Assembly (NCBI GenBank): GCA_018398815.1
Contig: JAFLJL010004111.1
Coordinates: forward strand, 1-64,000
DNA length: 64,000 nucleotides
Direction of reading: 5' to 3'
Source of the DNA: Conus ventricosus
Lineage: Eukaryota; Mollusca; Gastropoda; Neogastropoda; Conidae
The notes under the pieces were generated by a model, which made no database searches, was not told the DNA's origin, and saw only the letters and a program-made list of their open reading frames with translations. Below are positions 1-64,000 of this stretch, piece after piece (position 1 is the stretch's first letter; every line of letters begins with the position of its first letter). A program made the position numbers and the translations under genes.

Positions 1-206
1 AAGTTCGACGCAACCCGACCTTAATGGCTGGTTACAGTTCAAGTTACTTCAAGGTTGCCTCCAAGTGCGCCGCGAGCCCCGCCTATGGTGTTACAGTGTT
101 AATACAGTGTCATAGGAGCCCGGGACCGCGGTACATGGTACTGCCTGACACAAACCCCGAACCCTCTAATTAGGGTTGTTCGCATAGTGCCCCGGCCAAT
201 TCTTAG
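1..206. other. Unassigned flank, GC-rich
   Basis: No recognisable coding frame or repeat is seen. The stretch is richer in G and C than the DNA that follows, and it joins abruptly to the tail of an ATPase gene at about 207, so it is probably a breakpoint or insertion inside the element lying to the left. Confidence 0.4.
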
Positions 207-296
207 TTTGATGACTGTCTGCGTAAAAATGATGTTATTGAAAATGACTGTATGCACGAAAATGATGTTATTGGAAATGACATTGAAAACGGATAA
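207..296 (+). pseudogene. Packaging ATPase, C-terminal fragment
   Basis: A 29-codon frame ending in TAA matches the C-terminal end of the A32-like packaging ATPase also seen near 38.5 kb: the motif FDDCLRKNDVIEND corresponds to the conserved tail just after the sensor region of that family. A 24-bp unit coding ENDVI(E/G)ND is directly duplicated inside it, at about 225-248 and 258-281. Everything upstream (Walker A and B) is missing. The stop codon lies inside the terminal inverted repeat, as in the other copies, so this marks the right-hand end of an element located left of the window. Confidence 0.65.
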
Positions 297-357
297 TCCT
301 ACACAGTATGTTTGTTTGTAGGGTCGTTATTTTTTGGTTATTGAAGTCTTACTTGTC
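272..357 (+). repeat. Terminal inverted repeat, ATPase end (element 0)
   Basis: Carries the shared tip sequence that runs from ATTGAAAACGGATAA to CTTGTCAGAG and is found at all seven element ends in the window. It has the 10-bp GAAGTCTT-containing segment near the tip, which is seen only at ATPase ends. Confidence 0.8.
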
Positions 358-448
358 AGAGAACTATAAAATGCAGCTTTTAGGTCACTTTCGCCCGAAA
401 ATTGGTTGAGGGCGAAAGTGAGTTAGAAGCTGCATTTTATAGTTCTCT
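358..448. repeat. Terminal hairpin 1
   Basis: A 91-nt imperfect palindrome: 39-nt left arm (358-396), 13-nt loop (397-409), 39-nt right arm (410-448). The arms pair fully except for one G.T wobble and a two-base mismatch bubble (GG opposite GT). The inner stem is TCACTTTCGCCC and the outer stem reads AACTATAAAATGCAGC. The hairpin sits directly outside the TIR tip. It is read directly from the bases. Confidence 0.85.
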
Positions 449-1549
449 CTCGGTGCGTTTCTGCATCGATTACAGGAAATTAAATAAGATCACTGTGTTC
501 GATGCCGAGCCCATCCCAGACATTGAAGAACTTCTGTGTCAGCTCTCAGAAGGAAATTATTTGTGAAAGTAGACTTGACTAAAGGATACTGCAGATTCCA
601 ATGGTTGAAGCTGACAAGGAAAAGACAGCATTTCAAACACCCTTTTGGTCTTTCCAATGGACGAAAATGCCATTCGGTTTGCAAAATGCCCCAGCTTCTT
701 TTGCTAAATGATGCGAGCCCTGAAACTCCATGAATGTGGTGCAGTCAGTTTTTTTGATGACATTTTGTTGGCTGCAAAGTCATGGAGTGACCTCCTTTCT
801 AACTTACGAGCTGTTTTTTCCAGACTCAGAAGTTTTGGTTTGACTGCGAGACCATCCAAAATTCGTGCCGGTTTTCAAACTCTCGAGTTTTTGGGTCACA
901 CTATTTCAGTGGGAAAAATGATGCCAGAAGGAGAGAAAGTGGAAAAGATTTTATCTTTACACAAGCCCACTACAAAGAAACAGATCAGGTCACTCATCGG
1001 ACTGTTGTCTTACTATAGACGATATGTACACCACTTTGCGTCCCTGACGGCCCCTTTGACTGAACTGACGAAAGGGACGAAGAACATAAGTATTGTGTGG
1101 TCTGATGGGTGCCAGAAGCTTTGGAGTGTGTTCAGAACACCCTCAACTCATTTCCTGTTCTTTTGTTACCCTCCCTCTCAGAAGACTTTATTTTGAGAAC
1201 CGATGCCAGTTCCAAAGGAATGGGAGCGGTACTGCTGCAGGAAAAAAGTGCTTTGTTACATCCCGTGCAATACGCCAGTAAGAAGTTCTCAAAGACACAG
1301 GAGAAATACTCCACTATTGAGAGAGAGTGCTTGGCTATTGTATGGGCATGTGAGAAGTTCGCCAGGTTCTTGACTGGAAGAAAGTTTCGGTTACAGACTG
1401 ACCATAGGCCATTGACGTTCTTGCAATCGTCAAAAACTAAGAACAGCGATTATTAAGGTGGTCTTTGGCATGGCAGGAATTCCAGTTTACAATTGAAACC
1501 AGTGCCTGGAACACAAAATGTCATGGCAGATTTATTGTCACGTGTATGA
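449..1549 (+). pseudogene. pol: Ty3/gypsy retrotransposon pol fragment (RT-RNase H)
   Basis: Three overlapping frames together cover a Ty3/gypsy reverse transcriptase and RNase H. Motifs in order: CIDYRKLNK (about 460), VDLTKGY (about 570), FQTPFGL then MPFGLQNAP (about 630-700), the catalytic FFDDIL (about 750), the LEFLGH connection motif (about 885), LIGLLSYYRRYV, the RNase H TDASSKGMGAVL (about 1200) and the DHRPLTF region (about 1400). Frames change near 590, 700, 1115 and 1450, and a stop ends it at 1547-1549. Gag, protease and integrase are not seen, so it is a truncated, inactive copy. The motifs make the family call secure. It lies between two terminal hairpins of the virus-like element, so it is spacer DNA and not part of that element. 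Confidence 0.9.
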
Positions 1550-2429
1550 ACAAATTCATGGACAAATGTAACTGTCTTCAAGGGAAAGACTATTCCTGTT
1601 TTTTGTCTTTCTTAATGATTACGGTGTGCTCACATTTGACAATGCATTGTATGCTACCGACTATTAAATCAAGTGGTATTTATGCTTAATTTGCTTGTTG
1701 AAGTGACTATATGTTTTACAAGCAAAAACTACTTGATGTTGATGTATTGCATATCTATTCTTTGCTTATTCTTTCGTAAACAATGAAGAAATCATCATGT
1801 ACTATTTATGTCTAACTTGCTTGTGAAGATGAATATATATGTATGTGTGATGAGCAAATAACTTTTTAGAAATGTATATACACATGTTTTGATTCTGCAG
1901 TGAGACAAACCTATTGTTTTCATTAGTTAATTGTCAACAATGGAAACATGTTTCACTTTTCAATGGACTATAACAATACATGTGGGGAAAAAAACTATGT
2001 TTAAACAATGTTAGTTTGTTTACATGTCTATTGAGAAACATTTACACTTAGAAATATTCTCATTTTCATGAGGGTTTTGTAACATATGATGTGAGACAAA
2101 GATCAAGGGAAAATATGTGCTTCACATCTTAATATATAAACACAATTTGTACTTTGAATTGTTAATATCCCTAATTGTTTTATCCATGTAATTTGTGAAA
2201 TGTATTTTGTGAGATATGGTGATCAATTATGACTTTTTTTTTAGAAAGACTGAAAGTTTGAAATATGCTATTTATGGTGGTTCATGATGATTGATTCTAT
2301 ACGTTGATTATTAATTTGGTGAATCATGTGTGATGGTTACACATTTTGAGATTCATGGCTGAAGATGTGTTTTAAAGTGAAGTTGTATATCCTTTAAAAA
2401 AAAATTTCTGGAGAAAATTTTTCACCCCA
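1550..2429. other. AT-rich non-coding tail of the gypsy copy
   Basis: No convincing coding frame is seen. The stretch is AT-rich and runs from the end of RNase H to a purine tract just before the putative 3' LTR. The integrase domain expected here for a Ty3/gypsy element is absent or decayed beyond recognition. Confidence 0.4.
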
Positions 2430-2659
2430 GGATGGGGGGTGTCATGTGACGTAGCCTCACATCAAGGCATGTGACGCTCCATCACATGTATTTTAGTGAT
2501 ATGAATCATTTCCCCATGCCACTACTGAAAAGGAAGAATATTTATGTGGCTTGACTAGTGTAGTGGGCGTCCCCAAAAATTGTGAGAATGACTCGGTAAA
2601 GAAACAAACGTGGTCATTGGGTAAAAGTGACCACTGAGAGATAGTTTAACAAGGGGTGG
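2430..2659 (+). repeat. Putative polypurine tract and truncated 3' LTR
   Basis: A purine run GGATGGGGGG at 2430-2439 is followed at once by TGTCATGTGAC, the layout of a polypurine tract next to an LTR starting in TG. The motif ATGTGACG recurs within the next 40 bp. The candidate LTR is cut at 2659 by a terminal hairpin, and no second LTR is in the window to compare, so the call is tentative. Confidence 0.45.
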
Positions 2660-2750
2660 AGAGAACAGGAAAAGGCGGCTTTTAACTCACTTTCGCCCTC
2701 CACCAAGTTTCGGGCGAAAGTGACCTAAAAGCCGCCTTTTCCTGTTCTCT
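2660..2750. repeat. Terminal hairpin 2 (left end of element 1)
   Basis: A 91-nt hairpin: arms 2660-2698 and 2712-2750 with a 13-nt loop at 2699-2711. All 39 pairs form except the same two-base bubble seen in hairpin 1. The outer stem (AACAGGAAAAGGCGGC) differs from hairpin 1, and both arms changed together. The inner stem TCACTTTCGCCC and the loop are shared. Confidence 0.9.
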
Positions 2751-2842
2751 GACAAGTAACCAAAAAATAACGATTATCTACAAACAGACATACTGTGTAG
2801 GGTTATCCGTTTTCAATACTAATTTACTAAAGTTTTCAGAGA
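2751..2842 (-). repeat. Terminal inverted repeat, non-ATPase end (element 1)
   Basis: Reverse complement of the TIR at 272-357 and 38.55-38.65 kb, running from GACAAGTAACC to about ACTAAAGTTTTCAG. It lacks the 10-bp GAAGTCTT segment found at ATPase ends, so the two ends of the element can be told apart. Confidence 0.85.
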
Positions 2843-2911
2843 GTAACGTAGGGGGAAAATAGCCGTGGCTGACACGCCCCATAGAGTAACGTAGGGGAAA
2901 AGCAGCCGTGG
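2840..2911 (+). repeat. Short direct repeat inside the left end
   Basis: Two near-identical units of about 29 bp, AGAGTAACGTAGGGG...AGCCGTGG, lie at 2840-2868 and 2883-2911. They sit just inside the left TIR of element 1 and are not seen at the other left end (21.5 kb). Confidence 0.7.
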
Positions 2912-5900
2912 TGCACTAGGCTATCCGATTACTTACTACGCGTGGTTGTTAATTACAGCGTGGGTTGTCAGCAGAGAGAGAGGCGCAGCCAAAGCCCGTT
3001 AAGGTCAAGTTCCCTCAGAGCAACGTGTGGCAATGATTGCTTTTTAATTTTAAATTTAAAAAAAATGGTTATTTTTTTTTTGTTTTTTAAACCCAATTGC
3101 CTTTAATTTAAAGAAAAAAAATTTTACAAAACTTTTAAAAGAAATTTTTTCCAATTTTTTTTTCAGGGAGGTTTTGTAACTTTAAAGGGGAAAGGGTTGA
3201 AAAAAAAAAAACAAAAAAAAAAAAAAAAAAAAAAAGGAAATCCAAAGGAAAAAAGGGGTCCTTTAAAAAAAAACCCCACAAGTATTTAAAAGGTTAAAGC
3301 CCCAAAGGGGGTTTTAATCCTTTTTGGAAAAGTTTTGGGGAAAGGTGACCAAAAGGCCTTTTTTTTTAAAAACCCAAAAAAAAACATTTTTTTCAAAAAG
3401 ACTTAACTTTTGTTAAAATTTGTTTAAATATAATTTAAAAAAATTTTTGGGGGGGGGGGGGAGAAACTGGGAAAGTGGTGGTGAAAACCCCCCAAAAAAA
3501 ACTGGGGAAAACCCCCCCGGGGGGTTTTAGGCAACAACACCCGGGATTACCCCCACCGGGTTTTTAATTAACCCTTTTTCCCCAAGCAAGGAAAGGGGGG
3601 AAGAAATTTAATTTCAAGGTTTCCCCCCAAAAATGTGGGAAGATTCGGGGAAAAAGGTTTCTTTTTAAAAACCACGGGGGAAAAGAAAAAAAGGGGCTGG
3701 GGGGAAAAGGGAAAAGGCGGCATTTCATCACTTTCCCCCTTCCACCACCAAAACCAAAACCCCCCCCACACAAAACCAAAAAAACCAACAAAAACACTAT
3801 TTTATTATTTTTTCTTTTTTAAATTTTTTCCCAAGAAACCCAGGGAAAAAGTGTTTCGTTCCCCTGAGTATCTTAAAAATAAGTCCCCTTTTAAGTTCCG
3901 TTTCCTAAAACCTGTGAAATTGGGGGGTTCCAAAAAAAACCGCCAAACCCCTTTAAACCCCTTTTTTCCCCCCCTTCCAAACCCCCCTTTGGTTTTTAAA
4001 ACATTTGCACGGGGGGCCCTTCTGGGGGAAACTTCTTTTCACATTTAACAAATACGGGGAATGGGCCCACACCCCCAACAACAACAAACACACCCCACAA
4101 ACAAACCAAAAACCTTTTATTTTCCTCCTCCCACTAAAAGCCGGTAGAAAAAATGTTTTTTTTCCTGTGTACTTTAAAAAATGGGTTGCTTTTTTAAAAT
4201 TGGGCGCCCCTTTTTCCGAAAACTTTTTGGGTTAAAAAAATTTTAATACCCCCATTTAAGTTTTTCCCCCCCTTTTAACCCATTTCTTTCCCACCCAAAA
4301 CCCAAAAAACATTTGCTTTTCTAAAAACCGGAGAAAAAAAAAAAGGGCCTTGACCCCCGGGAAATCAGCATTTCAATTTGGTTGGCCCCGGGGAATTTGA
4401 AAACCCAAAGGAAATATTTTGACCCGTTTAAGCAAATTAAATGTGTTTGAACTTGGTTGGTTCTTTTTAAAAAAATGGCCCCCGTTTGGAAAAAGGGTTG
4501 GGCCCAAAAAACAAATTTCCATCCTGCTTTTATTTTTCCGTGGTTGAAAGAAAATTTTTTTAAAAAACCCAAAAAAAGAAATTTTCTTTTCTACGGGCGG
4601 AAAAAAAAAAAATTTTGTTGATGTTGGGAAAATTACAACTTTCCGGGGTTTTTTTAAAAATAAAATTTTAAAGGCTATTTCCCAAGTAAAAATTTAAACT
4701 TTTTTGCAACGTAAATTTCATTAATTTACAAAAATGGGGGATTTTAAATTTGGGAAAAACAAAAGAAACCCAAGTACATCACCATTTTTGGGGGGTTTGG
4801 TTGGCCAGAAAATTAAATTTCCATAAAAGCTCTAACATGGGTTTTCATTCCCTGGGGGAAGGTAAAAGTCGGCTACAAAAAAATTAACCTTCGGGGTTTT
4901 TTTAAAACCAAAATTTCAACCCTTTAGAAAAAAAGGAGCAAGCGCAAACTACAGGAAACACCCAACAAATAAACTTTGGTTTTTCCGGGCCCCCAAAAAA
5001 ATAAAAGGGCAGACCCAAAGTAGCTGGGGCCCAAACTACCAAAACCAAAATACCGGGACGGGTGTACTGAACGGGCAATGGGCCGCCCTAAAACCCACGG
5101 AAAAACGGGCCAAACACCCAGTAATTTTCCCAAAAGGTTGAAGGGGCGGCGGGAAAAACCGGAAGCACAAACAAGGGAAAGGCCCAAATTTTTTTTCCTT
5201 TTTGGTTTTTTAAAAACCCCACCCCTTGCAAACTCCCCCCCCCCAATCCCAAAACCCCCAACCCCCCCTTCCCCAAAACCCCCCAAAACCCCAAAATAAA
5301 TGAAAACCCCCACGTAATCACTTCCCCAAAGTTTTAATTCCAGTACCCAATTTTTAATTAAGGGGGGCAAAAAGAAGTCCCAAATAGTTTTAATTTTTTT
5401 TGTTTTTTGTTTTTAATTAACCCCAAATTAACCAAAATTACCCCCCCCCAAATTTGAATGAACCCTTAAGTAAAACCAAGTTTTTAAACAAGTTTTTTTT
5501 TAAATTCAAAAAATTCAAAATTTTTTTTAAAAGTTTAAAAATTTTAAAAAACCCCTTAAAAAAGGTTCTTTTTAAAAAGGTTTTTTAATTGGTTCTTTTA
5601 AAGTTTTTTAATTTAAGTTTTTTAATTAAGCCCCCAAAATTGAATTAAATTCGGCCCTTTAAAGTCCTTTTAAAAAACTAGTTTTTTTTTTAAAATTAAA
5701 AAAAATCTTTTTTTAAACAAAAAAATAATTGAAATTTTTTAAAATCAAAAAAAAAAATTTGGGGTTCCCGAAAAATTTTTGAAATTTTAAATGGATCAAA
5801 ATAAATTTTTTGGTTATTTGGCGGGGGGTTTTTTTGACCCTTGTCTTTTTTTGTTTTATTTCAAATTTTTTCTCCCCTTTGTTTTTTCCAAAAATTTTTT

Positions 5901-5916
5901 TTAAAATATTATTTTT

Positions 5917-6138
5917 TTAAATGGAAAAAAGGGGGGGAGGGGTGGGTTTTTTTGGGGGCCGGGGGGGGGGGTTTTTTTCCCAAGGGAATTTTTTCAAAAG
6001 TTTGGGGGGCCCCAAAAATGGCAACGTTTTAAGTTCAAAAATTCCATGAAGATTTTGGGGTGCCTTTGAATTAACTTGCTCTTGTTCTGGAGCGGCATTG
6101 ATAAAACTTTTGGCTTGGGGGTTTTTTATTTTTTTCAT
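5917..6138 (-). CDS. Conserved fragment of unknown protein, left part
   Basis: A minus-strand frame whose N-terminal half resembles the frame at 23281-23445: both share an N/S-K-A-P core followed by L-x-G-I-x-E/N-L and a PFL(G/A)P stretch. Conservation of the amino-acid reading between two noisy copies suggests this strand is coding. The proline-rich rest of the frame (KKPTPPP) is an artefact of G runs. No function is recognised. Confidence 0.3.
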   Translation of the reverse strand: MKKIKNPQAKSFINAAPEQEQVNSKAPQNLHGIFELKTLPFLGPPKLLKKFPWEKNPPPRPPKKPTPPPLFSI

Positions 6139-6506
6139 TAAAATTTATTTTCCCGTGATTGAATTTTTTTTTTTCTTTGTCTGTTTAACTCTGCTACCCC
6201 TTTTTCCCTGCTCCCAACACGCTCGGGATGTTTACGGGCCCATTTTTTCTCGACTTGATTCAGTGTTTTCAAATTCAATGTTTCCTGATTCTGCTGTTTT
6301 GCCGACTCGTTCTTTTTGAAGGGAAAAAAAAATTCTATATATTAAAATAATTAATCCAATTTAAAACGGCGATAACAATTTTTTTTTTTTCCAAAACTGT
6401 AATAAAATCACAGCTTAGAGACCCCAATGACTTTGTTAAAACGGGATTTTGCTTAAATCATACAAAGATCTTTTTTCAGAATCAATGGGGGAAATCTACT
6501 GACTAT

Positions 6507-6767
6507 TTAGTGTACAACACTAAGAACCGTTTGTCCAACACTTTTTACCATTCCTCGACCCCGGGCGCGCCTCATCCCTTTTTGTGAAAACTTTATAATG
6601 TCTTCGGCAAACATCTGTTGAATCTTTTCTTTTCTAAATTTTCCCGCCAAGGAACGGTTTTTTTTTTTCCACAGCTCCCAAAAGAATAAAACCCTTTTCC
6701 CTTTTTTGGGGGCTAATACCCTTGACATAAACTCTTCTTTTGAATTTCGGGAAGGTTTTGGGCCCAC
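6507..6767 (-). CDS. Unknown basic protein fragment
   Basis: An 86-codon minus-strand frame, rich in lysine and arginine, ending FSQKGMRRARGRGMVKSVG...SVVH. The DNA has a poor counterpart at 23.83-24.1 kb. Its charge is consistent with a nucleic-acid-binding or core-type virion protein, but that is inference from composition only. Confidence 0.25.
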   Translation of the reverse strand: MGPKPSRNSKEEFMSRVLAPKKGKRVLFFWELWKKKNRSLAGKFRKEKIQQMFAEDIIKFSQKGMRRARGRGMVKSVGQTVLSVVH

Positions 6768-7149
6768 CCGAGCGGACAGATCATCGCTGTTCTTTGTTTT
6801 TTTTAAAATTTTTATTTTTTTTATTTTTTAAAATAGCACCGAAAAAACTTTTTCCCAAAACCTTTGGGTAAAACCCATTCTGTGTTATTGGGTCAAGTGA
6901 GATACTCAATGCTTGGAAAAGCCTGTTAAAAAATAAAACCAGCAATTTTGGCAAACTAACTTTGGGGATTCCCCCAAAGCTTAATCCTTTTAATTACAGC
7001 ACATTTGCTAGAAAGATTTTCTATTTAAGAAAAGGAATAATTCCGAGAATATAAATATGAAAAAAAATACTTTTAAACAAAAATGGTTTCATTTCGAAAT
7101 GATGATAGGTGGCGCGTGGTGAAAGCGTTTTCTTTTAAAGGGGGAAGAA

Positions 7150-8340
7150 AATTACGCATTTAAAAACTAGGGGATGAGGGCGAAGAAAAAGGGACAAAAC
7201 CCAAACCCTGTGGACAACTAGCTGCACCCAAAAGGGAATCGCTATAAAAAGCAAAAAAATTGAGCAGTTAATTTTTTTTAAAAAAACACACTAAAAAAAC
7301 CCGGGGCCAAAGCAGCTTACAAAATTTAAAAAGATTTTGACAACAATAAAAGAAAATTTCTAGTAACGGGAAAACCAATCGAGACATTGCCCCCCCCAAA
7401 ACAGAAAAACTTTTTATCAACCGCCCAAAAAACAAAAGATCCCAAAAAATTTCGCTTTTAAAAGTCTTTGGTATGACGGCCCGTGTATTTTTTTTGCGCA
7501 TAATATCAGCTAAATAAAAATAACAAAATCTATTATTCCCCCAAAAAGGATTTTGGGAAGGGAATAACAAAAATTTAAAAAGCTAAGCCAACGGGCGGAA
7601 GTCAGTGAACAAACGCAAAAGAAAGGTTATCTAAAAAAGCTTTTGGGGAAAATTTTTATTTACCTGCCCCTTTGGACGAATACAAGACCACACTTTGTAA
7701 ATACAACTCCAAGGGACACCCATAAAAATGGCCCTTCCTATTTTTTACCCTCTGATACATTGGGCAAAAAGATTTAATTTTCCCTCCCCGTCGGGAAGTA
7801 GCTTTCAAGATACAAAGACGCGGAACCATTAACACAAAAGAGGCTTCTGCTGTTGCTGTTCTATACAACGAATCAACGGGGCCCCCTTTAAAACTTACCC
7901 CGGGCATTTTCAATTGGGATGAGGGAAAAAAATTTTAAAGGCCAAGAGAATAAATTAAATTTTTAAAAACATAGATTTTACCATTAAAAGGGGCATTCCA
8001 GAGTTCACAGATCACAGGCTTTAGGAAAAATTTTAAAAAACCGTTAGCTGAAAGATTTTTTTCCCTACCAGAATCACAAGGCTTATTGACTTTTCCCTGG
8101 GTAACAGGGAATGGGTTAGAAGACTCCCCCTCATTTTTGCGCGCAATGAAAATGAAAAATTTTAAAGGGCCCCTAAAACCAGTACAAGCAATCAAATGAA
8201 AAAAAATAAATGTTCCCTGAAGGAGAGCCCTTCCCTTTCCAGCAAACTATTACCTTTTTGGTTTGGGAAAGAAAGGGTACCTTTTTTTAAACCGGGGGGA
8301 ACAGAAGGGGAAAACTCGCTCGGGGGCAACCATCCTTTTT
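7150..8340. other. Conserved region downstream of the polymerase, coding strand undecided
   Basis: This block is present three times (here, 24480-25580 and 26560-27650). On the plus strand a reading SAVAV...MIQVDDGKE is kept in the copies at 25.2 and 27.3 kb. On the minus strand a frame with V-N-T/I-N-T...KGT is partly kept at 8192-8422 and 27587-27826. Frames break too often to decide between them, and no family is recognised. Confidence 0.35.
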
Positions 8341-8349
8341 GGGGGGTGT

Positions 8350-11300
8350 TGACCCTTACAAAATAAAAAGAATTGTAAAGAAATCCCCCCGAATTTATTT
8401 TAACGAAAAACTGACACAACAAAACAACCAGCCCTCAAAGATTTTTTTAAAAGGAAAACTGCAGAAAACCCCCCAACACTTTTCCTTTTTAAAATTTAAA
8501 TTTAGGGTTTTCTAAAAAGTCCATATCCATAAAAACTCTATTAACAAACACACTTTTTGTGTTTGTTCATCTAACGACTTCCTTGTTAAAAACTGTTGTG
8601 TTGATCTCTTTGTAGATTAATCGCAGTTTTACGTTTGTCATATGAAAACCCTTATTGTTAAACAAGCTTTTTTTTGGAAGTTGTAAAGCGATATGCCCCG
8701 ACTGCACAAAAAGGGCGAGAAATTCCCTTTCCCTTTTTTAAAAGGGTTTTCCTCCTGGCTCGAAATACTTTTACATTTTTTACCTTAACCCCACATACCC
8801 TTAATCCCCTTTCCCCAGATAATTTTTTCCCTTCATTTTTCCCCTAAAACCCCCTTTTTAGAAATTTTAAATGAAAAGGGCGAATCTTTAGGATAATCAA
8901 TGTGTCTTTCCCAAAACCCCACCGTTTTCTTTAGTTTATTTCAAATTCCTTCTTTATAGTGTTTTCATGGGGAAATATATAAAAAAAACGGGTCTGTATC
9001 GTGAAAGGGAAACTCGGGACTCGGGGATACGAGGTTTTAAAGTAGTCATAAAAAAAACTCAAACCCAAATTAAAAGTTTTGGATAATTCAAAAAAACAGT
9101 AAACCCAATAAATACAGGTTGTCCAATTTGACTTTCTTTTCTTAAATCATTATCCCAAAAAAAAGCTGACCCATGAAATCTTCTGAAGTCCTGAAAATTT
9201 GGGTTTTAAAAGGTCAGCTTAATTGCTTCGTTCTTTTTGGGGGGGTGACCAATCACATCTTTGCGTTTGTGGGGAATTGGGCCATAGTTTTTCCCAAAAC
9301 AGCTGTTTTCATCGGGCCTTTAAAAAGCCCTTTTCTGAAGCATCTGTGGATTTATTTTCAAAGATCAGTGTTCCCCATGATTAGGGTTTTCCCATAAACT
9401 TTTTCTTAAAACCCAAAAGAAATTTAAAACGATAACTGCTGCCCAACTTCAAACCGTGTCTTAAATAAAATTGTAGAACCCTGTAATGACAACATTTTTT
9501 TTTTTCCCTCGAAAATTGGGCACAAGTTTAGGGGGCTCTTTTTTGGGCCATCTTTGGGTTTTTCCCTCTGCTAAGGGAAAGTCATTTTTGCAGGTCATGG
9601 AGTTCATGAGGATATTCTAATTTAAATTTCCCTAAAATTTATCCGCGCGTTGACACCGGGGCGTCAAACTGCTAAAACCCTTTAACCCCCTTTTTAAAAT
9701 ATTTTTCGTACCTGTGTACATTTTAAGTTGCGAAATGGAAGTGATTGCGCCATTCCCATCCTACAGATTTTTTTGCTCAAAAAACATGAATATTTTAGCC
9801 CTTTTATTTGGGGATCATAGCCCGTCCAAGTTTTGGTTGTTTTGCTTTCCCAAAAAGGTGCGACGCCAACAAAACCCCCACGAAATCCGTTTTCAATCAT
9901 TTTAACATTGGTGGGGTCAACAATAAATCAACTGTCTCCAGTAACTTTAAAAAAGGGCATCCCAGCTATCCCTGGGCCAGAAATATAATGCGCAGGATCC
10001 GGGCTATAATGTTTTCATGAAAGGTTTCTTTCTATAATTTTTTTAAAGACGTCTCCCAAACCAAACATACATGGGCCCATCAAGAAAAGAATAAATGATA
10101 GTCCCCATCTTTTTTAAACACTCAAAATTTCCCCAGGGAAATTTTGAGCTGCGGTAATCAAATCCCCAAATTTCCCTTTTCCCTCTGAGACTAGAAAAAA
10201 ACGGGGCCTTTGGGTGGAAGTGTATCTTCTTAAAACCCTTTCCCCAAACGTTCATGTCCCTAAGGGAAACCCCTTTTCCCTAACGAAATTTGGGTAAAAA
10301 TATTCTTCCGTTTTTGGGGCAGACTTTAAGGACATACCAGTGACCTAACAAAACCCAAACATTTTTGCATAAGCCCAAAAAAAAGAAAAGGTTTTTTTAA
10401 AAGTAAAAACACATGTTTTTTTTCTGATGACTGTGCAATCCCTGACACCCTAAGGAAACCCCCACTGCTTTCATTATAAGATGAAGTAAAAACCCTCCAA
10501 GTTATAAAAATACAGGCAGTTTCCATGTTTTTGGGTTTCAAATTTTAGTTAAATTGCAGTTGTTGTGCGCTGCCCTCTGAATTTTCCCGCTAATGTGATC
10601 ATGGCCCCTCTTATTTTTTGGAAAGGGTTCTTCACTGATTCAAAACCACAATCCAACAATGTGGGGCAAAGTCAACTGTTTTTTGGCTTAAAGGCCCCCA
10701 TTATGTTTTTCAATAAATTCAGATTTTTAGAACAATCATTACGCACTTGCTGCATGCTTTTAAAGAAGCATTCTGCAGCTTTGGCCCCTATATAATCTGG
10801 TGCTAAAATGACCCCAAACCGCCTAAACAATAAGAAGGGCAAATGAACCAATCTAAAGATTACTAAATTAAGACTTTTTTTTTCAAATTTTTTTGTGGCC
10901 TGGCCCTTAAAAAAGGGAACAATAAGCGACTCGAAAGCTGCGAAAAACAACCGTAGGGAAATTTTGCATCCGTTTCCATTTTCTTAAAACTAACTTTTAA
11001 GATCCGGGGGGGGAGTAATTAGTTCCGTATTACAGCCCCAACGGGGTTAATACAATGTTTTTATGTTCCACTCGCGGCTTGCACAATGGAATTTTTGGTT
11101 AAAAACATTTCAAACCAAAATTTCCTTTTTTATTTTTATGCTTTAAAGGGATGCCGCAAAATCAAACTCTTGTGCGTACAAGTGTAATGGGGTAGCCCCG
11201 CTGGTAAAAAACATTAGTAGAAATCAACAGGATTTTTGTCAAGCACGCCTATTGTTGGACTGTTTTTTGGGACGCTCTGTTGGTTTGTAGTTTTGTTTCC

Positions 11301-11370
11301 TCATCCCATGTTTAGATTTTGGGACAGTTATTGGTTTTTTTTTGGTTTTTTCAAACTGATCATTTGTTCT
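8350..11370 (-). CDS. polB: Protein-primed DNA polymerase B, element 1 copy (disrupted)
   Basis: A frame-broken copy of the polymerase described at 28150-31150, with a constant offset of about 19.8 kb. Visible parts on the minus strand are the exonuclease region with FESLIVP (about 10.93 kb) followed by GAKAAECFFKSMQQV (about 10.78 kb); the tail of the palm motif A region, MAQSLPFRNLKCT (about 9.73 kb); and a motif B-like K-L-x-N-x-A-V region (about 9.3 kb). The catalytic DTD motif C falls near 8.99 kb in degraded sequence. Homopolymer noise breaks it into many frames, so an intact reading cannot be assumed. Homology to the cleaner copy makes the call secure. Confidence 0.7.
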
Positions 11371-12179
11371 AACACCAAAAAGGGATATTCCACTAAAGTT
11401 AAGATTATTGTTTGAAAAGGGGTTATAGTTGAAAATTTTTCCTTTTCCGTTTTTTGCGGGCGTATGCAACCTTGCGAGAACAAAACCAAAAAAAACTTTT
11501 TTGGTCTGTATTCTTTATGTTTAGAACTGCCCCTTTTCGCAACAAAAGCGGGAGGTAGGGGAAAATTTTAAACCCTGCCAACAATCGGCGCATACTTAAC
11601 TTTTTTTAATCTGATCTCAAAGCCTTCGCCCCTGACCCCCCAAGAGCCCCCTCTTTTTGGGCCTTCTTCAGGGGCCCAATCAAACTTTTGTAAGCATTTT
11701 CTCCCCCAAACCCGGGGTGTTAAGTCATTATGAGAAAAAATAGCCCTTTTTGTTTGGGTCGAAAACCCAACTTCAAAGTTTTTTTCATTTATTTTTAAAA
11801 AGTCGTTTAAAAAAAACCTAACTTTAAATTAATGGGGGGTCTATTGTTATTTTAAACCCCGGAATTTGAGAAAAACATGACAACACTTGCCCTACTTTTT
11901 CGGGTTTTTTAAAATGGAACCCAAACCCAAATATCTTTCCTGCCCCTTGATAAATTTTTTTTCCTTACGCAATGTTTTCAAACAATTCCCCTGGACCTTC
12001 ATAAAAACTTATCCATGCTGATTTTTTTTCTAACTAAAAAAATTTTTTAAAATTTAAAAAAAATACGACTCCTTGGGTCGTCTTAATCAGAATAAATATC
12101 GATGGGTTTTTTTTGGTGCTTAGACTCATAAACAAAGTATAAACCCCCTTTTGGCGTTTTTTAAATGTGACTTTTTTGG

Positions 12180-12810
12180 GAACAGATTTTTTAAATGTTT
12201 CGTTTATTTTTTTAAAAAGCTTTTCCTTTTTTATCGCTCGGGGCTGGCTTTTGGGAGAAAAACTTGTCCTGGGCCTTTTCTTTGAAAAATCAAACTTTTG
12301 CTTTTATGCATCAAAAGGGCCTGAAAAACGATTAAATTTTTCATCCGTAATGTTGAGTCAGCTAGTCCCTTTATTTAAAATCAGCTTAAAGGGAACAAAA
12401 TTTTGGCTTTTATTATTTGGGAACCAGGGGCTGTGTCCCTTTTGAATTTTATTTTTTTTTTTTGCTAGCAGCACCTCCCACAATGAACCAGGCCGAGAGC
12501 AAAAGCCCAAACCACCTAGGGTAAAGCTGCGGGTGTGCCTTGCCCATTGCTAAAGCCCAAACCACTCCTTTCCCTCCCTGATGGGGCGCTTAAGTCGATG
12601 CTCCAGATTAACAAAAGGAAAACCGCATTAAAGGCACAGAATACCTTCGTTTGGATTTGCAGTTTTTTAAAAGGGTTTTTTCTCTATTTTTTGTTGAAAT
12701 TTGTGTAATGTTGGTTAATCTAAAGGTTTTTTATGCCGGGGGTTTCTACAAACCCTTCTCTTGCGACTCTGGCCTGTGGGAAACTTTTGGGAAAAACTTG
12801 AACAGCCCAT
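12180..12810 (-). CDS. Hydrophobic/coiled-coil protein, element 1 copy (disrupted)
   Basis: Start codon on the minus strand at 12808-12810, placed by alignment with 63730 and 57214. The DNA matches 31.9-32.5 kb throughout, including the segment near 12.47 kb that codes the small-residue hydrophobic stretch. Heavy indels leave no long open frame. See the copy at 57214 for a description. Confidence 0.5.
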
Positions 12811-12834
12811 GTTTTTTTAAAAATGAAAAAATTT

Positions 12835-14150
12835 TTAAAATTTTTTTGGTCAAATTTTTTTCTTTGCAATATTAAACTGTTTATAAAATTAATAAAAACA
12901 AATGTAAAATTAATGGAATTAAAAATGGGCCCTTTCTTTTTTTTTTCTAAATTTGGGAAATGTTTACGTTTTAAAACCGTTCTCCCACTTCCATGCAACT
13001 GATTACCCCTTTGTTAAACCTTAGGTCAATCCAAAACCGAATTTTGATGTTAAATAATCGCCCACCCTAACACTGTGAAGGGGGAAGATTTTTAGACCCC
13101 GGGGTCTGCTGTTGGACTTCTACCCCCCTCCCCCCCCCAAAACAATTTTTTTTTTTTCTAAAAAAGATGAAAAAGGCAAAGTCCGTTAGCAAATTTGGTT
13201 AGGACACCAAAATTTGTACATTGAAATTTTTCGTTTTTTTGGTTTAAAAAACTTTTCCATTGCTCTTGAAAGGTTTTTTCATTTTCACACAGCAAAAAAA
13301 AAACCTTTTTAAAGGTTTTTTTCTGTACACTAAGTTTAAAAAATTCCATAAACGTCTGCCCGCTTTTAGGATATTTTTGAATGATGGCGAAATTTTTCGT
13401 AATTATTACTAATTGTGACTCAAAAGGTGCTCAATCAGCCTTGCTAAATTAGAGTTGCAAACAACGTCAAACTCAAAACGAGATGTCAGAAATCCCGAAA
13501 TTTTTGCTTGGGTTGCTTTTCGACTGAAAACGCGTTTGTAGTCTTTAAAAAGTTATTCGTATGCCCAATCTTCTTTTAATGCCCCTTGAAGGAAAGGGGG
13601 GATGCGCTTTTAAAAACTAAAAATTTTAAAGAAGGGAAAAGCGTTTTCCCCAACGCATAACTTACAGCAAAAAGGCCTTTTTGCTCCCTTTTAAAGCACT
13701 GAGGCGATTTGGGCGCCAAATTCAAATTTTTTAGTGCTTTTTTCCATTACCAATTTCCCCTTGAAACGCAAGATCTTCCCTTTCATTCCCCGGTTACCCC
13801 AAAGCCAAAAGGTTAAAAAAATATGTCTCATTGTTTAAAGAAAAAACCCTTTTTTCCCCCCTCAAGTTTTATAGAAATTTTCTTAACATTGCCCCCCCTA
13901 GATTTTTGGAAAAGGGGGTTCGGGTTGGTCTTTTTTTAAAGCGATTCTATTTTGAAAGTAAGCCGGCAGACCCGGGCAAAAATCAAACCCTTCCCGCCCC
14001 CTAGGTCGGGAAATTTAACAGTAAGAATTTGATCCGCATCAATAAAGATGGTTTAAATTTTTTGGAACATTAATATTCCTTTATTTCCTTCACGCCAGGG
14101 GGTTCTTTCAGCTTTCAAAGGGGGTCAAAACCCGACCATATACTTGTGAT
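12835..14150 (-). CDS. Major capsid protein candidate, element 1 copy (disrupted)
   Basis: Minus-strand counterpart of the capsid candidate at 62434-63706. It lies between the hydrophobic gene (24-25 bp away in the clean copy) and the divergent coiled-coil gene starting at 14191. Segments coding the LRPYQHFDEI region (about 13.15 kb) and the mid-protein PLDFELL region (about 13.6 kb) can be followed. It is broken by many homopolymer errors. Confidence 0.55.
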
Positions 14151-14190
14151 TTTTTTATAAAACAAAATAAAAAGTTAATTATTTAAAAAC

Positions 14191-15450
14191 ATGGCGGGAA
14201 AATTGGAGATAAAAGATTTTGGAAATTCGCGATCTTGGGAGGTTTCCAAAAATGGATAAAAAGAACTCCTTTGACACAGCATCGCTCAGAATCCCTTTGG
14301 GAGGATAAAATAGCCAAAGGGGAGAAAAGGGCCCGGGGAAAATTTAAAAACAGAAAGTAAAGCAGATCATTTCCCAAAAGTTTAACTAGAACCCCGGGAA
14401 ACAAATACCCTGAGTTTTTTGAACTAAAAGAAAACCATTTTATTTTAGAAACGAAAAAGGAGAACTTTTTCCGTTTACGAATAAACTAAACTCATAAAAA
14501 TTTTTGGTAAAAAGGTAAAATTATTCAAAAGCTTAGGGGCGAGCGAGGGGGATCGCCTTGGCTTTACTAAAACCCAAAAATTTAAAGATGGGAAGCAGTT
14601 TGCTGCACTTCAAAACCCCAAACAAAAAGCCCCAACAGATAACCAGCGCAAAACAGGGAACTTGAAGAGTATAATTTAAGCAGCGGGGGGAAAAAAATCA
14701 AGCAAAGCCCCGAACTCACTCCCGAAGAAGAAACAGCATTAACAACTATAATGATCCCCCCGCGCCCACGCAAGAAAACAGGGGGCCTAAAAGAGAATTT
14801 TACCCTTTTAACCCCCACTTTAAAAAACCTTCAGAGGAGAATTTAAAAAACAATTTAAACAAAACTGACAAAGTAAATGAGAATATAGAAAAAAAAAAAA
14901 AGAAAACTCCTGAGCTGAAGGCGCCAACTTAAGGAGTGATGTTACAAAATAAAACAAAAAAATAAATGAAACTTAAAGAAGTAAGAAAAGCAGAGTAAAG
15001 CGTTGCCCACTAACCGAAAACAATTCCAACCCAAATGAGCAGAATAAGAGAAACTATTTAAAGAAATTTTTTATAAGACACAACGCTAGCAAAAGAAAAA
15101 AACAAATGTTTAAAAGAGCAAGGTTCAACCCTTAGCAAACGTTATAACAAACCTTAGGAATTTTCAATAAGTACACGGGATGGCTATTAAAAAGGTGGGG
15201 TGGAGGGCAAAAAAACCCCTGCCTTTCCCTCGCCCTCGCCCCGATAAATCAAGGGGAAAAAAACAGCTTGATCATCTTTTCAATTAATTAAAAAAAAAAA
15301 AGCCAGTAAAGCTTTTAAAATCTTTGCAGGGTTTTTAGGAGGGTTTAAAAAGCGGGGTTTTGGGCTACTGCAAGCAAAGTAGTTGGCTTTTTGGCCGAGC
15401 ACCCTTTGGGGATTAAATTCTCTAATATTGGGTTTCTATTTAGAAGATAA
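14191..15450 (+). CDS. Coiled-coil proline-rich membrane protein, element 1 copy (disrupted)
   Basis: Plus-strand counterpart of 33882-35129 and the reverse of 61178-62396. The start ATG at 14191 has the same context (TTTAAAAAC before ATG) as the cleaner copies, and the stop TAA is at 15448-15450. Long AAA-rich coding typical of the coiled-coil half is visible at 14.8-15.1 kb. Frames are broken by indels. Confidence 0.55.
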
Positions 15451-15609
15451 AGACCCCAAATAAAACCTAAAGGCCCGTTTTAAACCAAAAAAAAATTTCG
15501 TCTTTTCCCTATTCTGGGCATCCGGAAAAAAAGTCCACGTCTTTAAAAAGTCTTTTGGGGTTTGAACCTCGGGGTTGGATGACTTAAAACTTGGGTGTTT
15601 TTTTTAAAT

Positions 15610-16690
15610 TTTTTGTACTATTACTGGCCCCGAATTTATGTCGTTTTTCCCCAACCTTTTGTTCATTGCCGCCACCCAAAGATTTCATTTTGTATTTTTT
15701 TTATTGTTCCTAAAATGGAGTCCCAAGGTCCCGAAGCAGCAAGAAAAAAACCTTTTCCAACAGCAAAGTCTATTTCGGGTCCTTTCGTATTGTAAAACAT
15801 GTTGGGAAACCTTTTTTTTACTTGAAGGGAAAAACCAACTTAGAATTTAAAGGGGTCCCCTAAATTTGCTAAGAATTTTTTTTGGCATCCAAACCATAAA
15901 GAAACAAATTTTTCCCCATCTCGCTTTGGGTTGCAACCTGCAAACAAACCCCAAAAGTAAAACCAAAAGATCGTTTATTCGTTTTAATTTCCCCCCCTTT
16001 AGTTAGGCCCTCAAATTTTTCCCAAGATAAATTTTTGTCCGGGTGTTTTAAAGCTCTTGCTCTATGGACCCGAGGGGAACCCCCTGTGCCCAAAGAAAGA
16101 TGTGTAAGGAGGAAATTTCCCGCATAGGGATACTTTTTGTGCACGCCCCACAAATAAGGGGGCCCCAAGCCAGGGTTTAAAAATCCACTTTTTTTCTAAA
16201 GTCCCGTCTTAACATTAAAAAATTTAATTTGTTACAAATCCTTTCAAAACCTTCATGACTATTCTTTTCTTTAAAAGGGTTAAACGGTTTTTTCCCTTTT
16301 GGTAATTTCGCTCGCGTTTCCCGTCAAAAACGTCTGAAGGTGTAAAAAAAATGAAAACCCGGACACGGACCTTTACCAAAAGGAACAGGATGATTTAAAA
16401 AATTTTGCATACGACACTCCCCCACCATTGATGCACAAAACACAGCAAAGTTTAACCGGTTCTGATAAAACTGCATCGGAAAGACTGAACCACACTTTTT
16501 TCGATTTTAAAACAATTTTTAAAAGGGGGGTTTAAAATAACTGCTTTAAAGGGGGTAACCCCCCCTTTTTATGAAAAGTGACAGTCTGGGGGTCCACAAT
16601 GTCAAGATATCGTTGCAAAAATTTTTTAAAAAATTGGGGATGCGGGCCCCCAAAAGAATATTTTGCTTTAGTATTATATTTAAAAAGCAA
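15610..16690 (-). CDS. Conserved structural-type protein, element 1 copy (disrupted)
   Basis: The minus-strand frame at 15869-16168 reads YLWGVHKKY...PRVHRARALKH, matching FWGVHRKY and its context in the clean copy at 60000-61038. The rest is fragmented by indels. Gene order (coiled-coil gene convergent, IPDGYY gene divergent) is as in the other copies. Confidence 0.6.
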
Positions 16691-16714
16691 TCATTTTTAA
16701 ATTTTTTTTTTTAA

Positions 16715-17450
16715 AAAAAATTTTTTAACAATAAAAACTCAAGACCGTCCTTTTGTTTTTAGAACAGCTATTTTAAACCCCCTTTCGGAAAACCCAAAAA
16801 GGTCGCACCCCCCTGAAAAATTTTTAAAAAAGGGCGTATGGGTTTTAAAATAACGAACCAAAAAGGGGAAAAATAAAATTTAAAAAAATAATAATGCAGG
16901 AAAATTTTTTTGGCCCTTAATCTACCTGATGGGTTTTTAAAAGGATTTTCCCACAAAAAAAAGCAATGAGCTCCCTTAAAAATTACTCTCAAACTTAACA
17001 ACGCCCAAAACTTAAAAAAAAATTTAAAATTTATACCCGAAAAAAAAAGCCCCGTAGGTTTTTAAAAACTTTGATGTAGAGCCCTAAAAAAGTTAGGCTT
17101 TGCAACTGACCCGTCCGGGCGGGAAAAAAAAATTTTTAAATTACACAAAACAAAAAATAAATTTTAAAGGGGGAAAAAAACCGCTCGTCTTTAATTCCCT
17201 TCATTACTCTAGTTCATTTAATGACTGAGCACTGAGGGAAAAATTAAATGAAGGCCCTCAACTGTTTTAAGAGCTCTTTTGTCGGGAAAGCTGCATATTG
17301 CGATTTTGAAATTATACCAAAACCCCCAATTTACAGTTTTAAAAAAAATTAAATTTGTGGGGGGGTTGGGGTCATTTTTAAAATAAAGATCAAAGACAAA
17401 ACGGGGGAAAAATCCCTAAAATGTGAAACCCCACATTGTTTTGGGGAAAA
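16715..17450 (+). CDS. IPDGYY-type small protein, element 1 copy (disrupted)
   Basis: Plus-strand counterpart of 36371-37075 and the reverse of 59330-59978. The DNA around 16.72-16.80 kb matches the N-terminal segment of the gene, and 17.2-17.3 kb matches the central part. No open frame of useful length remains. Confidence 0.45.
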
Positions 17451-17464
17451 AAAATAATAATTGT

Positions 17465-18110
17465 ACTAAAAAAAGTCGCGTGGGCCAGATAAAACGGGAG
17501 TTACATTACGCCCCGTTTAAAGGGGTAAAACTTTAGAAAAAAAAGACCTTGCAGACCCTTGTGGGCTTTTTAACAGAAAAGGTGAAATAGGCCCTTTGTA
17601 AGGTTTTTTATACAAATTAAAAATTTTTGATTTTTAAAAAAAGCAAAGAGGTTGGCGACAGCAAAAAGTTCCAAACCCAAACAACTGCCAACTAGAACAA
17701 AAAATTTTTGGCCATAGAATATAAAAAGTTTCGAAAAAACCCGACCTCAAATGGCATTTAGGGAAACCAATTTAGAATGGGGAAAAAAAATTTGAATTCA
17801 TAAGCCCATTTACCCTTTTTTTGCCGCCAAAAAAGTTTTAGAAAAGCATTCAACTCTGGGCCCCTTTTCATGTAAGACTTATGCCAGAAAGAAAAAAAAT
17901 AGCGGAAAAAAAGATTGAAATAAAGCCCTATGAGAAAAAAACAGAAAATCCCCCAAAAGGAAACGGTTTTTAAAAAATGCTTCTACAAGATTACAATTCA
18001 TTCCCCAAATGAAAATTTGGGGATGCGTTTTAAAAATGATAATTTTTAAATTTTTTTGTCTTAAAAAAGTGAAGAGGGATGGATTTTGGGCGTTAGTGAC
18101 GCCCATTAAA
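17465..18110 (+). CDS. Unknown conserved protein, element 1 copy (disrupted)
   Basis: The DNA aligns with 37087-37740 from the SRG-coding start to the GVS... end just before a C/G-rich stretch. Family unknown; see that entry. Confidence 0.4.
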
Positions 18111-18389
18111 AGGAAATTTTAAAATTAAATTTGGGAAAACCAAAACGTTGAAAAACTTTAAAATTACCGTCGTCATTCTTTAAAAACCCGGGGAGGGTAT
18201 TAAGGGCAAAACAACAACAACAAAATCAAAAATTTGTCTAAATAGAAAACAATTTTTACAGAACTGACTTTTGGGTTAATCAAAAACACATTTAAAACCT
18301 TATAGGGTTTTTTTTATCCCGAAAAAGTTTTTAAAAAAGACAAAATAAAAACCCAAAAACTGGATTAGATTAAGTTCTGTTAAAAAACC

Positions 18390-18985
18390 CAAAGGAGCAG
18401 TTTAACTTTATAACAAAAACCCCTCATTGTTTATTAAATTTTTGGACAGACCCGGGGTTTTGGGAAAAAAAATATTTATCCTCGACCTGTTTCAAACAGT
18501 TTAAACGTTAAATTTTTTATCAAATTGTTTATTTTCTGCCCAACACTTAAATGGAAAACCAAAAACAATCAGATAAAAGGTTTTTTAGGACGATGAAAAA
18601 CAATTTTTTTGTTTTAAACCTAGCAAAAACGAGTGATTTTCTAGAAAAGCTTTTTTTTATTTTTTTGGAAGGGAACGCAGACACTATTTATTTAGATGAA
18701 ATGTTCAGCAGAAAGAGACATAGTTTAAAAAAAGAAAACAAAATTTTTCGAAACAGCTTTCCGTGGAAGGCCAGCTGGGGATAAATGGTTTGGGTTTGGT
18801 GTCAAAAAAAAACCGGTTTTAAAAAACTTTAGAGAAAAAGTTAAAGACTGTAGTTTTATTTCACAGAAAGACAGAGATGCAAATTTATAATGTTTTTTTG
18901 AAAATGATGTTATTTAAATGATTAAAGGGAAAAAAACAGGGTTAAGCAAAAACGAAATCTGAAAAATTTTTTAAATTATTTTTAA
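18390..18985 (+). CDS. A32-like packaging ATPase, element 1 copy (disrupted)
   Basis: Plus-strand counterpart of 37930-38572. The Walker A segment lies near 18.43-18.47 kb, and the frame at 18551-18784 contains NADTIYLDE, corresponding to the Walker B strand of the cleaner copy, followed by the R-K-R...KK-x-N-K segment. The end runs into the right TIR. Confidence 0.6.
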
Positions 18986-19060
18986 AAAAGGATAACCCTA
19001 CAAGAAAGCTGTTTGAAAATAATCGGGAATTTTTTGGGTTAAATTTAAGTCTTACTTGTC
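18965..19060 (+). repeat. Terminal inverted repeat, ATPase end (element 1)
   Basis: Degraded copy of the TIR, with GGATAACCCTACA at 18990-19002 and AAGTCTTACTTGTC at the tip. It contains the AAGTCTT segment that marks ATPase ends. Confidence 0.75.
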
Positions 19061-19155
19061 AAGAACGGAAAAGGCGGCTTTTAAATTTACTTTTGCCCGA
19101 AAACTTGGGGGAGGGCCCAAAAAGGGGGTTAAAAACCGCCTTTTTCCCGTTCTCT
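19061..19155. repeat. Terminal hairpin 3 (right end of element 1)
   Basis: Outer arms AAGAACGGAAAAGGCGGC and GCCTTTTTCCCGTTCTCT pair, and the inner part is blurred by homopolymer errors. The outer stem is the GGCGGC variant, the same as hairpin 2 at the other end of this element. Confidence 0.8.
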
Positions 19156-19900
19156 GCTGGTAAGGTGCTGGCATGTGTTTTGAAAACTGAGTATGCACTC
19201 ACTAGGAGGAGGGGGGAAAGAAACATTTTAGAGGGCCCCGCGATGGCCTAGAGGCGCAACCTGTCCGGCCCCTGGTCCTCACTTCTGACCATCATTACCC
19301 GGTGAGCGATAAAATAGTTGGGGAAAACTAAAAGGGGAAAACTTAAAGAAAAGAGAAAGAAAAAAAAGAAATTTATATGTTGAAATTTAAAAAGCAGGTT
19401 TATTACACGAACCCCTTTTTGTGTTTTGCCCTTCGCCCTTCACCTTTCACCTTTCAAAACCCCCTGGGGGGGATTAAAAATGGCCCCTTTTGGGTTGGGA
19501 AAAACACCGGGATTCAGCCCCCGGGAAATCGGGCTCCAGGGGGAAAGGGGTCGGAACTCGAAACCCCCAGGACAGGGAAATCAGGGAAAGGAGTTGGGGA
19601 AATCGGGGCACATCCAGTGGGCAGGAGCAATTTAAGGGGGGATACAAAATTCTTAGAGAGCAGGGAATCATGAAAGGGGATGGAGCGAGTCCCCAAATTT
19701 TGATGCAGGTATAGCAAACAAGGATTTAAAGAATTGGTTTTTTCTTTCCCGGTCAAAAAAAAAAAATCTGTTTAAAAAAATTGTTTTAAAGTGATTTAGT
19801 AAAGTGTTTTTTTTCCCGAAGGGAGGGGGAGAAGAAAAAAAATTTTGGAAAATCGCCTTTTTTTTTGATTGGAAAGATGCGTGTCGTAAGGGGGTAAATC
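19156..19900. other. Spacer, unassigned
   Basis: GC-richer DNA than the element. Several overlapping frames exist on both strands (19377-19922) but none resembles a known family. A block rich in GGG/CCC around 19.45-19.6 kb accounts for the proline- and glycine-rich readings. Confidence 0.35.
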
Positions 19901-19929
19901 TGTCATGAAAAGCTGTGCGCAAGGTGACA

Positions 19930-21010
19930 GTTTTTGGGCCCCGCAGTACTACTGATCTCGGTTTTGTTAGAGTCTTTTTTCAGGAAAGCTTTTAACAATG
20001 GAGAAAAATTAATTTTTTATTCTTTTGAAATTTTGAAAAAAGCTTTAAAGACAAAAAACCCTGGAGGGATGGAAATTTTTCAGGGCTTAAGGCACTTGAT
20101 TTCAAAGGGAATATCCATGTTTAATTCTAATTTTTTTTAACAGGGAATTTTTTTTGTTAGACTTCTTCGACCTTTTCAGATCCTTTGAGCGGAGATGGGT
20201 GTCCCCCAGGGTAGCCTCCCCTTTTTCCAAACCCCTTTTTTTCCAAACGAAATTTTAAAAACAACGCCCGCAGTAAAGTCTGGGAAATTTATAAATCCCT
20301 TTTTTGTTAAAGACTTCTCCATCTCTGCCAAAGGGGAAAACCTTTTCTGCAGCTGAGCGTCAACTTCAAATTTTGTGTTAATCGTTTCAGCAGTGGGTTT
20401 TCGAAAAAAGGATTTAAGTTTTCACTACAAAACAGAGTGTATTCATTTTCCTAGGAAAAGATCGCGGGTCCCCAGAACCAGCCAATCATCCCCAAAGGTC
20501 AGGTAAATTTAAAATTTTCCCAAAAAAGGAATTTTTTTTGGGGGGGGATTTTTTTAAAAATAACTTCTTTTTTTTCCTCCAATTTGTACATTAAACAATC
20601 TTTCCGTCGGGTTTTAATGTTTTGGGAAAGGTTTTTATCACCCTGATTGGGGTGCCGACAAGCCCAACTTTGTTGCGATTTATCGGGCTTTTGGTGAGAC
20701 CCCAAAACTAATTATGGGGGGTGTGGTAATGGGGTTTTGCACGAAAGTCTTTCCTCAAAGCTCTTGATCCAATCCATCATCAAGGCTGCAGATTGCTCAG
20801 GGGGCACTTCGCACATCTCCAAAAAAAAGTTTATGTTTAATAAGGGAACCCCCTCTGGAGCTAAGGAGGTTTTCGTCTTTTCCCTGAAATTTTCTACCTG
20901 AAACAAGGGGTAAACCAAAAAACCCTGCCCCATGATATTGTCATGAAAACCCCCCCTTTTAGAGCCAAATAAGACTTAAACCAAATGGATTCCCCAAAAT
21001 GGGTATTCGT
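19930..21010 (+). pseudogene. Non-LTR retrotransposon (LINE) reverse transcriptase fragment
   Basis: The plus strand carries the RT motif GVPQGSL at about 20197-20219. It is followed by a readable thread of FSISAKG (the position after the catalytic FADD box, about 20.31 kb), a VNRFS...SKKGFKFSLQ stretch (about 20.38 kb) and, further on, KTNYG (about 20.71 kb) and QSAALMMDW-type DNA read on the other strand. These are the order and spacing of a jockey/CR1-type reverse transcriptase. Frames are broken throughout and no endonuclease domain is seen upstream. It differs from the LINE at 41-49 kb. Confidence 0.7.
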
Positions 21011-21290
21011 ATTTTGCCCCATTTCGGGGGACTGGCTTTTACCTTTATGCTGTTTAAAGATGGGCCATTACAGACTTTTTTTACCTCCTTGGGAAAGTCG
21101 CCAATCCAAATTAATTTATATTTAACTAAAATTTTGAAAAGGGGGTCCCTCGGGGTGTTGCATTAAACAACTTTATTTTGGGGATGGGGAACTTAATAAA
21201 GAATTTTTTTTAAGATTTTTTCTGTGGTTTTTAAAAAAAGGGGAGAGGGTGCAGCTGCCTTTTTGTGTGATAACGATTTTCCCCGGAGCA
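21011..21290. other. Spacer up to hairpin 4, nothing recognised
   Basis: Short low-quality stretch between the LINE fragment and hairpin 4. No motif is supported. Confidence 0.3.
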
Positions 21291-21381
21291 AAGAACAGAA
21301 AATCAGCTTCTAACTCACTTTCGCCCCCCAACCCCGTTTTTTTGGGCAAAGTGGGCCTAGAAGCTGCATTTTCCTGTTCCT
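21291..21381. repeat. Terminal hairpin 4 (left end of second copy)
   Basis: The arms read AAGAACAG.AAAATCAGC on the left and AGAAGCTGCATTTTCCTGTTCCT on the right, with inner stem TCACTTTCGCCC. The outer stem is a mixture: AACAGGAAAA as in hairpin 2, then TGCAGC as in hairpin 1, suggesting recombination between variants. Confidence 0.8.
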
Positions 21382-21480
21382 GACAAGTAACCAAAAAAAT
21401 AACGACCCTACAAACCCAAAAAAACTGTGGGAAGGGTTATCCGTTTTTTAAACCAAAATTTTCTAAACTTTTTTAGATTT
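21382..21480 (-). repeat. Terminal inverted repeat, non-ATPase end (second copy)
   Basis: GACAAGTAACCAAAAAAATAACG at the tip without the AAGTCTT segment, as at 2751, so this is a non-ATPase end. Confidence 0.8.
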
Positions 21481-22544
21481 TTTGTTTTGGGTTAAACCCA
21501 TGTTTTTTTTTGATCAATTTTTAAAAAAAAAAAATGCAAAACTCTTCGCATCTACCCCATTACTGATCACCCCATGGGTCCCAACTTAGACCCTATGGCG
21601 CCCCCAGGCCCCAAGCCAGATTTCCCGAGGAAACACAGATAATGTGGCCAGATGCGAAGAGTTTTTGGGGAAAATGCCCCTAAAAAGTGGGATTTTTTTT
21701 TATACTTGGGTTTCCTTTTTCGTTTGGGCTAATTTGGGGGAATTCTCTCCCCCCCATTTTCAGGGCCCTTCCCAAAACACGCACACATTTTTGGGTTTTC
21801 CGGGGATTTATAAGGGCCAAAGCCAGTGACCCAGACATCACATTGTGGTTTTTCGGGGGTTTTTTTAGCCCGCCCTTGGGCCTAGACAAACCCCATTGTG
21901 GTTTTCGGGGGGTTTTTTAGCCGCCTAGTGACCTTTGACAAACACGAAAAAGGGGAAAGGGCACATAGGGGAAAAGAAAGGGCCCCAAAATTTAAAAATT
22001 TCCAAAACCCCACAAACAAGCACAAAACCACCGCGGGATATTCCCAACTTTAAAACTTTAGGGTTTAAAATATATACTGTACAAACGAAAGGGTTTCAAA
22101 AATTTTAGGTGTTTAGCATAATTGGGGGGGGGTTATTTTTTAAAAATTTTTTTTATTTAAAACAAATAGTTTTTTTAAAAGGTTTTAAAAAACAACTGTG
22201 CTTTTTAAAAAACTTTTTTGTAGCTTTCTTTGACAATATTTATATTTAAAAATTTAAAAAATTAAACACAAAAAAACAACCTTTTAATAATCAATTCTCC
22301 CCTTTACTGATCATAAATAGATAATTTAAAAAAAGGGGAGGGAAAAATCCACTGGCATGGCCCCAGTAACGAGGTTTAAAAACCAACCCCCATCCCCCTT
22401 TAAATCAAACAAAAAATAAAAAAAAAAAAATAATTAAAAAAAAAATAATAATAAAAAATAAAAAAAAAAAAAATAAAAATAAAAAATAAAAAATAAAAAA
22501 AAAAAAAAAAAATTAAAAAAAAAAAAAAAGTCACCTTTAAGGGC

Positions 22545-22835
22545 CCCCTCAAGTACTTAGTTTAATTTTTTAAACAATTTACTTCAAAATTTTTTACTCC
22601 AAATTTTTCCTCAAGGGCCCCTCAAGTTATCCACAATTTTTTACTCAATCATCCTCAAGTCACTTCAAAATTTCAAATCAAGTCAACCTAAGATCATAAC
22701 TAAGTCACTTCTAAGTTCTTACACCCAATTGTCCTCAAGCACCTCAAGTTTTTTACCCAAGTTAACCAAGATCGAATTAATTCCCTCCTTTTTTTACCCA
22801 ACCCCTTTTTTTATACAAGTTATCTTAAAATTTTT
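22545..22835 (+). repeat. Tandem repeat, CTCAAGT-type
   Basis: The motifs CCTCAAGT, ACTTCAAA and TTTTTACTCAA recur every 40-60 bp through the block. A degraded counterpart may exist at 5.46-5.70 kb in element 1. Unit length cannot be set because of indels. Confidence 0.5.
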
Positions 22836-23280
22836 TCAAAAAATACAATCCTTTTTTTTTATCTTTAAAAAGAAATTCTAATAAAATACACACAAAAGCC
22901 CCCAAAAAAAAAAAAAGGGCCCGGGGGGGCATCGTTGAAAGGGCTTGCTCACGTTCTTGACGGGGAGAAACGGGTTTGCATAGATCTTAATGAAATTCTT
23001 ACATCCAAAACAACCGCTTGAATTTCAATTTGGGCTATGGAAAAAGCTTTTATGAAATCCTGTCTTTAAATTTTTTTTACTTCAAACATTTTTAAAAAAA
23101 TAATAACCCCCCATGTCTATTTTTATTAAAAAAAAAATTCCATTTGAAATGGTGAAAATGAATTTTTGGTTTTTTGGGGGGTGCGGGGGCTGTTTTCCCT
23201 TTTTCTGTATTTTTGGGGGTTTTAGATTTTTTTGCTGCTTTTGGTTTTTTTTCGCCAAATTTTTTAATATTTTTTAAAAC

Positions 23281-23445
23281 CCAATAACCCCCCCCCCAAC
23301 AGCAAACAAGGGGGGCCAAAAAAGGGGAACGGTTTAAGTTCAAAATTCCAAGAAGACCTTTTGGGGCCCCCTTTAAATTTCCCTTTTTTTTGTTTTGGGG
23401 CGGCATTGAACAACTTGTTTTGGCGTTGGCGGTGTTATTTTTCAT
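23281..23445 (-). CDS. Conserved fragment of unknown protein, second copy
   Basis: Minus-strand frame similar to that at 5917-6138 (shared L-x-GI-x-x-L...PFLAP core). No family recognised. Confidence 0.3.
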
Positions 23446-24479
23446 TTTGATTTTTATTCGTGATTGTAACTTTAAATTTTCTTGGGGGGGGGGTTCAACT
23501 CTGGGAAATCTTTTTTCCCTGGGAACACGCCCAGGGTGCTTTAATTTTCACCGTCACTATCTCAACCTATTCAGTGTTTTCTGATTCAATTTTTCCTGAT
23601 TCCCGCTGATTTTCCCCACCCCCTTCATTTTTTAAGGGAAATAAAATCTATATGATTAAAAGTAATTTAAACCCATGGGTTAGCGGCCCATAACAATGGG
23701 TTCCCAAATTTTGTAAATAAATCACAGTTAAAGACTCTAATTTATTTTTTTTAAAACTGGGTCCTGCTTTAAAACATACAAAAAATTTTTGTTCCCGAAT
23801 CAATGGGAGCAAAAACTACTGACCCATTTTTGGGGACAAACTAAGAACCGTTTGCCCCACACTTTTTTACCATTCTCGCCCCCCCTGCGCTTCATAAACC
23901 CGTTGTGATACTTTAAACCGTCTTGTGGGGACATCTGGGTTTTAATCGTTTTATGCTGAATTCAGTTTTCCGGGGAAAATGTTTGTTTTTTCCCCATGCC
24001 GCCAAAAAAATTTCAACCTTTCCTTTTTGGGGGAAAAATAGCTTTTAAACATCAATTCCTTTATTTTTTAAATCCAAGACAGTTTTTTGGCCCCTTGAAA
24101 CTTTTTAGCAGATCATCGGGGGTTCATGTTTTTTATTTAAATTTTAATTTTTTATTTTTTAAAATTAGCACCCCAAAAAACTAAAAACCCCAACCCGTAT
24201 ACCATTCGCCGTTATTTGGGGGTCTAATTAGGATACTCAAAGCTTGGGAAAAAACCTGTTAAAAAAAAAACCGGGAGAAACTTTGGGAAACTAGACTTTG
24301 AGGATTTAGCAAAAACCCAACCCCAAAATTACAGCTTCCAATTTTCTACAAAAGTTTTCTAGTTAAGCAAGAAAAATTCCAGAGAAATAAATATGTAAAT
24401 AAAAAATAAAATTTTTAAAAAAGGCTTCACTCTAATTATGATAGGGGGCCTGTGGGAATGCGCTTTCTTTTTGCGGAAA

Positions 24480-25580
24480 TTTTTTACGCATTTATAAACT
24501 TTCGGGATGACGGCGAAGGGAAAAAGGAAAATAAAAAAGCTGTGGAGCAACTAGCCCGCAGCACAAGTCGCTATAAAAGCAGAAAATTGACAGTTTGATT
24601 TATTAATTAAAACCCCCTGAAAAGACAGGGCCAGCAGCTTACCCAATTTTAAAAATGTTTTATCCAAAACAATAAAACAATATTTCCCAGTAACAGGCAA
24701 AAAACCCATCGAGGGCATTGGCCCCCCCCCAAAATTCATGGGCCCTTTTTTTCATCCATCAGAAAAAAAAAAAGAAGCAAGAAATCCCCGTTTATTGCCC
24801 CTTTTGGGATGAAACCCTTTTCCCATTTTGTTGCCCCAAAAATATTGGCGAATAAAAAAACAAAAATCTATTTTTCCCCCCCAAAAGGGAAATTTGGGGA
24901 AAAAAACACAAAAAAAAACTAAAGCCCAAACGCGGAGTCAGGGAACAAACACAAAAAATGGGGAACTAAAAAAGCAATCTGGCAAATTTTTTTACCTGCC
25001 CTAACCCAATACAGAGGGCCCCCTTTTCCAAAACAAAACCGAACGACACCCATCAAATGGATCCTTTTTTATATTTACCCCCATGATACGAATTTGGGGG
25101 AAAAAGATTTAAGTACGCACTCCCCCTCCATTGACCCTAGCTTCAAGATACCCAAAAGGGGGAAACCTTTAAAACAAAAAAGGCTTTTTGCTGTTGCTGT
25201 TTCCATACAACTATTTTCCAACGGGCCCTTAAAATTATCCCGCATGATTCAAGTCGATGATGGGAAAAAAATTTTTAAAAGGGCGAGTAATCAAATTTTT
25301 GTTTAAAACATAGAGGGTTTCCCCTTTAAAAAGGGATTCCCCGGGGGGTTTTACAGATAACAGGCTTTAGTTTTTAAAAAATTTAACAAACAGTTTAAAA
25401 CGAAAGACTTTTTTCCTACCGTATCACAGAGAGCTGAATTTACCCAAATTCCCCCAACCCCAGAATGGGGGGAAAAAATTGCCCCCATTCTACGCCAATG
25501 AATAATGAAGACTTTAAATTAACGGGCCTAAAAAACCCGTACAGCAATCAAAAAAAACAAAGATTTTTCTGAAGGAAAAT
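24480..25580. repeat. 1.05-kb direct duplicate, left copy
   Basis: Matches 26560-27650 (and 7150-8220 in element 1) from GATGACGGCGA to CAGCAATCAAA. It ends abruptly at hairpin 5. The right copy restarts after the inverted ATPase end, so the same 1.05 kb flanks that segment on both sides. Confidence 0.7.
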
Positions 25581-25675
25581 AAAAACAGGGAAAAGGGGGA
25601 TTCTGGGGGCCCCTTCCGCCCCCACCCCCTTTTTGGGCGAAATAACCCAGAATTCCCCCTTTTCCCTTTTTCTCT
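25581..25675. repeat. Terminal hairpin 5 (inverted ATPase end)
   Basis: AAACAGGGAAAAGGGGGATTCTGGG pairs with CCCAGAATTCCCCCTTTTCCCTTTT around a noisy GC-rich centre. Position and flanking TIR identify it as an element end. The stem is perturbed by homopolymer errors. Confidence 0.7.
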
Positions 25676-25780
25676 TACAAGTAAGACTTCAATAACTAAA
25701 AAAAAAACGAGTATCTACAAACAAACATACTGTGAGGGGGTTTTTCCTTTTCAATAACTAATTTACTAAAATTTTTAGAT
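25676..25780 (-). repeat. Terminal inverted repeat, ATPase end, inverted
   Basis: ACAAGTAAGACTTCAATAAC at the tip, with the GAAGTCTT segment (as AAGACTTC), so this is an ATPase end in reverse orientation, as at 51.1 kb. Confidence 0.85.
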
Positions 25781-25799
25781 TTTTTAGTTTTTTCTTAAT

Positions 25800-26555
25800 C
25801 CCCGTGTTTTTTCCCGATCGTTTTTTAATTTAAAATCAAAATTTTACCAAACATTCTTCAAAAAGAGTCTCTCCTTTTAAGTGAAATAACACTACATTTT
25901 AAAATTTCTCTAAATCCTTTTAAAACCCGAGTTATATTTTTGACATAAAATCCACACACTTATCCGGCAAGTTTTTCTGCTGAAAGCAGTTTCGACAAAG
26001 GTTTTCTCTTTTTAAAATTGTCCTTTCTGCTAAAAATCATCTATAATAATATTCCCCCGCGGGTTTCCCTTTAAAACAGGCTAAAAACGTTCTAAACACT
26101 CACTCATTTTTTGCGGATCAACTAAAAATATTCCTCATCTGTCCAAATAAACCTTCTATCCCAAAATCTTTGTTCCCCTTTAAAGGGTTTGGGCAGAAAA
26201 CCACAATATGATTTAAAATTATAACGAAAACCCGTTTGTAACAGGTTAGGAAAAAAAATTTTTTTTTTCCACAACCCCGTCTCCCACAAATCAATGAACA
26301 ATGAGGGTTTTTTTTCCCTAAAGTTTAACTCTCCATATTTTAAACAGAGTTTAATTTTAATCCCTTTTTTATTTTTTTCATACTCCCGGCAAAACTTGTT
26401 CAGTAAAAATAAAAACCCCATGACCTAAATGTGTAAAGAAAACCAAAATTTGTTCTGTAAGATTTTTTCAAAATTTTTTCAACATTGTTTTGGGTTTCTT
26501 GTTTATGATCTTAAAACCCCGCCTTGTGAAGAACGACGGCAACAAAAGTTAAATC
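25800..26555 (-). pseudogene. A32-like packaging ATPase, inverted partial copy
   Basis: Reverse complement of the 37.8-38.6 kb gene, aligned with 51.2-51.97 kb. The Walker A segment is at about 26.25-26.30 kb (TTTTTTTCCACAACCC on the plus strand). The match stops at about 26555, where sequence equivalent to element 1 position 7160 begins. It is frame-broken and truncated at its 5' side by that junction. Confidence 0.7.
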
Positions 26556-26559
26556 GTTT

Positions 26560-28100
26560 TAGTAACTACGGATGACGGCGAGAGAAAAAGACTTACAAAG
26601 CTGTGGAGCAACTAGCTGCAGCACCAAGATCGCTATGAAAAAGCATGGAGATATTGAAGCAGTTAGATTTTTATTAATACACACACTGAAAAAAACAGGG
26701 CCATTGCAGCTTACACATTTAAAGATGTTGATCAAGCAATAAAACTTCTTATCTAGTAACAGGCAACCGATCGAGTCATTGCCCCACCAAAGTCAAGTGA
26801 CTTTTATCATCCATCAGAAAAAAATAGATGCAATCGACAAAAATCGCGCTTTATTGCCTTTGGTATGACGTTGTCCTATTTTGTCAGCGCATAATATGGC
26901 TGAATAAAAAATGACACAATAATTCGTAGTATTCACCAAACAGGATATTGGAAAGGAATAATACGGCAATTCCAAAAAGTCCTTAAGCCAAGCAGTGGAG
27001 TTAAGTGAACTAAAACAGCGAAGGAATGTTACTAAACCAAGCCGATTGCAAATTTATTTCTGCGCCTAGACGAATACAGATGATAACCCACACTTTGTGA
27101 ATACAAACTCCAAACGTCACCCATCAAAATTGGACTTCATAATTTACCCTTGATACGATTAGATGAAAATAGATTTTAAGACGCCATTACAGTCATTGAG
27201 CATAGCTTCAAGATACAATAGATGCGAACGTTACACAAAAAAGAGTGCTTCTGCTCGTTGCTGGTTGCCTATACAACGAATCATACCGAACGAGGCCCCC
27301 TAACTTATCCTTCGCAATGATTCAAGTCGATGATGGAAAAGAAATTAAAGTCGAGTGAATCAATTATTGTTAAAAATCTTAGGTTCACCATTAAAAGAGG
27401 AATTCCAGTGTTCACAGATCACAGCTTTAGTTTGACTAACTTTAACAACAGTTATCTGAACAAGACCTTTTTCCTACCCAGTATCACATGAGAGCTGATT
27501 GACAAATTCTCGCAAAACAGAATGGGTTAGAAGACTGCCTTCAGTTTTGAGGCAATGAATAATGAAGATTTAAAATTTAACGGGGCCTAAACCAAGTACA
27601 AGCAATCAAACAAAACAAACAATAAAGGTTGCTGAAGGGGACTCCAGTAACAGCAATTATTACCGTTTGGTTTAAAAGTACAGGTACCTTTATTTACTGG
27701 GAGAAGCAGAGGGGACACTCGCATCAGGGCAACCGATCCAGTTTGAGTGTTGATTCCATATGAAATAAAAAGGAATTTGTAAAAATGAATCCGCCGTGTA
27801 TTATTTACAGAAAAACTGACACACAAAACAAACCAGTCCTCAAAGTTTTTTGTGAAGGGAGAATGCAGATAATCCCGCCAGACACAGTTCCAGTTGCTTA
27901 ATTACTTTTTTTAACTTGCCATAAATATATTATGAGCTCGTAAAATGAAGCTCAGAAGGAACGCCGCAGAATGAAACCCAAGAATGATAAAGAAAGAGAC
28001 CTTGATTGTACGAGAAAACATATGATACGAATTCGTGCTCTTAAAGAACACTTTGTGAGGGTTCAGGCAACACATGCTAAACCATCCAGATCACCTACAG
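26560..28100. other. Conserved region downstream of the polymerase (element A)
   Basis: Third and cleanest copy of the block at 7150-8340. The plus-strand reading KKSAS...MIQVDDGKE near 27.24-27.35 kb is kept in other copies. A minus-strand frame at 27587-27826 is also partly kept. The product is not recognised and the coding strand is left open. The first 1.05 kb duplicates 24480-25580. Confidence 0.4.
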
Positions 28101-28149
28101 CCCAAAATCCCAAATTTTGACTAATCAAATATGGAATAAATGAATATTT

Positions 28150-31100
28150 TTCAAATAATTTAAATAATTCGAGCGATCAAGCAAAACATGAGAAAAAAAT
28201 TTGTCTGAATTGGAAGGGATGATATGACTTGATTTTATAGGATACAGTTGATGAAAATATGAACCCGACATAACCCGAAGAACAATATATGTTTAGGCTG
28301 TTTTCAATGGCCCCAATTGCATCTGAAACACTTGGATTAATTAAACCACACGTTTTGTGTTTGTTCTATCTAATGACTTTTTTGTTACAACCGTTGTGTT
28401 GATCTCATGTAGATTAGATTCGCAGTTTTACGTTTGGCATGATGAAAAGGCTTTTGTCAAAACAATGCTTCTTTGTCATTTTCATGCGATATGATTGACT
28501 GCACAACACTGCGAGATATTCCTTTTGCTTTCTTTTAATGTTTTCTCCTGGCTCGAATACTTGTAGTACATTTGACCTTAAAAATCCCCCCAAATACACT
28601 CCTTTAATCACCCTTTCCAGAAATTATCCTTCCATCTTCCTAAAATCTTCTTATAGTAAATTGAATGCCAAGGCGTTCTTTAGGGTAATCAGATGTGTCA
28701 TACATCCGTACGTGCCCTTAGCTACTACTCTGTCCCTGTCTTTATAGACGCGTCTTAGTAGGATATCTATAACAAAATATCTGTATCTGTGTAAAGTACT
28801 CTGGACATCTGATACAATGGGTTTAAAAGGTGTCATAAAGAAATTCTAACATCAAAAGCTTTGTTAATTCTAAAACAGTAACCATTATAAAGGAACAGTT
28901 TGTCCATTGGACTTTTTTTTTTTCTTTATTATGCAAAAAGCTGATCATGAATCTTCTGAAGTCCTGATAATTAGGTTTGAAGTCAGCTTATTGCCTTCGT
29001 TCTCTTTGGTGACCAAATCTTATCATCTTTGCGCTTGTGCGGATTCTCCTTAGTCTCCTCTCCAAAACAGCTTTGTTCATCAGCTTGAAAAAGTCTTTTC
29101 TGACAGCATCTGCGGATTTAGGTTCTTGAGATCAGGTGTTCTTCAATTTCCTTTTCTTTTTTTTTTTTTATGATGTATGGTTTCATGAACTGTTCTTGGT
29201 CAAACAAGCAATTATACGATGAACAGCTGTCAACTTCAAACCATGTCTTAAATAAACATTGCAGAAGTCTTGTAATGGCAACATAATTTTTTTTGCGCGA
29301 AGATTAGGCACAAGTTTAGGCGGGCTCTCTTGGATGCATCTTTAGACTTTCTGCTGCTAAATGGGTAGTCATTTTGCACGCGTCATGCGAGCCCCTGAAG
29401 GATATATCTAAGTCACTTTTAGAATGAATCCAGCTGTTGATCGGGCGTTAAAACTGTTCAACCACTTTATATGCGCGTTTGAATATTAGTCGTACCGCTC
29501 CCAGTGTGCATTTTAAAGTTGGTAATGAAAGTGATTGCGCCATAGCCCATCCATACAGATTGTTTGCATCTAAATACATGAGATAGTTAGACCTTTTACT
29601 TGGCTCATAATCATCTAGGTATTTGTATGTTTGCTTTTCAATAATGATGCGACGCCCAACTAATTCCGCCACGCAAATCCGGTTTTCTTTCATTGAATCA
29701 TTGGCTAAATTTGACCAATAAATACAATCTGTACTCCAGTAAACTTTAGAAAGCGTACCCAGCTCATCCCAGCGCAGAAATGTAATGCGCGGTCCAGGCA
29801 ATAATGTTTCATGCAGGTCTTTCTGTAATTATTTCAAAAGACGTCCGCCAAACAAACATACATCTGCATTAAATAGGAGTTCATGTTAGTCTCCAATCGT
29901 TTACATTCTAAACTTCTGCACGCATCTTGAGCATGGTGGTAATCTGAATCACTGGAATTTTTGGTTTTTGCCTTTTTTTTCCTCTGAGACTAGAAAAGAA
30001 CGCGCCTTTAGGTGGAAAGTGTATTCTTCATCAAACCTTTCCCAACTGTTCTTGTAGTCGTAACGGGTAAACACCCTTTCCTAACAAAGTTGGTGTCAAT
30101 ATATTTTCCGTTATTGGGGCCAGGACTTTAGGACATAGCTAGTGACTCTAATGATCCATCATGTGCTGCATAGAGTCATAAAAAGACATGTTATTAAAAG
30201 GAAACACTTGTACTTTTCTGACGAACTGTGCAATGCATGACACCCTGAAGGCATCGTCCACTGCTTTCATTATAAGATGTGAGTCGTTACCTCGCACAAG
30301 TTATGGAAAGAATACAGGCTAGCTTCCATGTCTTAGGATCAAACTTTAGTTGAAGATTGCCGTTGTTTGCGCTGCGCTCTGAACTTTCCACTAATGTGAT
30401 TCATGTCGTCTTACTGTTGATTGGCTTCCTCACTGAGTTCTAACCACAACATCAACAGGGAGTGGCATGAGTCATACTGTTTGTTGGGCTTTCAGCGTTC
30501 ATCATGATTTCAGATAAATTCAGATTATTAGAACTCTTTACGCACTGCTGCATGGCTGAATACTATTCTTGCCGCATTGGTTCCTCTGTATAATTCTGGC
30601 GTTGAATGAGCGCTCATCAGACCTAACAATAATGAAGGCAAATGAAACAAATCGGATGATTACTCATTAAGACTGTTTTTCGAAGTTTTTGTGGCGCTGG
30701 CCCTTAATAAGGAACAATGAGTGATTCGAAGTCAGCGTAAATATCGTATGGAGAATTTTGCAGTCGTTTCCAAGTTCTTAAAACTAACTTTAGTATCGGG
30801 TGGGGGAGTTATAGTTCTGTATGACAGGGTCAACTGGGCCGATTACAATTGTTTTTATGTTCAAGCGCGGCTGGAACGGATGGCATTCTTGTTAAATACA
30901 TTTTCTACAGAATTCTTGCTTTTTTTATTTTTTTTTTGCTTTGAAGTATGCCGCAATAATTCTACTCATTGTGCGTATCAATGTGTAATGCGCGTAGCCC
31001 CGCTGGTGAAAACATTAGTAGTAAGTCAACATGATTTTTGTTCTGGCTCGCTAATCGTTGGACTGTTCTTGGACACTTTAATTCGGCTGTAGATTTGTTT

Positions 31101-31150
31101 CCTCATCCCATGTGTAGACATTAACACAGTTATTGGGGTGTGTTGTTCTT
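28150..31150 (-). CDS. polB: Protein-primed family B DNA polymerase (element A)
   Basis: Replicative polymerase of the element, of the protein-primed B family used by Polintons, adintoviruses and bidnaviruses. Motifs on the minus strand, in order: exonuclease I motif YADFESLIVP (about 30.70-30.73 kb); palm motif A YLDANNLYGWAMAQ (29537-29580), inside the clearest frame at 29448-29801, which also carries DYEPSKRSNYLMY; motif B DFFKLMNKAV (about 29.06-29.11 kb); and motif C, the catalytic YTDTD (28779-28793). Spacing between motifs fits a protein of about 1000 residues. Both ends are inferred, and upstream Cys/His-type sequence extends the N-terminus. Frames shift repeatedly and an in-frame stop follows motif C, so as given it is not open. 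It is on the same strand as the capsid and hydrophobic genes. Family assignment is secure. Confidence 0.88.
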
Positions 31151-31899
31151 CAATACTGTACAATGGAATCCACGCTAAGGGAAAGGATATTCACTAAAGT
31201 AAATGGATCATTGATGTAAGGGTGATAGTTAGACACTCGCTCTGCGTTTTGGGGCATGATGCAGCCCCCCTTTGCGAGAACACACCCACATAAAATCATT
31301 TGTCGCCTGTATTCTTATGTTTAAAAATGTCTTTCTTGCAACTATGCTGGAGGTAGTGGAATGTAAGACCTGCCTACAATCGGCGCTTATTTAGAGCCTG
31401 TTTTAATCTGATCTCTAAGACTTCGCCACTCTGCCCAACCAGAGCTCTCATTTTTAGCTTCTTCGGCGGCCACATCCAAATGTGTAAGCAGTTCGTCTGC
31501 CCAACGGGGGTTAAGTCATTAGAGGAAGAATAGTCTGTGTTTAGTTGAGACCCAGACTTCAGATTTTCTTCATGTATTGTTACATAGTCGATTCAAACAG
31601 CTACATTACTTTAACCGGTGGGTCATTGTTAGTTTAACTGGAACTTGAGAAATAGCATGAGAACACTTGCCGTACGCTTGTGGTCATGACTTCTTACATC
31701 AATTTCATTCAGTGCTTTGATAATCTTCTTGCATGGCTTCCAAACAATTCGTCTGGAACCCTTCATATATCTTTTCACGGCTGAGTTTCTTTCTAACTCA
31801 AAAAATATTATTTAAATCAAAAAATAATTATCATTATCAGTGGTATTTTTGTGCTTGGATCATAAACCTAAAGTATAAACACCCTTTGGCGTTGTTAAC

Positions 31900-32529
31900 T
31901 GTGAGCTGTTTAGAGCAGAGTTTAATGTTTCGTTTACTTTTTTTAAGCATTCCTTTTTTATTGCTCGGCGTCTGGTGTGAGAAAAACTTGCCCTCGCCGT
32001 TCTTTGAAGATCAAACTTTGTTCTTTTGTAGTCTCCTCAAAATCAGCCTGTAAACGATTAAATTCTTCATCCGTGATGTTTGAGTCAGCTAGTGCTTTAT
32101 TTTAATCGCTTGTAAGGAACTAAGTTTAGCTGTTATTAGTTGAACCATAGCTGTGTGCTTTTGGTGTTTTAGTTTTTATTTTTTTTGCTGGCAGCACCTA
32201 CGGCTAATGAACACAGGCCGAGAGCTAAAGACAAACCGCCTTGAGGTAAAGATGCGGGTGCGCTATGCCTGTTGCTAAGAGACATTACACTCGTTCTGCT
32301 GATAGAGACTTATTAGTTGATGCTCCAGTATTAACATCGGTAACAGCATTAAAGGCTGCAGAATTACCTTCGTTTGGTTTTTGCTGTATTTTGATAAGGT
32401 CTTGCTCTAGTTTTTGTTGCAGTTGTGTATGTTTGTTATTCTAAGAGGTTTTTATGCCGGGGGTTTACTATCTCTTCTCTTGGCGACTCTGGCGCTGTAG
32501 GTAATTTTTGGATATATCTCAACAGACAT
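31900..32529 (-). CDS. Hydrophobic/coiled-coil protein (element A)
   Basis: Start on the minus strand at 32527-32529, 24 bp or so beyond the capsid-gene stop. DNA coding a glycine/alanine-rich hydrophobic stretch lies at 32.18-32.30 kb, and DNA coding an acidic helical tail with a DEEFN-type motif lies at 32.05-32.10 kb. It mirrors 57214-57860. Frames are broken; the 3' limit is a guess. Confidence 0.5.
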
Positions 32530-32550
32530 GCTTTTTAAAATGAAAAACAT

Positions 32551-33845
32551 AATTTAGGTTACTACTTTTTTTAATCTGTTATTCTTCAATATTCAGCTGG
32601 CATCATATAATAAAACATTGATACATTAAGTGGTTTTCGACATCTTTTTCTTTGCAATTTGAAATGTTTATTACTTTTTAACGTTCTCCCACTTCCTTGC
32701 AACTGTTTATCCTTGTGACCTTAGGTCAATCCATATAAACCGTATTTCTGATGTTAAATAAATAGTCAAGCCTAACACTGTGAGATGTAGATCTTAGCCA
32801 CAAGGTCTGCTGTTGGCCTTCTGCCCCTCCCACCACCAAAATATTTTGTTATTTCGTCAATAAATTGCTGATAAGGTTTAAGCCCGCTAGCGTAGATTTG
32901 GTTTAGGGCTACCCTCAATCGAACATTGTACTTTCGTTATTTTGGGATTATTAATTTTCACTTGCTCTTTTGAATGGGTCTTCATTTTCACCACAGCTAT
33001 AAAAATACCTTTAAGTGAATTCTTGCTGCGTTAGTCTATAAGATTAAAATTCCATATTGTGCCTGCCTTGCTTTTAGGATATGTGGTATTGTTAATTCAC
33101 TCTTTCGTAATATATTTTCTAATTTTGTTGGATATTGTTGCTCATCTGCCTTGCTAAATGAGGGTTGCTAACAAACGTCAAACCTCTAATGTAATGTCAG
33201 AAAGGCTGCTACATTGTTCGGTGTCTGTAGATAGAATAAAACGTTTGTATTCTTAATAGTTAGTTTCGTATGACAATCTGTCTTGTAATGCCTCTTGAAA
33301 GTAGGGGCATGCGCTTTTAACAAACTCAAATCTGGAGGAATAAGAAAAGCGATTTTCATACGCAAAAGTTAGAGCTAAAGCCTTTTGCGCTTTTAGCATC
33401 TTGGTCGAGTTCGGCGGCCTTTTCTAAGTTTTAGTGCTTCTTTCATTTCCGATTCCTGAACGCAAGATTCCTTCCCTTTCATTTCGGTTACCATAGATCA
33501 GAATAGGTTAAAATATGTCTGCATTATGTAAAGAAAATACTTCTTGCCCTCAAGTTTTTTTAGGAAATTTTTTAACGATGGCCGTCCCAAATTCTGGACA
33601 ACTGGATCTCTTTGGGTGTGTTGTTGAAGCGAGTTTATTTTAAAAGTAAGTCACGCAGAGCATGGCACAATACTTCATCCGCTCATAGGGTCTGGAAACT
33701 TTTAACAGTAAGAATTTGATCCGCATCAATTGTAGATGGATATTTGGAACGTAAGATCTCCGTTTATTTCACTGCACGCCAAGGGGTTCTTTCCATTTTT
33801 GCTATGCGGGTTAAGAACGAGCCATATAACTTCTGACTATTTTTC
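32551..33845 (-). CDS. Major capsid protein candidate (element A)
   Basis: Minus-strand copy of the gene at 62434-63706, with colinear matches along its length: the PNQIYA/LRPYQHFDEI coding segment near 32.86-32.92 kb and the mid-protein and N-terminal segments up to 33.84 kb. The start codon is damaged (AATAGTCAGAAG where the clean copy has ATGTCACAAG). It is divergent from the coiled-coil gene at 33882 across about 37 bp. Several frameshifts. Confidence 0.65.
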
Positions 33846-33881
33846 TATAAAAAACAAAATAAAATAGTTATTATTTAAAAC
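33846..33881. promoter_or_regulatory. Divergent intergenic gap, capsid / coiled-coil genes (element A)
   Basis: About 37 bp of almost pure A/T between two divergent start codons, with TTATTTAAAA next to the plus-strand gene. The spacing is kept at 55829-55865 and 62397-62433, which fits a shared bidirectional promoter. Promoter function is inferred. Confidence 0.4.
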
Positions 33882-35129
33882 ATGGCAGGGAATTGAAGCT
33901 GAAGATTATGTATTCCTGATCTTGGATACAGACAAGATGATTCCCCCTCGGGGGAGCGGCATCGCTGGAGAATCTTTGGAGGATGAAATAAGGCGAAGGG
34001 GGAGCAAAGGCGTGGAATTATCAGAAAGTAAGGTCAGATCATTATACCAAAGTTTGAACTAGAAGCTCCTGAAACATTATACCCTGATGATTGTGAAACT
34101 AAAAGATAACCATTTGTATTTGAGAAACGACAATAGGAAGAACGTGTTCAGCTTACGTATAAACGAGACCCATCAAGGTTTTAAGGCGTGGATACAATTA
34201 AGACAAAGGCTCAGTGCCAAGCGAGCGAAATCGCCTTGGCTTTACTAAACCCAAAATTTGATGTGGAGGCAGTTGCTAAACTTCAAAACATACAACAAGA
34301 ACTCCCAAAACAGATAACCAAATGCAAAAACATAAGAAATAAAAACTTGAAGATTAAATCAACCAGCAGACAGAATAATAAATACAATAGAAGCAGAAAC
34401 ACTGGTAGAAATGAAGCTGCATTAAGAACCTATACACGATCCACCGCTACCCACGCAAGAAATACAGGGCCTATAGAGAAGTAAAAGCCCTTGATCGTGT
34501 TTAAGACCATCAGAGGGGAATTATTAAACAATTCAGCAAAACGGACAGATGTAAATGAGCATATAAAAAAAGAAGAGAAACAACTCGCTGAGGCTAACGA
34601 GGCCAACTTAGGGAGTGATGTTAAAGAAAGAATAGAAACCAACGACTACATGACTTAAGAGAAAGATCAGCAAGGACTAGAAGCGTTGTCTTCTAACCGA
34701 GAACAATTACGAATCAAGTGAGCAGAATAAGAGAACTATCCAAAGAATATTATATGAAGATCACTACACTAGCAGAACGAATACGAACCACTGTTTAGAG
34801 GGCAAGGTGTCACATTAGGCAAGCGTTATAACAGCCTTAGGATTTGCAATAAGTTACATGGTGTTGGCTATTACAGGTGGCGGTGGTTCAAGCTAGTGCC
34901 TCCGCCGCCATCGCCTCCATCGCCGCCTGATAAAATCATGGGTAAAAAAAACAGCTTGATTCATCTTGCGAGTTTATTAAAAAAATTAGCTGGTAAAGCT
35001 ATAGACTCTTTACCCGGTATATTAGGGAGTATGTTAGCTGGCTTTTGTCTTATGCAAGCAAATTGTTGGCTTTTGCGAGCTCTTAGGGCTATTGGTTTCT
35101 TATAGTTGGCGATTCTATTCAGAAGATAA
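33882..35129 (+). CDS. Coiled-coil, proline-rich membrane protein (element A)
   Basis: Starts at ATG 33882. The N-terminal part is charged; the frame at 34188-34484 reads ...SEIALALLNPKFDVEAVAKLQ and leads into a lysine/arginine/asparagine-rich stretch. DNA for a long helical region (KEEKQLAEANEANL, about 34.56-34.61 kb) follows. Then comes a glycine-rich link and PPPSPPSPPDK (34896-34935), and the frame LASLLKKLAGKAIDSLPGI with a hydrophobic tail to the stop at 35127-35129. The layout is a charged N-terminus, coiled coil, membrane segment, proline hinge and C-terminal membrane helices. I recognise it as a recurrent uncharacterised protein of such invertebrate elements; a virion or membrane role is inference. 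Frame breaks at about 34490, 34655 and 34890. Confidence 0.65.
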
Positions 35130-35286
35130 AGACCAAGTAATCCTAGGTGGACAGTTATCCAACAACAGCGCTGTCTTTTTCCAAATATTCGTGGTCATCG
35201 CGACATAGTCCACGTCTTCAAACAGTCTTTGTGCTTTGAAACCTTGGGTTGGATGACTTTAATCTTGGGGGGTCATGGTGTTTTTT

Positions 35287-36350
35287 TATTGTTTGTACTA
35301 TTACTGGCCCAGACCAGAATTTATGTCGTTTTTCCCAACCTTCTGTACATGGCCTGGACCACAATGATTTTCATGTGTGTTGTTTATTATTGTTCTAACC
35401 TGGAGTCTAAGGTCGAATGGTTAGATTGTATAAACAGTGCCAACAGCAAGTCTATTTCGATCTTGCGTATTGTTAAAAACATTTTTGTACCTTTTTATAC
35501 TTGAATCTAAATCAACTGTAGTATTAATGGCAGTCCTCTAAATTTGCTAAGTATTGTTTTTGTTCGCATCCAAAGCCAGTAGAAGAATTCAGTTATGTCG
35601 ACCTTGTCTTTGCTTGCGAACCTAGCAAACACCAAACGTAAGTACGTAATAGTGTCGTTTTTTCGTACTATTCCCGCTTTATTAGGCCCTCAGATATGTC
35701 TAAGATATATGTTGTCCATGCCTGTTTTATGCTCTTGCTCTATGGACCAGAGGTGAAACAGCTTGTGCCTGAAGAGAAAGTTGTATAAGGTGGATTCCAG
35801 TCATAGTTATACTTTCTGGTGCACGCCCCAAAAATAAAGGGTGCCTAAAGCCATGGATTAAGATCCAACTTTTGTCTAAAGGTCTGTTTACATTAATATT
35901 GAATTCGTTACAGATCCTTTCAAAAGCCTTCATGTCTACTTCGGTTGCTGGAATGGATTTAAACGGTTTGTCATTTGGTAATGCGCTCGCAGTTCAGTTC
36001 AAAATACGTCTGAAAGGTCTGTAATAAAAATGAATCGTTACACTGACCGCACAAAGGATCAGGATGATTTAAAATGATCACGCATACGACACTCAACACC
36101 CAGTTGATTGCACAAAAAAGGCTACAGTTAACTGGTTCTGATAAACTGCATCGGATGATAACACACTTTGCGATGTAGTCTTTTTTATAGGGGGGTTATG
36201 ATATCTGCATTAATGGAGTTCTCCACCTTTTTATGAAAAGTGACAGTTGGGTCACAGCAAATGTCAGAGTATCCAGTCTGCTACTATTTTTAGGATTTGT
36301 AGTGCGGCCCTACAGATATTTTGCATCTTTTGTTATTTGGACGCACTCAT
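35287..36350 (-). CDS. Conserved structural-type protein (element A)
   Basis: Minus-strand copy of 60000-61038. The start codon is at 36348-36350. The frame at 35727-35933 begins MKAFERICNEFNINV, identical to the clean copy, then diverges after a frameshift. Convergent with the coiled-coil gene (ends about 160 bp apart) and divergent from the IPDGYY gene. See the clean copy for the description. Confidence 0.7.
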
Positions 36351-36370
36351 TTTTATTTTTCGTTTAAAAA

Positions 36371-37075
36371 ATGTTTGTAACTAAAAAACCCAAGACCGGC
36401 TCCTTTGTCTTTTTAGAACATGCTATTGAGAACGATTGCGGAACAAAATTGGTCGCACGTCATGAAATATTCTACAAAATTCTAATGGTTTAATATAGCC
36501 AAAGCCAAGAAGAGTAATAAGATTCAAAAAATTTATAATAGCGGAAAATTAGTTGGCCGGTAACCCATACTGCCATGGTTATTACGGTGTTTTTGCTCAC
36601 TAAAGGGAAGCCAATGCAGTAACGTTTGACATTTACTTCAAAACTAACAATGCAAATTTGACAACAATGTTAACATTTCAAACCCGAAAAAGAAAACGTA
36701 GGTTACTATTATGATGTAGAGCTTAGCTAAAATGTTTGGTTTTCAACAGACATTCATTAGATATGTTAGTTACACAAAACCAAAATACTTATGAGGGAGA
36801 AAATCCGCTCGTATCTTTATTACATTCATTACTTATGTCCATTTAGATGTGCTGAGCACTGATGAAAACTTAATAATGGAAGGCCACGAATGTTTTTATG
36901 AGCTTTCCGTCAGGAAAGCTTGCATATTCGATTATGAAATTATACATTCCTAATTTACGTTTAAAAGAGTAGTTTGTGAGAAGGGTCAGTCATTTAATAT
37001 TAAAGATTCAAGACAAACAGGGAAAGTCGTAAATTGTGATAACCTGCACAATTGTTTGGATAATTAAATAATAAA
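36371..37075 (+). CDS. IPDGYY-type small protein (element A)
   Basis: The start ATG at 36371 is 20 bp from the divergent start at 36350. The DNA is colinear with the reverse of 52650-53350 and 59330-59978 and contains the N-terminal FLEHAIENDCGTK segment (about 36.41-36.44 kb). Unlike element C, this copy includes the 3' third (36.85-37.07 kb). Frame-broken. Confidence 0.55.
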
Positions 37076-37086
37076 TGTACTTAAAA

Positions 37087-37740
37087 ATGTCGCGTGGGAC
37101 CAGAAGTAATCCGGAGTTACAGTCTAGCGCCGGTAAGGTGTATAACTTTTAGAATTGAAAAGACCTTGCAGACGTTGTGGATTTGAACAGAATGGTGAAA
37201 TAGGCGTTTTGTTTGGTTTTGAGTACACTAAAGATGGTGATTATACGCAAAGAGGTTGGCGACAACAAAAAGTTTCCTAAAAACTAGAGCAAACTGCGGC
37301 AATCTAGTAGCAATTTAATGTTGGCCAGTATGGAATCTAAAATAGTTCAAAAACCTGACTCAAATGGCACTTGGAACCAATATTTAGAATGGGAAATAAA
37401 ATTTGAATTCATAAGCACCTTTTACATTGTTTTAGCCCGTCAAAAAAGTTGCAGGAAAGCATTCAACTCTGGGCCCTTTACATGTAAGTCTTATGCCAGA
37501 GGGGACAATAGTCGGAAAGAGATTGAAATAAAGCCGTATGGGAATCAACAGGTACATCCTCCACAGAAGAGAAACGGTTTTTAAAAGATGCTCTCTACAA
37601 GATTACAATTCCTTCCACAAATTGAAATTAGGAGACACGTTCACAATAATATTTGAAATTTCTGTCTTAAAAAGATGTGGAGAGGGATGGGGTTGGGGGA
37701 GTTAGTGACCGTCCTTCTAAAAGGGAATTCTAATTAGCTG
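37087..37740 (+). CDS. Unknown conserved element protein (element A)
   Basis: Begins at ATG 37087 (MSRGTRS...). The clearest frame is 37318-37584, 88 codons, containing WNQYLEWEIKFEFIS and KAFNSGPFTCKSYARG. The downstream DNA (TTCGTACAAGATTAC... to about 37.74 kb) is kept in all three copies. It is rich in lysine and aromatic residues, with no transmembrane segment and no motif I know. It lies between the IPDGYY gene and the ATPase, all on one strand, which suggests one transcription unit of late-type genes. Function unknown. Confidence 0.45.
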
Positions 37741-37929
37741 GCAAAAACTTAGCCGTTGAAAAACTTAAAGATTACTGTCGTCATTCTTCACCAATGGTGG
37801 AGGATATTAAGGTCTAACAACAAGCCAAAAATTCAATATTGTCTAAATAGAAACAATCTTACAGAACTGAATTTGGATTAATCTTACACATTTAGATTCT
37901 TATTGGATTTTATTATACTGAATCAGGTT

Positions 37930-38572
37930 TGACAAGAAAAGTATGTTAAACTTAATAAACTGGATTAGATTTAATTCTATTATAAAACTTGGAGCAATTA
38001 AATTTATAAAAAACCCCTCATCCTTGTTCATTAATTTGTGGACAAATGGCTTGGGAAAAACAATATTATCCTCGAACTGGTACAAACAGTTTATCGTTAT
38101 AATTATGTTCATATTGTTGATTTCTGCCCAACATTAAAATGGAACAAAGCATATCATGATAAGAAGGTTTATATGGACTGATGATAACATATTTTTAGTT
38201 AATCTAGGCAATAAAACTGAGTGAGTGTCTACGAACGCTTTTTTATATTGTTTTGAAGGAACGCAGACACTATTTATTATAGATGACTGTTCAGCAGAAA
38301 GAGACATAGTTAAAAAAGAGAAAACACTTTGTCGAAACTAGCTTCAGTGGGAAGACTGCTGGGTTAGTGTGTGGATTTTATGTCAGTAATGTAACTCGGG
38401 TTTTAAAAGATTTAGGAGATACAATTAAAGGACGTAGTTTTATTTCACATGAAAGACAGAGAGCATTTGATGGAATGTTTGCGTTGAAAATGATGTATAT
38501 TGAAAAAATATGATCAGGAAAACCATTAGGATAAGCAAAAACTTAAAATATGAAAAGTTTAGTAAATTAGTA
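37930..38572 (+). CDS. A32-like genome-packaging ATPase (element A)
   Basis: ATPase of the FtsK-HerA superfamily that in Polinton-like viruses pumps DNA into the capsid. Visible features: a P-loop at about 38025-38065 (seen as TNGLGKT in the frame 37943-38137; the mirror copy at 51.70 kb reads CGQTGCGK), then Walker B with acidic FIIDD-type residues at about 38270-38290. The AERDIVKK segment, a serine-tryptophan strand and the FD(E)C...END tail are near 38.47-38.50 kb. It is shorter than a full enzyme only because frames break. The 3' end enters the terminal inverted repeat. Family call from established Polinton/adintovirus ATPases; packaging role by homology. Confidence 0.78.
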
Positions 38573-38649
38573 TTGAAAACGGATAAACCCTACACAGTAT
38601 GTTTGTTTTGTAGAATCGGTATTTTTTGGTTATATGAAGTTTACTTGTC
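38551..38649 (+). repeat. Terminal inverted repeat, ATPase end (element A)
   Basis: Extends from AAAAGTTTAGTAAATTAG through ATTGAAAACGGATAA to TTACTTGTCAGAG, with the TGAAGT segment of ATPase ends. Best-preserved TIR together with 51099-51197. Confidence 0.88.
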
Positions 38650-38738
38650 AGAGAAAGGAAGACACGGATACTAGGTCGCCCTAGCCCGAAACCTAGGTGA
38701 GGGTAGGGTGAGTAGAATCCGTGTTTTTCCTGGTTCTT
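38650..38738. repeat. Terminal hairpin 6 (right end of element A)
   Basis: Arms pair around a loop GAAACCTAGGTGA. The inner stem is TCGCCCTAGCCC / GGGTAGGGTGA, different from TCACTTTCGCCC in hairpins 1, 2 and 4 but again changed on both arms. The outer stem is AAGGAAGACACGGAT / ATCCGTGTTTTTCCTGGTT. A minisatellite starts at its outer edge. Confidence 0.8.
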
Positions 38739-40590
38739 ACGTGTGACATTCAGTGTTTTACCTGTGTAAAGGCATAACGTGTGGACATTCGTGTTTTTAC
38801 CCTGTGTGGAGGTTAATGTGTAACATTCAGTGTTTTACCCTGAATGAAGACGACATGGCACATTCAGTGTTTTTACCCTGTATGAAGGGTAATGTGTGGA
38901 ATTTCAGTGTTTTATCCTCGTGTGAGGACATGTTTGTGACATTTAGTGTTTTTTTTACCTGTTGTAAAGGATAACGTGTGACATTCAGTGTTTTACCCTG
39001 TGTGGAGGTAATGTGTAACATCGTCAAGTGGTTTACCCAGTGTAAATGGATACCGTGTGACATTCAGAGTTTTACCCTGTGGTAAAGGATAAACGTGTTG
39101 TGACATTCAGTGTTTTACCTGTGTGGAGGGATATTGTGTAACATTCAGTGTTTTACCCTGAATGAAAGACCGACATGTTTTTCACATTCAGTGTTTTACC
39201 TGTTATGAAGGGTTTAATGTGTGACATTCAGGGTTATAGTCCTGTCTGTGTGAAGGAAATGTGTGACATTTCAGTGTTTTACCCGGTGTAAAAGGATAAC
39301 GTGTGACATTCAGTTGTTTTTCCCTGTGTGGAGGAAATGTGTAACATTCAGTGTTTTACCCGTGTAAAGGATAACGTGTGACATTCAGTGTTTTACCTGT
39401 GTAAAGGATAATGTGTAAATTCAGTGTTTTAACCTGTGTTAAAAGGATAACGTGGGACATTCAGTGTTTTACCCTTGTGTAAAGGATAATGTGTGACATT
39501 CAGTGTTTTACCCTGTGTGGAGGATAATGTGTAACATTCAGAGTATTACCCGGTGTAAAGATAACGTCCGTGAATTCAGTGTTTTACCTGCTGTAATGCA
39601 TAATGTGTGACATTCAAGTGTTTACCCTGTGTAAAGGTTAACGTGTGACATTCAGTGTTTTTACACTGTGTGGAGGATAATGTGTAACAATTCAGGTTTT
39701 TACCCTGAATGATAAGACGACAGTCACCTCCGTGTTTACCCTGTCCCCCCCCCCCCCCCCCCCCACCCCCCCCCCCCCCCAGAAGGTCATGGTGTGACAT
39801 TCATGTGTTTTAGCCTAGTTGTGAAAGGATAAATGATGTGAAATCATTCAGGGTTTATGAGCCTGGTAGTGGAATGGGTATATAAATGTGTGACATTCAG
39901 TGTTATTTTACCCCTACTGTCAATTATGGAAGGATAATGTGTGACAGTTTCAGTGTTTTGACCCTGAATAAAGAAGACGACATGGTGGACATTCAGTGTT
40001 ATAGCCTGTATGAATTGGATAATGTGTGAATTCAGATGTTTTTACACCTGAATGAAAAGAGGACATTGTTGTGACTATTCCAAGTGTATTGTACCCTGCA
40101 GTAAAAGCATTATATGTGCTGAGATTGTGCAAGTATTTACCTTATGAAGGAATTACTGAGTGACGTCATAGTGTGGTTTTACAACTACTGAATTGAAGAA
40201 TTACTGGTGAACGGTCGATTAGTGTATTTTATCACGGAAGGAATAAAATTACAAGTGTGACGTTCATGTGTTTTAGCACTGAATGAGAATAATTCTGTGT
40301 GAACGTCAAGTGTTGTTTTACCCTGACCTGAAAGGGATCCGTGGTGTGACGTCAAAAGGTAGTTTTTACATGGCAATGTAAGCATTATGGTAGTTTTGCT
40401 TGATTGTCAAGTATTTTTACTCTGAGGCATGAATGTATATATAGTGTGTGATCGGTCAAGATGTTTTACACTGAATGAAGAAATAATGTGTGACGTTGAA
40501 TGTGTTTTTAACACTGAATGATTAAAATAATGTTGTGACGTCAAGGGGTATTACACTGAATAGAAGTGTAATATCTAGTGTGACCGTCAA
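38739..40590 (+). repeat. 38-bp minisatellite array, left arm
   Basis: Tandem units of about 38 bp with a constant core ACATTCAGTGTTTTACCCTG and a variable 18-bp part (GTGTAAAGGATAACGTGTG, GTGTGGAGGATAATGTGTA, AATGAAAGACGACATG or TATGAAGGGTAATGTGTG). By length there are roughly 45-50 units. Variants alternate with a rough period of four to six units. Towards the LINE the core changes to GTGACGTCA...TACACTGAATGAA. A C run at about 39.745-39.780 kb interrupts it. Confidence 0.88.
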
Positions 40591-40591
40591 G

Positions 40592-40619
40592 TCTTCTGGT
40601 CTTCTTCTTCTCCCCCCCC

Positions 40620-40660
<41 letters not shown>

Positions 40661-43640
40661 CCCCCCAACCCCCCCCCCCCCCCTCACTAAAAAATAGTCT
40701 TGGTTACACTCTAAGATCGGAAGTAAGGTCACAAGGCGCTGCTTGTTAAAAGAGTTAAAATAAAATACTATCATAATTATAACAATAAAACAGTGTGACT
40801 AAGGAAGTATTGGCCCCCTGCAGCAAAATTTGCGAACAAGGGCCCCCCCCCCCCCTTTTTCGCACTCTGGTTGATTCAAAAAAAAGTTAAAAGCAATGGG
40901 CCAAACTCAGCCATGCAACAGGAAAAACAACCGGGGAAGTAAAAATAGAAAATTCTGTCTAATATGCATTGATCTCAAAAAACTGGTTCGAATTAAATTT
41001 GTTTTTTTTTTTTAAATGAGATTGCATTTGTTGGCAAATCTGATGGCACCCGGCAGTGAGTTCCACAGCCGTACAGAAATGGGATAAAAAGAATGTATGT
41101 GCTGTCAATATTTGATGCAGGTATGGTATAACAATAGACCGACACTCTGCGTGCCTACTGTTGTAATTCAATACTAGTTGTTCCATTGACTTTTCGATTA
41201 CTTAGCTGCCTTTGCAGAAGCTGAAGATTAGTATATACGCTTCAGCCCGCAGAAAGACTCTCTCCTCTCTACGTTTTGTAAGATATGATCTACCCATTCC
41301 CCCCCCATTCGTGTTGTTCGCGCAGCAGTATCTCCTTCGCGCTCCTGATGTGCTTCCCCTGTTACGAACCGTGCTGCTCTTTCTTGAATCTTTTCGAGGT
41401 TATCATGTCATTAGATGGTAAAGGAATCCACAAAACGGAGCATCCTATTCCAGTAACTGGTCTAACCAGTGTTTGTAGAAACAGTCATCGCTTTAAACCT
41501 TTTGGGGGCCCCGGTCATTGATTTCCTGTATAAGAAAGTCACAGACTGTCCTATTTGACCCTTTCCCCTTACATACTGCAGTGTAATGGTCTTTCCATTT
41601 GAGACGGACTATCTATAATCATGCCTAAATATTTTGCAGCATTAGCTTTATTTAAGGGGAATTGTATTATGGTTAGACAGAATTAATCGTTTACTAATTT
41701 GTGAGCGTTTGTTACATTTACGCAACACTTGGCACTGTTGGGGATGAAAATCTCCTTTTCCAAGTTCTTTCCCACTCTTGTAAAGCGTTTAGATTCTTCC
41801 TTGTAGAATGCGTGTTTCATTCTTGCTTCTGCATGTTCTTATACTAAGGCTGTCATCTGCACAAAAGCCTTATAGTAGTTCCGGAGAGAGATTTCTACTT
41901 ATGCATCATTTATATTAAATTAAGAAAAAATAAGGGCCCATAACAGTTCCCTGTGGTACATTGACTGATGGTTTACAATGGGATGGACGACCCTTCCACC
42001 CTAAACCAACTTTCGCAGCATTCTCCCAAGCCATGAAACTGGATCTAGCCCCCATCTCTCCTAGCAAAGCCCCGCCATGTGCGAACTGTAGTCCTCTAAT
42101 TCTAAGCAGCAGGCCCTCTGGTACCACACAGCGCTCACAAAGCTTAGAAAAGTCTAATAAAATTGGATCTACTTTGCTGTCTGTTGATAAGGACAGTTAT
42201 TAAAATGCATTGGAGTTGTTATAGTTGAGTCTCCAACTCCTTCGTTGTCTAAAACCATGCTGGGCGCTATTTAAAAAAGTCATCGCATTGTCAAAGATGG
42301 TCCATTATATGATACCTCTATCTACTTATGCCCTGCGCGCTCTCGTGTTTAGCTGATATGGATGTAAGGATACAGGGTGTCTATGTGTGTGTATCTGCTT
42401 TTCCTCGCCCCTTCCCTTGTTCCACCACCTTTTTGAATCTCAGGAACATGTGTCGTGTTCTGCCACTCATCAGGTATTACTCCCGGGTCAGTGAAGTGGG
42501 TTATAGTAGTTGGGATACCTCACTCAATTCATTGGCATCCATACATTTTAAGAGCTTGCCAGGATCGCCTCGGGACCAGTGCCTTTGTTACTTTCATTGA
42601 TGTTGGTCAGTAACTTAAATTACTCTTGCTTTGTTAACTTTGATGTTTTGCATTTCAGGGCGTTTATCCTCATCCTTTAGTCTAACGTTAATAAAGGTTG
42701 GGATTTGGAGCACAACTGCCCCCCAAAAAAACTTTGCTTGTTTGTTAAGTTTGGCTTTCCTTCAGGTTCCGTATTAGGTTATTCTGGTTGTTTACGTGTG
42801 TGTGTGTGTAATCCAATGTAGTCTGTTCTCTTTCTTATTGTAAAGACCATATTTCTTGTTTGATGATACTCACTCTTCTGAAATTCGAATTTATTCCCCA
42901 ACCCCATAATTGCGCCCACGAGCCCGCAAGCCTACATTCTCTGACACCTTCTCTTATCTGTTTATACTAAACCAGTAATCTTTCTGATTAGGATGTAGTT
43001 TCAATTTCTTAAAGAAACGATGTTTTCCTTATCCCACATACGTTTTAGTTTTTGTAGTCTCTCGCACATGGTGGTTGTTCTTGCATGAAGTTATATTAGT
43101 AGGTATGTTGTCATCCATAATAAATTCAAGTTAGTTTTTCATCACTTCCCAAAGTCCCCATGACATTTCTTTTAACACTATAGGACCTCAACAATAGACG
43201 AACTGAAACTCATGAGCTAGCCTTGCGCAATTTTGTAACTTGCTTGGTCCAGAGTCTGATGGTACGTTTAGGGGGTTATCTCGAAAGGGTTGAAAAGTTG
43301 CTCTCTAAGCGAATTATGTCTGCTCACCGGCCTGCAAATTAATTCCTGGATTGCTAAAGCGCCTCGCGCTCATATTGGCTTTATAATATATGTGTGTGAA
43401 TGACTATCCCTCGCGCTCTAGGTGCTTTCAACTGACTGCACTACATCCAAGGTCTTTTGGTCGTATCAAAACCTGTGTATAAATATTTAAACTGTATGAT
43501 TACCAAGTCTGGCATCTTCACCCAATCAATATTGTTCGTTAAAGTCTCACCAATCCTATCTAGCCTTCTATAGGCACAAACAATGTTAGAAATGTTCTGC
43601 CGCTCGCGAACTACTTATCACTTACGCTAGGAGGATCATA
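40592..43640 (-). pseudogene. LINE (non-LTR retrotransposon), inverted copy
   Basis: Minus-strand copy of the LINE described at 46030-49235. The clearest frame, 41915-42127, contains VPQGTVMGPYFF (RT motif, about 41.93-41.98 kb). The plus-strand frames at 41.2-42.6 kb are its reverse complement and not genes. The 3' end abuts a TTC/GAA tract (40.58-40.61 kb) and then the minisatellite. Endonuclease-side sequence fades into C-rich noise at about 43.6 kb. No frame is intact. Confidence 0.75.
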
Positions 43641-44580
43641 CCCATGATCTCACCACTGACAGTTCTCTTATTCTTAAACATTCCTCATCACCATCCCCAA
43701 TCTCAAAAATCCTTTCACTCCACAACCTTAACGTACTTTCAATTCCACTTCCTCCCTCCTAAATACCCTAATACCATTTACACACCACACCCCCACCAAT
43801 ATAGACGCCTAACACATCTTCCTCTAACCCTAAACACCTCCCCCCCCCCTCCCCCCAATTAAAATTACTTATATAAAAAAAACCACCATAAAAAACTAGT
43901 TATCCTAACCCAACCATATCAACCACCCCCCTAGACTCTCCCTCTCTCCCCTCCACACTTAGAATCCACACACCCACCAACCCCCCTATACACTAACACC
44001 CCCCCCAACCCCTCCACAAACCCCCACCACCCCACCCAAACCAACTCACCCACATATTCACACACACCCCCCATCCACCCCCCCCCCCACCCCCCCCCCA
44101 CACCCCTTTCTAATTTTTATATTATTGTTTTTTTAATATTACTCGTTATAATATTAATAAATAACTCTTTTTCACGCTTCTCTTATTTATCTATCTCTCA
44201 TATTTATTTTTTATTATATTTTTTTTTTAATTTTTTAATTTTTTCTTCTTCTTATACTCTTTTTAAATTATAAACCCTTAACTACTCCAAGCCAATGTAT
44301 ATTTGTCTTTACCTATTCTCCTCCCAAAAATCACAAATATCCCACCAATGCTTTTTTTATTGTTCGGGTTGACTAATAATATTTTCACCCCCGAACTGGC
44401 ATAACTTTTCCAATTTTTATTGCTTTATTTTTTGTATAGTGTTTGCAAATGCGCTACACGAGCATGCATTTAAAGGTTCTCTGTTTCTTCTTAATGCATT
44501 TGGCGGTCTTTCAGGTGCAACCTTGTGATTGGGGCACTCTTGATCTCGTTTTAGATATCAGGCGGTGGATGCGCTCAACA
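43640..44580. other. C/T-rich low-complexity stretch
   Basis: The first half is almost free of G, with runs of C, A and T; the second half is AT-rich, then ordinary. The threonine/proline/histidine-rich frame at 43644-43862 comes from this composition. It lies near the axis of the large palindrome and is probably degraded base calling. Confidence 0.5.
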
Positions 44581-44702
44581 CGGTGTGTCTTTACCTGAGT
44601 GAAGGAATAATGTGTGACGTCACGTGTTTTACACTGAATGAAAACATTAATGTGTGACGTCAGTGTATTACACTGAATGAAGAATATGTGTGACGTCCAA
44701 GT
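44580..44702 (+). repeat. Minisatellite, short inner block
   Basis: Three to four units with TGTGTGACGTCA...TACACTGAATGAA, the LINE-proximal variant of the 38-bp unit. Confidence 0.75.
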
Positions 44703-45210
44703 CTATTCTTCTTCTTCCTTCTTCCCTACAATCACTGGTTCATCTCTCAAAAAACGTGTAGGCTCCCACAGCGGCAGGGCTCAAAATAGAAAATAAAATA
44801 ACATAAAAACATAAAACAGTGTGACTCAGACTGTGCGCGCACCACCTGGATCAATTCTCGGCTAACACCCAGGGTCGCCCCACCCCCCGCTACCACTCGA
44901 TATATTGCACAACTAATCCAGCCTTCAACCCCCAAAGCAATGGCCAAACTCAGGCCAGGCACAACAGTAAAAACACTCCCCTGGGGCATGGAAAGAATTG
45001 AAAACGCACGCCTCAATATGCAGATTCGTCAAATAACGGTCTAGACTATCATCATTTATATATATGATTCGCTCTTAACTGCAGATTGCATTTGTGCGAA
45101 CTCTTGCTCCCTGGCACCCGGCAGTGCTGTTTCCAGCCGTACAGAACTGGGCTAACACTAGAATGTAAGTCGGCACTGTCAATATTTGATGCAGGTCTGC
45201 GTATAACATT
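44703..45210 (-). pseudogene. LINE 3' end, inverted inner fragment
   Basis: TTC tract, then the reverse complement of the LINE 3' region, including the CACCCGGCAGTG and ATATTTGATGCAGGT landmarks that also occur at 41.05-41.13 kb and, inverted, at 48.8-48.9 kb. Confidence 0.7.
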
Positions 45211-45379
45211 CCGACCGCAACCGCCTGGTGCCTACTTTTAATCAATCGACGTTGCCCGTCCGCTCCACATTGAGCACATATATGTCTCTCTGCCCTTTTG
45301 CCACCGCCATCCTCCCGTTGTTGTTGCCCCCGTTGTTGAGCTACCGAGGATTCCCTTTCCAATGGTCATCATACTAGTA

Positions 45380-45865
45380 CTTGAATATCAAGCCCTCGCC
45401 CTCCCAGACGTGGCGGTCAAATGTCTCATACCCCTCTACGGCACTCAAATATGGCACAGCACACTTTACATCTCTTTTTTTCAGCTTCTGTACGGACTGT
45501 GGAACCTCACTGGCCCGCCCGGTGCCATCACAATGATTTCACCCAATGCAATTTCATTATCCAAAAACTACAAATTGAGATTCGACAGTTTTGAGATTCT
45601 GGCCCATATTGTACACCGCTTTTTATTTTTACTTCCCAGGTGTTTTACTGCGTGCCTGGGCCGGGAGTGTGGCCACCCATTTGCTTTTATTTTTTGAATA
45701 TCGAGTGGCGACCCCTTGTTGCCAAATTTGCTCCAGGCGGCCAACAGTCTGAGTCACACTGTTTTATGTTTTTTGTTATCTTCTTATTTTATTTTTAACA
45801 TGCGCGCTTGGTGATCCTACTCTTTTTGAGTGGACAAGTAGTTTAGGAAGAAAGTAAGAAGAAGA
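45380..45865 (+). pseudogene. LINE 3' end, inner fragment
   Basis: Mirror of the previous entry: CGCCCGGTGCCATCA, TTTACTTCCCAGGTGTTTTACTG, CCCCTTGTTGCCAAATTTGC, then GAAGAAGAAG at 45855-45870. It aligns with 48.9-49.2 kb. Confidence 0.75.
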
Positions 45866-45879
45866 AGCAGAGACTTGAC

Positions 45880-46020
45880 GACACACAGTATTCTTTCATT
45901 CTGTGTAATTACACTTGACGTCACCACACTTATTTCTTCAATCAGTGTAAAAACACTTGCTCGTCACACATTATTCCCCGTTCACTCAGGGTAAAACACA
46001 CGATTTGCATCCACACCCTG
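45880..46020 (-). repeat. Minisatellite, short inner block (inverted)
   Basis: Three units of CTTGACGTCAC...TTCATTCAGTGTAAA-type sequence, the mirror of 44580-44702. Confidence 0.7.
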
Positions 46021-46029
46021 ATTCTAAAC

Positions 46030-49000
46030 ACTGAAAAATCCCCAATCAACAAAAAGGCAAACTGCACCCCAAATCATTAAGGAGAAAAAGATAAACTTAA
46101 ACTGAATAGTCGTAAATTTTCAATCTATTTCATCGAAAAAGGGAAGAATTCAGTAACGTTAGTCACCGAAAAAAACAATTGTTGTTTGTAATTGGAACAG
46201 AAACTTGGGCTAGAAACCTGGTAACATCAGAGTGAACTTCTTATGGAGGATTCTCGGTATTTTAGAAAGGACAGACTTGGAAAAAGAGGTCGGGGGGTCT
46301 TGAGTTGCACATTAGGAAGAACTTAGGCCAGTGTGCTTTTTTATATCAAGGCCCAAAATAGTGAATGTTTATTTTGTAGGATTAATTTTTCAGAATAAGA
46401 GACCTGTCATTGCTTGGATCAGGTTTACAGACCTCCAGACTCAGATTGAAAATGTATGTTGTCTATCTGCGGAGACCATTTCTAACATTGTTTTGGCAAT
46501 TGGAAGGCAATATTATGGATGGTGGAGACTTTAACTTACCAGATATTGATTGGGGTGAATGAAGATGCCTATACTTTGTAATCAATACAGTAAAATATAA
46601 TCACTCAGTTTTTTGATACGACCAAAGACCTGGGATTAGTGCAGTCAGGAAGCACCAAACTGGTGGATGGTAAGGCATTCCTGGATATATGTTTTTACCA
46701 ATTGTCAAGGCGCTTTAGGCAATCAGAATTAATTGCAGCCAGGCCTGGGTGATCATGACATAATTCTCTTAGAGAGAACTTTCACCCCTTTCAGAGAAAT
46801 ACCCCCTAAACGTACCATCAGGACTCTGGAACCAGCAGATGTACCAAAATTGCGCAAGGATACTCATGATTTCAGTCGTTTTTTTTGAGGACCATAGCTG
46901 TTAAAGATAATGTCAGTGACCTTTGGATGTGTATAAAACTAACCTTGGTATTTATATGGATGACAACAATACCTACTAAAATTACTTTTCAAGCAAGAAC
47001 CACCCCAGCCATGGATTACTACAAAAACTAAAGTTTGTTGAGAAGGAAACATCGTTTCTTTAAGAAATTGAAACTACATTCCTAATTCAGAAGATTACTG
47101 TTAGGTATAAACATATTAGAGAGGTGACAGAGAGATGTAGGGCGGCTCACTCAATTATGTTAAGTCGAGGATTCAGAAAGGTGATCATTCAAAACAACGA
47201 ACTTTATGGTCTTACATAAGGAGTAAGAGACAGGACAACATTGGGATCCAGACTGTGAAACAACCAGAATAACCTAATACAGGACCCTGAAGGGAAAGCA
47301 AACTTACTAAACAAGTCAGTTGTGTTCAGTTCTCAAAATCCAAACCTTTATTACCGTTAGACTAAAGGTTGATGATAAACTCCTGAAATGCAAAACATCA
47401 AAGTAAACAACAGCGGGTATTTAAGTTAATGACCATCATCAATGAAAACAAAGCTAATGGTCCCGATGGCGTTCTGGCAAGCTCTTAAAATTATGTGCCA
47501 TGAATTGATGAGGCGTATACAACTACTTTACCAAAGCTTCACTGGACCAGGGGTTATACCTGATGAGTGGCGAGATGCGAGCATTGATTCCCTTATTCAA
47601 AAAGGGTGACAAACAAAAGCAGAGAATATAGCCCTGTACTCTCTTTATAAACCATAAAAACCATATCAGCATAAAACTACTTGACCACATATATAGAGTC
47701 GCATATGGACCATCTTTACAAATATGACTTTTTAAATAACGCCCAGCATGGTTTTAGAAACGAAGGCGTTGTGAGGGACTCAACCTTATTACAACTCTCA
47801 ATGATTTTAATAACTGTCTTAACACCAGTCAAGCACCAATAGATCCAATTTTATTAGATTTTCTAAAGCCTTTGTTAGGTTGGACCATGAGGGGCCTGCT
47901 GCTTAAATTTAGAACACATCGGCATTGGCCGGTTCTTTGCTAAAATGGGCTAGATCATTTCTCTGGGGTAGAACGCAGAAATTGTGTGGAAGGGTCGTCA
48001 GCCCATTGTAAACCACAGTCTTGTCAGGTGTACACACAGGGAAATGTTCTGGGCCCTTGTTCTTTCGTAATTTATATGAAATGACATAAGTTAGAAAATC
48101 TCTCTCTGGAACTACTATAAGGCTTTTTGGCAGATGACAGCTAGTATATAGAAAATCAGGGAAGCAAGAATGATTCACGCATTCTACAAGCAAGATCTAA
48201 ACCGCTTTACAAGAGTGGAAAGTACTGGGAAATGGAATTTCATCCCCAAAAGTGCCAAGTGTTGCGTGATATGGAACAAACCGCTCACCAATTAGATCAG
48301 ATTTATTCTATCCATAATATTATTCTTAAAGTAACTTATGCTGCACAAATATTTAGGCTATGAATATAGATAGTCGATCAAATGGAAGGAAAATTACTAT
48401 TCAGTATGTAGAAAGGCAAATCACATCTTAGCTTTCTTATCCGGTATATCAATGACTGCCCCCAAAAGGCTTAAAGATGATTGCTACAAAAACCACTGGT
48501 TAGGACCAGTACTGGAATATGGTTTTGCTCAGTTCTGGATCCTTACCATCTAAAGGACATTGATAACCTCGTAATTTTAAATTCAGGATGAGGAGCAGCT
48601 CGGTTCGGAAACAGGGAAACCACAGCAGAGAAAAGGGAATACTAAGGTAGAACATGAGGAAATTAGAATGGATACCCTTAGAAGAGAGAAGAGCTGTTTA
48701 TCAAACCTAACATCTTCTTCAAACGGCCAGAGCTAAGTAATCGATATTCCAATGAGAACAACTAGTTATTGATTATAAGTAGCAACAGGAGTGGCGGTCA
48801 ATGTTATACCATACCTGCATCAAATATTGACATGCCACTTACATTCTTTTTATCCCAGTTCTGTTACGGCTTTGTTTTTTTTTTTATGGGGGGGAAACTC
48901 ATCCTGCCGGGTGCCATCAGATTGCCACAATGATCTCATTTAAACAACAAATTGATTCGACAGTTTGGAGATCACGCATATTGTCGATTTTCTATTTTAC

Positions 49001-49235
49001 TTCCCCAGGTGTTTTACTGTTGCCTGGGGCCTGAGTTTGGCCCATTGCTTTTAAATTTTTGAAAAATCGTGTGCGACCCCTTGTTGCCAAATTTGCTCCA
49101 GGGGTCAACAGTCTGAGTCACACTGTTTATGTTTTATGTTATTTTTATTTAACTTTTTAAACATGCGCCGTGGTGACCTACTCGTTTTGAGTGAACCAGT
49201 ATTTTAGGAAGAAGAAGAGGAAGAAGAAGATTGAC
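46030..49235 (+). pseudogene. LINE with endonuclease and reverse transcriptase
   Basis: A non-LTR retrotransposon pol, frame-broken but well marked. Endonuclease: DGGDFNLPDIDWGE (about 46515-46560) and GLGDHDII (about 46745-46775). Reverse transcriptase: NKANGPDG (about 47450-47470), NAQHGFR (about 47738-47760), LLDF-x-KA (about 47855-47870), a decayed VPQG region (about 48.03 kb) and the catalytic FLADDS (about 48127-48145). The 3' part ends in a GAA-rich tract at 49207-49235 followed directly by minisatellite. The EN-RT order places it in the jockey/CR1-like or RTE-like group; the clade is not settled. In the region 46.33-46.53 kb an open frame covers part of the EN domain. Confidence 0.85.
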
Positions 49236-49237
49236 TC

Positions 49238-51004
49238 GTCACACAGTATGTCTTCAATCAGTGTAATACACCTTGACGTCACAATTATTTTTCATTTCAG
49301 TGTAAACACTTGACCCCCCCCGCCCTCAACCCCCCCCCCCCAACCCACACCCCCAAAAAACCCCCCCCCCCCCCTCCCCCCCCCCCCCCCCTTTATTCTT
49401 CATTCAGTGTAAAAACATTGGGACGTCACACATTATTTTCATTCAGTCATGTTAAAATTCTTCGACATCACACAATTATGCTTCATTCAGTGTTTTAAAA
49501 ACACTTGACGTCACACAGATCCTTCAGGTCAGGTAAAACACTTGACTCACCATTATTCTTCATTCAGTGTAAAAACCTTGAAGTCCACACTGTATTTTCC
49601 ATTCAGTGTAAAAACCACTTGACGTCACACTGTATTCCTTCTCAGTGTAAAACATTTGTGTCACACTGTATTCTTCATAATGGGTAAATTACATCCATCG
49701 CACATTATCCTTATATGCAGGGTAAAACCACTGAATGTCACATTGTCGTCTTTCATTCAGGGTTAAAAACACTGTGAATGTCCACAACATTATCCTACAT
49801 ACAGGCTAAAAGAACACTGAATGTCACATGTCGTTCTTTTTCAGGTGTTTAAAACACTGAAATGTCACACATTATCCTTCATACAGGGTTAAAAACACTG
49901 CTGAATGTCACAACATGAACCTTCATACAGGCTAAAACACTGAATGGCACAATTGACACTTCACACAGGCTAAAACAGAATGTCACACATTAACCCTTCA
50001 TTACAGGGTTAAAACACTGATGTGACATGTCGTCTTTATATTCAGGTTTTTAAAACACTGAATGTTACACATTATCCTCCACACAGGGTAAAACACTGAA
50101 TGTCACACGTTATCCTTTACACAGGGTTAAAACACTGAATGTCCACTTTTCTTTACCACAGGGTAAAAACTCTGAATTTCAATCGTATCCTTTACACAGG
50201 GTAAACACACTGATGTTACACATTATCCTCCAAACAGGGTTAAAACAATAAATGTCAACATTATCACTTTACCAGGGTAAAACACTGAATGTCACACGTT
50301 ATCCTTTACACAGGTTAAAACATGAATGGTTACACTTATCCTTTACACAGGTGTAAAACTCTGAATGTCAACGTTATCCTTTACACCAGGGTATATAAAA
50401 CACCTGAATGTTACACTTATCCTCCCACACAGGGTTTAAAAACACTGAATGTCACACGTTTTTATCCTTTACACAGGGTTAAAACACCTGAATGTCACAC
50501 ACTGTCCTTCACCACCGGATAAAACACTGAATGTCACACATTACCCTGCATACAGGCGTAAAACACTCGATGTGACATGTCGTCTTTCATGCAGGGTAAA
50601 AAAACTGAATGTTACACATTATCCTCCATAGGGTTGTAAAACACAGAATGTCACACGTTATCCTTTACACAGGGTAAAACACGAATGTACACGTTATCCT
50701 TGACACAGGGTAAAACCACTGAATGTTACACATTATCCTCACACAGGTTAAAACACTGAAATGTCACACGTATCCTTTACACAGGGTAACACACTAAATG
50801 TCACACATTGTCCTTACAACAGGATTAAAACACCGAAATGTCAACATTACCCTTCATACAGGGTTAAAAACACTGAAAGTGACATTTCGTCTTTCATTAG
50901 GGTAAAACCACTGAATGTTACACATTATCTACACCAAGTGGTAAAACACTGAATGTCACATGTTATCCTGTACACAGAGGTAAAACACTGGAATGGTCAC
51001 ACGT
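49238..51004 (-). repeat. 38-bp minisatellite array, right arm
   Basis: Reverse complement of 38739-40590: units with CAGGGTAAAACACTGAATGT and variable TCACACGTTATCCTTTACA parts. LINE-proximal units (49.25-49.65 kb) carry TTGACGTCACAC, and units towards the hairpin carry TGAATGTCACAC. A C-rich interruption lies at 49.31-49.39 kb. Confidence 0.88.
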
Positions 51005-51098
51005 AGAGTAACAGGAAAACACGGGATTTCTAACTCACCCTAGCCCCATCCTGGTTCGGGCGCTAGGGCGACCTAGAATTCCGGGTCTTCGATTCTCT
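51005..51098. repeat. Terminal hairpin 7 (left end of element B)
   Basis: Mirror of hairpin 6: inner arms TCACCCTAGCCCC and GGGCGCTAGGGCGA, outer AACAGGAAAACACGGGAT with CCGGGTCTTCGATTCTCT. The same fixed bubble (CTAAC opposite CTAGG) is present. Confidence 0.78.
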
Positions 51099-51197
51099 GA
51101 CAAGTTAGACTTCAATACCAAAAAAATAAGATTATCTACAAACAAACATACTTGTTGGGTTATCGTTTTCTAATACTAATGTACTAAACTTTTCAGT
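51099..51197 (-). repeat. Terminal inverted repeat, ATPase end (element B)
   Basis: GACAAGTTAGACTTCAATACC to ACTAATGTACTAAACTTTTCAG; reverse complement of 38551-38649 and carrying the AGACTTC segment. Confidence 0.88.
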
Positions 51198-52000
51198 TTT
51201 AGTTTTTGCTTTAATCCTATGTTTTTGCCTGATCATTTTCAATTTAACATAATTTTCACGCAAACATTCATCAAATGCAGCTCTGTCTTTCATGTGAAAG
51301 AACAAATACAGTCATTTAAGTGTAATCTAAAGTCTTTTAAAAACCGAGTTACATTCTGACATAAAATCCACACACTTATCCCAGCATTTCTTCCACTGAA
51401 GCTAGTTTCGACAAAGTGGTTCTCTTTTTATCTATGTCTCTTCTGCCTGAACAGTCATCTATAATTAAGAGTGTCTGCAGTTCCCTTCAAAAACAATATA
51501 AAAAAGCGTTCTAGACCTCACTCAGTTTATCTGCTAGGATTAACTAAAAATACTGGTTAATCAGTCATATAAACCTTCTATCATGTTATCTTTGTTCCAT
51601 TTAAGTGTTGGGCAGAAAATCACAATATGATTCAAATTATAACGATAAAATGTTTGTAACAGGTCGAGGATAAATATTGTTTTTTCCACAACCAGTTTGT
51701 CCACAAATTATATGCGGAACAATGAGGGGTTTTTTTAGCAGAAAGTTTATTGCTCATAGTTTTATAATAGAATTTAATTATCCAGGTATTATGTTTATCA
51801 CCTTACTTTCTGTCAAAACCTGTTCAGTATAATAAAATTCCTAGATGATACTAATGGTGGTAAGATTATCAATTCAGTTCGTAAGATTGTTTCTATTTAG
51901 AACTAATATTGATTTTTTTTGCTTGTGGTTATGACCTTATTTTCTCACCATTGTGAAGAATGACGACAGTAAACTTGATGTTTTTTCAACGTCTAAGTTT
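51180..52000 (-). CDS. A32-like packaging ATPase (element B)
   Basis: Mirror copy of 37930-38572. On the minus strand the Walker A loop is read clearly as IICGQTGCGK (51675-51706), one base short of the conserved lysine-threonine reading, and is preceded by KKPLIV. The Walker B and AERDI region is at about 51.42-51.47 kb. The tail FDECL-type segment is at 51.26-51.29 kb, just inside the TIR. Frame-broken. The best view of the P-loop in the window. Confidence 0.78.
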
Positions 52001-52009
52001 TGCAGCTAA

Positions 52010-52620
52010 TTTAATTCTTTAGAAGGTCGTCACTAACGCCCACATCCCATCCCCTTCCACATCTTTTATGACAGAAATTTCAATATTATTGTGAAAGTGT
52101 CTCCTAGAATTTCATTTGTGGAATGAATTGTAATCTTGTTGACGCATCTTTTAAACCGTTTTCTTCTGTGGAGGATGTTACTGTTTATTCCAGTACGGCT
52201 TTTTTCAATCTCTTTCCGGAATATTGTCCTCTTTGCATAAGAACATCATGTAATAGGGCCTGTGTTGTGAATGCTTTTCTGAAACTTTGTTGACGGCTAA
52301 AAATGTAAAAGGGCTTATGAATTCAATTTCTTATTTCCCCGTTCTAAATATGTTCCAAGTGCCATTTGAGGTCAGCGTTTTTGAACTATTGTTATATTCA
52401 TATGGCAACATTATTTGCGTCTAGATTGCGCAAGTTGTGCTCTAGTTTAGGAAGACTTTTTGTTGTCGCAACCTCTTTGCGTTTATATCACCTCTTTAGT
52501 GTACTCAAAACCATACAAACGCCCTATTTCACCTATTCTGTTCAAAGCTAACAACGTCTTGCAAGGTCTTTTTATGCTAAAGTTATGACTCCTTACAGGC
52601 GCTAATGTAACTCCTGATTC
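52010..52620 (-). CDS. Unknown conserved element protein (element B)
   Basis: Mirror of 37087-37740, colinear along its length including the FNSGP-coding segment (about 52.25 kb). Start near 52.615 kb. Function unknown and frames broken. Confidence 0.4.
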
Positions 52621-52649
52621 TTTGGTCGCGAACAGTTTTGTACAGTTTA

Positions 52650-53350
52650 TTATTTTATTTCCAAAAACAATGTGCAGGTTATAAACTTTTTACGACTTTC
52701 CCTGTTTGTCTTTGATCTTTATATTCAAATGATCTGACCCTCTCACAAACTAATCTTTTAAACTGGAAATTAGGGAATTGTATAATTTTCATAATCGCAT
52801 AGGCGCTTTCCCTGACGGAATAAGCTCTTAAAACAGTTGAGGCCTTCCATTATATAAGTTTTCATCTGTGCTCAGTCATCTAAATGAACATTGAGTAATG
52901 AATGGAATGAATGTTCGAGCGTGACTTTTCTCCCTCATAAGTAGTTTTGTTTTGTGTAACCTATAAATCTATGATTGTTGTTGTAAAACATAACATTTTA
53001 GCTAGCTCTACAATCATAATCAGAACTACGTTTTCTTGTTCGGGTTTGAATGTTAACCTTGTTGTCAAATTGCATTGTTATGTTGGGAGAGTAATGTCAT
53101 ATAGTTACTCATTGCTTCTTTTAGTTAGGCAAAACCGTAATACCCATCAGGTTTTGCGTTACCGGCCAACTAAGTTTCCGCTTATTATCAAAATTTTTGA
53201 ATCTTATTATTCTTCTTGGCTTTGCTTTATATAAAACTTGGACTTTGTCGAATAATTTCATGAAGTGCGACCATTTGGTTCCGGCAATCGTTCTCTAATA
53301 GGCATGTTCTAAGACAATGGACGGTCTTGGGTTGTTATTGTTACAAACAT
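52650..53350 (-). CDS. IPDGYY-type small protein (element B)
   Basis: Minus-strand start at 53348-53350, about 20 bp from the divergent start at 53370. The DNA is colinear with 59330-59978 (C) and the reverse of 36371-37075 (A). The plus-strand frame at 52947-53234 is its shadow. Confidence 0.55.
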
Positions 53351-53369
53351 TTTTTAAACGGAAATAAAA

Positions 53370-54427
53370 ATGGAGTGCGTTCAAATATACTAAAGATGCC
53401 AAAATATTCTGTTGGGCCGCACTACAATCCTAAAAATTAGCAACTGATACTCTTGACATTGCTGTGACCCAGCTGTCAATTTTCATAAAAGGTGAGTACT
53501 CCATTAAGCACGATATTCTTAACCCCCCTTAGATTGAAAAAGACTACATCGCTAAAAGTTGTGGTTTAGTCATCGATTGCAGTTTTATCAGAATCCAGTT
53601 AAACTTTGCTGTGTTTTGTGCATCAACTGGGTGTGGAGTGTCTTATGCTGATCATTTAAAATTCATCATGATCCTTTGGTGAGTGTCAGTGTACAGATTT
53701 CATTTATTATTACACCTTCGACGTATTTTTTTGGCTGAACTGCGAGCGGCCATTACCAAATGACAAAAGTTTAATCCATTCAGAACCGAATAGACATGAA
53801 GCTTTTGAAAGGATCTGTAACGAATTCAATATTAATGTTAAGACAGACTTTAGGGACAAAGTTGGTTTAAGCATGCGCTTAGGCACCCTTTATTTTTGGG
53901 GCGTGCACAGAATGTATAACTATGGACTGGAATCCACCTTATACATCTTTCTCGTCAGGGCACAGCTGTTCACCTCGGGTCCAAGAGCAAGAGCATAAAA
54001 CAGCATGGACACATTTATCTTAGACATATTGAGGGCCTAACTAAAGCGGGAATAGTAAGATAAAGCGACTCTATTCGTACTACGATTTGTGTGTTGCTAG
54101 GTTTCCGCAAGCACAGACAGGTCGAGCATAACTAATTCTTCTACTGGCTTTGATGCACAAAAACCAATACTTAGCAAAATTAGTGGACGCCATTAATTCT
54201 ATTCACAGTTGATTTTGATTCAAGTATAAAAAGGTTAAAAAATGTTTTACCCATACGCAAGATCCGAAAGGTAGACTGTGCTGTTGGCATGGTTTATCAT
54301 GCTACTTCTGACCTTTAGGAATCAGGTAGGAACAATAATAAACTAAAACAATGAAACATTGTGGCCGGCAATGAACAGAAGGTTGGGAAAAACGACATAA
54401 TTTGGGCCAGTAATAGTACAAACAATA
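53370..54427 (+). CDS. Conserved structural-type protein (element B)
   Basis: Plus-strand copy of the clean gene at 60000-61038, starting at ATG 53370 and ending TAA 54425-54427. Readable pieces include YIAKS-region DNA (53.55 kb), FCASTGCGVSYADH (53.62-53.66 kb) and FERICNEFNINVKTDF (53.81-53.85 kb). Many indels, with no long open frame. Divergent from the IPDGYY gene and convergent with the coiled-coil gene, 150 bp away. Confidence 0.7.
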
Positions 54428-54578
54428 AAAAAAACACCATGACCCCCCAAGATTAAAGTCATCAATCCCCAAGGTTCAAGCAAAAGACTGTTGAGACGTG
54501 GGACTTTGTTCGCGATGACCTACGAATATGAAAAGACAGCGCTTGTTTTGGATTAAACTGGCCAAGGATTACTTGGTC

Positions 54579-55828
54579 TTATCTTACTGAATAGTAACCC
54601 AACTATTAAGACACTAATGCCCATAGTGTGTCGGCCATTTAAAGCCAACTATTTTGCTTGTTTAGTAGGACAAAGCCAGTCTAACGATACTCCCTATCTA
54701 CGGGTATACGAGTCTATAGCTTTACCAGCTAAATTTTTTAATAAACTCGCAAGATGATCAAGCTGTTTTTTTACCATGATTTAACAGGCGGCCGATGGAG
54801 GCGATGGCGGGCGGAGGCACTAGACTTTGACCACCGCCACCTGTAATATCAACACAGTGTACTTATTTGCAATCCTAAGGCTGTTATAACGCTTCGCTAA
54901 TGTGACACCTTGGCTCTCTAAAAAGTTGTTCGTATTCGTTATGCTAGTGTTGTGTTTCATATTTAAGAAATCTTTTGGATAGTTTTCTTTATTCTGCCCC
55001 ACTTGAGTCGTAATTGTTCTCGGTTAGTAGACAAACGCTTCTAGTCTTGCTGATCTTTCTTCTTTAAAGTTCATGTTGTCTTTGTTCTATTCTTTCTTTA
55101 ATGCATCACTCCCTAAGTTGGCCTCCGTTAGCCTCAGCGAGTGTTTTTTCTTCTTTTTTTGATATGCTCATGTACTTCAGGTCAGTTTTGCTGGAAATTG
55201 TTCTAATAATCCGCCTCTGATGTCTGAAAGCACGTTCAAGGCTTTTAATTCTCTTATAGCGCATGTTTTCTTGCGTGGGTAGCGGTGGATGTGTATAGTT
55301 CTTAATTGCTGCTTCTTTTCTCAGTCGGTTTCTGCTTCTATTGTATTTATTATTCTGTTGCTGTTGGATGTAAATCTTCAAGTTCTATGTTTTGCATTTG
55401 GGTATCTGTTGGGAGTTCTTGTTGTATGTTTTGAAGTTTAGCAATCTGCCTCCACATATAATTTGGTTTAGTAAAGCAAGGCGATTTCGCTCGCTTGCAC
55501 TGATGCTTTGTCTAATTGATCACGCTACAAACCTTGATGGGTCTCGTTTATAAGTAAGCGGAACACGTTCTCCTTTGTCGTTTTCTAAAATACATATGGT
55601 TATCTTTTTGTTCAATAATTCATCAGGGTATATAGGTTTTCAGGGAGGTTCTGTCTAAACTTTGGTTTAATGATCTGACCTTTCTTTCTCGTTAATTCCC
55701 GCCTTTGCTCCCCTTCGGCTATTTCATCTCCTATTGGAGATCTGCCGAAGCGATGCCGCTCCCAGGGGATCCACTCATGTGTCTCCAAGATCCGGAATAT
55801 CATATTCTTATCTTCAATTCCTGCCCAT
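54579..55828 (-). CDS. Coiled-coil, proline-rich membrane protein (element B)
   Basis: Minus strand, start at 55826-55828, stop at 54579-54581. The frame at 55612-55803 covers the charged N-terminus (LETHEW, RHRFGRSPIGDEIAEGEQRRELTR). The frame at 55106-55381 covers the coiled-coil half (KSLERAFRHQRRIIRTISS, KEEKTLAEAN). The proline/glycine hinge (54.80-54.84 kb) and hydrophobic C-terminus follow. Same architecture as the copies at 33882 and 61178. Confidence 0.65.
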
Positions 55829-55865
55829 GTTTTTAAATAATGAACTTTTTATTTTGTTTTATAAA
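55829..55865. promoter_or_regulatory. Divergent intergenic gap, coiled-coil / capsid genes (element B)
   Basis: A/T-only stretch of about 37 bp between divergent starts, as in A and C. Role inferred from conserved geometry. Confidence 0.4.
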
Positions 55866-57195
55866 AACTGTCAGAAGTATATGGCTGATTCTTAACCCGC
55901 ATAGAAAACTGAAAGAACCTTGGCGTTGCAGGGTATTACACGGAATATACTGTTCCAAATAATCCATCTTACTTTTGTTGCGGATCAAATTCTTACTGTT
56001 AAATTTCCAGACCTAGGAGCGGATGAAGTGATTGAGCCAGCTCTGCGTGACTTACTTTTAAAAATAGACTCGCTTCAACAAACACACCAAAGAGATCAGT
56101 TGTCCAGAATTTGGGTCGGGCAATCGTTAAGAAAATTTCTAAAAAACTTGAGGGCAAGATGTATTTTGCTTTACATATTGCTGACAGATTTTAACCTATT
56201 CTGATCTATGGCTAACCGCGAATGAAAAGGGAAGATCTTGCGTTTCAAGGGAATCGGAATGAAGAAGCACTAAAACTTAGGAATAGGCGCCGAACTCGAC
56301 CAAGATGCTTAAAAGCAGCAAAAAGGCTTTAGCTCTAAATTTTGGTATGAAATCGCTTTTCTATTCCCTAGATTTTTGAGTTGTTAAAAGCGCATGCCCC
56401 ATACTTTCAAGGAGCATAAAAGACAGATTGTCATATACGAACTAACTTTTAATGAATACCAAAACGTGTTTATTCTATCTAAAGACACAGAAAGAATGTA
56501 CAGCTTTTCTGACATTACATTAGAGTTTGTCGTTGTTAGCAACCTCATTTAGGCGGCAGATTGAGCAAACAATATCAGACAAAATTGGAAATATATTACC
56601 GATAGAGTGCATTATCATACAACATATTCCTAATGCATGGCGGCACTATTATGGAATTTTAATCTTAATTCGCCCAGCTAGACTCACCTTAAAGGTATTT
56701 TATTGCTGTGTGAAATGAAGAACATTCAAAGAGGCAAGTGAAAGTTTATTAATCCAAAATTAACTGAAGTACATGGTCGAATGAGGGTAGCCTCTAACCA
56801 AATCTACGCTATCGGGCTTAGACCTTATCAGCATTTTGACGAAATAAAACAAAATATTTTGGTGGTGGGGAGGGGCAGAAGTCAAACAGCAGGACCTTGT
56901 GTCTAAAGATCTCATCTTCACAGGTGTTGGCTTGACGATTATTTAACATCAAAATACGTTTATGGATTGACCTAAAGGTCAACAGGGGATAATTCATTGC
57001 ATGGACAGTGGGAGCCCCCACCCCCCCCCCCCCCCGACGCAACTCGCGTTAAGTAGTACCTCCTAAACATTCAATTTGAGAAAGAAAAGATGTCGATTAA
57101 ACCACTTAATGTACATTTGTTTTTATTATATGATGCGCAGCCTGAATATTGAAGATTAACAGATCTAAAAAAAAAGTAGTATTCTAAATTAGTTT
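55866..57195 (+). CDS. Major capsid protein candidate (element B)
   Basis: Plus-strand copy of 62434-63706. The frame at 55920-56204 holds ILTVKFPDLGADEVIEPA and IWVGQSLRKFL. Pieces for NLNS...LKVFYCCVK (56.64-56.72 kb) and the RPYQHFDEI segment (56.82-56.85 kb) follow. The start codon is damaged (AACTGTCAGAAG). A C run at 57.01-57.04 kb replaces a segment that is ordinary sequence in C, so it is an artefact. Confidence 0.65.
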
Positions 57196-57213
57196 TTTCT
57201 TTTTTAAAAAAGC

Positions 57214-57860
57214 CATGTTCTGTTGAGATTTATCAAAAGTACTACTGCGCCAGAGTCGCCAAAGAAGAGATAGTAGAAACCCCCGGCATTAATAACCTTT
57301 AGATTAACACTACAGTACACAAATGCAACATATATACTAGAGCAAGGACCTTTTCAAATACAGCAAAACCAAACGAAGGTATTCTGCTGCCTTAATGCTC
57401 TGTTACCTATGTTAATAACGGGAGCTTCAAACTATAAGTGCTCCTATCAGCAGGACACGAGTTGTAGGTCTCTTAGCAACAGGCATAGGCGCACCCGCAG
57501 CTTTCCTCTAGCGGTTGTCTTTAGCTCTCGGCCTGTGTTCATTTGCGTAGGTGCTGCCAGCAAAAAATAAACTAAAACTCCAAAAGCTCCACAGCTATGG
57601 TCACTAATAACAGCTTAAAACTTATTCCTTCAAGCTGATTATAAAATAATGCATCGATGACTAAACTCACGGATGAAGAATTCTATTCGTTACGGCTGTT
57701 TTTGTGACTACAACAAGACAAAGTTTGATCTTCAAAGAAAGGCGGGGCAAGGTTTTTTTCCTCAACAGCAGACGCGAGCAGATAAAAAAAGGAATGCTTA
57801 TAAAAAAGTAAACGAAACATAAAACTCTGCTCTAATCACCAGCTCACATTAACAACGCCA
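57214..57860 (+). CDS. Hydrophobic/coiled-coil protein (element B)
   Basis: Start ATG 57214, about 20 bp after the capsid stop. The N-terminal part is colinear with the clean frame at 63730-63985. The continuation, which lies outside the window in element C, is here: a serine/glycine/alanine-rich hydrophobic stretch (about 57.43-57.56 kb) and a charged helical tail with TDEEF (about 57.66-57.69 kb). I recognise this hydrophobic segment plus helical tail as a recurrent protein of such elements. A membrane-active or minor virion role is inference. Frame-broken, 3' end uncertain. Confidence 0.5.
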
Positions 57861-58559
57861 AAGGTGTTTATACTTTAGTTTATAGTCCAAGCACCCCCCC
57901 ACCAGGCCCCCCTGATATTGACTTATTATTTTTTTGATTAAATAAATATTTTGAGTAGAAAAGAAACTCAGCATGGATAAGATATATGAGGGTCCAGACG
58001 AATTTGGTTTGAAGCAATGCAAGAAGATTTTATTCAAGGCACTGTATGTTATGATTTAGAAGTCATTGATAAGCAAGCGTACGGGCCTAAGTGTTGCTCA
58101 TGCTATTCTCAAGTTCCGGCGTAAACTAACATAGACCACCGGTTTTAAAAGTAATGTTAGCTGTTGTAAATCGACTTTGTAAACAATAAATGAAGAAAAA
58201 TCTAGAAGTCTGGTCTCAACTAAAAAAAAAACAAAAGACTATTCTTTCCTCTAATGACGTAACACCCGGTTGGCAGACGACACTGCTTATCACAGTTTGA
58301 TGTGGCAGCCGAAAGAAGCTAAAATGAAGAGGCTCTGGTTGGTCAGAGGGCGAAGTTCTAGTAGATCAGATTAAACTGGCTAATATGCGCCGATTGTAGG
58401 AAGGTCTTACATATACACCATCCTCCACCCTCCCAAACCCCTACCCCCCCCCCACATTAGTTGCCAAAAAGAAGCAGTTTTAAACATAAAGAATACTGAC
58501 GACAATTGGTTTATTTGCGTGTGTTCTCGCAGGCCTGCATCATGCCGCAAAATACGCAG
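57861..58559. other. Gap between hydrophobic gene and polymerase start
   Basis: Conserved with 31.2-31.9 kb and with 11.4-12.1 kb in element 1, and includes segments coding DYSFL and GGQIKLANMRRL-like readings on the plus strand. It may be the C-terminal part of the hydrophobic protein or a separate small gene. A C run at 58.44-58.46 kb is probably technical. Confidence 0.35.
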
Positions 58560-59330
58560 AGAGAGTGTCTAAACCTATCACCCTTACATCAATGGTTCTT
58601 AACTTTTAGGTGGAATATCCCTTCCGTTTGCGTGGATTCCATTATCAGTTTGAAGAACAAATCCTACCCAATAACTGTTAATGTTACACCTGGGATGAGA
58701 AACAAATCTACAGGCGATTAAAGTGTCCAAGAACAGTCCAAACGATTAGCGAGCCAGACAAAAATCATGTTGATTACTACTAATGTTTTCACCAGCGGGG
58801 CTACGCATTACCACATTGAACGCACAAGGAGTCGATTATTGCGGCATTCTTCAAAGCAAAAAAAATAACAAGAATTCTGTAGAATATGTTTAACAAGAAT
58901 GCATCCGTTCCAGCCGCGCTTGGAACATAAGAAACATTGTATCGGCCCAGTTGACTGTAATACCAGAAACTAATTACCGCCCCCCCCGGATCTAAAGTTT
59001 GTTTTAGAACTGGAAACGACTGCCAAAGTCTCCATACGTAGTTTACGCGACTTCGAATCACTCTTTGTTCCTTATGAAGGGGCCAGCGCCACAAAAACTT
59101 CGAAAAACAGTCTTAATGGAGTAATCATCAGATTTGTTCCATTTGCCTTATTATTGTTAGGTCGGAGGCGCTCATTTCAACGCCAGAATTATACAGAGGA
59201 CAGATGCGGTAGAAGATTTTTACTGCGCATGCAGCCAGTGCGTAATGATTGTTCCTAATAATCTGATTTATCTGAATTCATGAGGACGCCTGAAGCCCAC
59301 GGGGTTATCACATTTTATGACTCCCATGTT
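58560..59330 (+). pseudogene. polB: DNA polymerase B, N-terminal fragment (element B)
   Basis: Mirror of 30.45-31.2 kb: upstream Cys/His-type region (58.80-58.92 kb, with FNKNASVPAALG) and the segment before and including the exonuclease motif region (59.04-59.08 kb). The polymerase is cut at about 59330, where the sequence jumps to DNA equivalent to 52.7 kb. Palm motifs A-C are therefore missing from this copy. Confidence 0.65.
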
Positions 59331-59978
59331 TTGTCTGTGTATTTTTAATTAAAATATCCACAACCCTGCCCACAAAACTAATTTTTTTAAACTGTAAATT
59401 ATTGGGAAGTTTTTGTAATAATTTCATAATCGCAATATGCAGCTTTCCCTGACGGAAGAGCTCTTAAAACGTTGGGGCCTTCCATCATATAAGTTTTCAT
59501 CAGTGCTTAGCTCATCCATATGAACATAGAGTAATGAATGTACTGCAAGATCGAGCGGACTTTCCCCCTCATAAGTAGTTTTGTTTGATGTAACATAAAT
59601 CTTTGAGCGTCCTGACTGTCAGTTGCAAAGCCTAACATTTTAGCTAGCTCGTTATCAAAATAGTAACTTGCTTCTTCAGGTTTGAATGTTAATATTGTTT
59701 TTAGATTTGCATTGTTAAGTTTGAGAGTAATGTCAAAGTTACTCATTGCTTCTTTTAGTGAGCAAAACCCGTAATAACCATCAGGTATTGTTAACTGGTG
59801 AACTACGTCGCTTCCCTTGGCATATTTTTTAATCTTATTATTCTTCTTGGTTTCAGTTATATTAAACATACGACTTTGTAGAATATTTCATGGAGTGCGA
59901 CCGTTTTGGTTCCGCAATCGTTCTCAACAGCATGTTCTAAAAACGAAGGACGGTCTTGAGTTGTTATTGTTACAAACA
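59330..59978 (-). CDS. IPDGYY-type small protein (element C)
   Basis: Cleanest copy. Start on the minus strand at 59976-59978 (MFVTITTQDRPSFLEHAV), a frameshift near 59.87 kb, then the frame 59507-59869 with VVHQLTIPDGYYGFCSLKEA, LKLNNANLKTIL and ELAKMLGF, and another shift near 59.63 kb. The pattern (IPDGYY, then a leucine/asparagine repeat, then MLGF) belongs to a widespread uncharacterised invertebrate family that I associate with polB-containing elements. No enzymatic motif is visible; a structural or virion role is inference. The 3' part is lost at the junction at 59330. Divergent from the next gene across 21 bp. Confidence 0.7.
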
Positions 59979-59999
59979 TTTTTTTAATGAAATAATAAA
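59979..59999. promoter_or_regulatory. 21-bp divergent gap, IPDGYY / structural genes (element C)
   Basis: TTTTTTTAATGAAATAATAA-type A/T gap between two start codons facing away from each other. About the same spacing in A (36351-36370) and B (53351-53369). Too short for two separate promoters, so a shared bidirectional start or transcripts beginning inside the neighbour are inferred. Confidence 0.4.
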
Positions 60000-61038
60000 A
60001 TGAGCGCGTTCAAATATACTAAAGATGCAAATATTCTGTTGGCCGCACTACAATCTTAAAAATATAGCAACTGATACTCTTGACTTGCTGTGACCCAGAC
60101 TGTCACTTTTCATAAAAAGGTGAGTACTCCATTAAGCAGATATCTTAACCCCCCTATTAAAAAAGACTACATCGCAAAAGTGTGGTTTAGTCATCCGATG
60201 CAGTTTTATCAGAACCAGTTAAACTTTGCCGTGTTTTGTGCATCAACTGGGTGTGGAGTGTCGTATGCTGATCATTTAAATCATCCTAATCCTTTGGTGA
60301 GGTCAGTGTACAGATTTCATTTTTATTACACCTTCAGACGTATTTTGACTGAACTGCAAGCGCCATTACCCAATGACAAACCGTTTATCCATTTAGCAAC
60401 AGAATAGACATGAAGGCTTTTGAAAGGATCTGTAATGAATTCAATATTAATGTTAAGACAGACTTTAGACAAAAGTCGGATCTTAATCATGGCTTAGGCA
60501 CCCCTTATTTTTGGGGCGTGCACAGAAAGTATAACTATGACTGGCATCCTCCTTACACATCTTTCTCTTCAGGCACAGGTGTTCACCTCGGGTCCATAGA
60601 GCAAGAGCATAAAACAGCATGGACAACATTTATCTTGGACACTTCTAAGGGCCTAACTAAAGCAGGAATAGAACGAATAAACGACTCTATTCGTACTTAC
60701 GTTTGGTGTTTGCTAGGTTCGCAAGCACAAGCGAGATCGAGCATAACTGATTCTTCTACTGGCCTTGATGCACAAAAACAGTACTTGGCAAATTTAGAGG
60801 ACGCCATTAATTCTACAGTTGATTTACCTTCAAGTATAAAAAGGTACCAAAATGTTTTACAATACGCAAGATCGAAAGTAGACTTTGCTGTTGGCACTGG
60901 TTTATACATGCTGCCTTCTGACCTCAGACTCCAGATAGGAACAATATAAACTACAATAATGAAATCCTTGTGGCAGGCAATGAACAGAAGGTCGGAAAAA
61001 ACGACATAAATTCTGGGCCAGTAATATTACAACAATAA
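60000..61038 (+). CDS. Conserved structural-type protein (element C, near intact)
   Basis: Start ATG 60000 (MSAFKYTKDANILLAALQS). After a shift near 60.06 kb the frame 60090-60407 carries RYLNPPIKKDYIAKVWFSHP, NFAVFCASTGCGVSYADH and VYRFHFYYTFRRIL. After a shift near 60.40 kb the frame 60410-60949 carries FERICNEFN, GTPYFWGVHRKYNYDW, GLTKAGIERINDSIRTYVW, LLGSQAQARS and VDFAVGTGLYMLPSDL. A last shift near 60.945 kb adds a short tail ending at 61038. Total about 340 residues, soluble, rich in aromatics. The family is recurrent and uncharacterised in invertebrate genomes beside polB, ATPase and capsid genes. A virion or capsid-assembly role is inference from its neighbours. The shifts look like single-base errors. 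Confidence 0.75.
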
Positions 61039-61177
61039 AAAAACACGATGACCCCCCAAGATTAAGTCTTCCAATCCCGAGGCCCAAAGTCCAAGACCGT
61101 TGAAGTAAAAAATAATGACATGAATATGAAAAGACAGCGCTTGTTCTTGGATTAACTGGCCTAGGATTACTCGGCCT

Positions 61178-62396
61178 TTATCTTACTAATATTAACCCAA
61201 CTATTAAGAGAACTAATGCCCATAAGTGCTCGGCCATAAAGCCAACTACTTTGCTTGCAGTAGACAAAAGCCAGCTCACGATACTCCTAATATACCAGGT
61301 AAAGAGTCTATAGCTTTACGGCTAATTTTTTTTAATAAATCCGCAGATGATCAAGCTGTTTGTTTACCCATGTTTTTATCAGGTGGAGGAGATGGCGATG
61401 GAGGCACTGAACTTTGCCTCCACCACCGCCTGTAATAGCCAACACCAGTGTACTTATTGCAAATCCTAAGGCCGTTATAACGCTTGCTAATGTGGACTCC
61501 TTGCTCTCTAAACAGCGTTCGTATTCGTTCTGCTAGCGTCGTGTCTTCATATAAAATTCTTTGGATAGTTTCTCTTATTCTGCTCACTTGAGTTCGTAAT
61601 TGTTCTCGGGTAGTAGACAACGCTTCTAGTCTTGCTGGTCTTTCTTCTTTAAGTTCATGTAGTCTTTGTTCTATTTTCTTTAACATCATGTTCTAAGTTG
61701 GCCTCGTTAGCCTCAGCGAGTTTTTTTTCTTCCTTTTCTATATCCTTATCTAGTTGAGTCAGTTTTGCTAAATTGTTTATTAATTCTCCTCTGAAGGTTC
61801 TTAAAGTACGATCAAGGGCTTTTAATTCTCTTATAGACGCTGTATTTCTTGCTTGGGCAGCGGCGGATCATTTATAGTTTTTAATGCTGTTTCTTCTTCT
61901 TCAGTGAGTTCTGCTTCTATTGCTTGATTTATTTCGCCCGCTGCTTGACTTAAATCTTCAGGTTCCATGTTTTGCTTTGGTTATCTGTTGGGAGTACTTG
62001 TTGTATGTTTTGAAGTCCAGCAACATCCTCCTCATCTAATTTTGGTTTAGTAAAGCAAGGCGATTTTGCTCGCTTGCACTGAGCCTTTGATTAATTGTAC
62101 CATGCTTACAAACTTGATGAGTTTAGTTTATACGTAAGCGGAACACGTTCTCCTTTGTCGTTTCTAAAATACAATGGTTATTTTTTAGTTCAAAATCATC
62201 GGGTATATAGTTTCGGGAGGTTCTTGTCTTAAACTTTGGTATAATGATCTGACCTTATCTTCTGTTAATTCACGCCTTTGCTGCCCTTCTTCTAATTCAT
62301 CCCGCAATGAGGGTCTAATTGATGCCGCTCAAAGGGGTATTACTCATGTCGTCTCAAGATCACGAATATCATAATCTCATCTTCAATTCCTGCCAT
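61178..62396 (-). CDS. Coiled-coil, proline-rich membrane protein (element C)
   Basis: Start on the minus strand at 62394-62396, stop at 61178-61180, about 400 residues with shifts. The best frame, 61351-61689, shows a coiled coil (LHELKEERPARLEALSTTRE, RIRETIQRILYEDTTLAERI) and the turn RTLFREQGV that leads into a hydrophobic segment. A glycine-rich link, the hinge PPSPSPPPDK and a hydrophobic C-terminus follow. Layout is helical stalk, membrane helix, hinge, membrane tail. The REQGV junction is a hallmark of an uncharacterised family I know from invertebrate polB elements. An envelope, internal-membrane or spike-anchor function is possible but unproven. Convergent with the structural gene (140 bp) and divergent from the capsid candidate (37 bp). 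Confidence 0.72.
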
Positions 62397-62433
62397 GTTT
62401 TTAAATAATTAACTTTTTATTTTATTTTATAAA
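62397..62433. promoter_or_regulatory. 37-bp divergent gap, coiled-coil / capsid genes (element C)
   Basis: TTTTTAAATAATTAACTTTT-type A/T-only gap between divergent start codons, with TATTTTATTTTATAAA next to the capsid ATG. Conserved in geometry in all four copies. Bidirectional promoter inferred. Confidence 0.45.
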
Positions 62434-63706
62434 ATGTCACAAGTATATGGCTCGATTCTTAACCCGCATAGAAAACTGAAAGAACCCCTTGGCGCGCAGG
62501 GAAATAAACGGAATATTACTGTTCCAAATAATCCATCTACTATTGATGCGGATCAAATTCTTTACTGTTAAATTTCCAGACCTAGGAGCGAATGAAGTGA
62601 TTGTGCAGGCTCTGCACGACTTACTTTCAAAATAGAACTCGCTTCAACAACACACCCAAAGAGATCAGTTGTCCAGAATTTGGGACGGGCAATCGTTAAG
62701 AAAATTTCTATAAAAACTGAGGGGCAAGAGTATTTTCTTTACACAATGCTGCACATTTTTTAACCTATTCTGATCTATGGCTAACCGCGAATGAAAGGAA
62801 GATCTTGCGTTTCAAGGAATCGGGAATGAAGAAGCACTAAAACTTAGAATAGACGCCGAACTAGGCCCAGATGCTAAAAGCAGCAAAAGGCTTTAGCCGT
62901 AAATGTTGCGTATGGAAATCGCTTTTCTATTCCCTTAGATTTTGAGTTGTTAAAGCGCATGCGCCATACTTTCAAGGAGCATTACAAGACAGATTGTCAT
63001 ACGAACTAACTTTTAATGAATACAAACGTGTTATTCTATCTACAGTACACCGAAGCAAAGTACAGCATTTCTGACATCACATTAGAGTTTGATGTTGTTA
63101 GCCACTCTAATTTAGTAAGGCTGATTGGGCAACAATATCAGTCAAAATTAGAAATATATTACGAAGGAGTGCGTCATCATACAACATATCCTAAAAGCAA
63201 GGCAGACACTATATGGAATTTTAATCTTAACTTCGCAGCAAGATCACTAAAGGTATTTTATTGCTGTGTGAAGATGAAGAACCATTTAAAAGAGCAAGTG
63301 AAAAGTTTATTAATCCAAAAATAACGAAAGTACAATGTTCGATTGAGGGTAGTCCTAACCAAATCTACGCTAACGGGCTTAGACCTTATCAGCATTTTGA
63401 CGAAATAAGAAATATTTTGGGGGGTGGGAGGGTAGAAGTCCAACAGCAGACCTTGTGTCTAAAGATCTACATCTTCACAGTGTTAGGCTTGACGATTATT
63501 TAACATCAAAAAACGGTTTATGGATTGACCTAAGGTCAACAGAGGATAATGAGTTGCATGGAAGTGGGAGAGAGGTTAAGAACGTAATAAACATTCAAAT
63601 TGAGAAAGAAAAAGATGTCGATAAACCACTTAATGTACATTTGTTTTTATTATATGATGCGCAGCTGAATATTGAAGATAACAGATTAAAAAAAGTAGTA
63701 TACTAA
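62434..63706 (+). CDS. Major capsid protein candidate, double jelly-roll type (element C)
   Basis: Start ATG 62434 (MSQVYGSILNPHRKL), stop TAA 63704-63706, about 425 residues once shifts are ignored. Readable blocks: ILTVKFPDLGANEVI (62.56-62.61 kb), IPLDFELL (62.92-62.95 kb), ITLEFDVVSHSNLVRL and QSKLEIYYEGVRHH in frame 63016-63324, FNLNFAARSLK (63.22-63.25 kb), KITKVQCSIEGSPNQIYANG and LRPYQHFDEI in frame 63261-63503, and GLWIDLRSTEDNELHGSGRE...LYDAQLNIEDNRL in frame 63455-63706. The beta-rich pattern and this block order match a family I regard as the capsid protein of Polinton/adintovirus-like elements of invertebrates. That is from memory, and a structure prediction would settle it. Breaks near 62.55, 62.63, 62.72, 63.25 and 63.45 kb. 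Confidence 0.68.
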
Positions 63707-63729
63707 ATTATTTTTTATTTTAAAAAAGC

Positions 63730-64000
63730 ATGTCTGTTGAGGTTTATCCAAAAGTACCTAATAGAAGAGATAGCAGGCAACATCGACTCCAGGGTCGTCT
63801 CTGCTGCTATAGAAGGCAACATTGACCCTAAGGCCGTCTCTGCTGTAAAAACCTTCAGATTAACAAACATTACACAAATGCTACAAAAACTAGAGCAGGA
63901 CCTTTCAAATACAGCAAAACCAAACGAAGGTATTCTGCTGCCTTTAATGCTGTTACATATGTCAATACTGGAGCATCGACTATAAGCGCCGTATCAGCAG
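63730..64000 (+). CDS. Hydrophobic/coiled-coil protein, N-terminal part (element C)
   Basis: Start ATG 63730 (MSVEVYPKVPNRRDS), 24 bp after the capsid stop and on the same strand, so probably co-transcribed. A shift near 63.76 kb leads to the frame 63737-63985 with NIDSRVVSAAIEGNIDPKAV, a direct internal repeat of an (I/V)EGNIDxxxVSA unit, then TNITQMLQKLEQDL, a short helix. Cut by the window edge. The continuation can be seen in element B. Confidence 0.6.

What the first reader, a model, noticed from the sequence alone, without database searches (positions are those of the whole stretch)
358..51098. Terminal hairpins with compensating changes in the stem and a fixed bubble and loop
Seven element ends each carry a hairpin of about 91 nt just outside the terminal inverted repeat. 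Outer stems differ between ends (AACTATAAAATGCAGC, AACAGGAAAAGGCGGC, AACAGGAAAACACGGAT), inner stems differ (TCACTTTCGCCC versus TCACCCTAGCCC), and in the well-read hairpins both arms change together so pairing is kept. In contrast, a two-base mismatch (TAGG opposite AGTTA) and the 13-nt loop GAAAnTTGGTnGA are unpaired yet fixed, and their orientation relative to the TIR never flips. Covarying pairs with conserved unpaired parts mean the folded structure is used. Established parallel: parvovirus hairpin telomeres contain an asymmetric bubble needed for end resolution. Hairpin ends on an element with a Polinton-type gene set are, to my knowledge, undescribed; this is inference.
Basis: partly seen in the sequence, partly recalled or inferred. 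Interest (0 to 1): 0.92.

Follow-up and report, generated by a model that had tools for sequence, protein, structure and literature searches.

The report
Polinton-type transposons tipped with covarying hairpins
A family of virus-like transposons in this animal-like genome ends in a 91-base DNA hairpin whose two arms change together from copy to copy, a kind of DNA end known from parvoviruses and, as far as our searches show, not described for this kind of element.

Summary
The hairpins are real, and they are the outermost bases of the element, not sequence outside it. The window lies in an unnamed 3.5-Gb assembly; I read 103 hairpin ends there. Of 16 element pairs with intact tips, 12 have an exact target duplication (11 of 5 bp, 1 of 6 bp) flush with the hairpin; 0 of 307 mismatched pairings do. 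The hairpin is a 25-bp outer stem, a 2x2 bubble (AC/CC), a 12-bp inner stem and a loop of about 13 nt. On 40 of 55 distinct sequences 98.0% of pair cells are paired (shuffles 88.6%) and 13 of 37 pairs change on both sides; G-T pairs are not in excess, so pairing looks DNA-level. The bubble is nearly invariant and no flipped end was seen; the loop is conserved but not fixed. In three elements with exact duplications the two ends differ by changes matched in both arms, which points to arm-to-arm copying within an end. The elements carry an rve integrase, an A32-type ATPase and polymerase-B-like fragments. Corrections: the window is error-rich, and two of its ends mirror each other in one fold-back. 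Terminal hairpin: well supported. Its use in replication: inferred.

The parts
358..448 (-). Terminal hairpin of an element that extends to the left (outer-to-inner reading on the minus strand)
   Evidence: same flank in another contig, locus L004
282..357 (-). Terminal inverted repeat of that element, inside the hairpin
   Evidence: matches 2817-2659, 38572-38655, 51170-51093, 21447-21292
2660..2750 (+). Terminal hairpin, left end of the element 2660-19155
   Evidence: the same 91 bases at two other places in the assembly
2751..2840 (+). Terminal inverted repeat inside the hairpin
2660..19155 (.). One element copy bounded by two hairpins (16.5 kb)
   Evidence: six facing pairs listed are 14.5-16.7 kb; target duplication not resolved here
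19052..19155 (-). Terminal hairpin, right end, degraded by sequence errors
21289..21383 (+). Terminal hairpin, left end of the next copy, error-rich
25575..25670 (+). Degraded hairpin of right-end type in left orientation, heading a 0.9-kb inverted piece of the right end (to 26541)
38650..38737 (-). Terminal hairpin, right end, third stem type (CACGGAT; inner stem CCCTAGCCC)
   Evidence: clean copies elsewhere
51005..51097 (+). Terminal hairpin, third stem type; mirror image of 38650-38737 within the fold-back
30485..59299 (.). Large fold-back: 30485-45189 against 45445-59299, probably an assembly or read artefact
29451..29828 (-). Fragment of a type B DNA polymerase gene
   Evidence: relatives named DNA-directed DNA polymerase or bearing PF03175
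60377..60946 (+). Fragment of an element protein of about 300-330 aa, function unknown, with relatives in Mytilus

Best explanation
This is a Polinton/Maverick-type self-synthesising element whose extreme ends are 91-nt imperfect palindromes. SHOWN: hairpin plus adjacent repeat form the terminal inverted repeat; integration mostly makes 5-bp duplications flush with the hairpin; arms covary as Watson-Crick pairs; the 2x2 bubble and the orientation are nearly constant. INFERRED: the element replicates as linear DNA, probably protein-primed by its type B polymerase from the AGAG tip; displaced single strands fold at their ends into the hairpin. While folded, a changed arm is at times corrected or resynthesised on its partner arm, which keeps the arms complementary; the two ends are made alike through the terminal repeats of a single strand. 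The bubble marks which arm is which and is kept by selection, as an asymmetric recognition or resolution site or a block to full self-copying. Before integration the end is opened into full duplex, because both arms are present in the intact inserted copies and the integrase joined the outer edge.
For: Duplications flush with the hairpin in 12 of 16 intact-tip pairs, against 0 of 307 five- or six-base matches in mismatched pairings; a further pair, L081/L080, has ATTGT on both sides. Covariation on 40 of 55 distinct hairpins: 98.0% of 1476 cells paired against 88.6% shuffled, 141 cells changed on both sides against 43.4, covariation score 0.248 against 0.079, each 0 of 500 shuffles; slid structures at most 48.3% paired. 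On all 55: 1934 of 2019 cells Watson-Crick. A change not seen in other ends read is shared by both arms and both ends in L023/L024 and L112/L113. Ends that differ by changes matched in both arms: L054/L022 (2 pairs), L038/L064 (2 pairs), L006/L046 (1 pair), each with an exact duplication. Bubble on 40 distinct hairpins: AC 40 of 40, CC 39 of 40; AC/CC by pattern in 97 of 103 ends. Repeat on the inner side in 79 of 82 ends with flank enough on both sides, undecided in 3, outside in 0. Integrase PF00665 at 41.1 and 37.4 bits, A32 ATPase at 59 bits; polymerase relatives.
Against: No direct evidence of a folded or single-stranded form. The same three elements with paired end differences also have unpaired stem differences (3, 1 and one deletion). 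Some mismatches persist in several copies (C opposite A at columns 23/72 in 5 rows; A opposite C at 30/65 in all seven rows of the third type), and L002/L003 share one at both ends, so arm correction is not efficient at every round. One covariation measure, further pair types, does not exceed the shuffles (474 of 500 as high). The 15 distinct hairpins left out of that count pair less well (489 of 543 cells). Most ends were found by similarity to a hairpin, which inflates apparent conservation; of 23 partner regions taken by position alone, 13 had a hairpin, 6 had none and 4 were withheld. Protein priming is inferred from the polymerase type.
Confidence: 0.66

Rival explanations
1. The palindrome is only a large symmetric binding site (for the integrase or a protein that binds the terminal repeat). 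Selection on binding keeps both halves; no fold ever forms.
For: The hairpin lies exactly where the integrase must act; the bases AGAGAAC at the tip are nearly invariant: 98 of 103.
Against: A sequence-specific site would conserve letters, yet 13 of 37 pairs change on both sides, and two elements carry changes of their own in both arms at both ends (L023/L024, L112/L113), which independent mutation would rarely give.
Confidence: 0.15
2. The hairpin works as RNA: it is transcribed and its RNA fold (processing, packaging or small-RNA precursor) is selected.
For: Stable fold; covariation is the usual sign of RNA structure.
Against: G-T cells are not in excess: 1 of 31 imperfect cells on 40 rows, 16 of 85 on all 55 rows, about the one in six that chance gives; RNA selection should favour G-U steps. 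No Rfam match in the window at gathering thresholds. It sits at the extreme tip of both ends.
Confidence: 0.08
3. Full parvovirus-like rolling-hairpin replication: rounds of copying invert the terminal palindrome and a nickase resolves it.
For: Terminal palindrome with a mismatched bubble; MVM has a GA/GAA bubble, and earlier work cited in PMC1185569 suggested that the LuIII left end exists only in the flip form (passages seen).
Against: Inversion alone does not make arms match. No flipped end among 82 that could be judged on both sides, 3 undecided. No Rep/NS1-like family in the 30 proteins scanned, although not every gene was scanned.
Confidence: 0.12
4. Host DNA or a recent segmental duplication, or a separate hairpin repeat that these elements happened to enter.
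For: The window itself holds a large fold-back; a few ends share a flank (L001/L004, L019/L020, L075/L076).
Against: Different flanks at the other ends compared, and flush target duplications.
Confidence: 0.01

Closest known systems
Polinton/Maverick (polintovirus, adintovirus) elements
   Same: 14.5-16.7 kb, terminal inverted repeats, rve integrase, A32-type packaging ATPase, polymerase-B-like fragments, many copies in an animal-like genome
   Different: The extreme tip of the repeat is a 91-nt covarying hairpin with a nearly fixed bubble; target duplications are mostly 5 bp rather than the 6 bp recalled for Polintons (5-6 bp is given for polinton-like viruses in PMC12220804, passage seen). 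No report of such hairpins in the literature searches listed.
Parvovirus terminal hairpins (MVM, LuIII left end)
   Same: Imperfect terminal palindrome, mismatched bubble, a single orientation suggested for the LuIII left end (PMC1185569, passages seen)
   Different: No NS1/Rep found in the proteins scanned; element about three times larger than a parvovirus (size recalled); carries integrase and polymerase; both ends of the same kind
Bidnaviridae
   Same: A lineage thought to join Polinton polymerase and terminal repeats with parvovirus genes
   Different: PMC4061559 (passages seen) says bidnavirus terminal repeats do not form parvovirus-type hairpins
Helitrons
   Same: A terminal hairpin takes part in replication end signalling (PMC6431247, passage seen)
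   Different: Helitrons lack target duplications and long inverted repeats and have one small 3' hairpin (recalled)

Membership tests
Polinton/Maverick | Retroviral-type (rve) integrase | tested here: met
   PF00665 41.1 and 37.4 bits, cut-off 32.6, in two element copies
[quoted passage not shown]
   Relatives of a fragment bear PF03175 or are named DNA-directed DNA polymerase; direct Pfam score below cut-off (12.7 against 25.8); the terminal-protein domain was not tested
Polinton/Maverick | A32/FtsK-type packaging ATPase | tested here: met
   PF04665 59 bits, cut-off 22.8
Polinton/Maverick | Double jelly-roll major capsid protein and penton | not tested
   Further reading frames seen gave no Pfam match above cut-off; no fold was run
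Polinton/Maverick | Terminal inverted repeats beginning 5'-AG (recalled) | tested here: met
   98 of 103 hairpins begin AGAGAAC and 97 of 103 end GTTCTCT
Polinton/Maverick | 6-bp target duplication (recalled) | tested here: not met
   Of 16 intact-tip pairs, 11 have exactly 5 bp, 1 has 6 bp and 4 have none exact. 5-6 bp is reported for polinton-like viruses, so I say 'Polinton-type' and do not claim strict membership
Parvoviridae | Terminal imperfect palindrome with bubble | tested here: met
Parvoviridae | NS1/Rep with HUH nickase and SF3 helicase | tested here: inconclusive
   No match among 30 proteins scanned against Pfam; not all genes covered
Parvoviridae | Flip/flop orientations where hairpin transfer is symmetric (recalled) | tested here: not met
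   Repeat on the inner side in 79 of 82 ends judged, undecided in 3, outside in 0

The most novel reading that the evidence does not exclude
An integrase-carrying element with a type B polymerase that also keeps fold-back telomeres: at least in some cycles its ends are copied by hairpin self-templating, a hybrid of adenovirus-like and parvovirus-like end replication. It would be a model, perhaps a missing link, for how Polinton polymerases and parvovirus genomes could merge (Bidnaviridae).
Probability: 0.35. Interest if true: 0.9.

Novelty: new variant of a known kind. Interest (0 to 1): 0.78.

Why it matters
How Polintons copy their ends is inferred largely from the type of their polymerase. 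Here many natural copies record, base by base, which parts of the end are copied from each other (arm to arm, end to end) and which are kept (bubble, tip). That makes end replication testable by end mapping and in vitro assays, and joins two replication styles usually kept apart.

Tried and rejected
Rejected: integration beside a pre-existing host hairpin (duplications abut the hairpin); one segmental duplication (different flanks); RNA fold (no G-T excess; no Rfam match in the window); seven independent ends (fold-back). Led nowhere: exact-pattern scans of viral contigs (two) and genome contigs (one), 0 matches; protein-based scans of viral contigs (two) and genome contigs (one), no relative confirmed, so no other species could be compared. 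The repeat-only search of the assembly returned nothing; the tool skips very common words, so this shows nothing, and a wholly hairpin-blind sample was not obtained. The 23 positional partner regions are the nearest to it. An ATPase-based sample was asked for six times and never answered. A search meant to identify the host was asked for twice and never answered; the host is not identified. A PDB search with a polymerase-like fragment gave nothing significant. Alignment A2 holds 40 of 55 distinct hairpins; the 15 left out are mostly indel-rich or tip-damaged rows and pair less well (489 of 543 cells), so the count on A2 favours my reading somewhat.
Full report
What is there. Seven ends in the window carry the hairpin, two of them cleanly (358-448 and 2660-2750); the seventh, near 25.6 kb, is badly degraded. 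The fold is a 25-bp outer stem, a 2x2 internal loop with AC on the outer arm and CC on the inner arm, a 12-bp inner stem and a 13-nt loop. As DNA the three hairpins tested give -34.8 to -43.3 kcal/mol, and 0 of 200 shuffles of each fold as well; in 358-448 one more mismatch widens the internal loop.

The window has faults. Much of it is rich in base-call errors. Positions 30.5-45.2 kb match 45.4-59.3 kb in inverted orientation in several pieces of 68-82% identity, with about 255 bp between the arms. The ends at 38737 and 51005 are therefore mirror images and count once. A second unplaced contig may show the same habit (C8753, identical flanks on both hairpins). The window is the first 64 kb of a 69.9-kb contig of a 3.52-Gb assembly.

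The hairpin is the tip of the element. Three searches of the assembly each scored 40 places; first-look candidates, mostly unscored, numbered 1769, 1218 and 464. I read 103 ends: the 40 (loci), 13 partner ends found by position, 30 of the 40 and 20 of the 40. They include two ends of the window itself and a second reading of one window locus (L004). In 20 pairs of facing ends the flanks were compared; 16 pairs have both tips intact. 11 of the 16 show an exact 5-bp duplication and one a 6-bp duplication directly outside AGAGAAC. Among 307 mismatched left-right pairings there were none of 5 or 6 bp and two of 4 bp. Of the four intact-tip pairs without an exact duplication, three match in 4 of 5 bases and one (L048/L012) has the same five bases displaced by two. 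One further pair not in that count, L081/L080, has ATTGT on both sides. The hairpin is thus moved with the element, and the integrase joined its outer edge.

Covariation. The 103 ends give 55 distinct hairpins. On 40 of them, 13 of 37 pairs change on both sides, 141 cells carry such a change (shuffled mean 43.4, 0 of 500), 98.0% of cells pair (shuffled 88.6%, 0 of 500), and structures slid by 1 to 3 columns pair in at most 48.3%. 'Further pair types' does not exceed the shuffles (474 of 500 as high), so that measure gives no support. Related copies inflate the shuffle control. The 40 rows hold 1445 Watson-Crick, 1 G-T and 30 mismatched cells; all 55 hold 1934, 16 and 69 (the 15 added rows are indel-rich and partly out of register). 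G-T is at most about the one in six of imperfect cells that chance gives, so nothing points to RNA. Three groups differ in the outer stem (TATAAAATGCAGC, AGGAAAAGGCGGC, AGGAAAACACGGAT), the third also in the inner stem.

What the copies say about mechanism. Two kinds of copying are visible. End to end: a paired change not seen in other ends read occurs at both ends of one element in L023/L024 and L112/L113; L025/L026 also agree at both ends, but their type occurs in other elements. Arm to arm: in L054/L022, L038/L064 and L006/L046, each with an exact duplication, the two ends differ at 2, 2 and 1 pairs with both arms changed together. The same comparisons also show unpaired stem differences: 3, 1 and one deletion. 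Independent double mutation is unlikely in such similar copies; copying of one arm from the other while folded is the simplest account (inference). It is not complete: a C opposite A at columns 23/72 recurs in 5 rows and A opposite C at 30/65 in all seven rows of the third type, and L002/L003 carry the same mismatch at both ends. The bubble survives this: AC in 40 of 40 and CC in 39 of 40 distinct hairpins, and AC/CC by pattern in 97 of 103 ends. Orientation: of 82 ends with 150 bases on both sides, the repeat lies inside in 79, is undecided in 3 and outside in 0. Inversion of the palindrome at each round, as in symmetric rolling-hairpin replication, would randomise it.

Genes. Interior pieces from four copies and other loci gave an rve integrase (41.1 and 37.4 bits), an A32-type ATPase next to the right end (59 bits) and polymerase-B-like fragments (relatives with PF03175). 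A protein of about 300-330 aa has relatives in Mytilus. No Rep, NS1 or resolvase family appeared among 30 proteins scanned. Capsid proteins were not tested.

Sampling. Ends chosen by similarity to a hairpin inflate conservation, although a flipped hairpin would have been found as easily. Of 23 partner regions taken by position alone, 13 carry the hairpin, 6 do not (two of these hold partial repeat sequence) and 4 were withheld. A hairpin-blind genome search was not obtained.

Comparison. MVM has a mismatched GA/GAA bubble, and LuIII's left end was suggested to exist only in the flip form (PMC1185569, passages seen). Bidnaviruses are thought to have taken Polinton polymerase and terminal repeats, but their repeats do not form such hairpins (PMC4061559, passages seen). 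Polinton-like viruses are sometimes flanked by 5-6-bp duplications (PMC12220804, passages seen). Listings and passages show no hairpin-tipped Polinton. The AGAG tip is a dinucleotide repeat, as sliding-back protein priming would need (recalled).

Verdict. Structure and position: firm. Arm-to-arm copying: likely. Use as a replication telomere: plausible, not shown.

Noticed in passing
30485-59299: Fold-back of about 14 kb per arm with a spacer of about 255 bp; likely a read or assembly artefact.
   Followed up: partly
38739-39707 and 49701-51002: Inverted 38-39-bp tandem arrays directly outside the third-type hairpins; both ends abut the same place of the repeat unit, as expected if they mirror each other.
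   Followed up: partly
25575-27619: A 0.9-kb inverted right-end piece with its own hairpin, between direct repeats of about 1 kb; looks like a defective snap-back copy or a misjoin.
   Followed up: partly
527-1453: Ty3-like reverse transcriptase fragments beside the element end at 448 (RVT_1 32.4 bits for 708-1193).
   Followed up: no
52677-57453 and 59303-64000: Direct repeat of the same element segment at 83% identity, a second join in this contig.
   Followed up: no
L010, L011, L012, L013, L015, L016: Copies that lack GACAAGTAAGAC between hairpin and repeat, as if the hairpin had been re-joined to the repeat.
   Followed up: no
L099-L118: Most loops of the third hairpin type hold the self-complementary CCTAGG, which could pair between two ends.
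   Followed up: no
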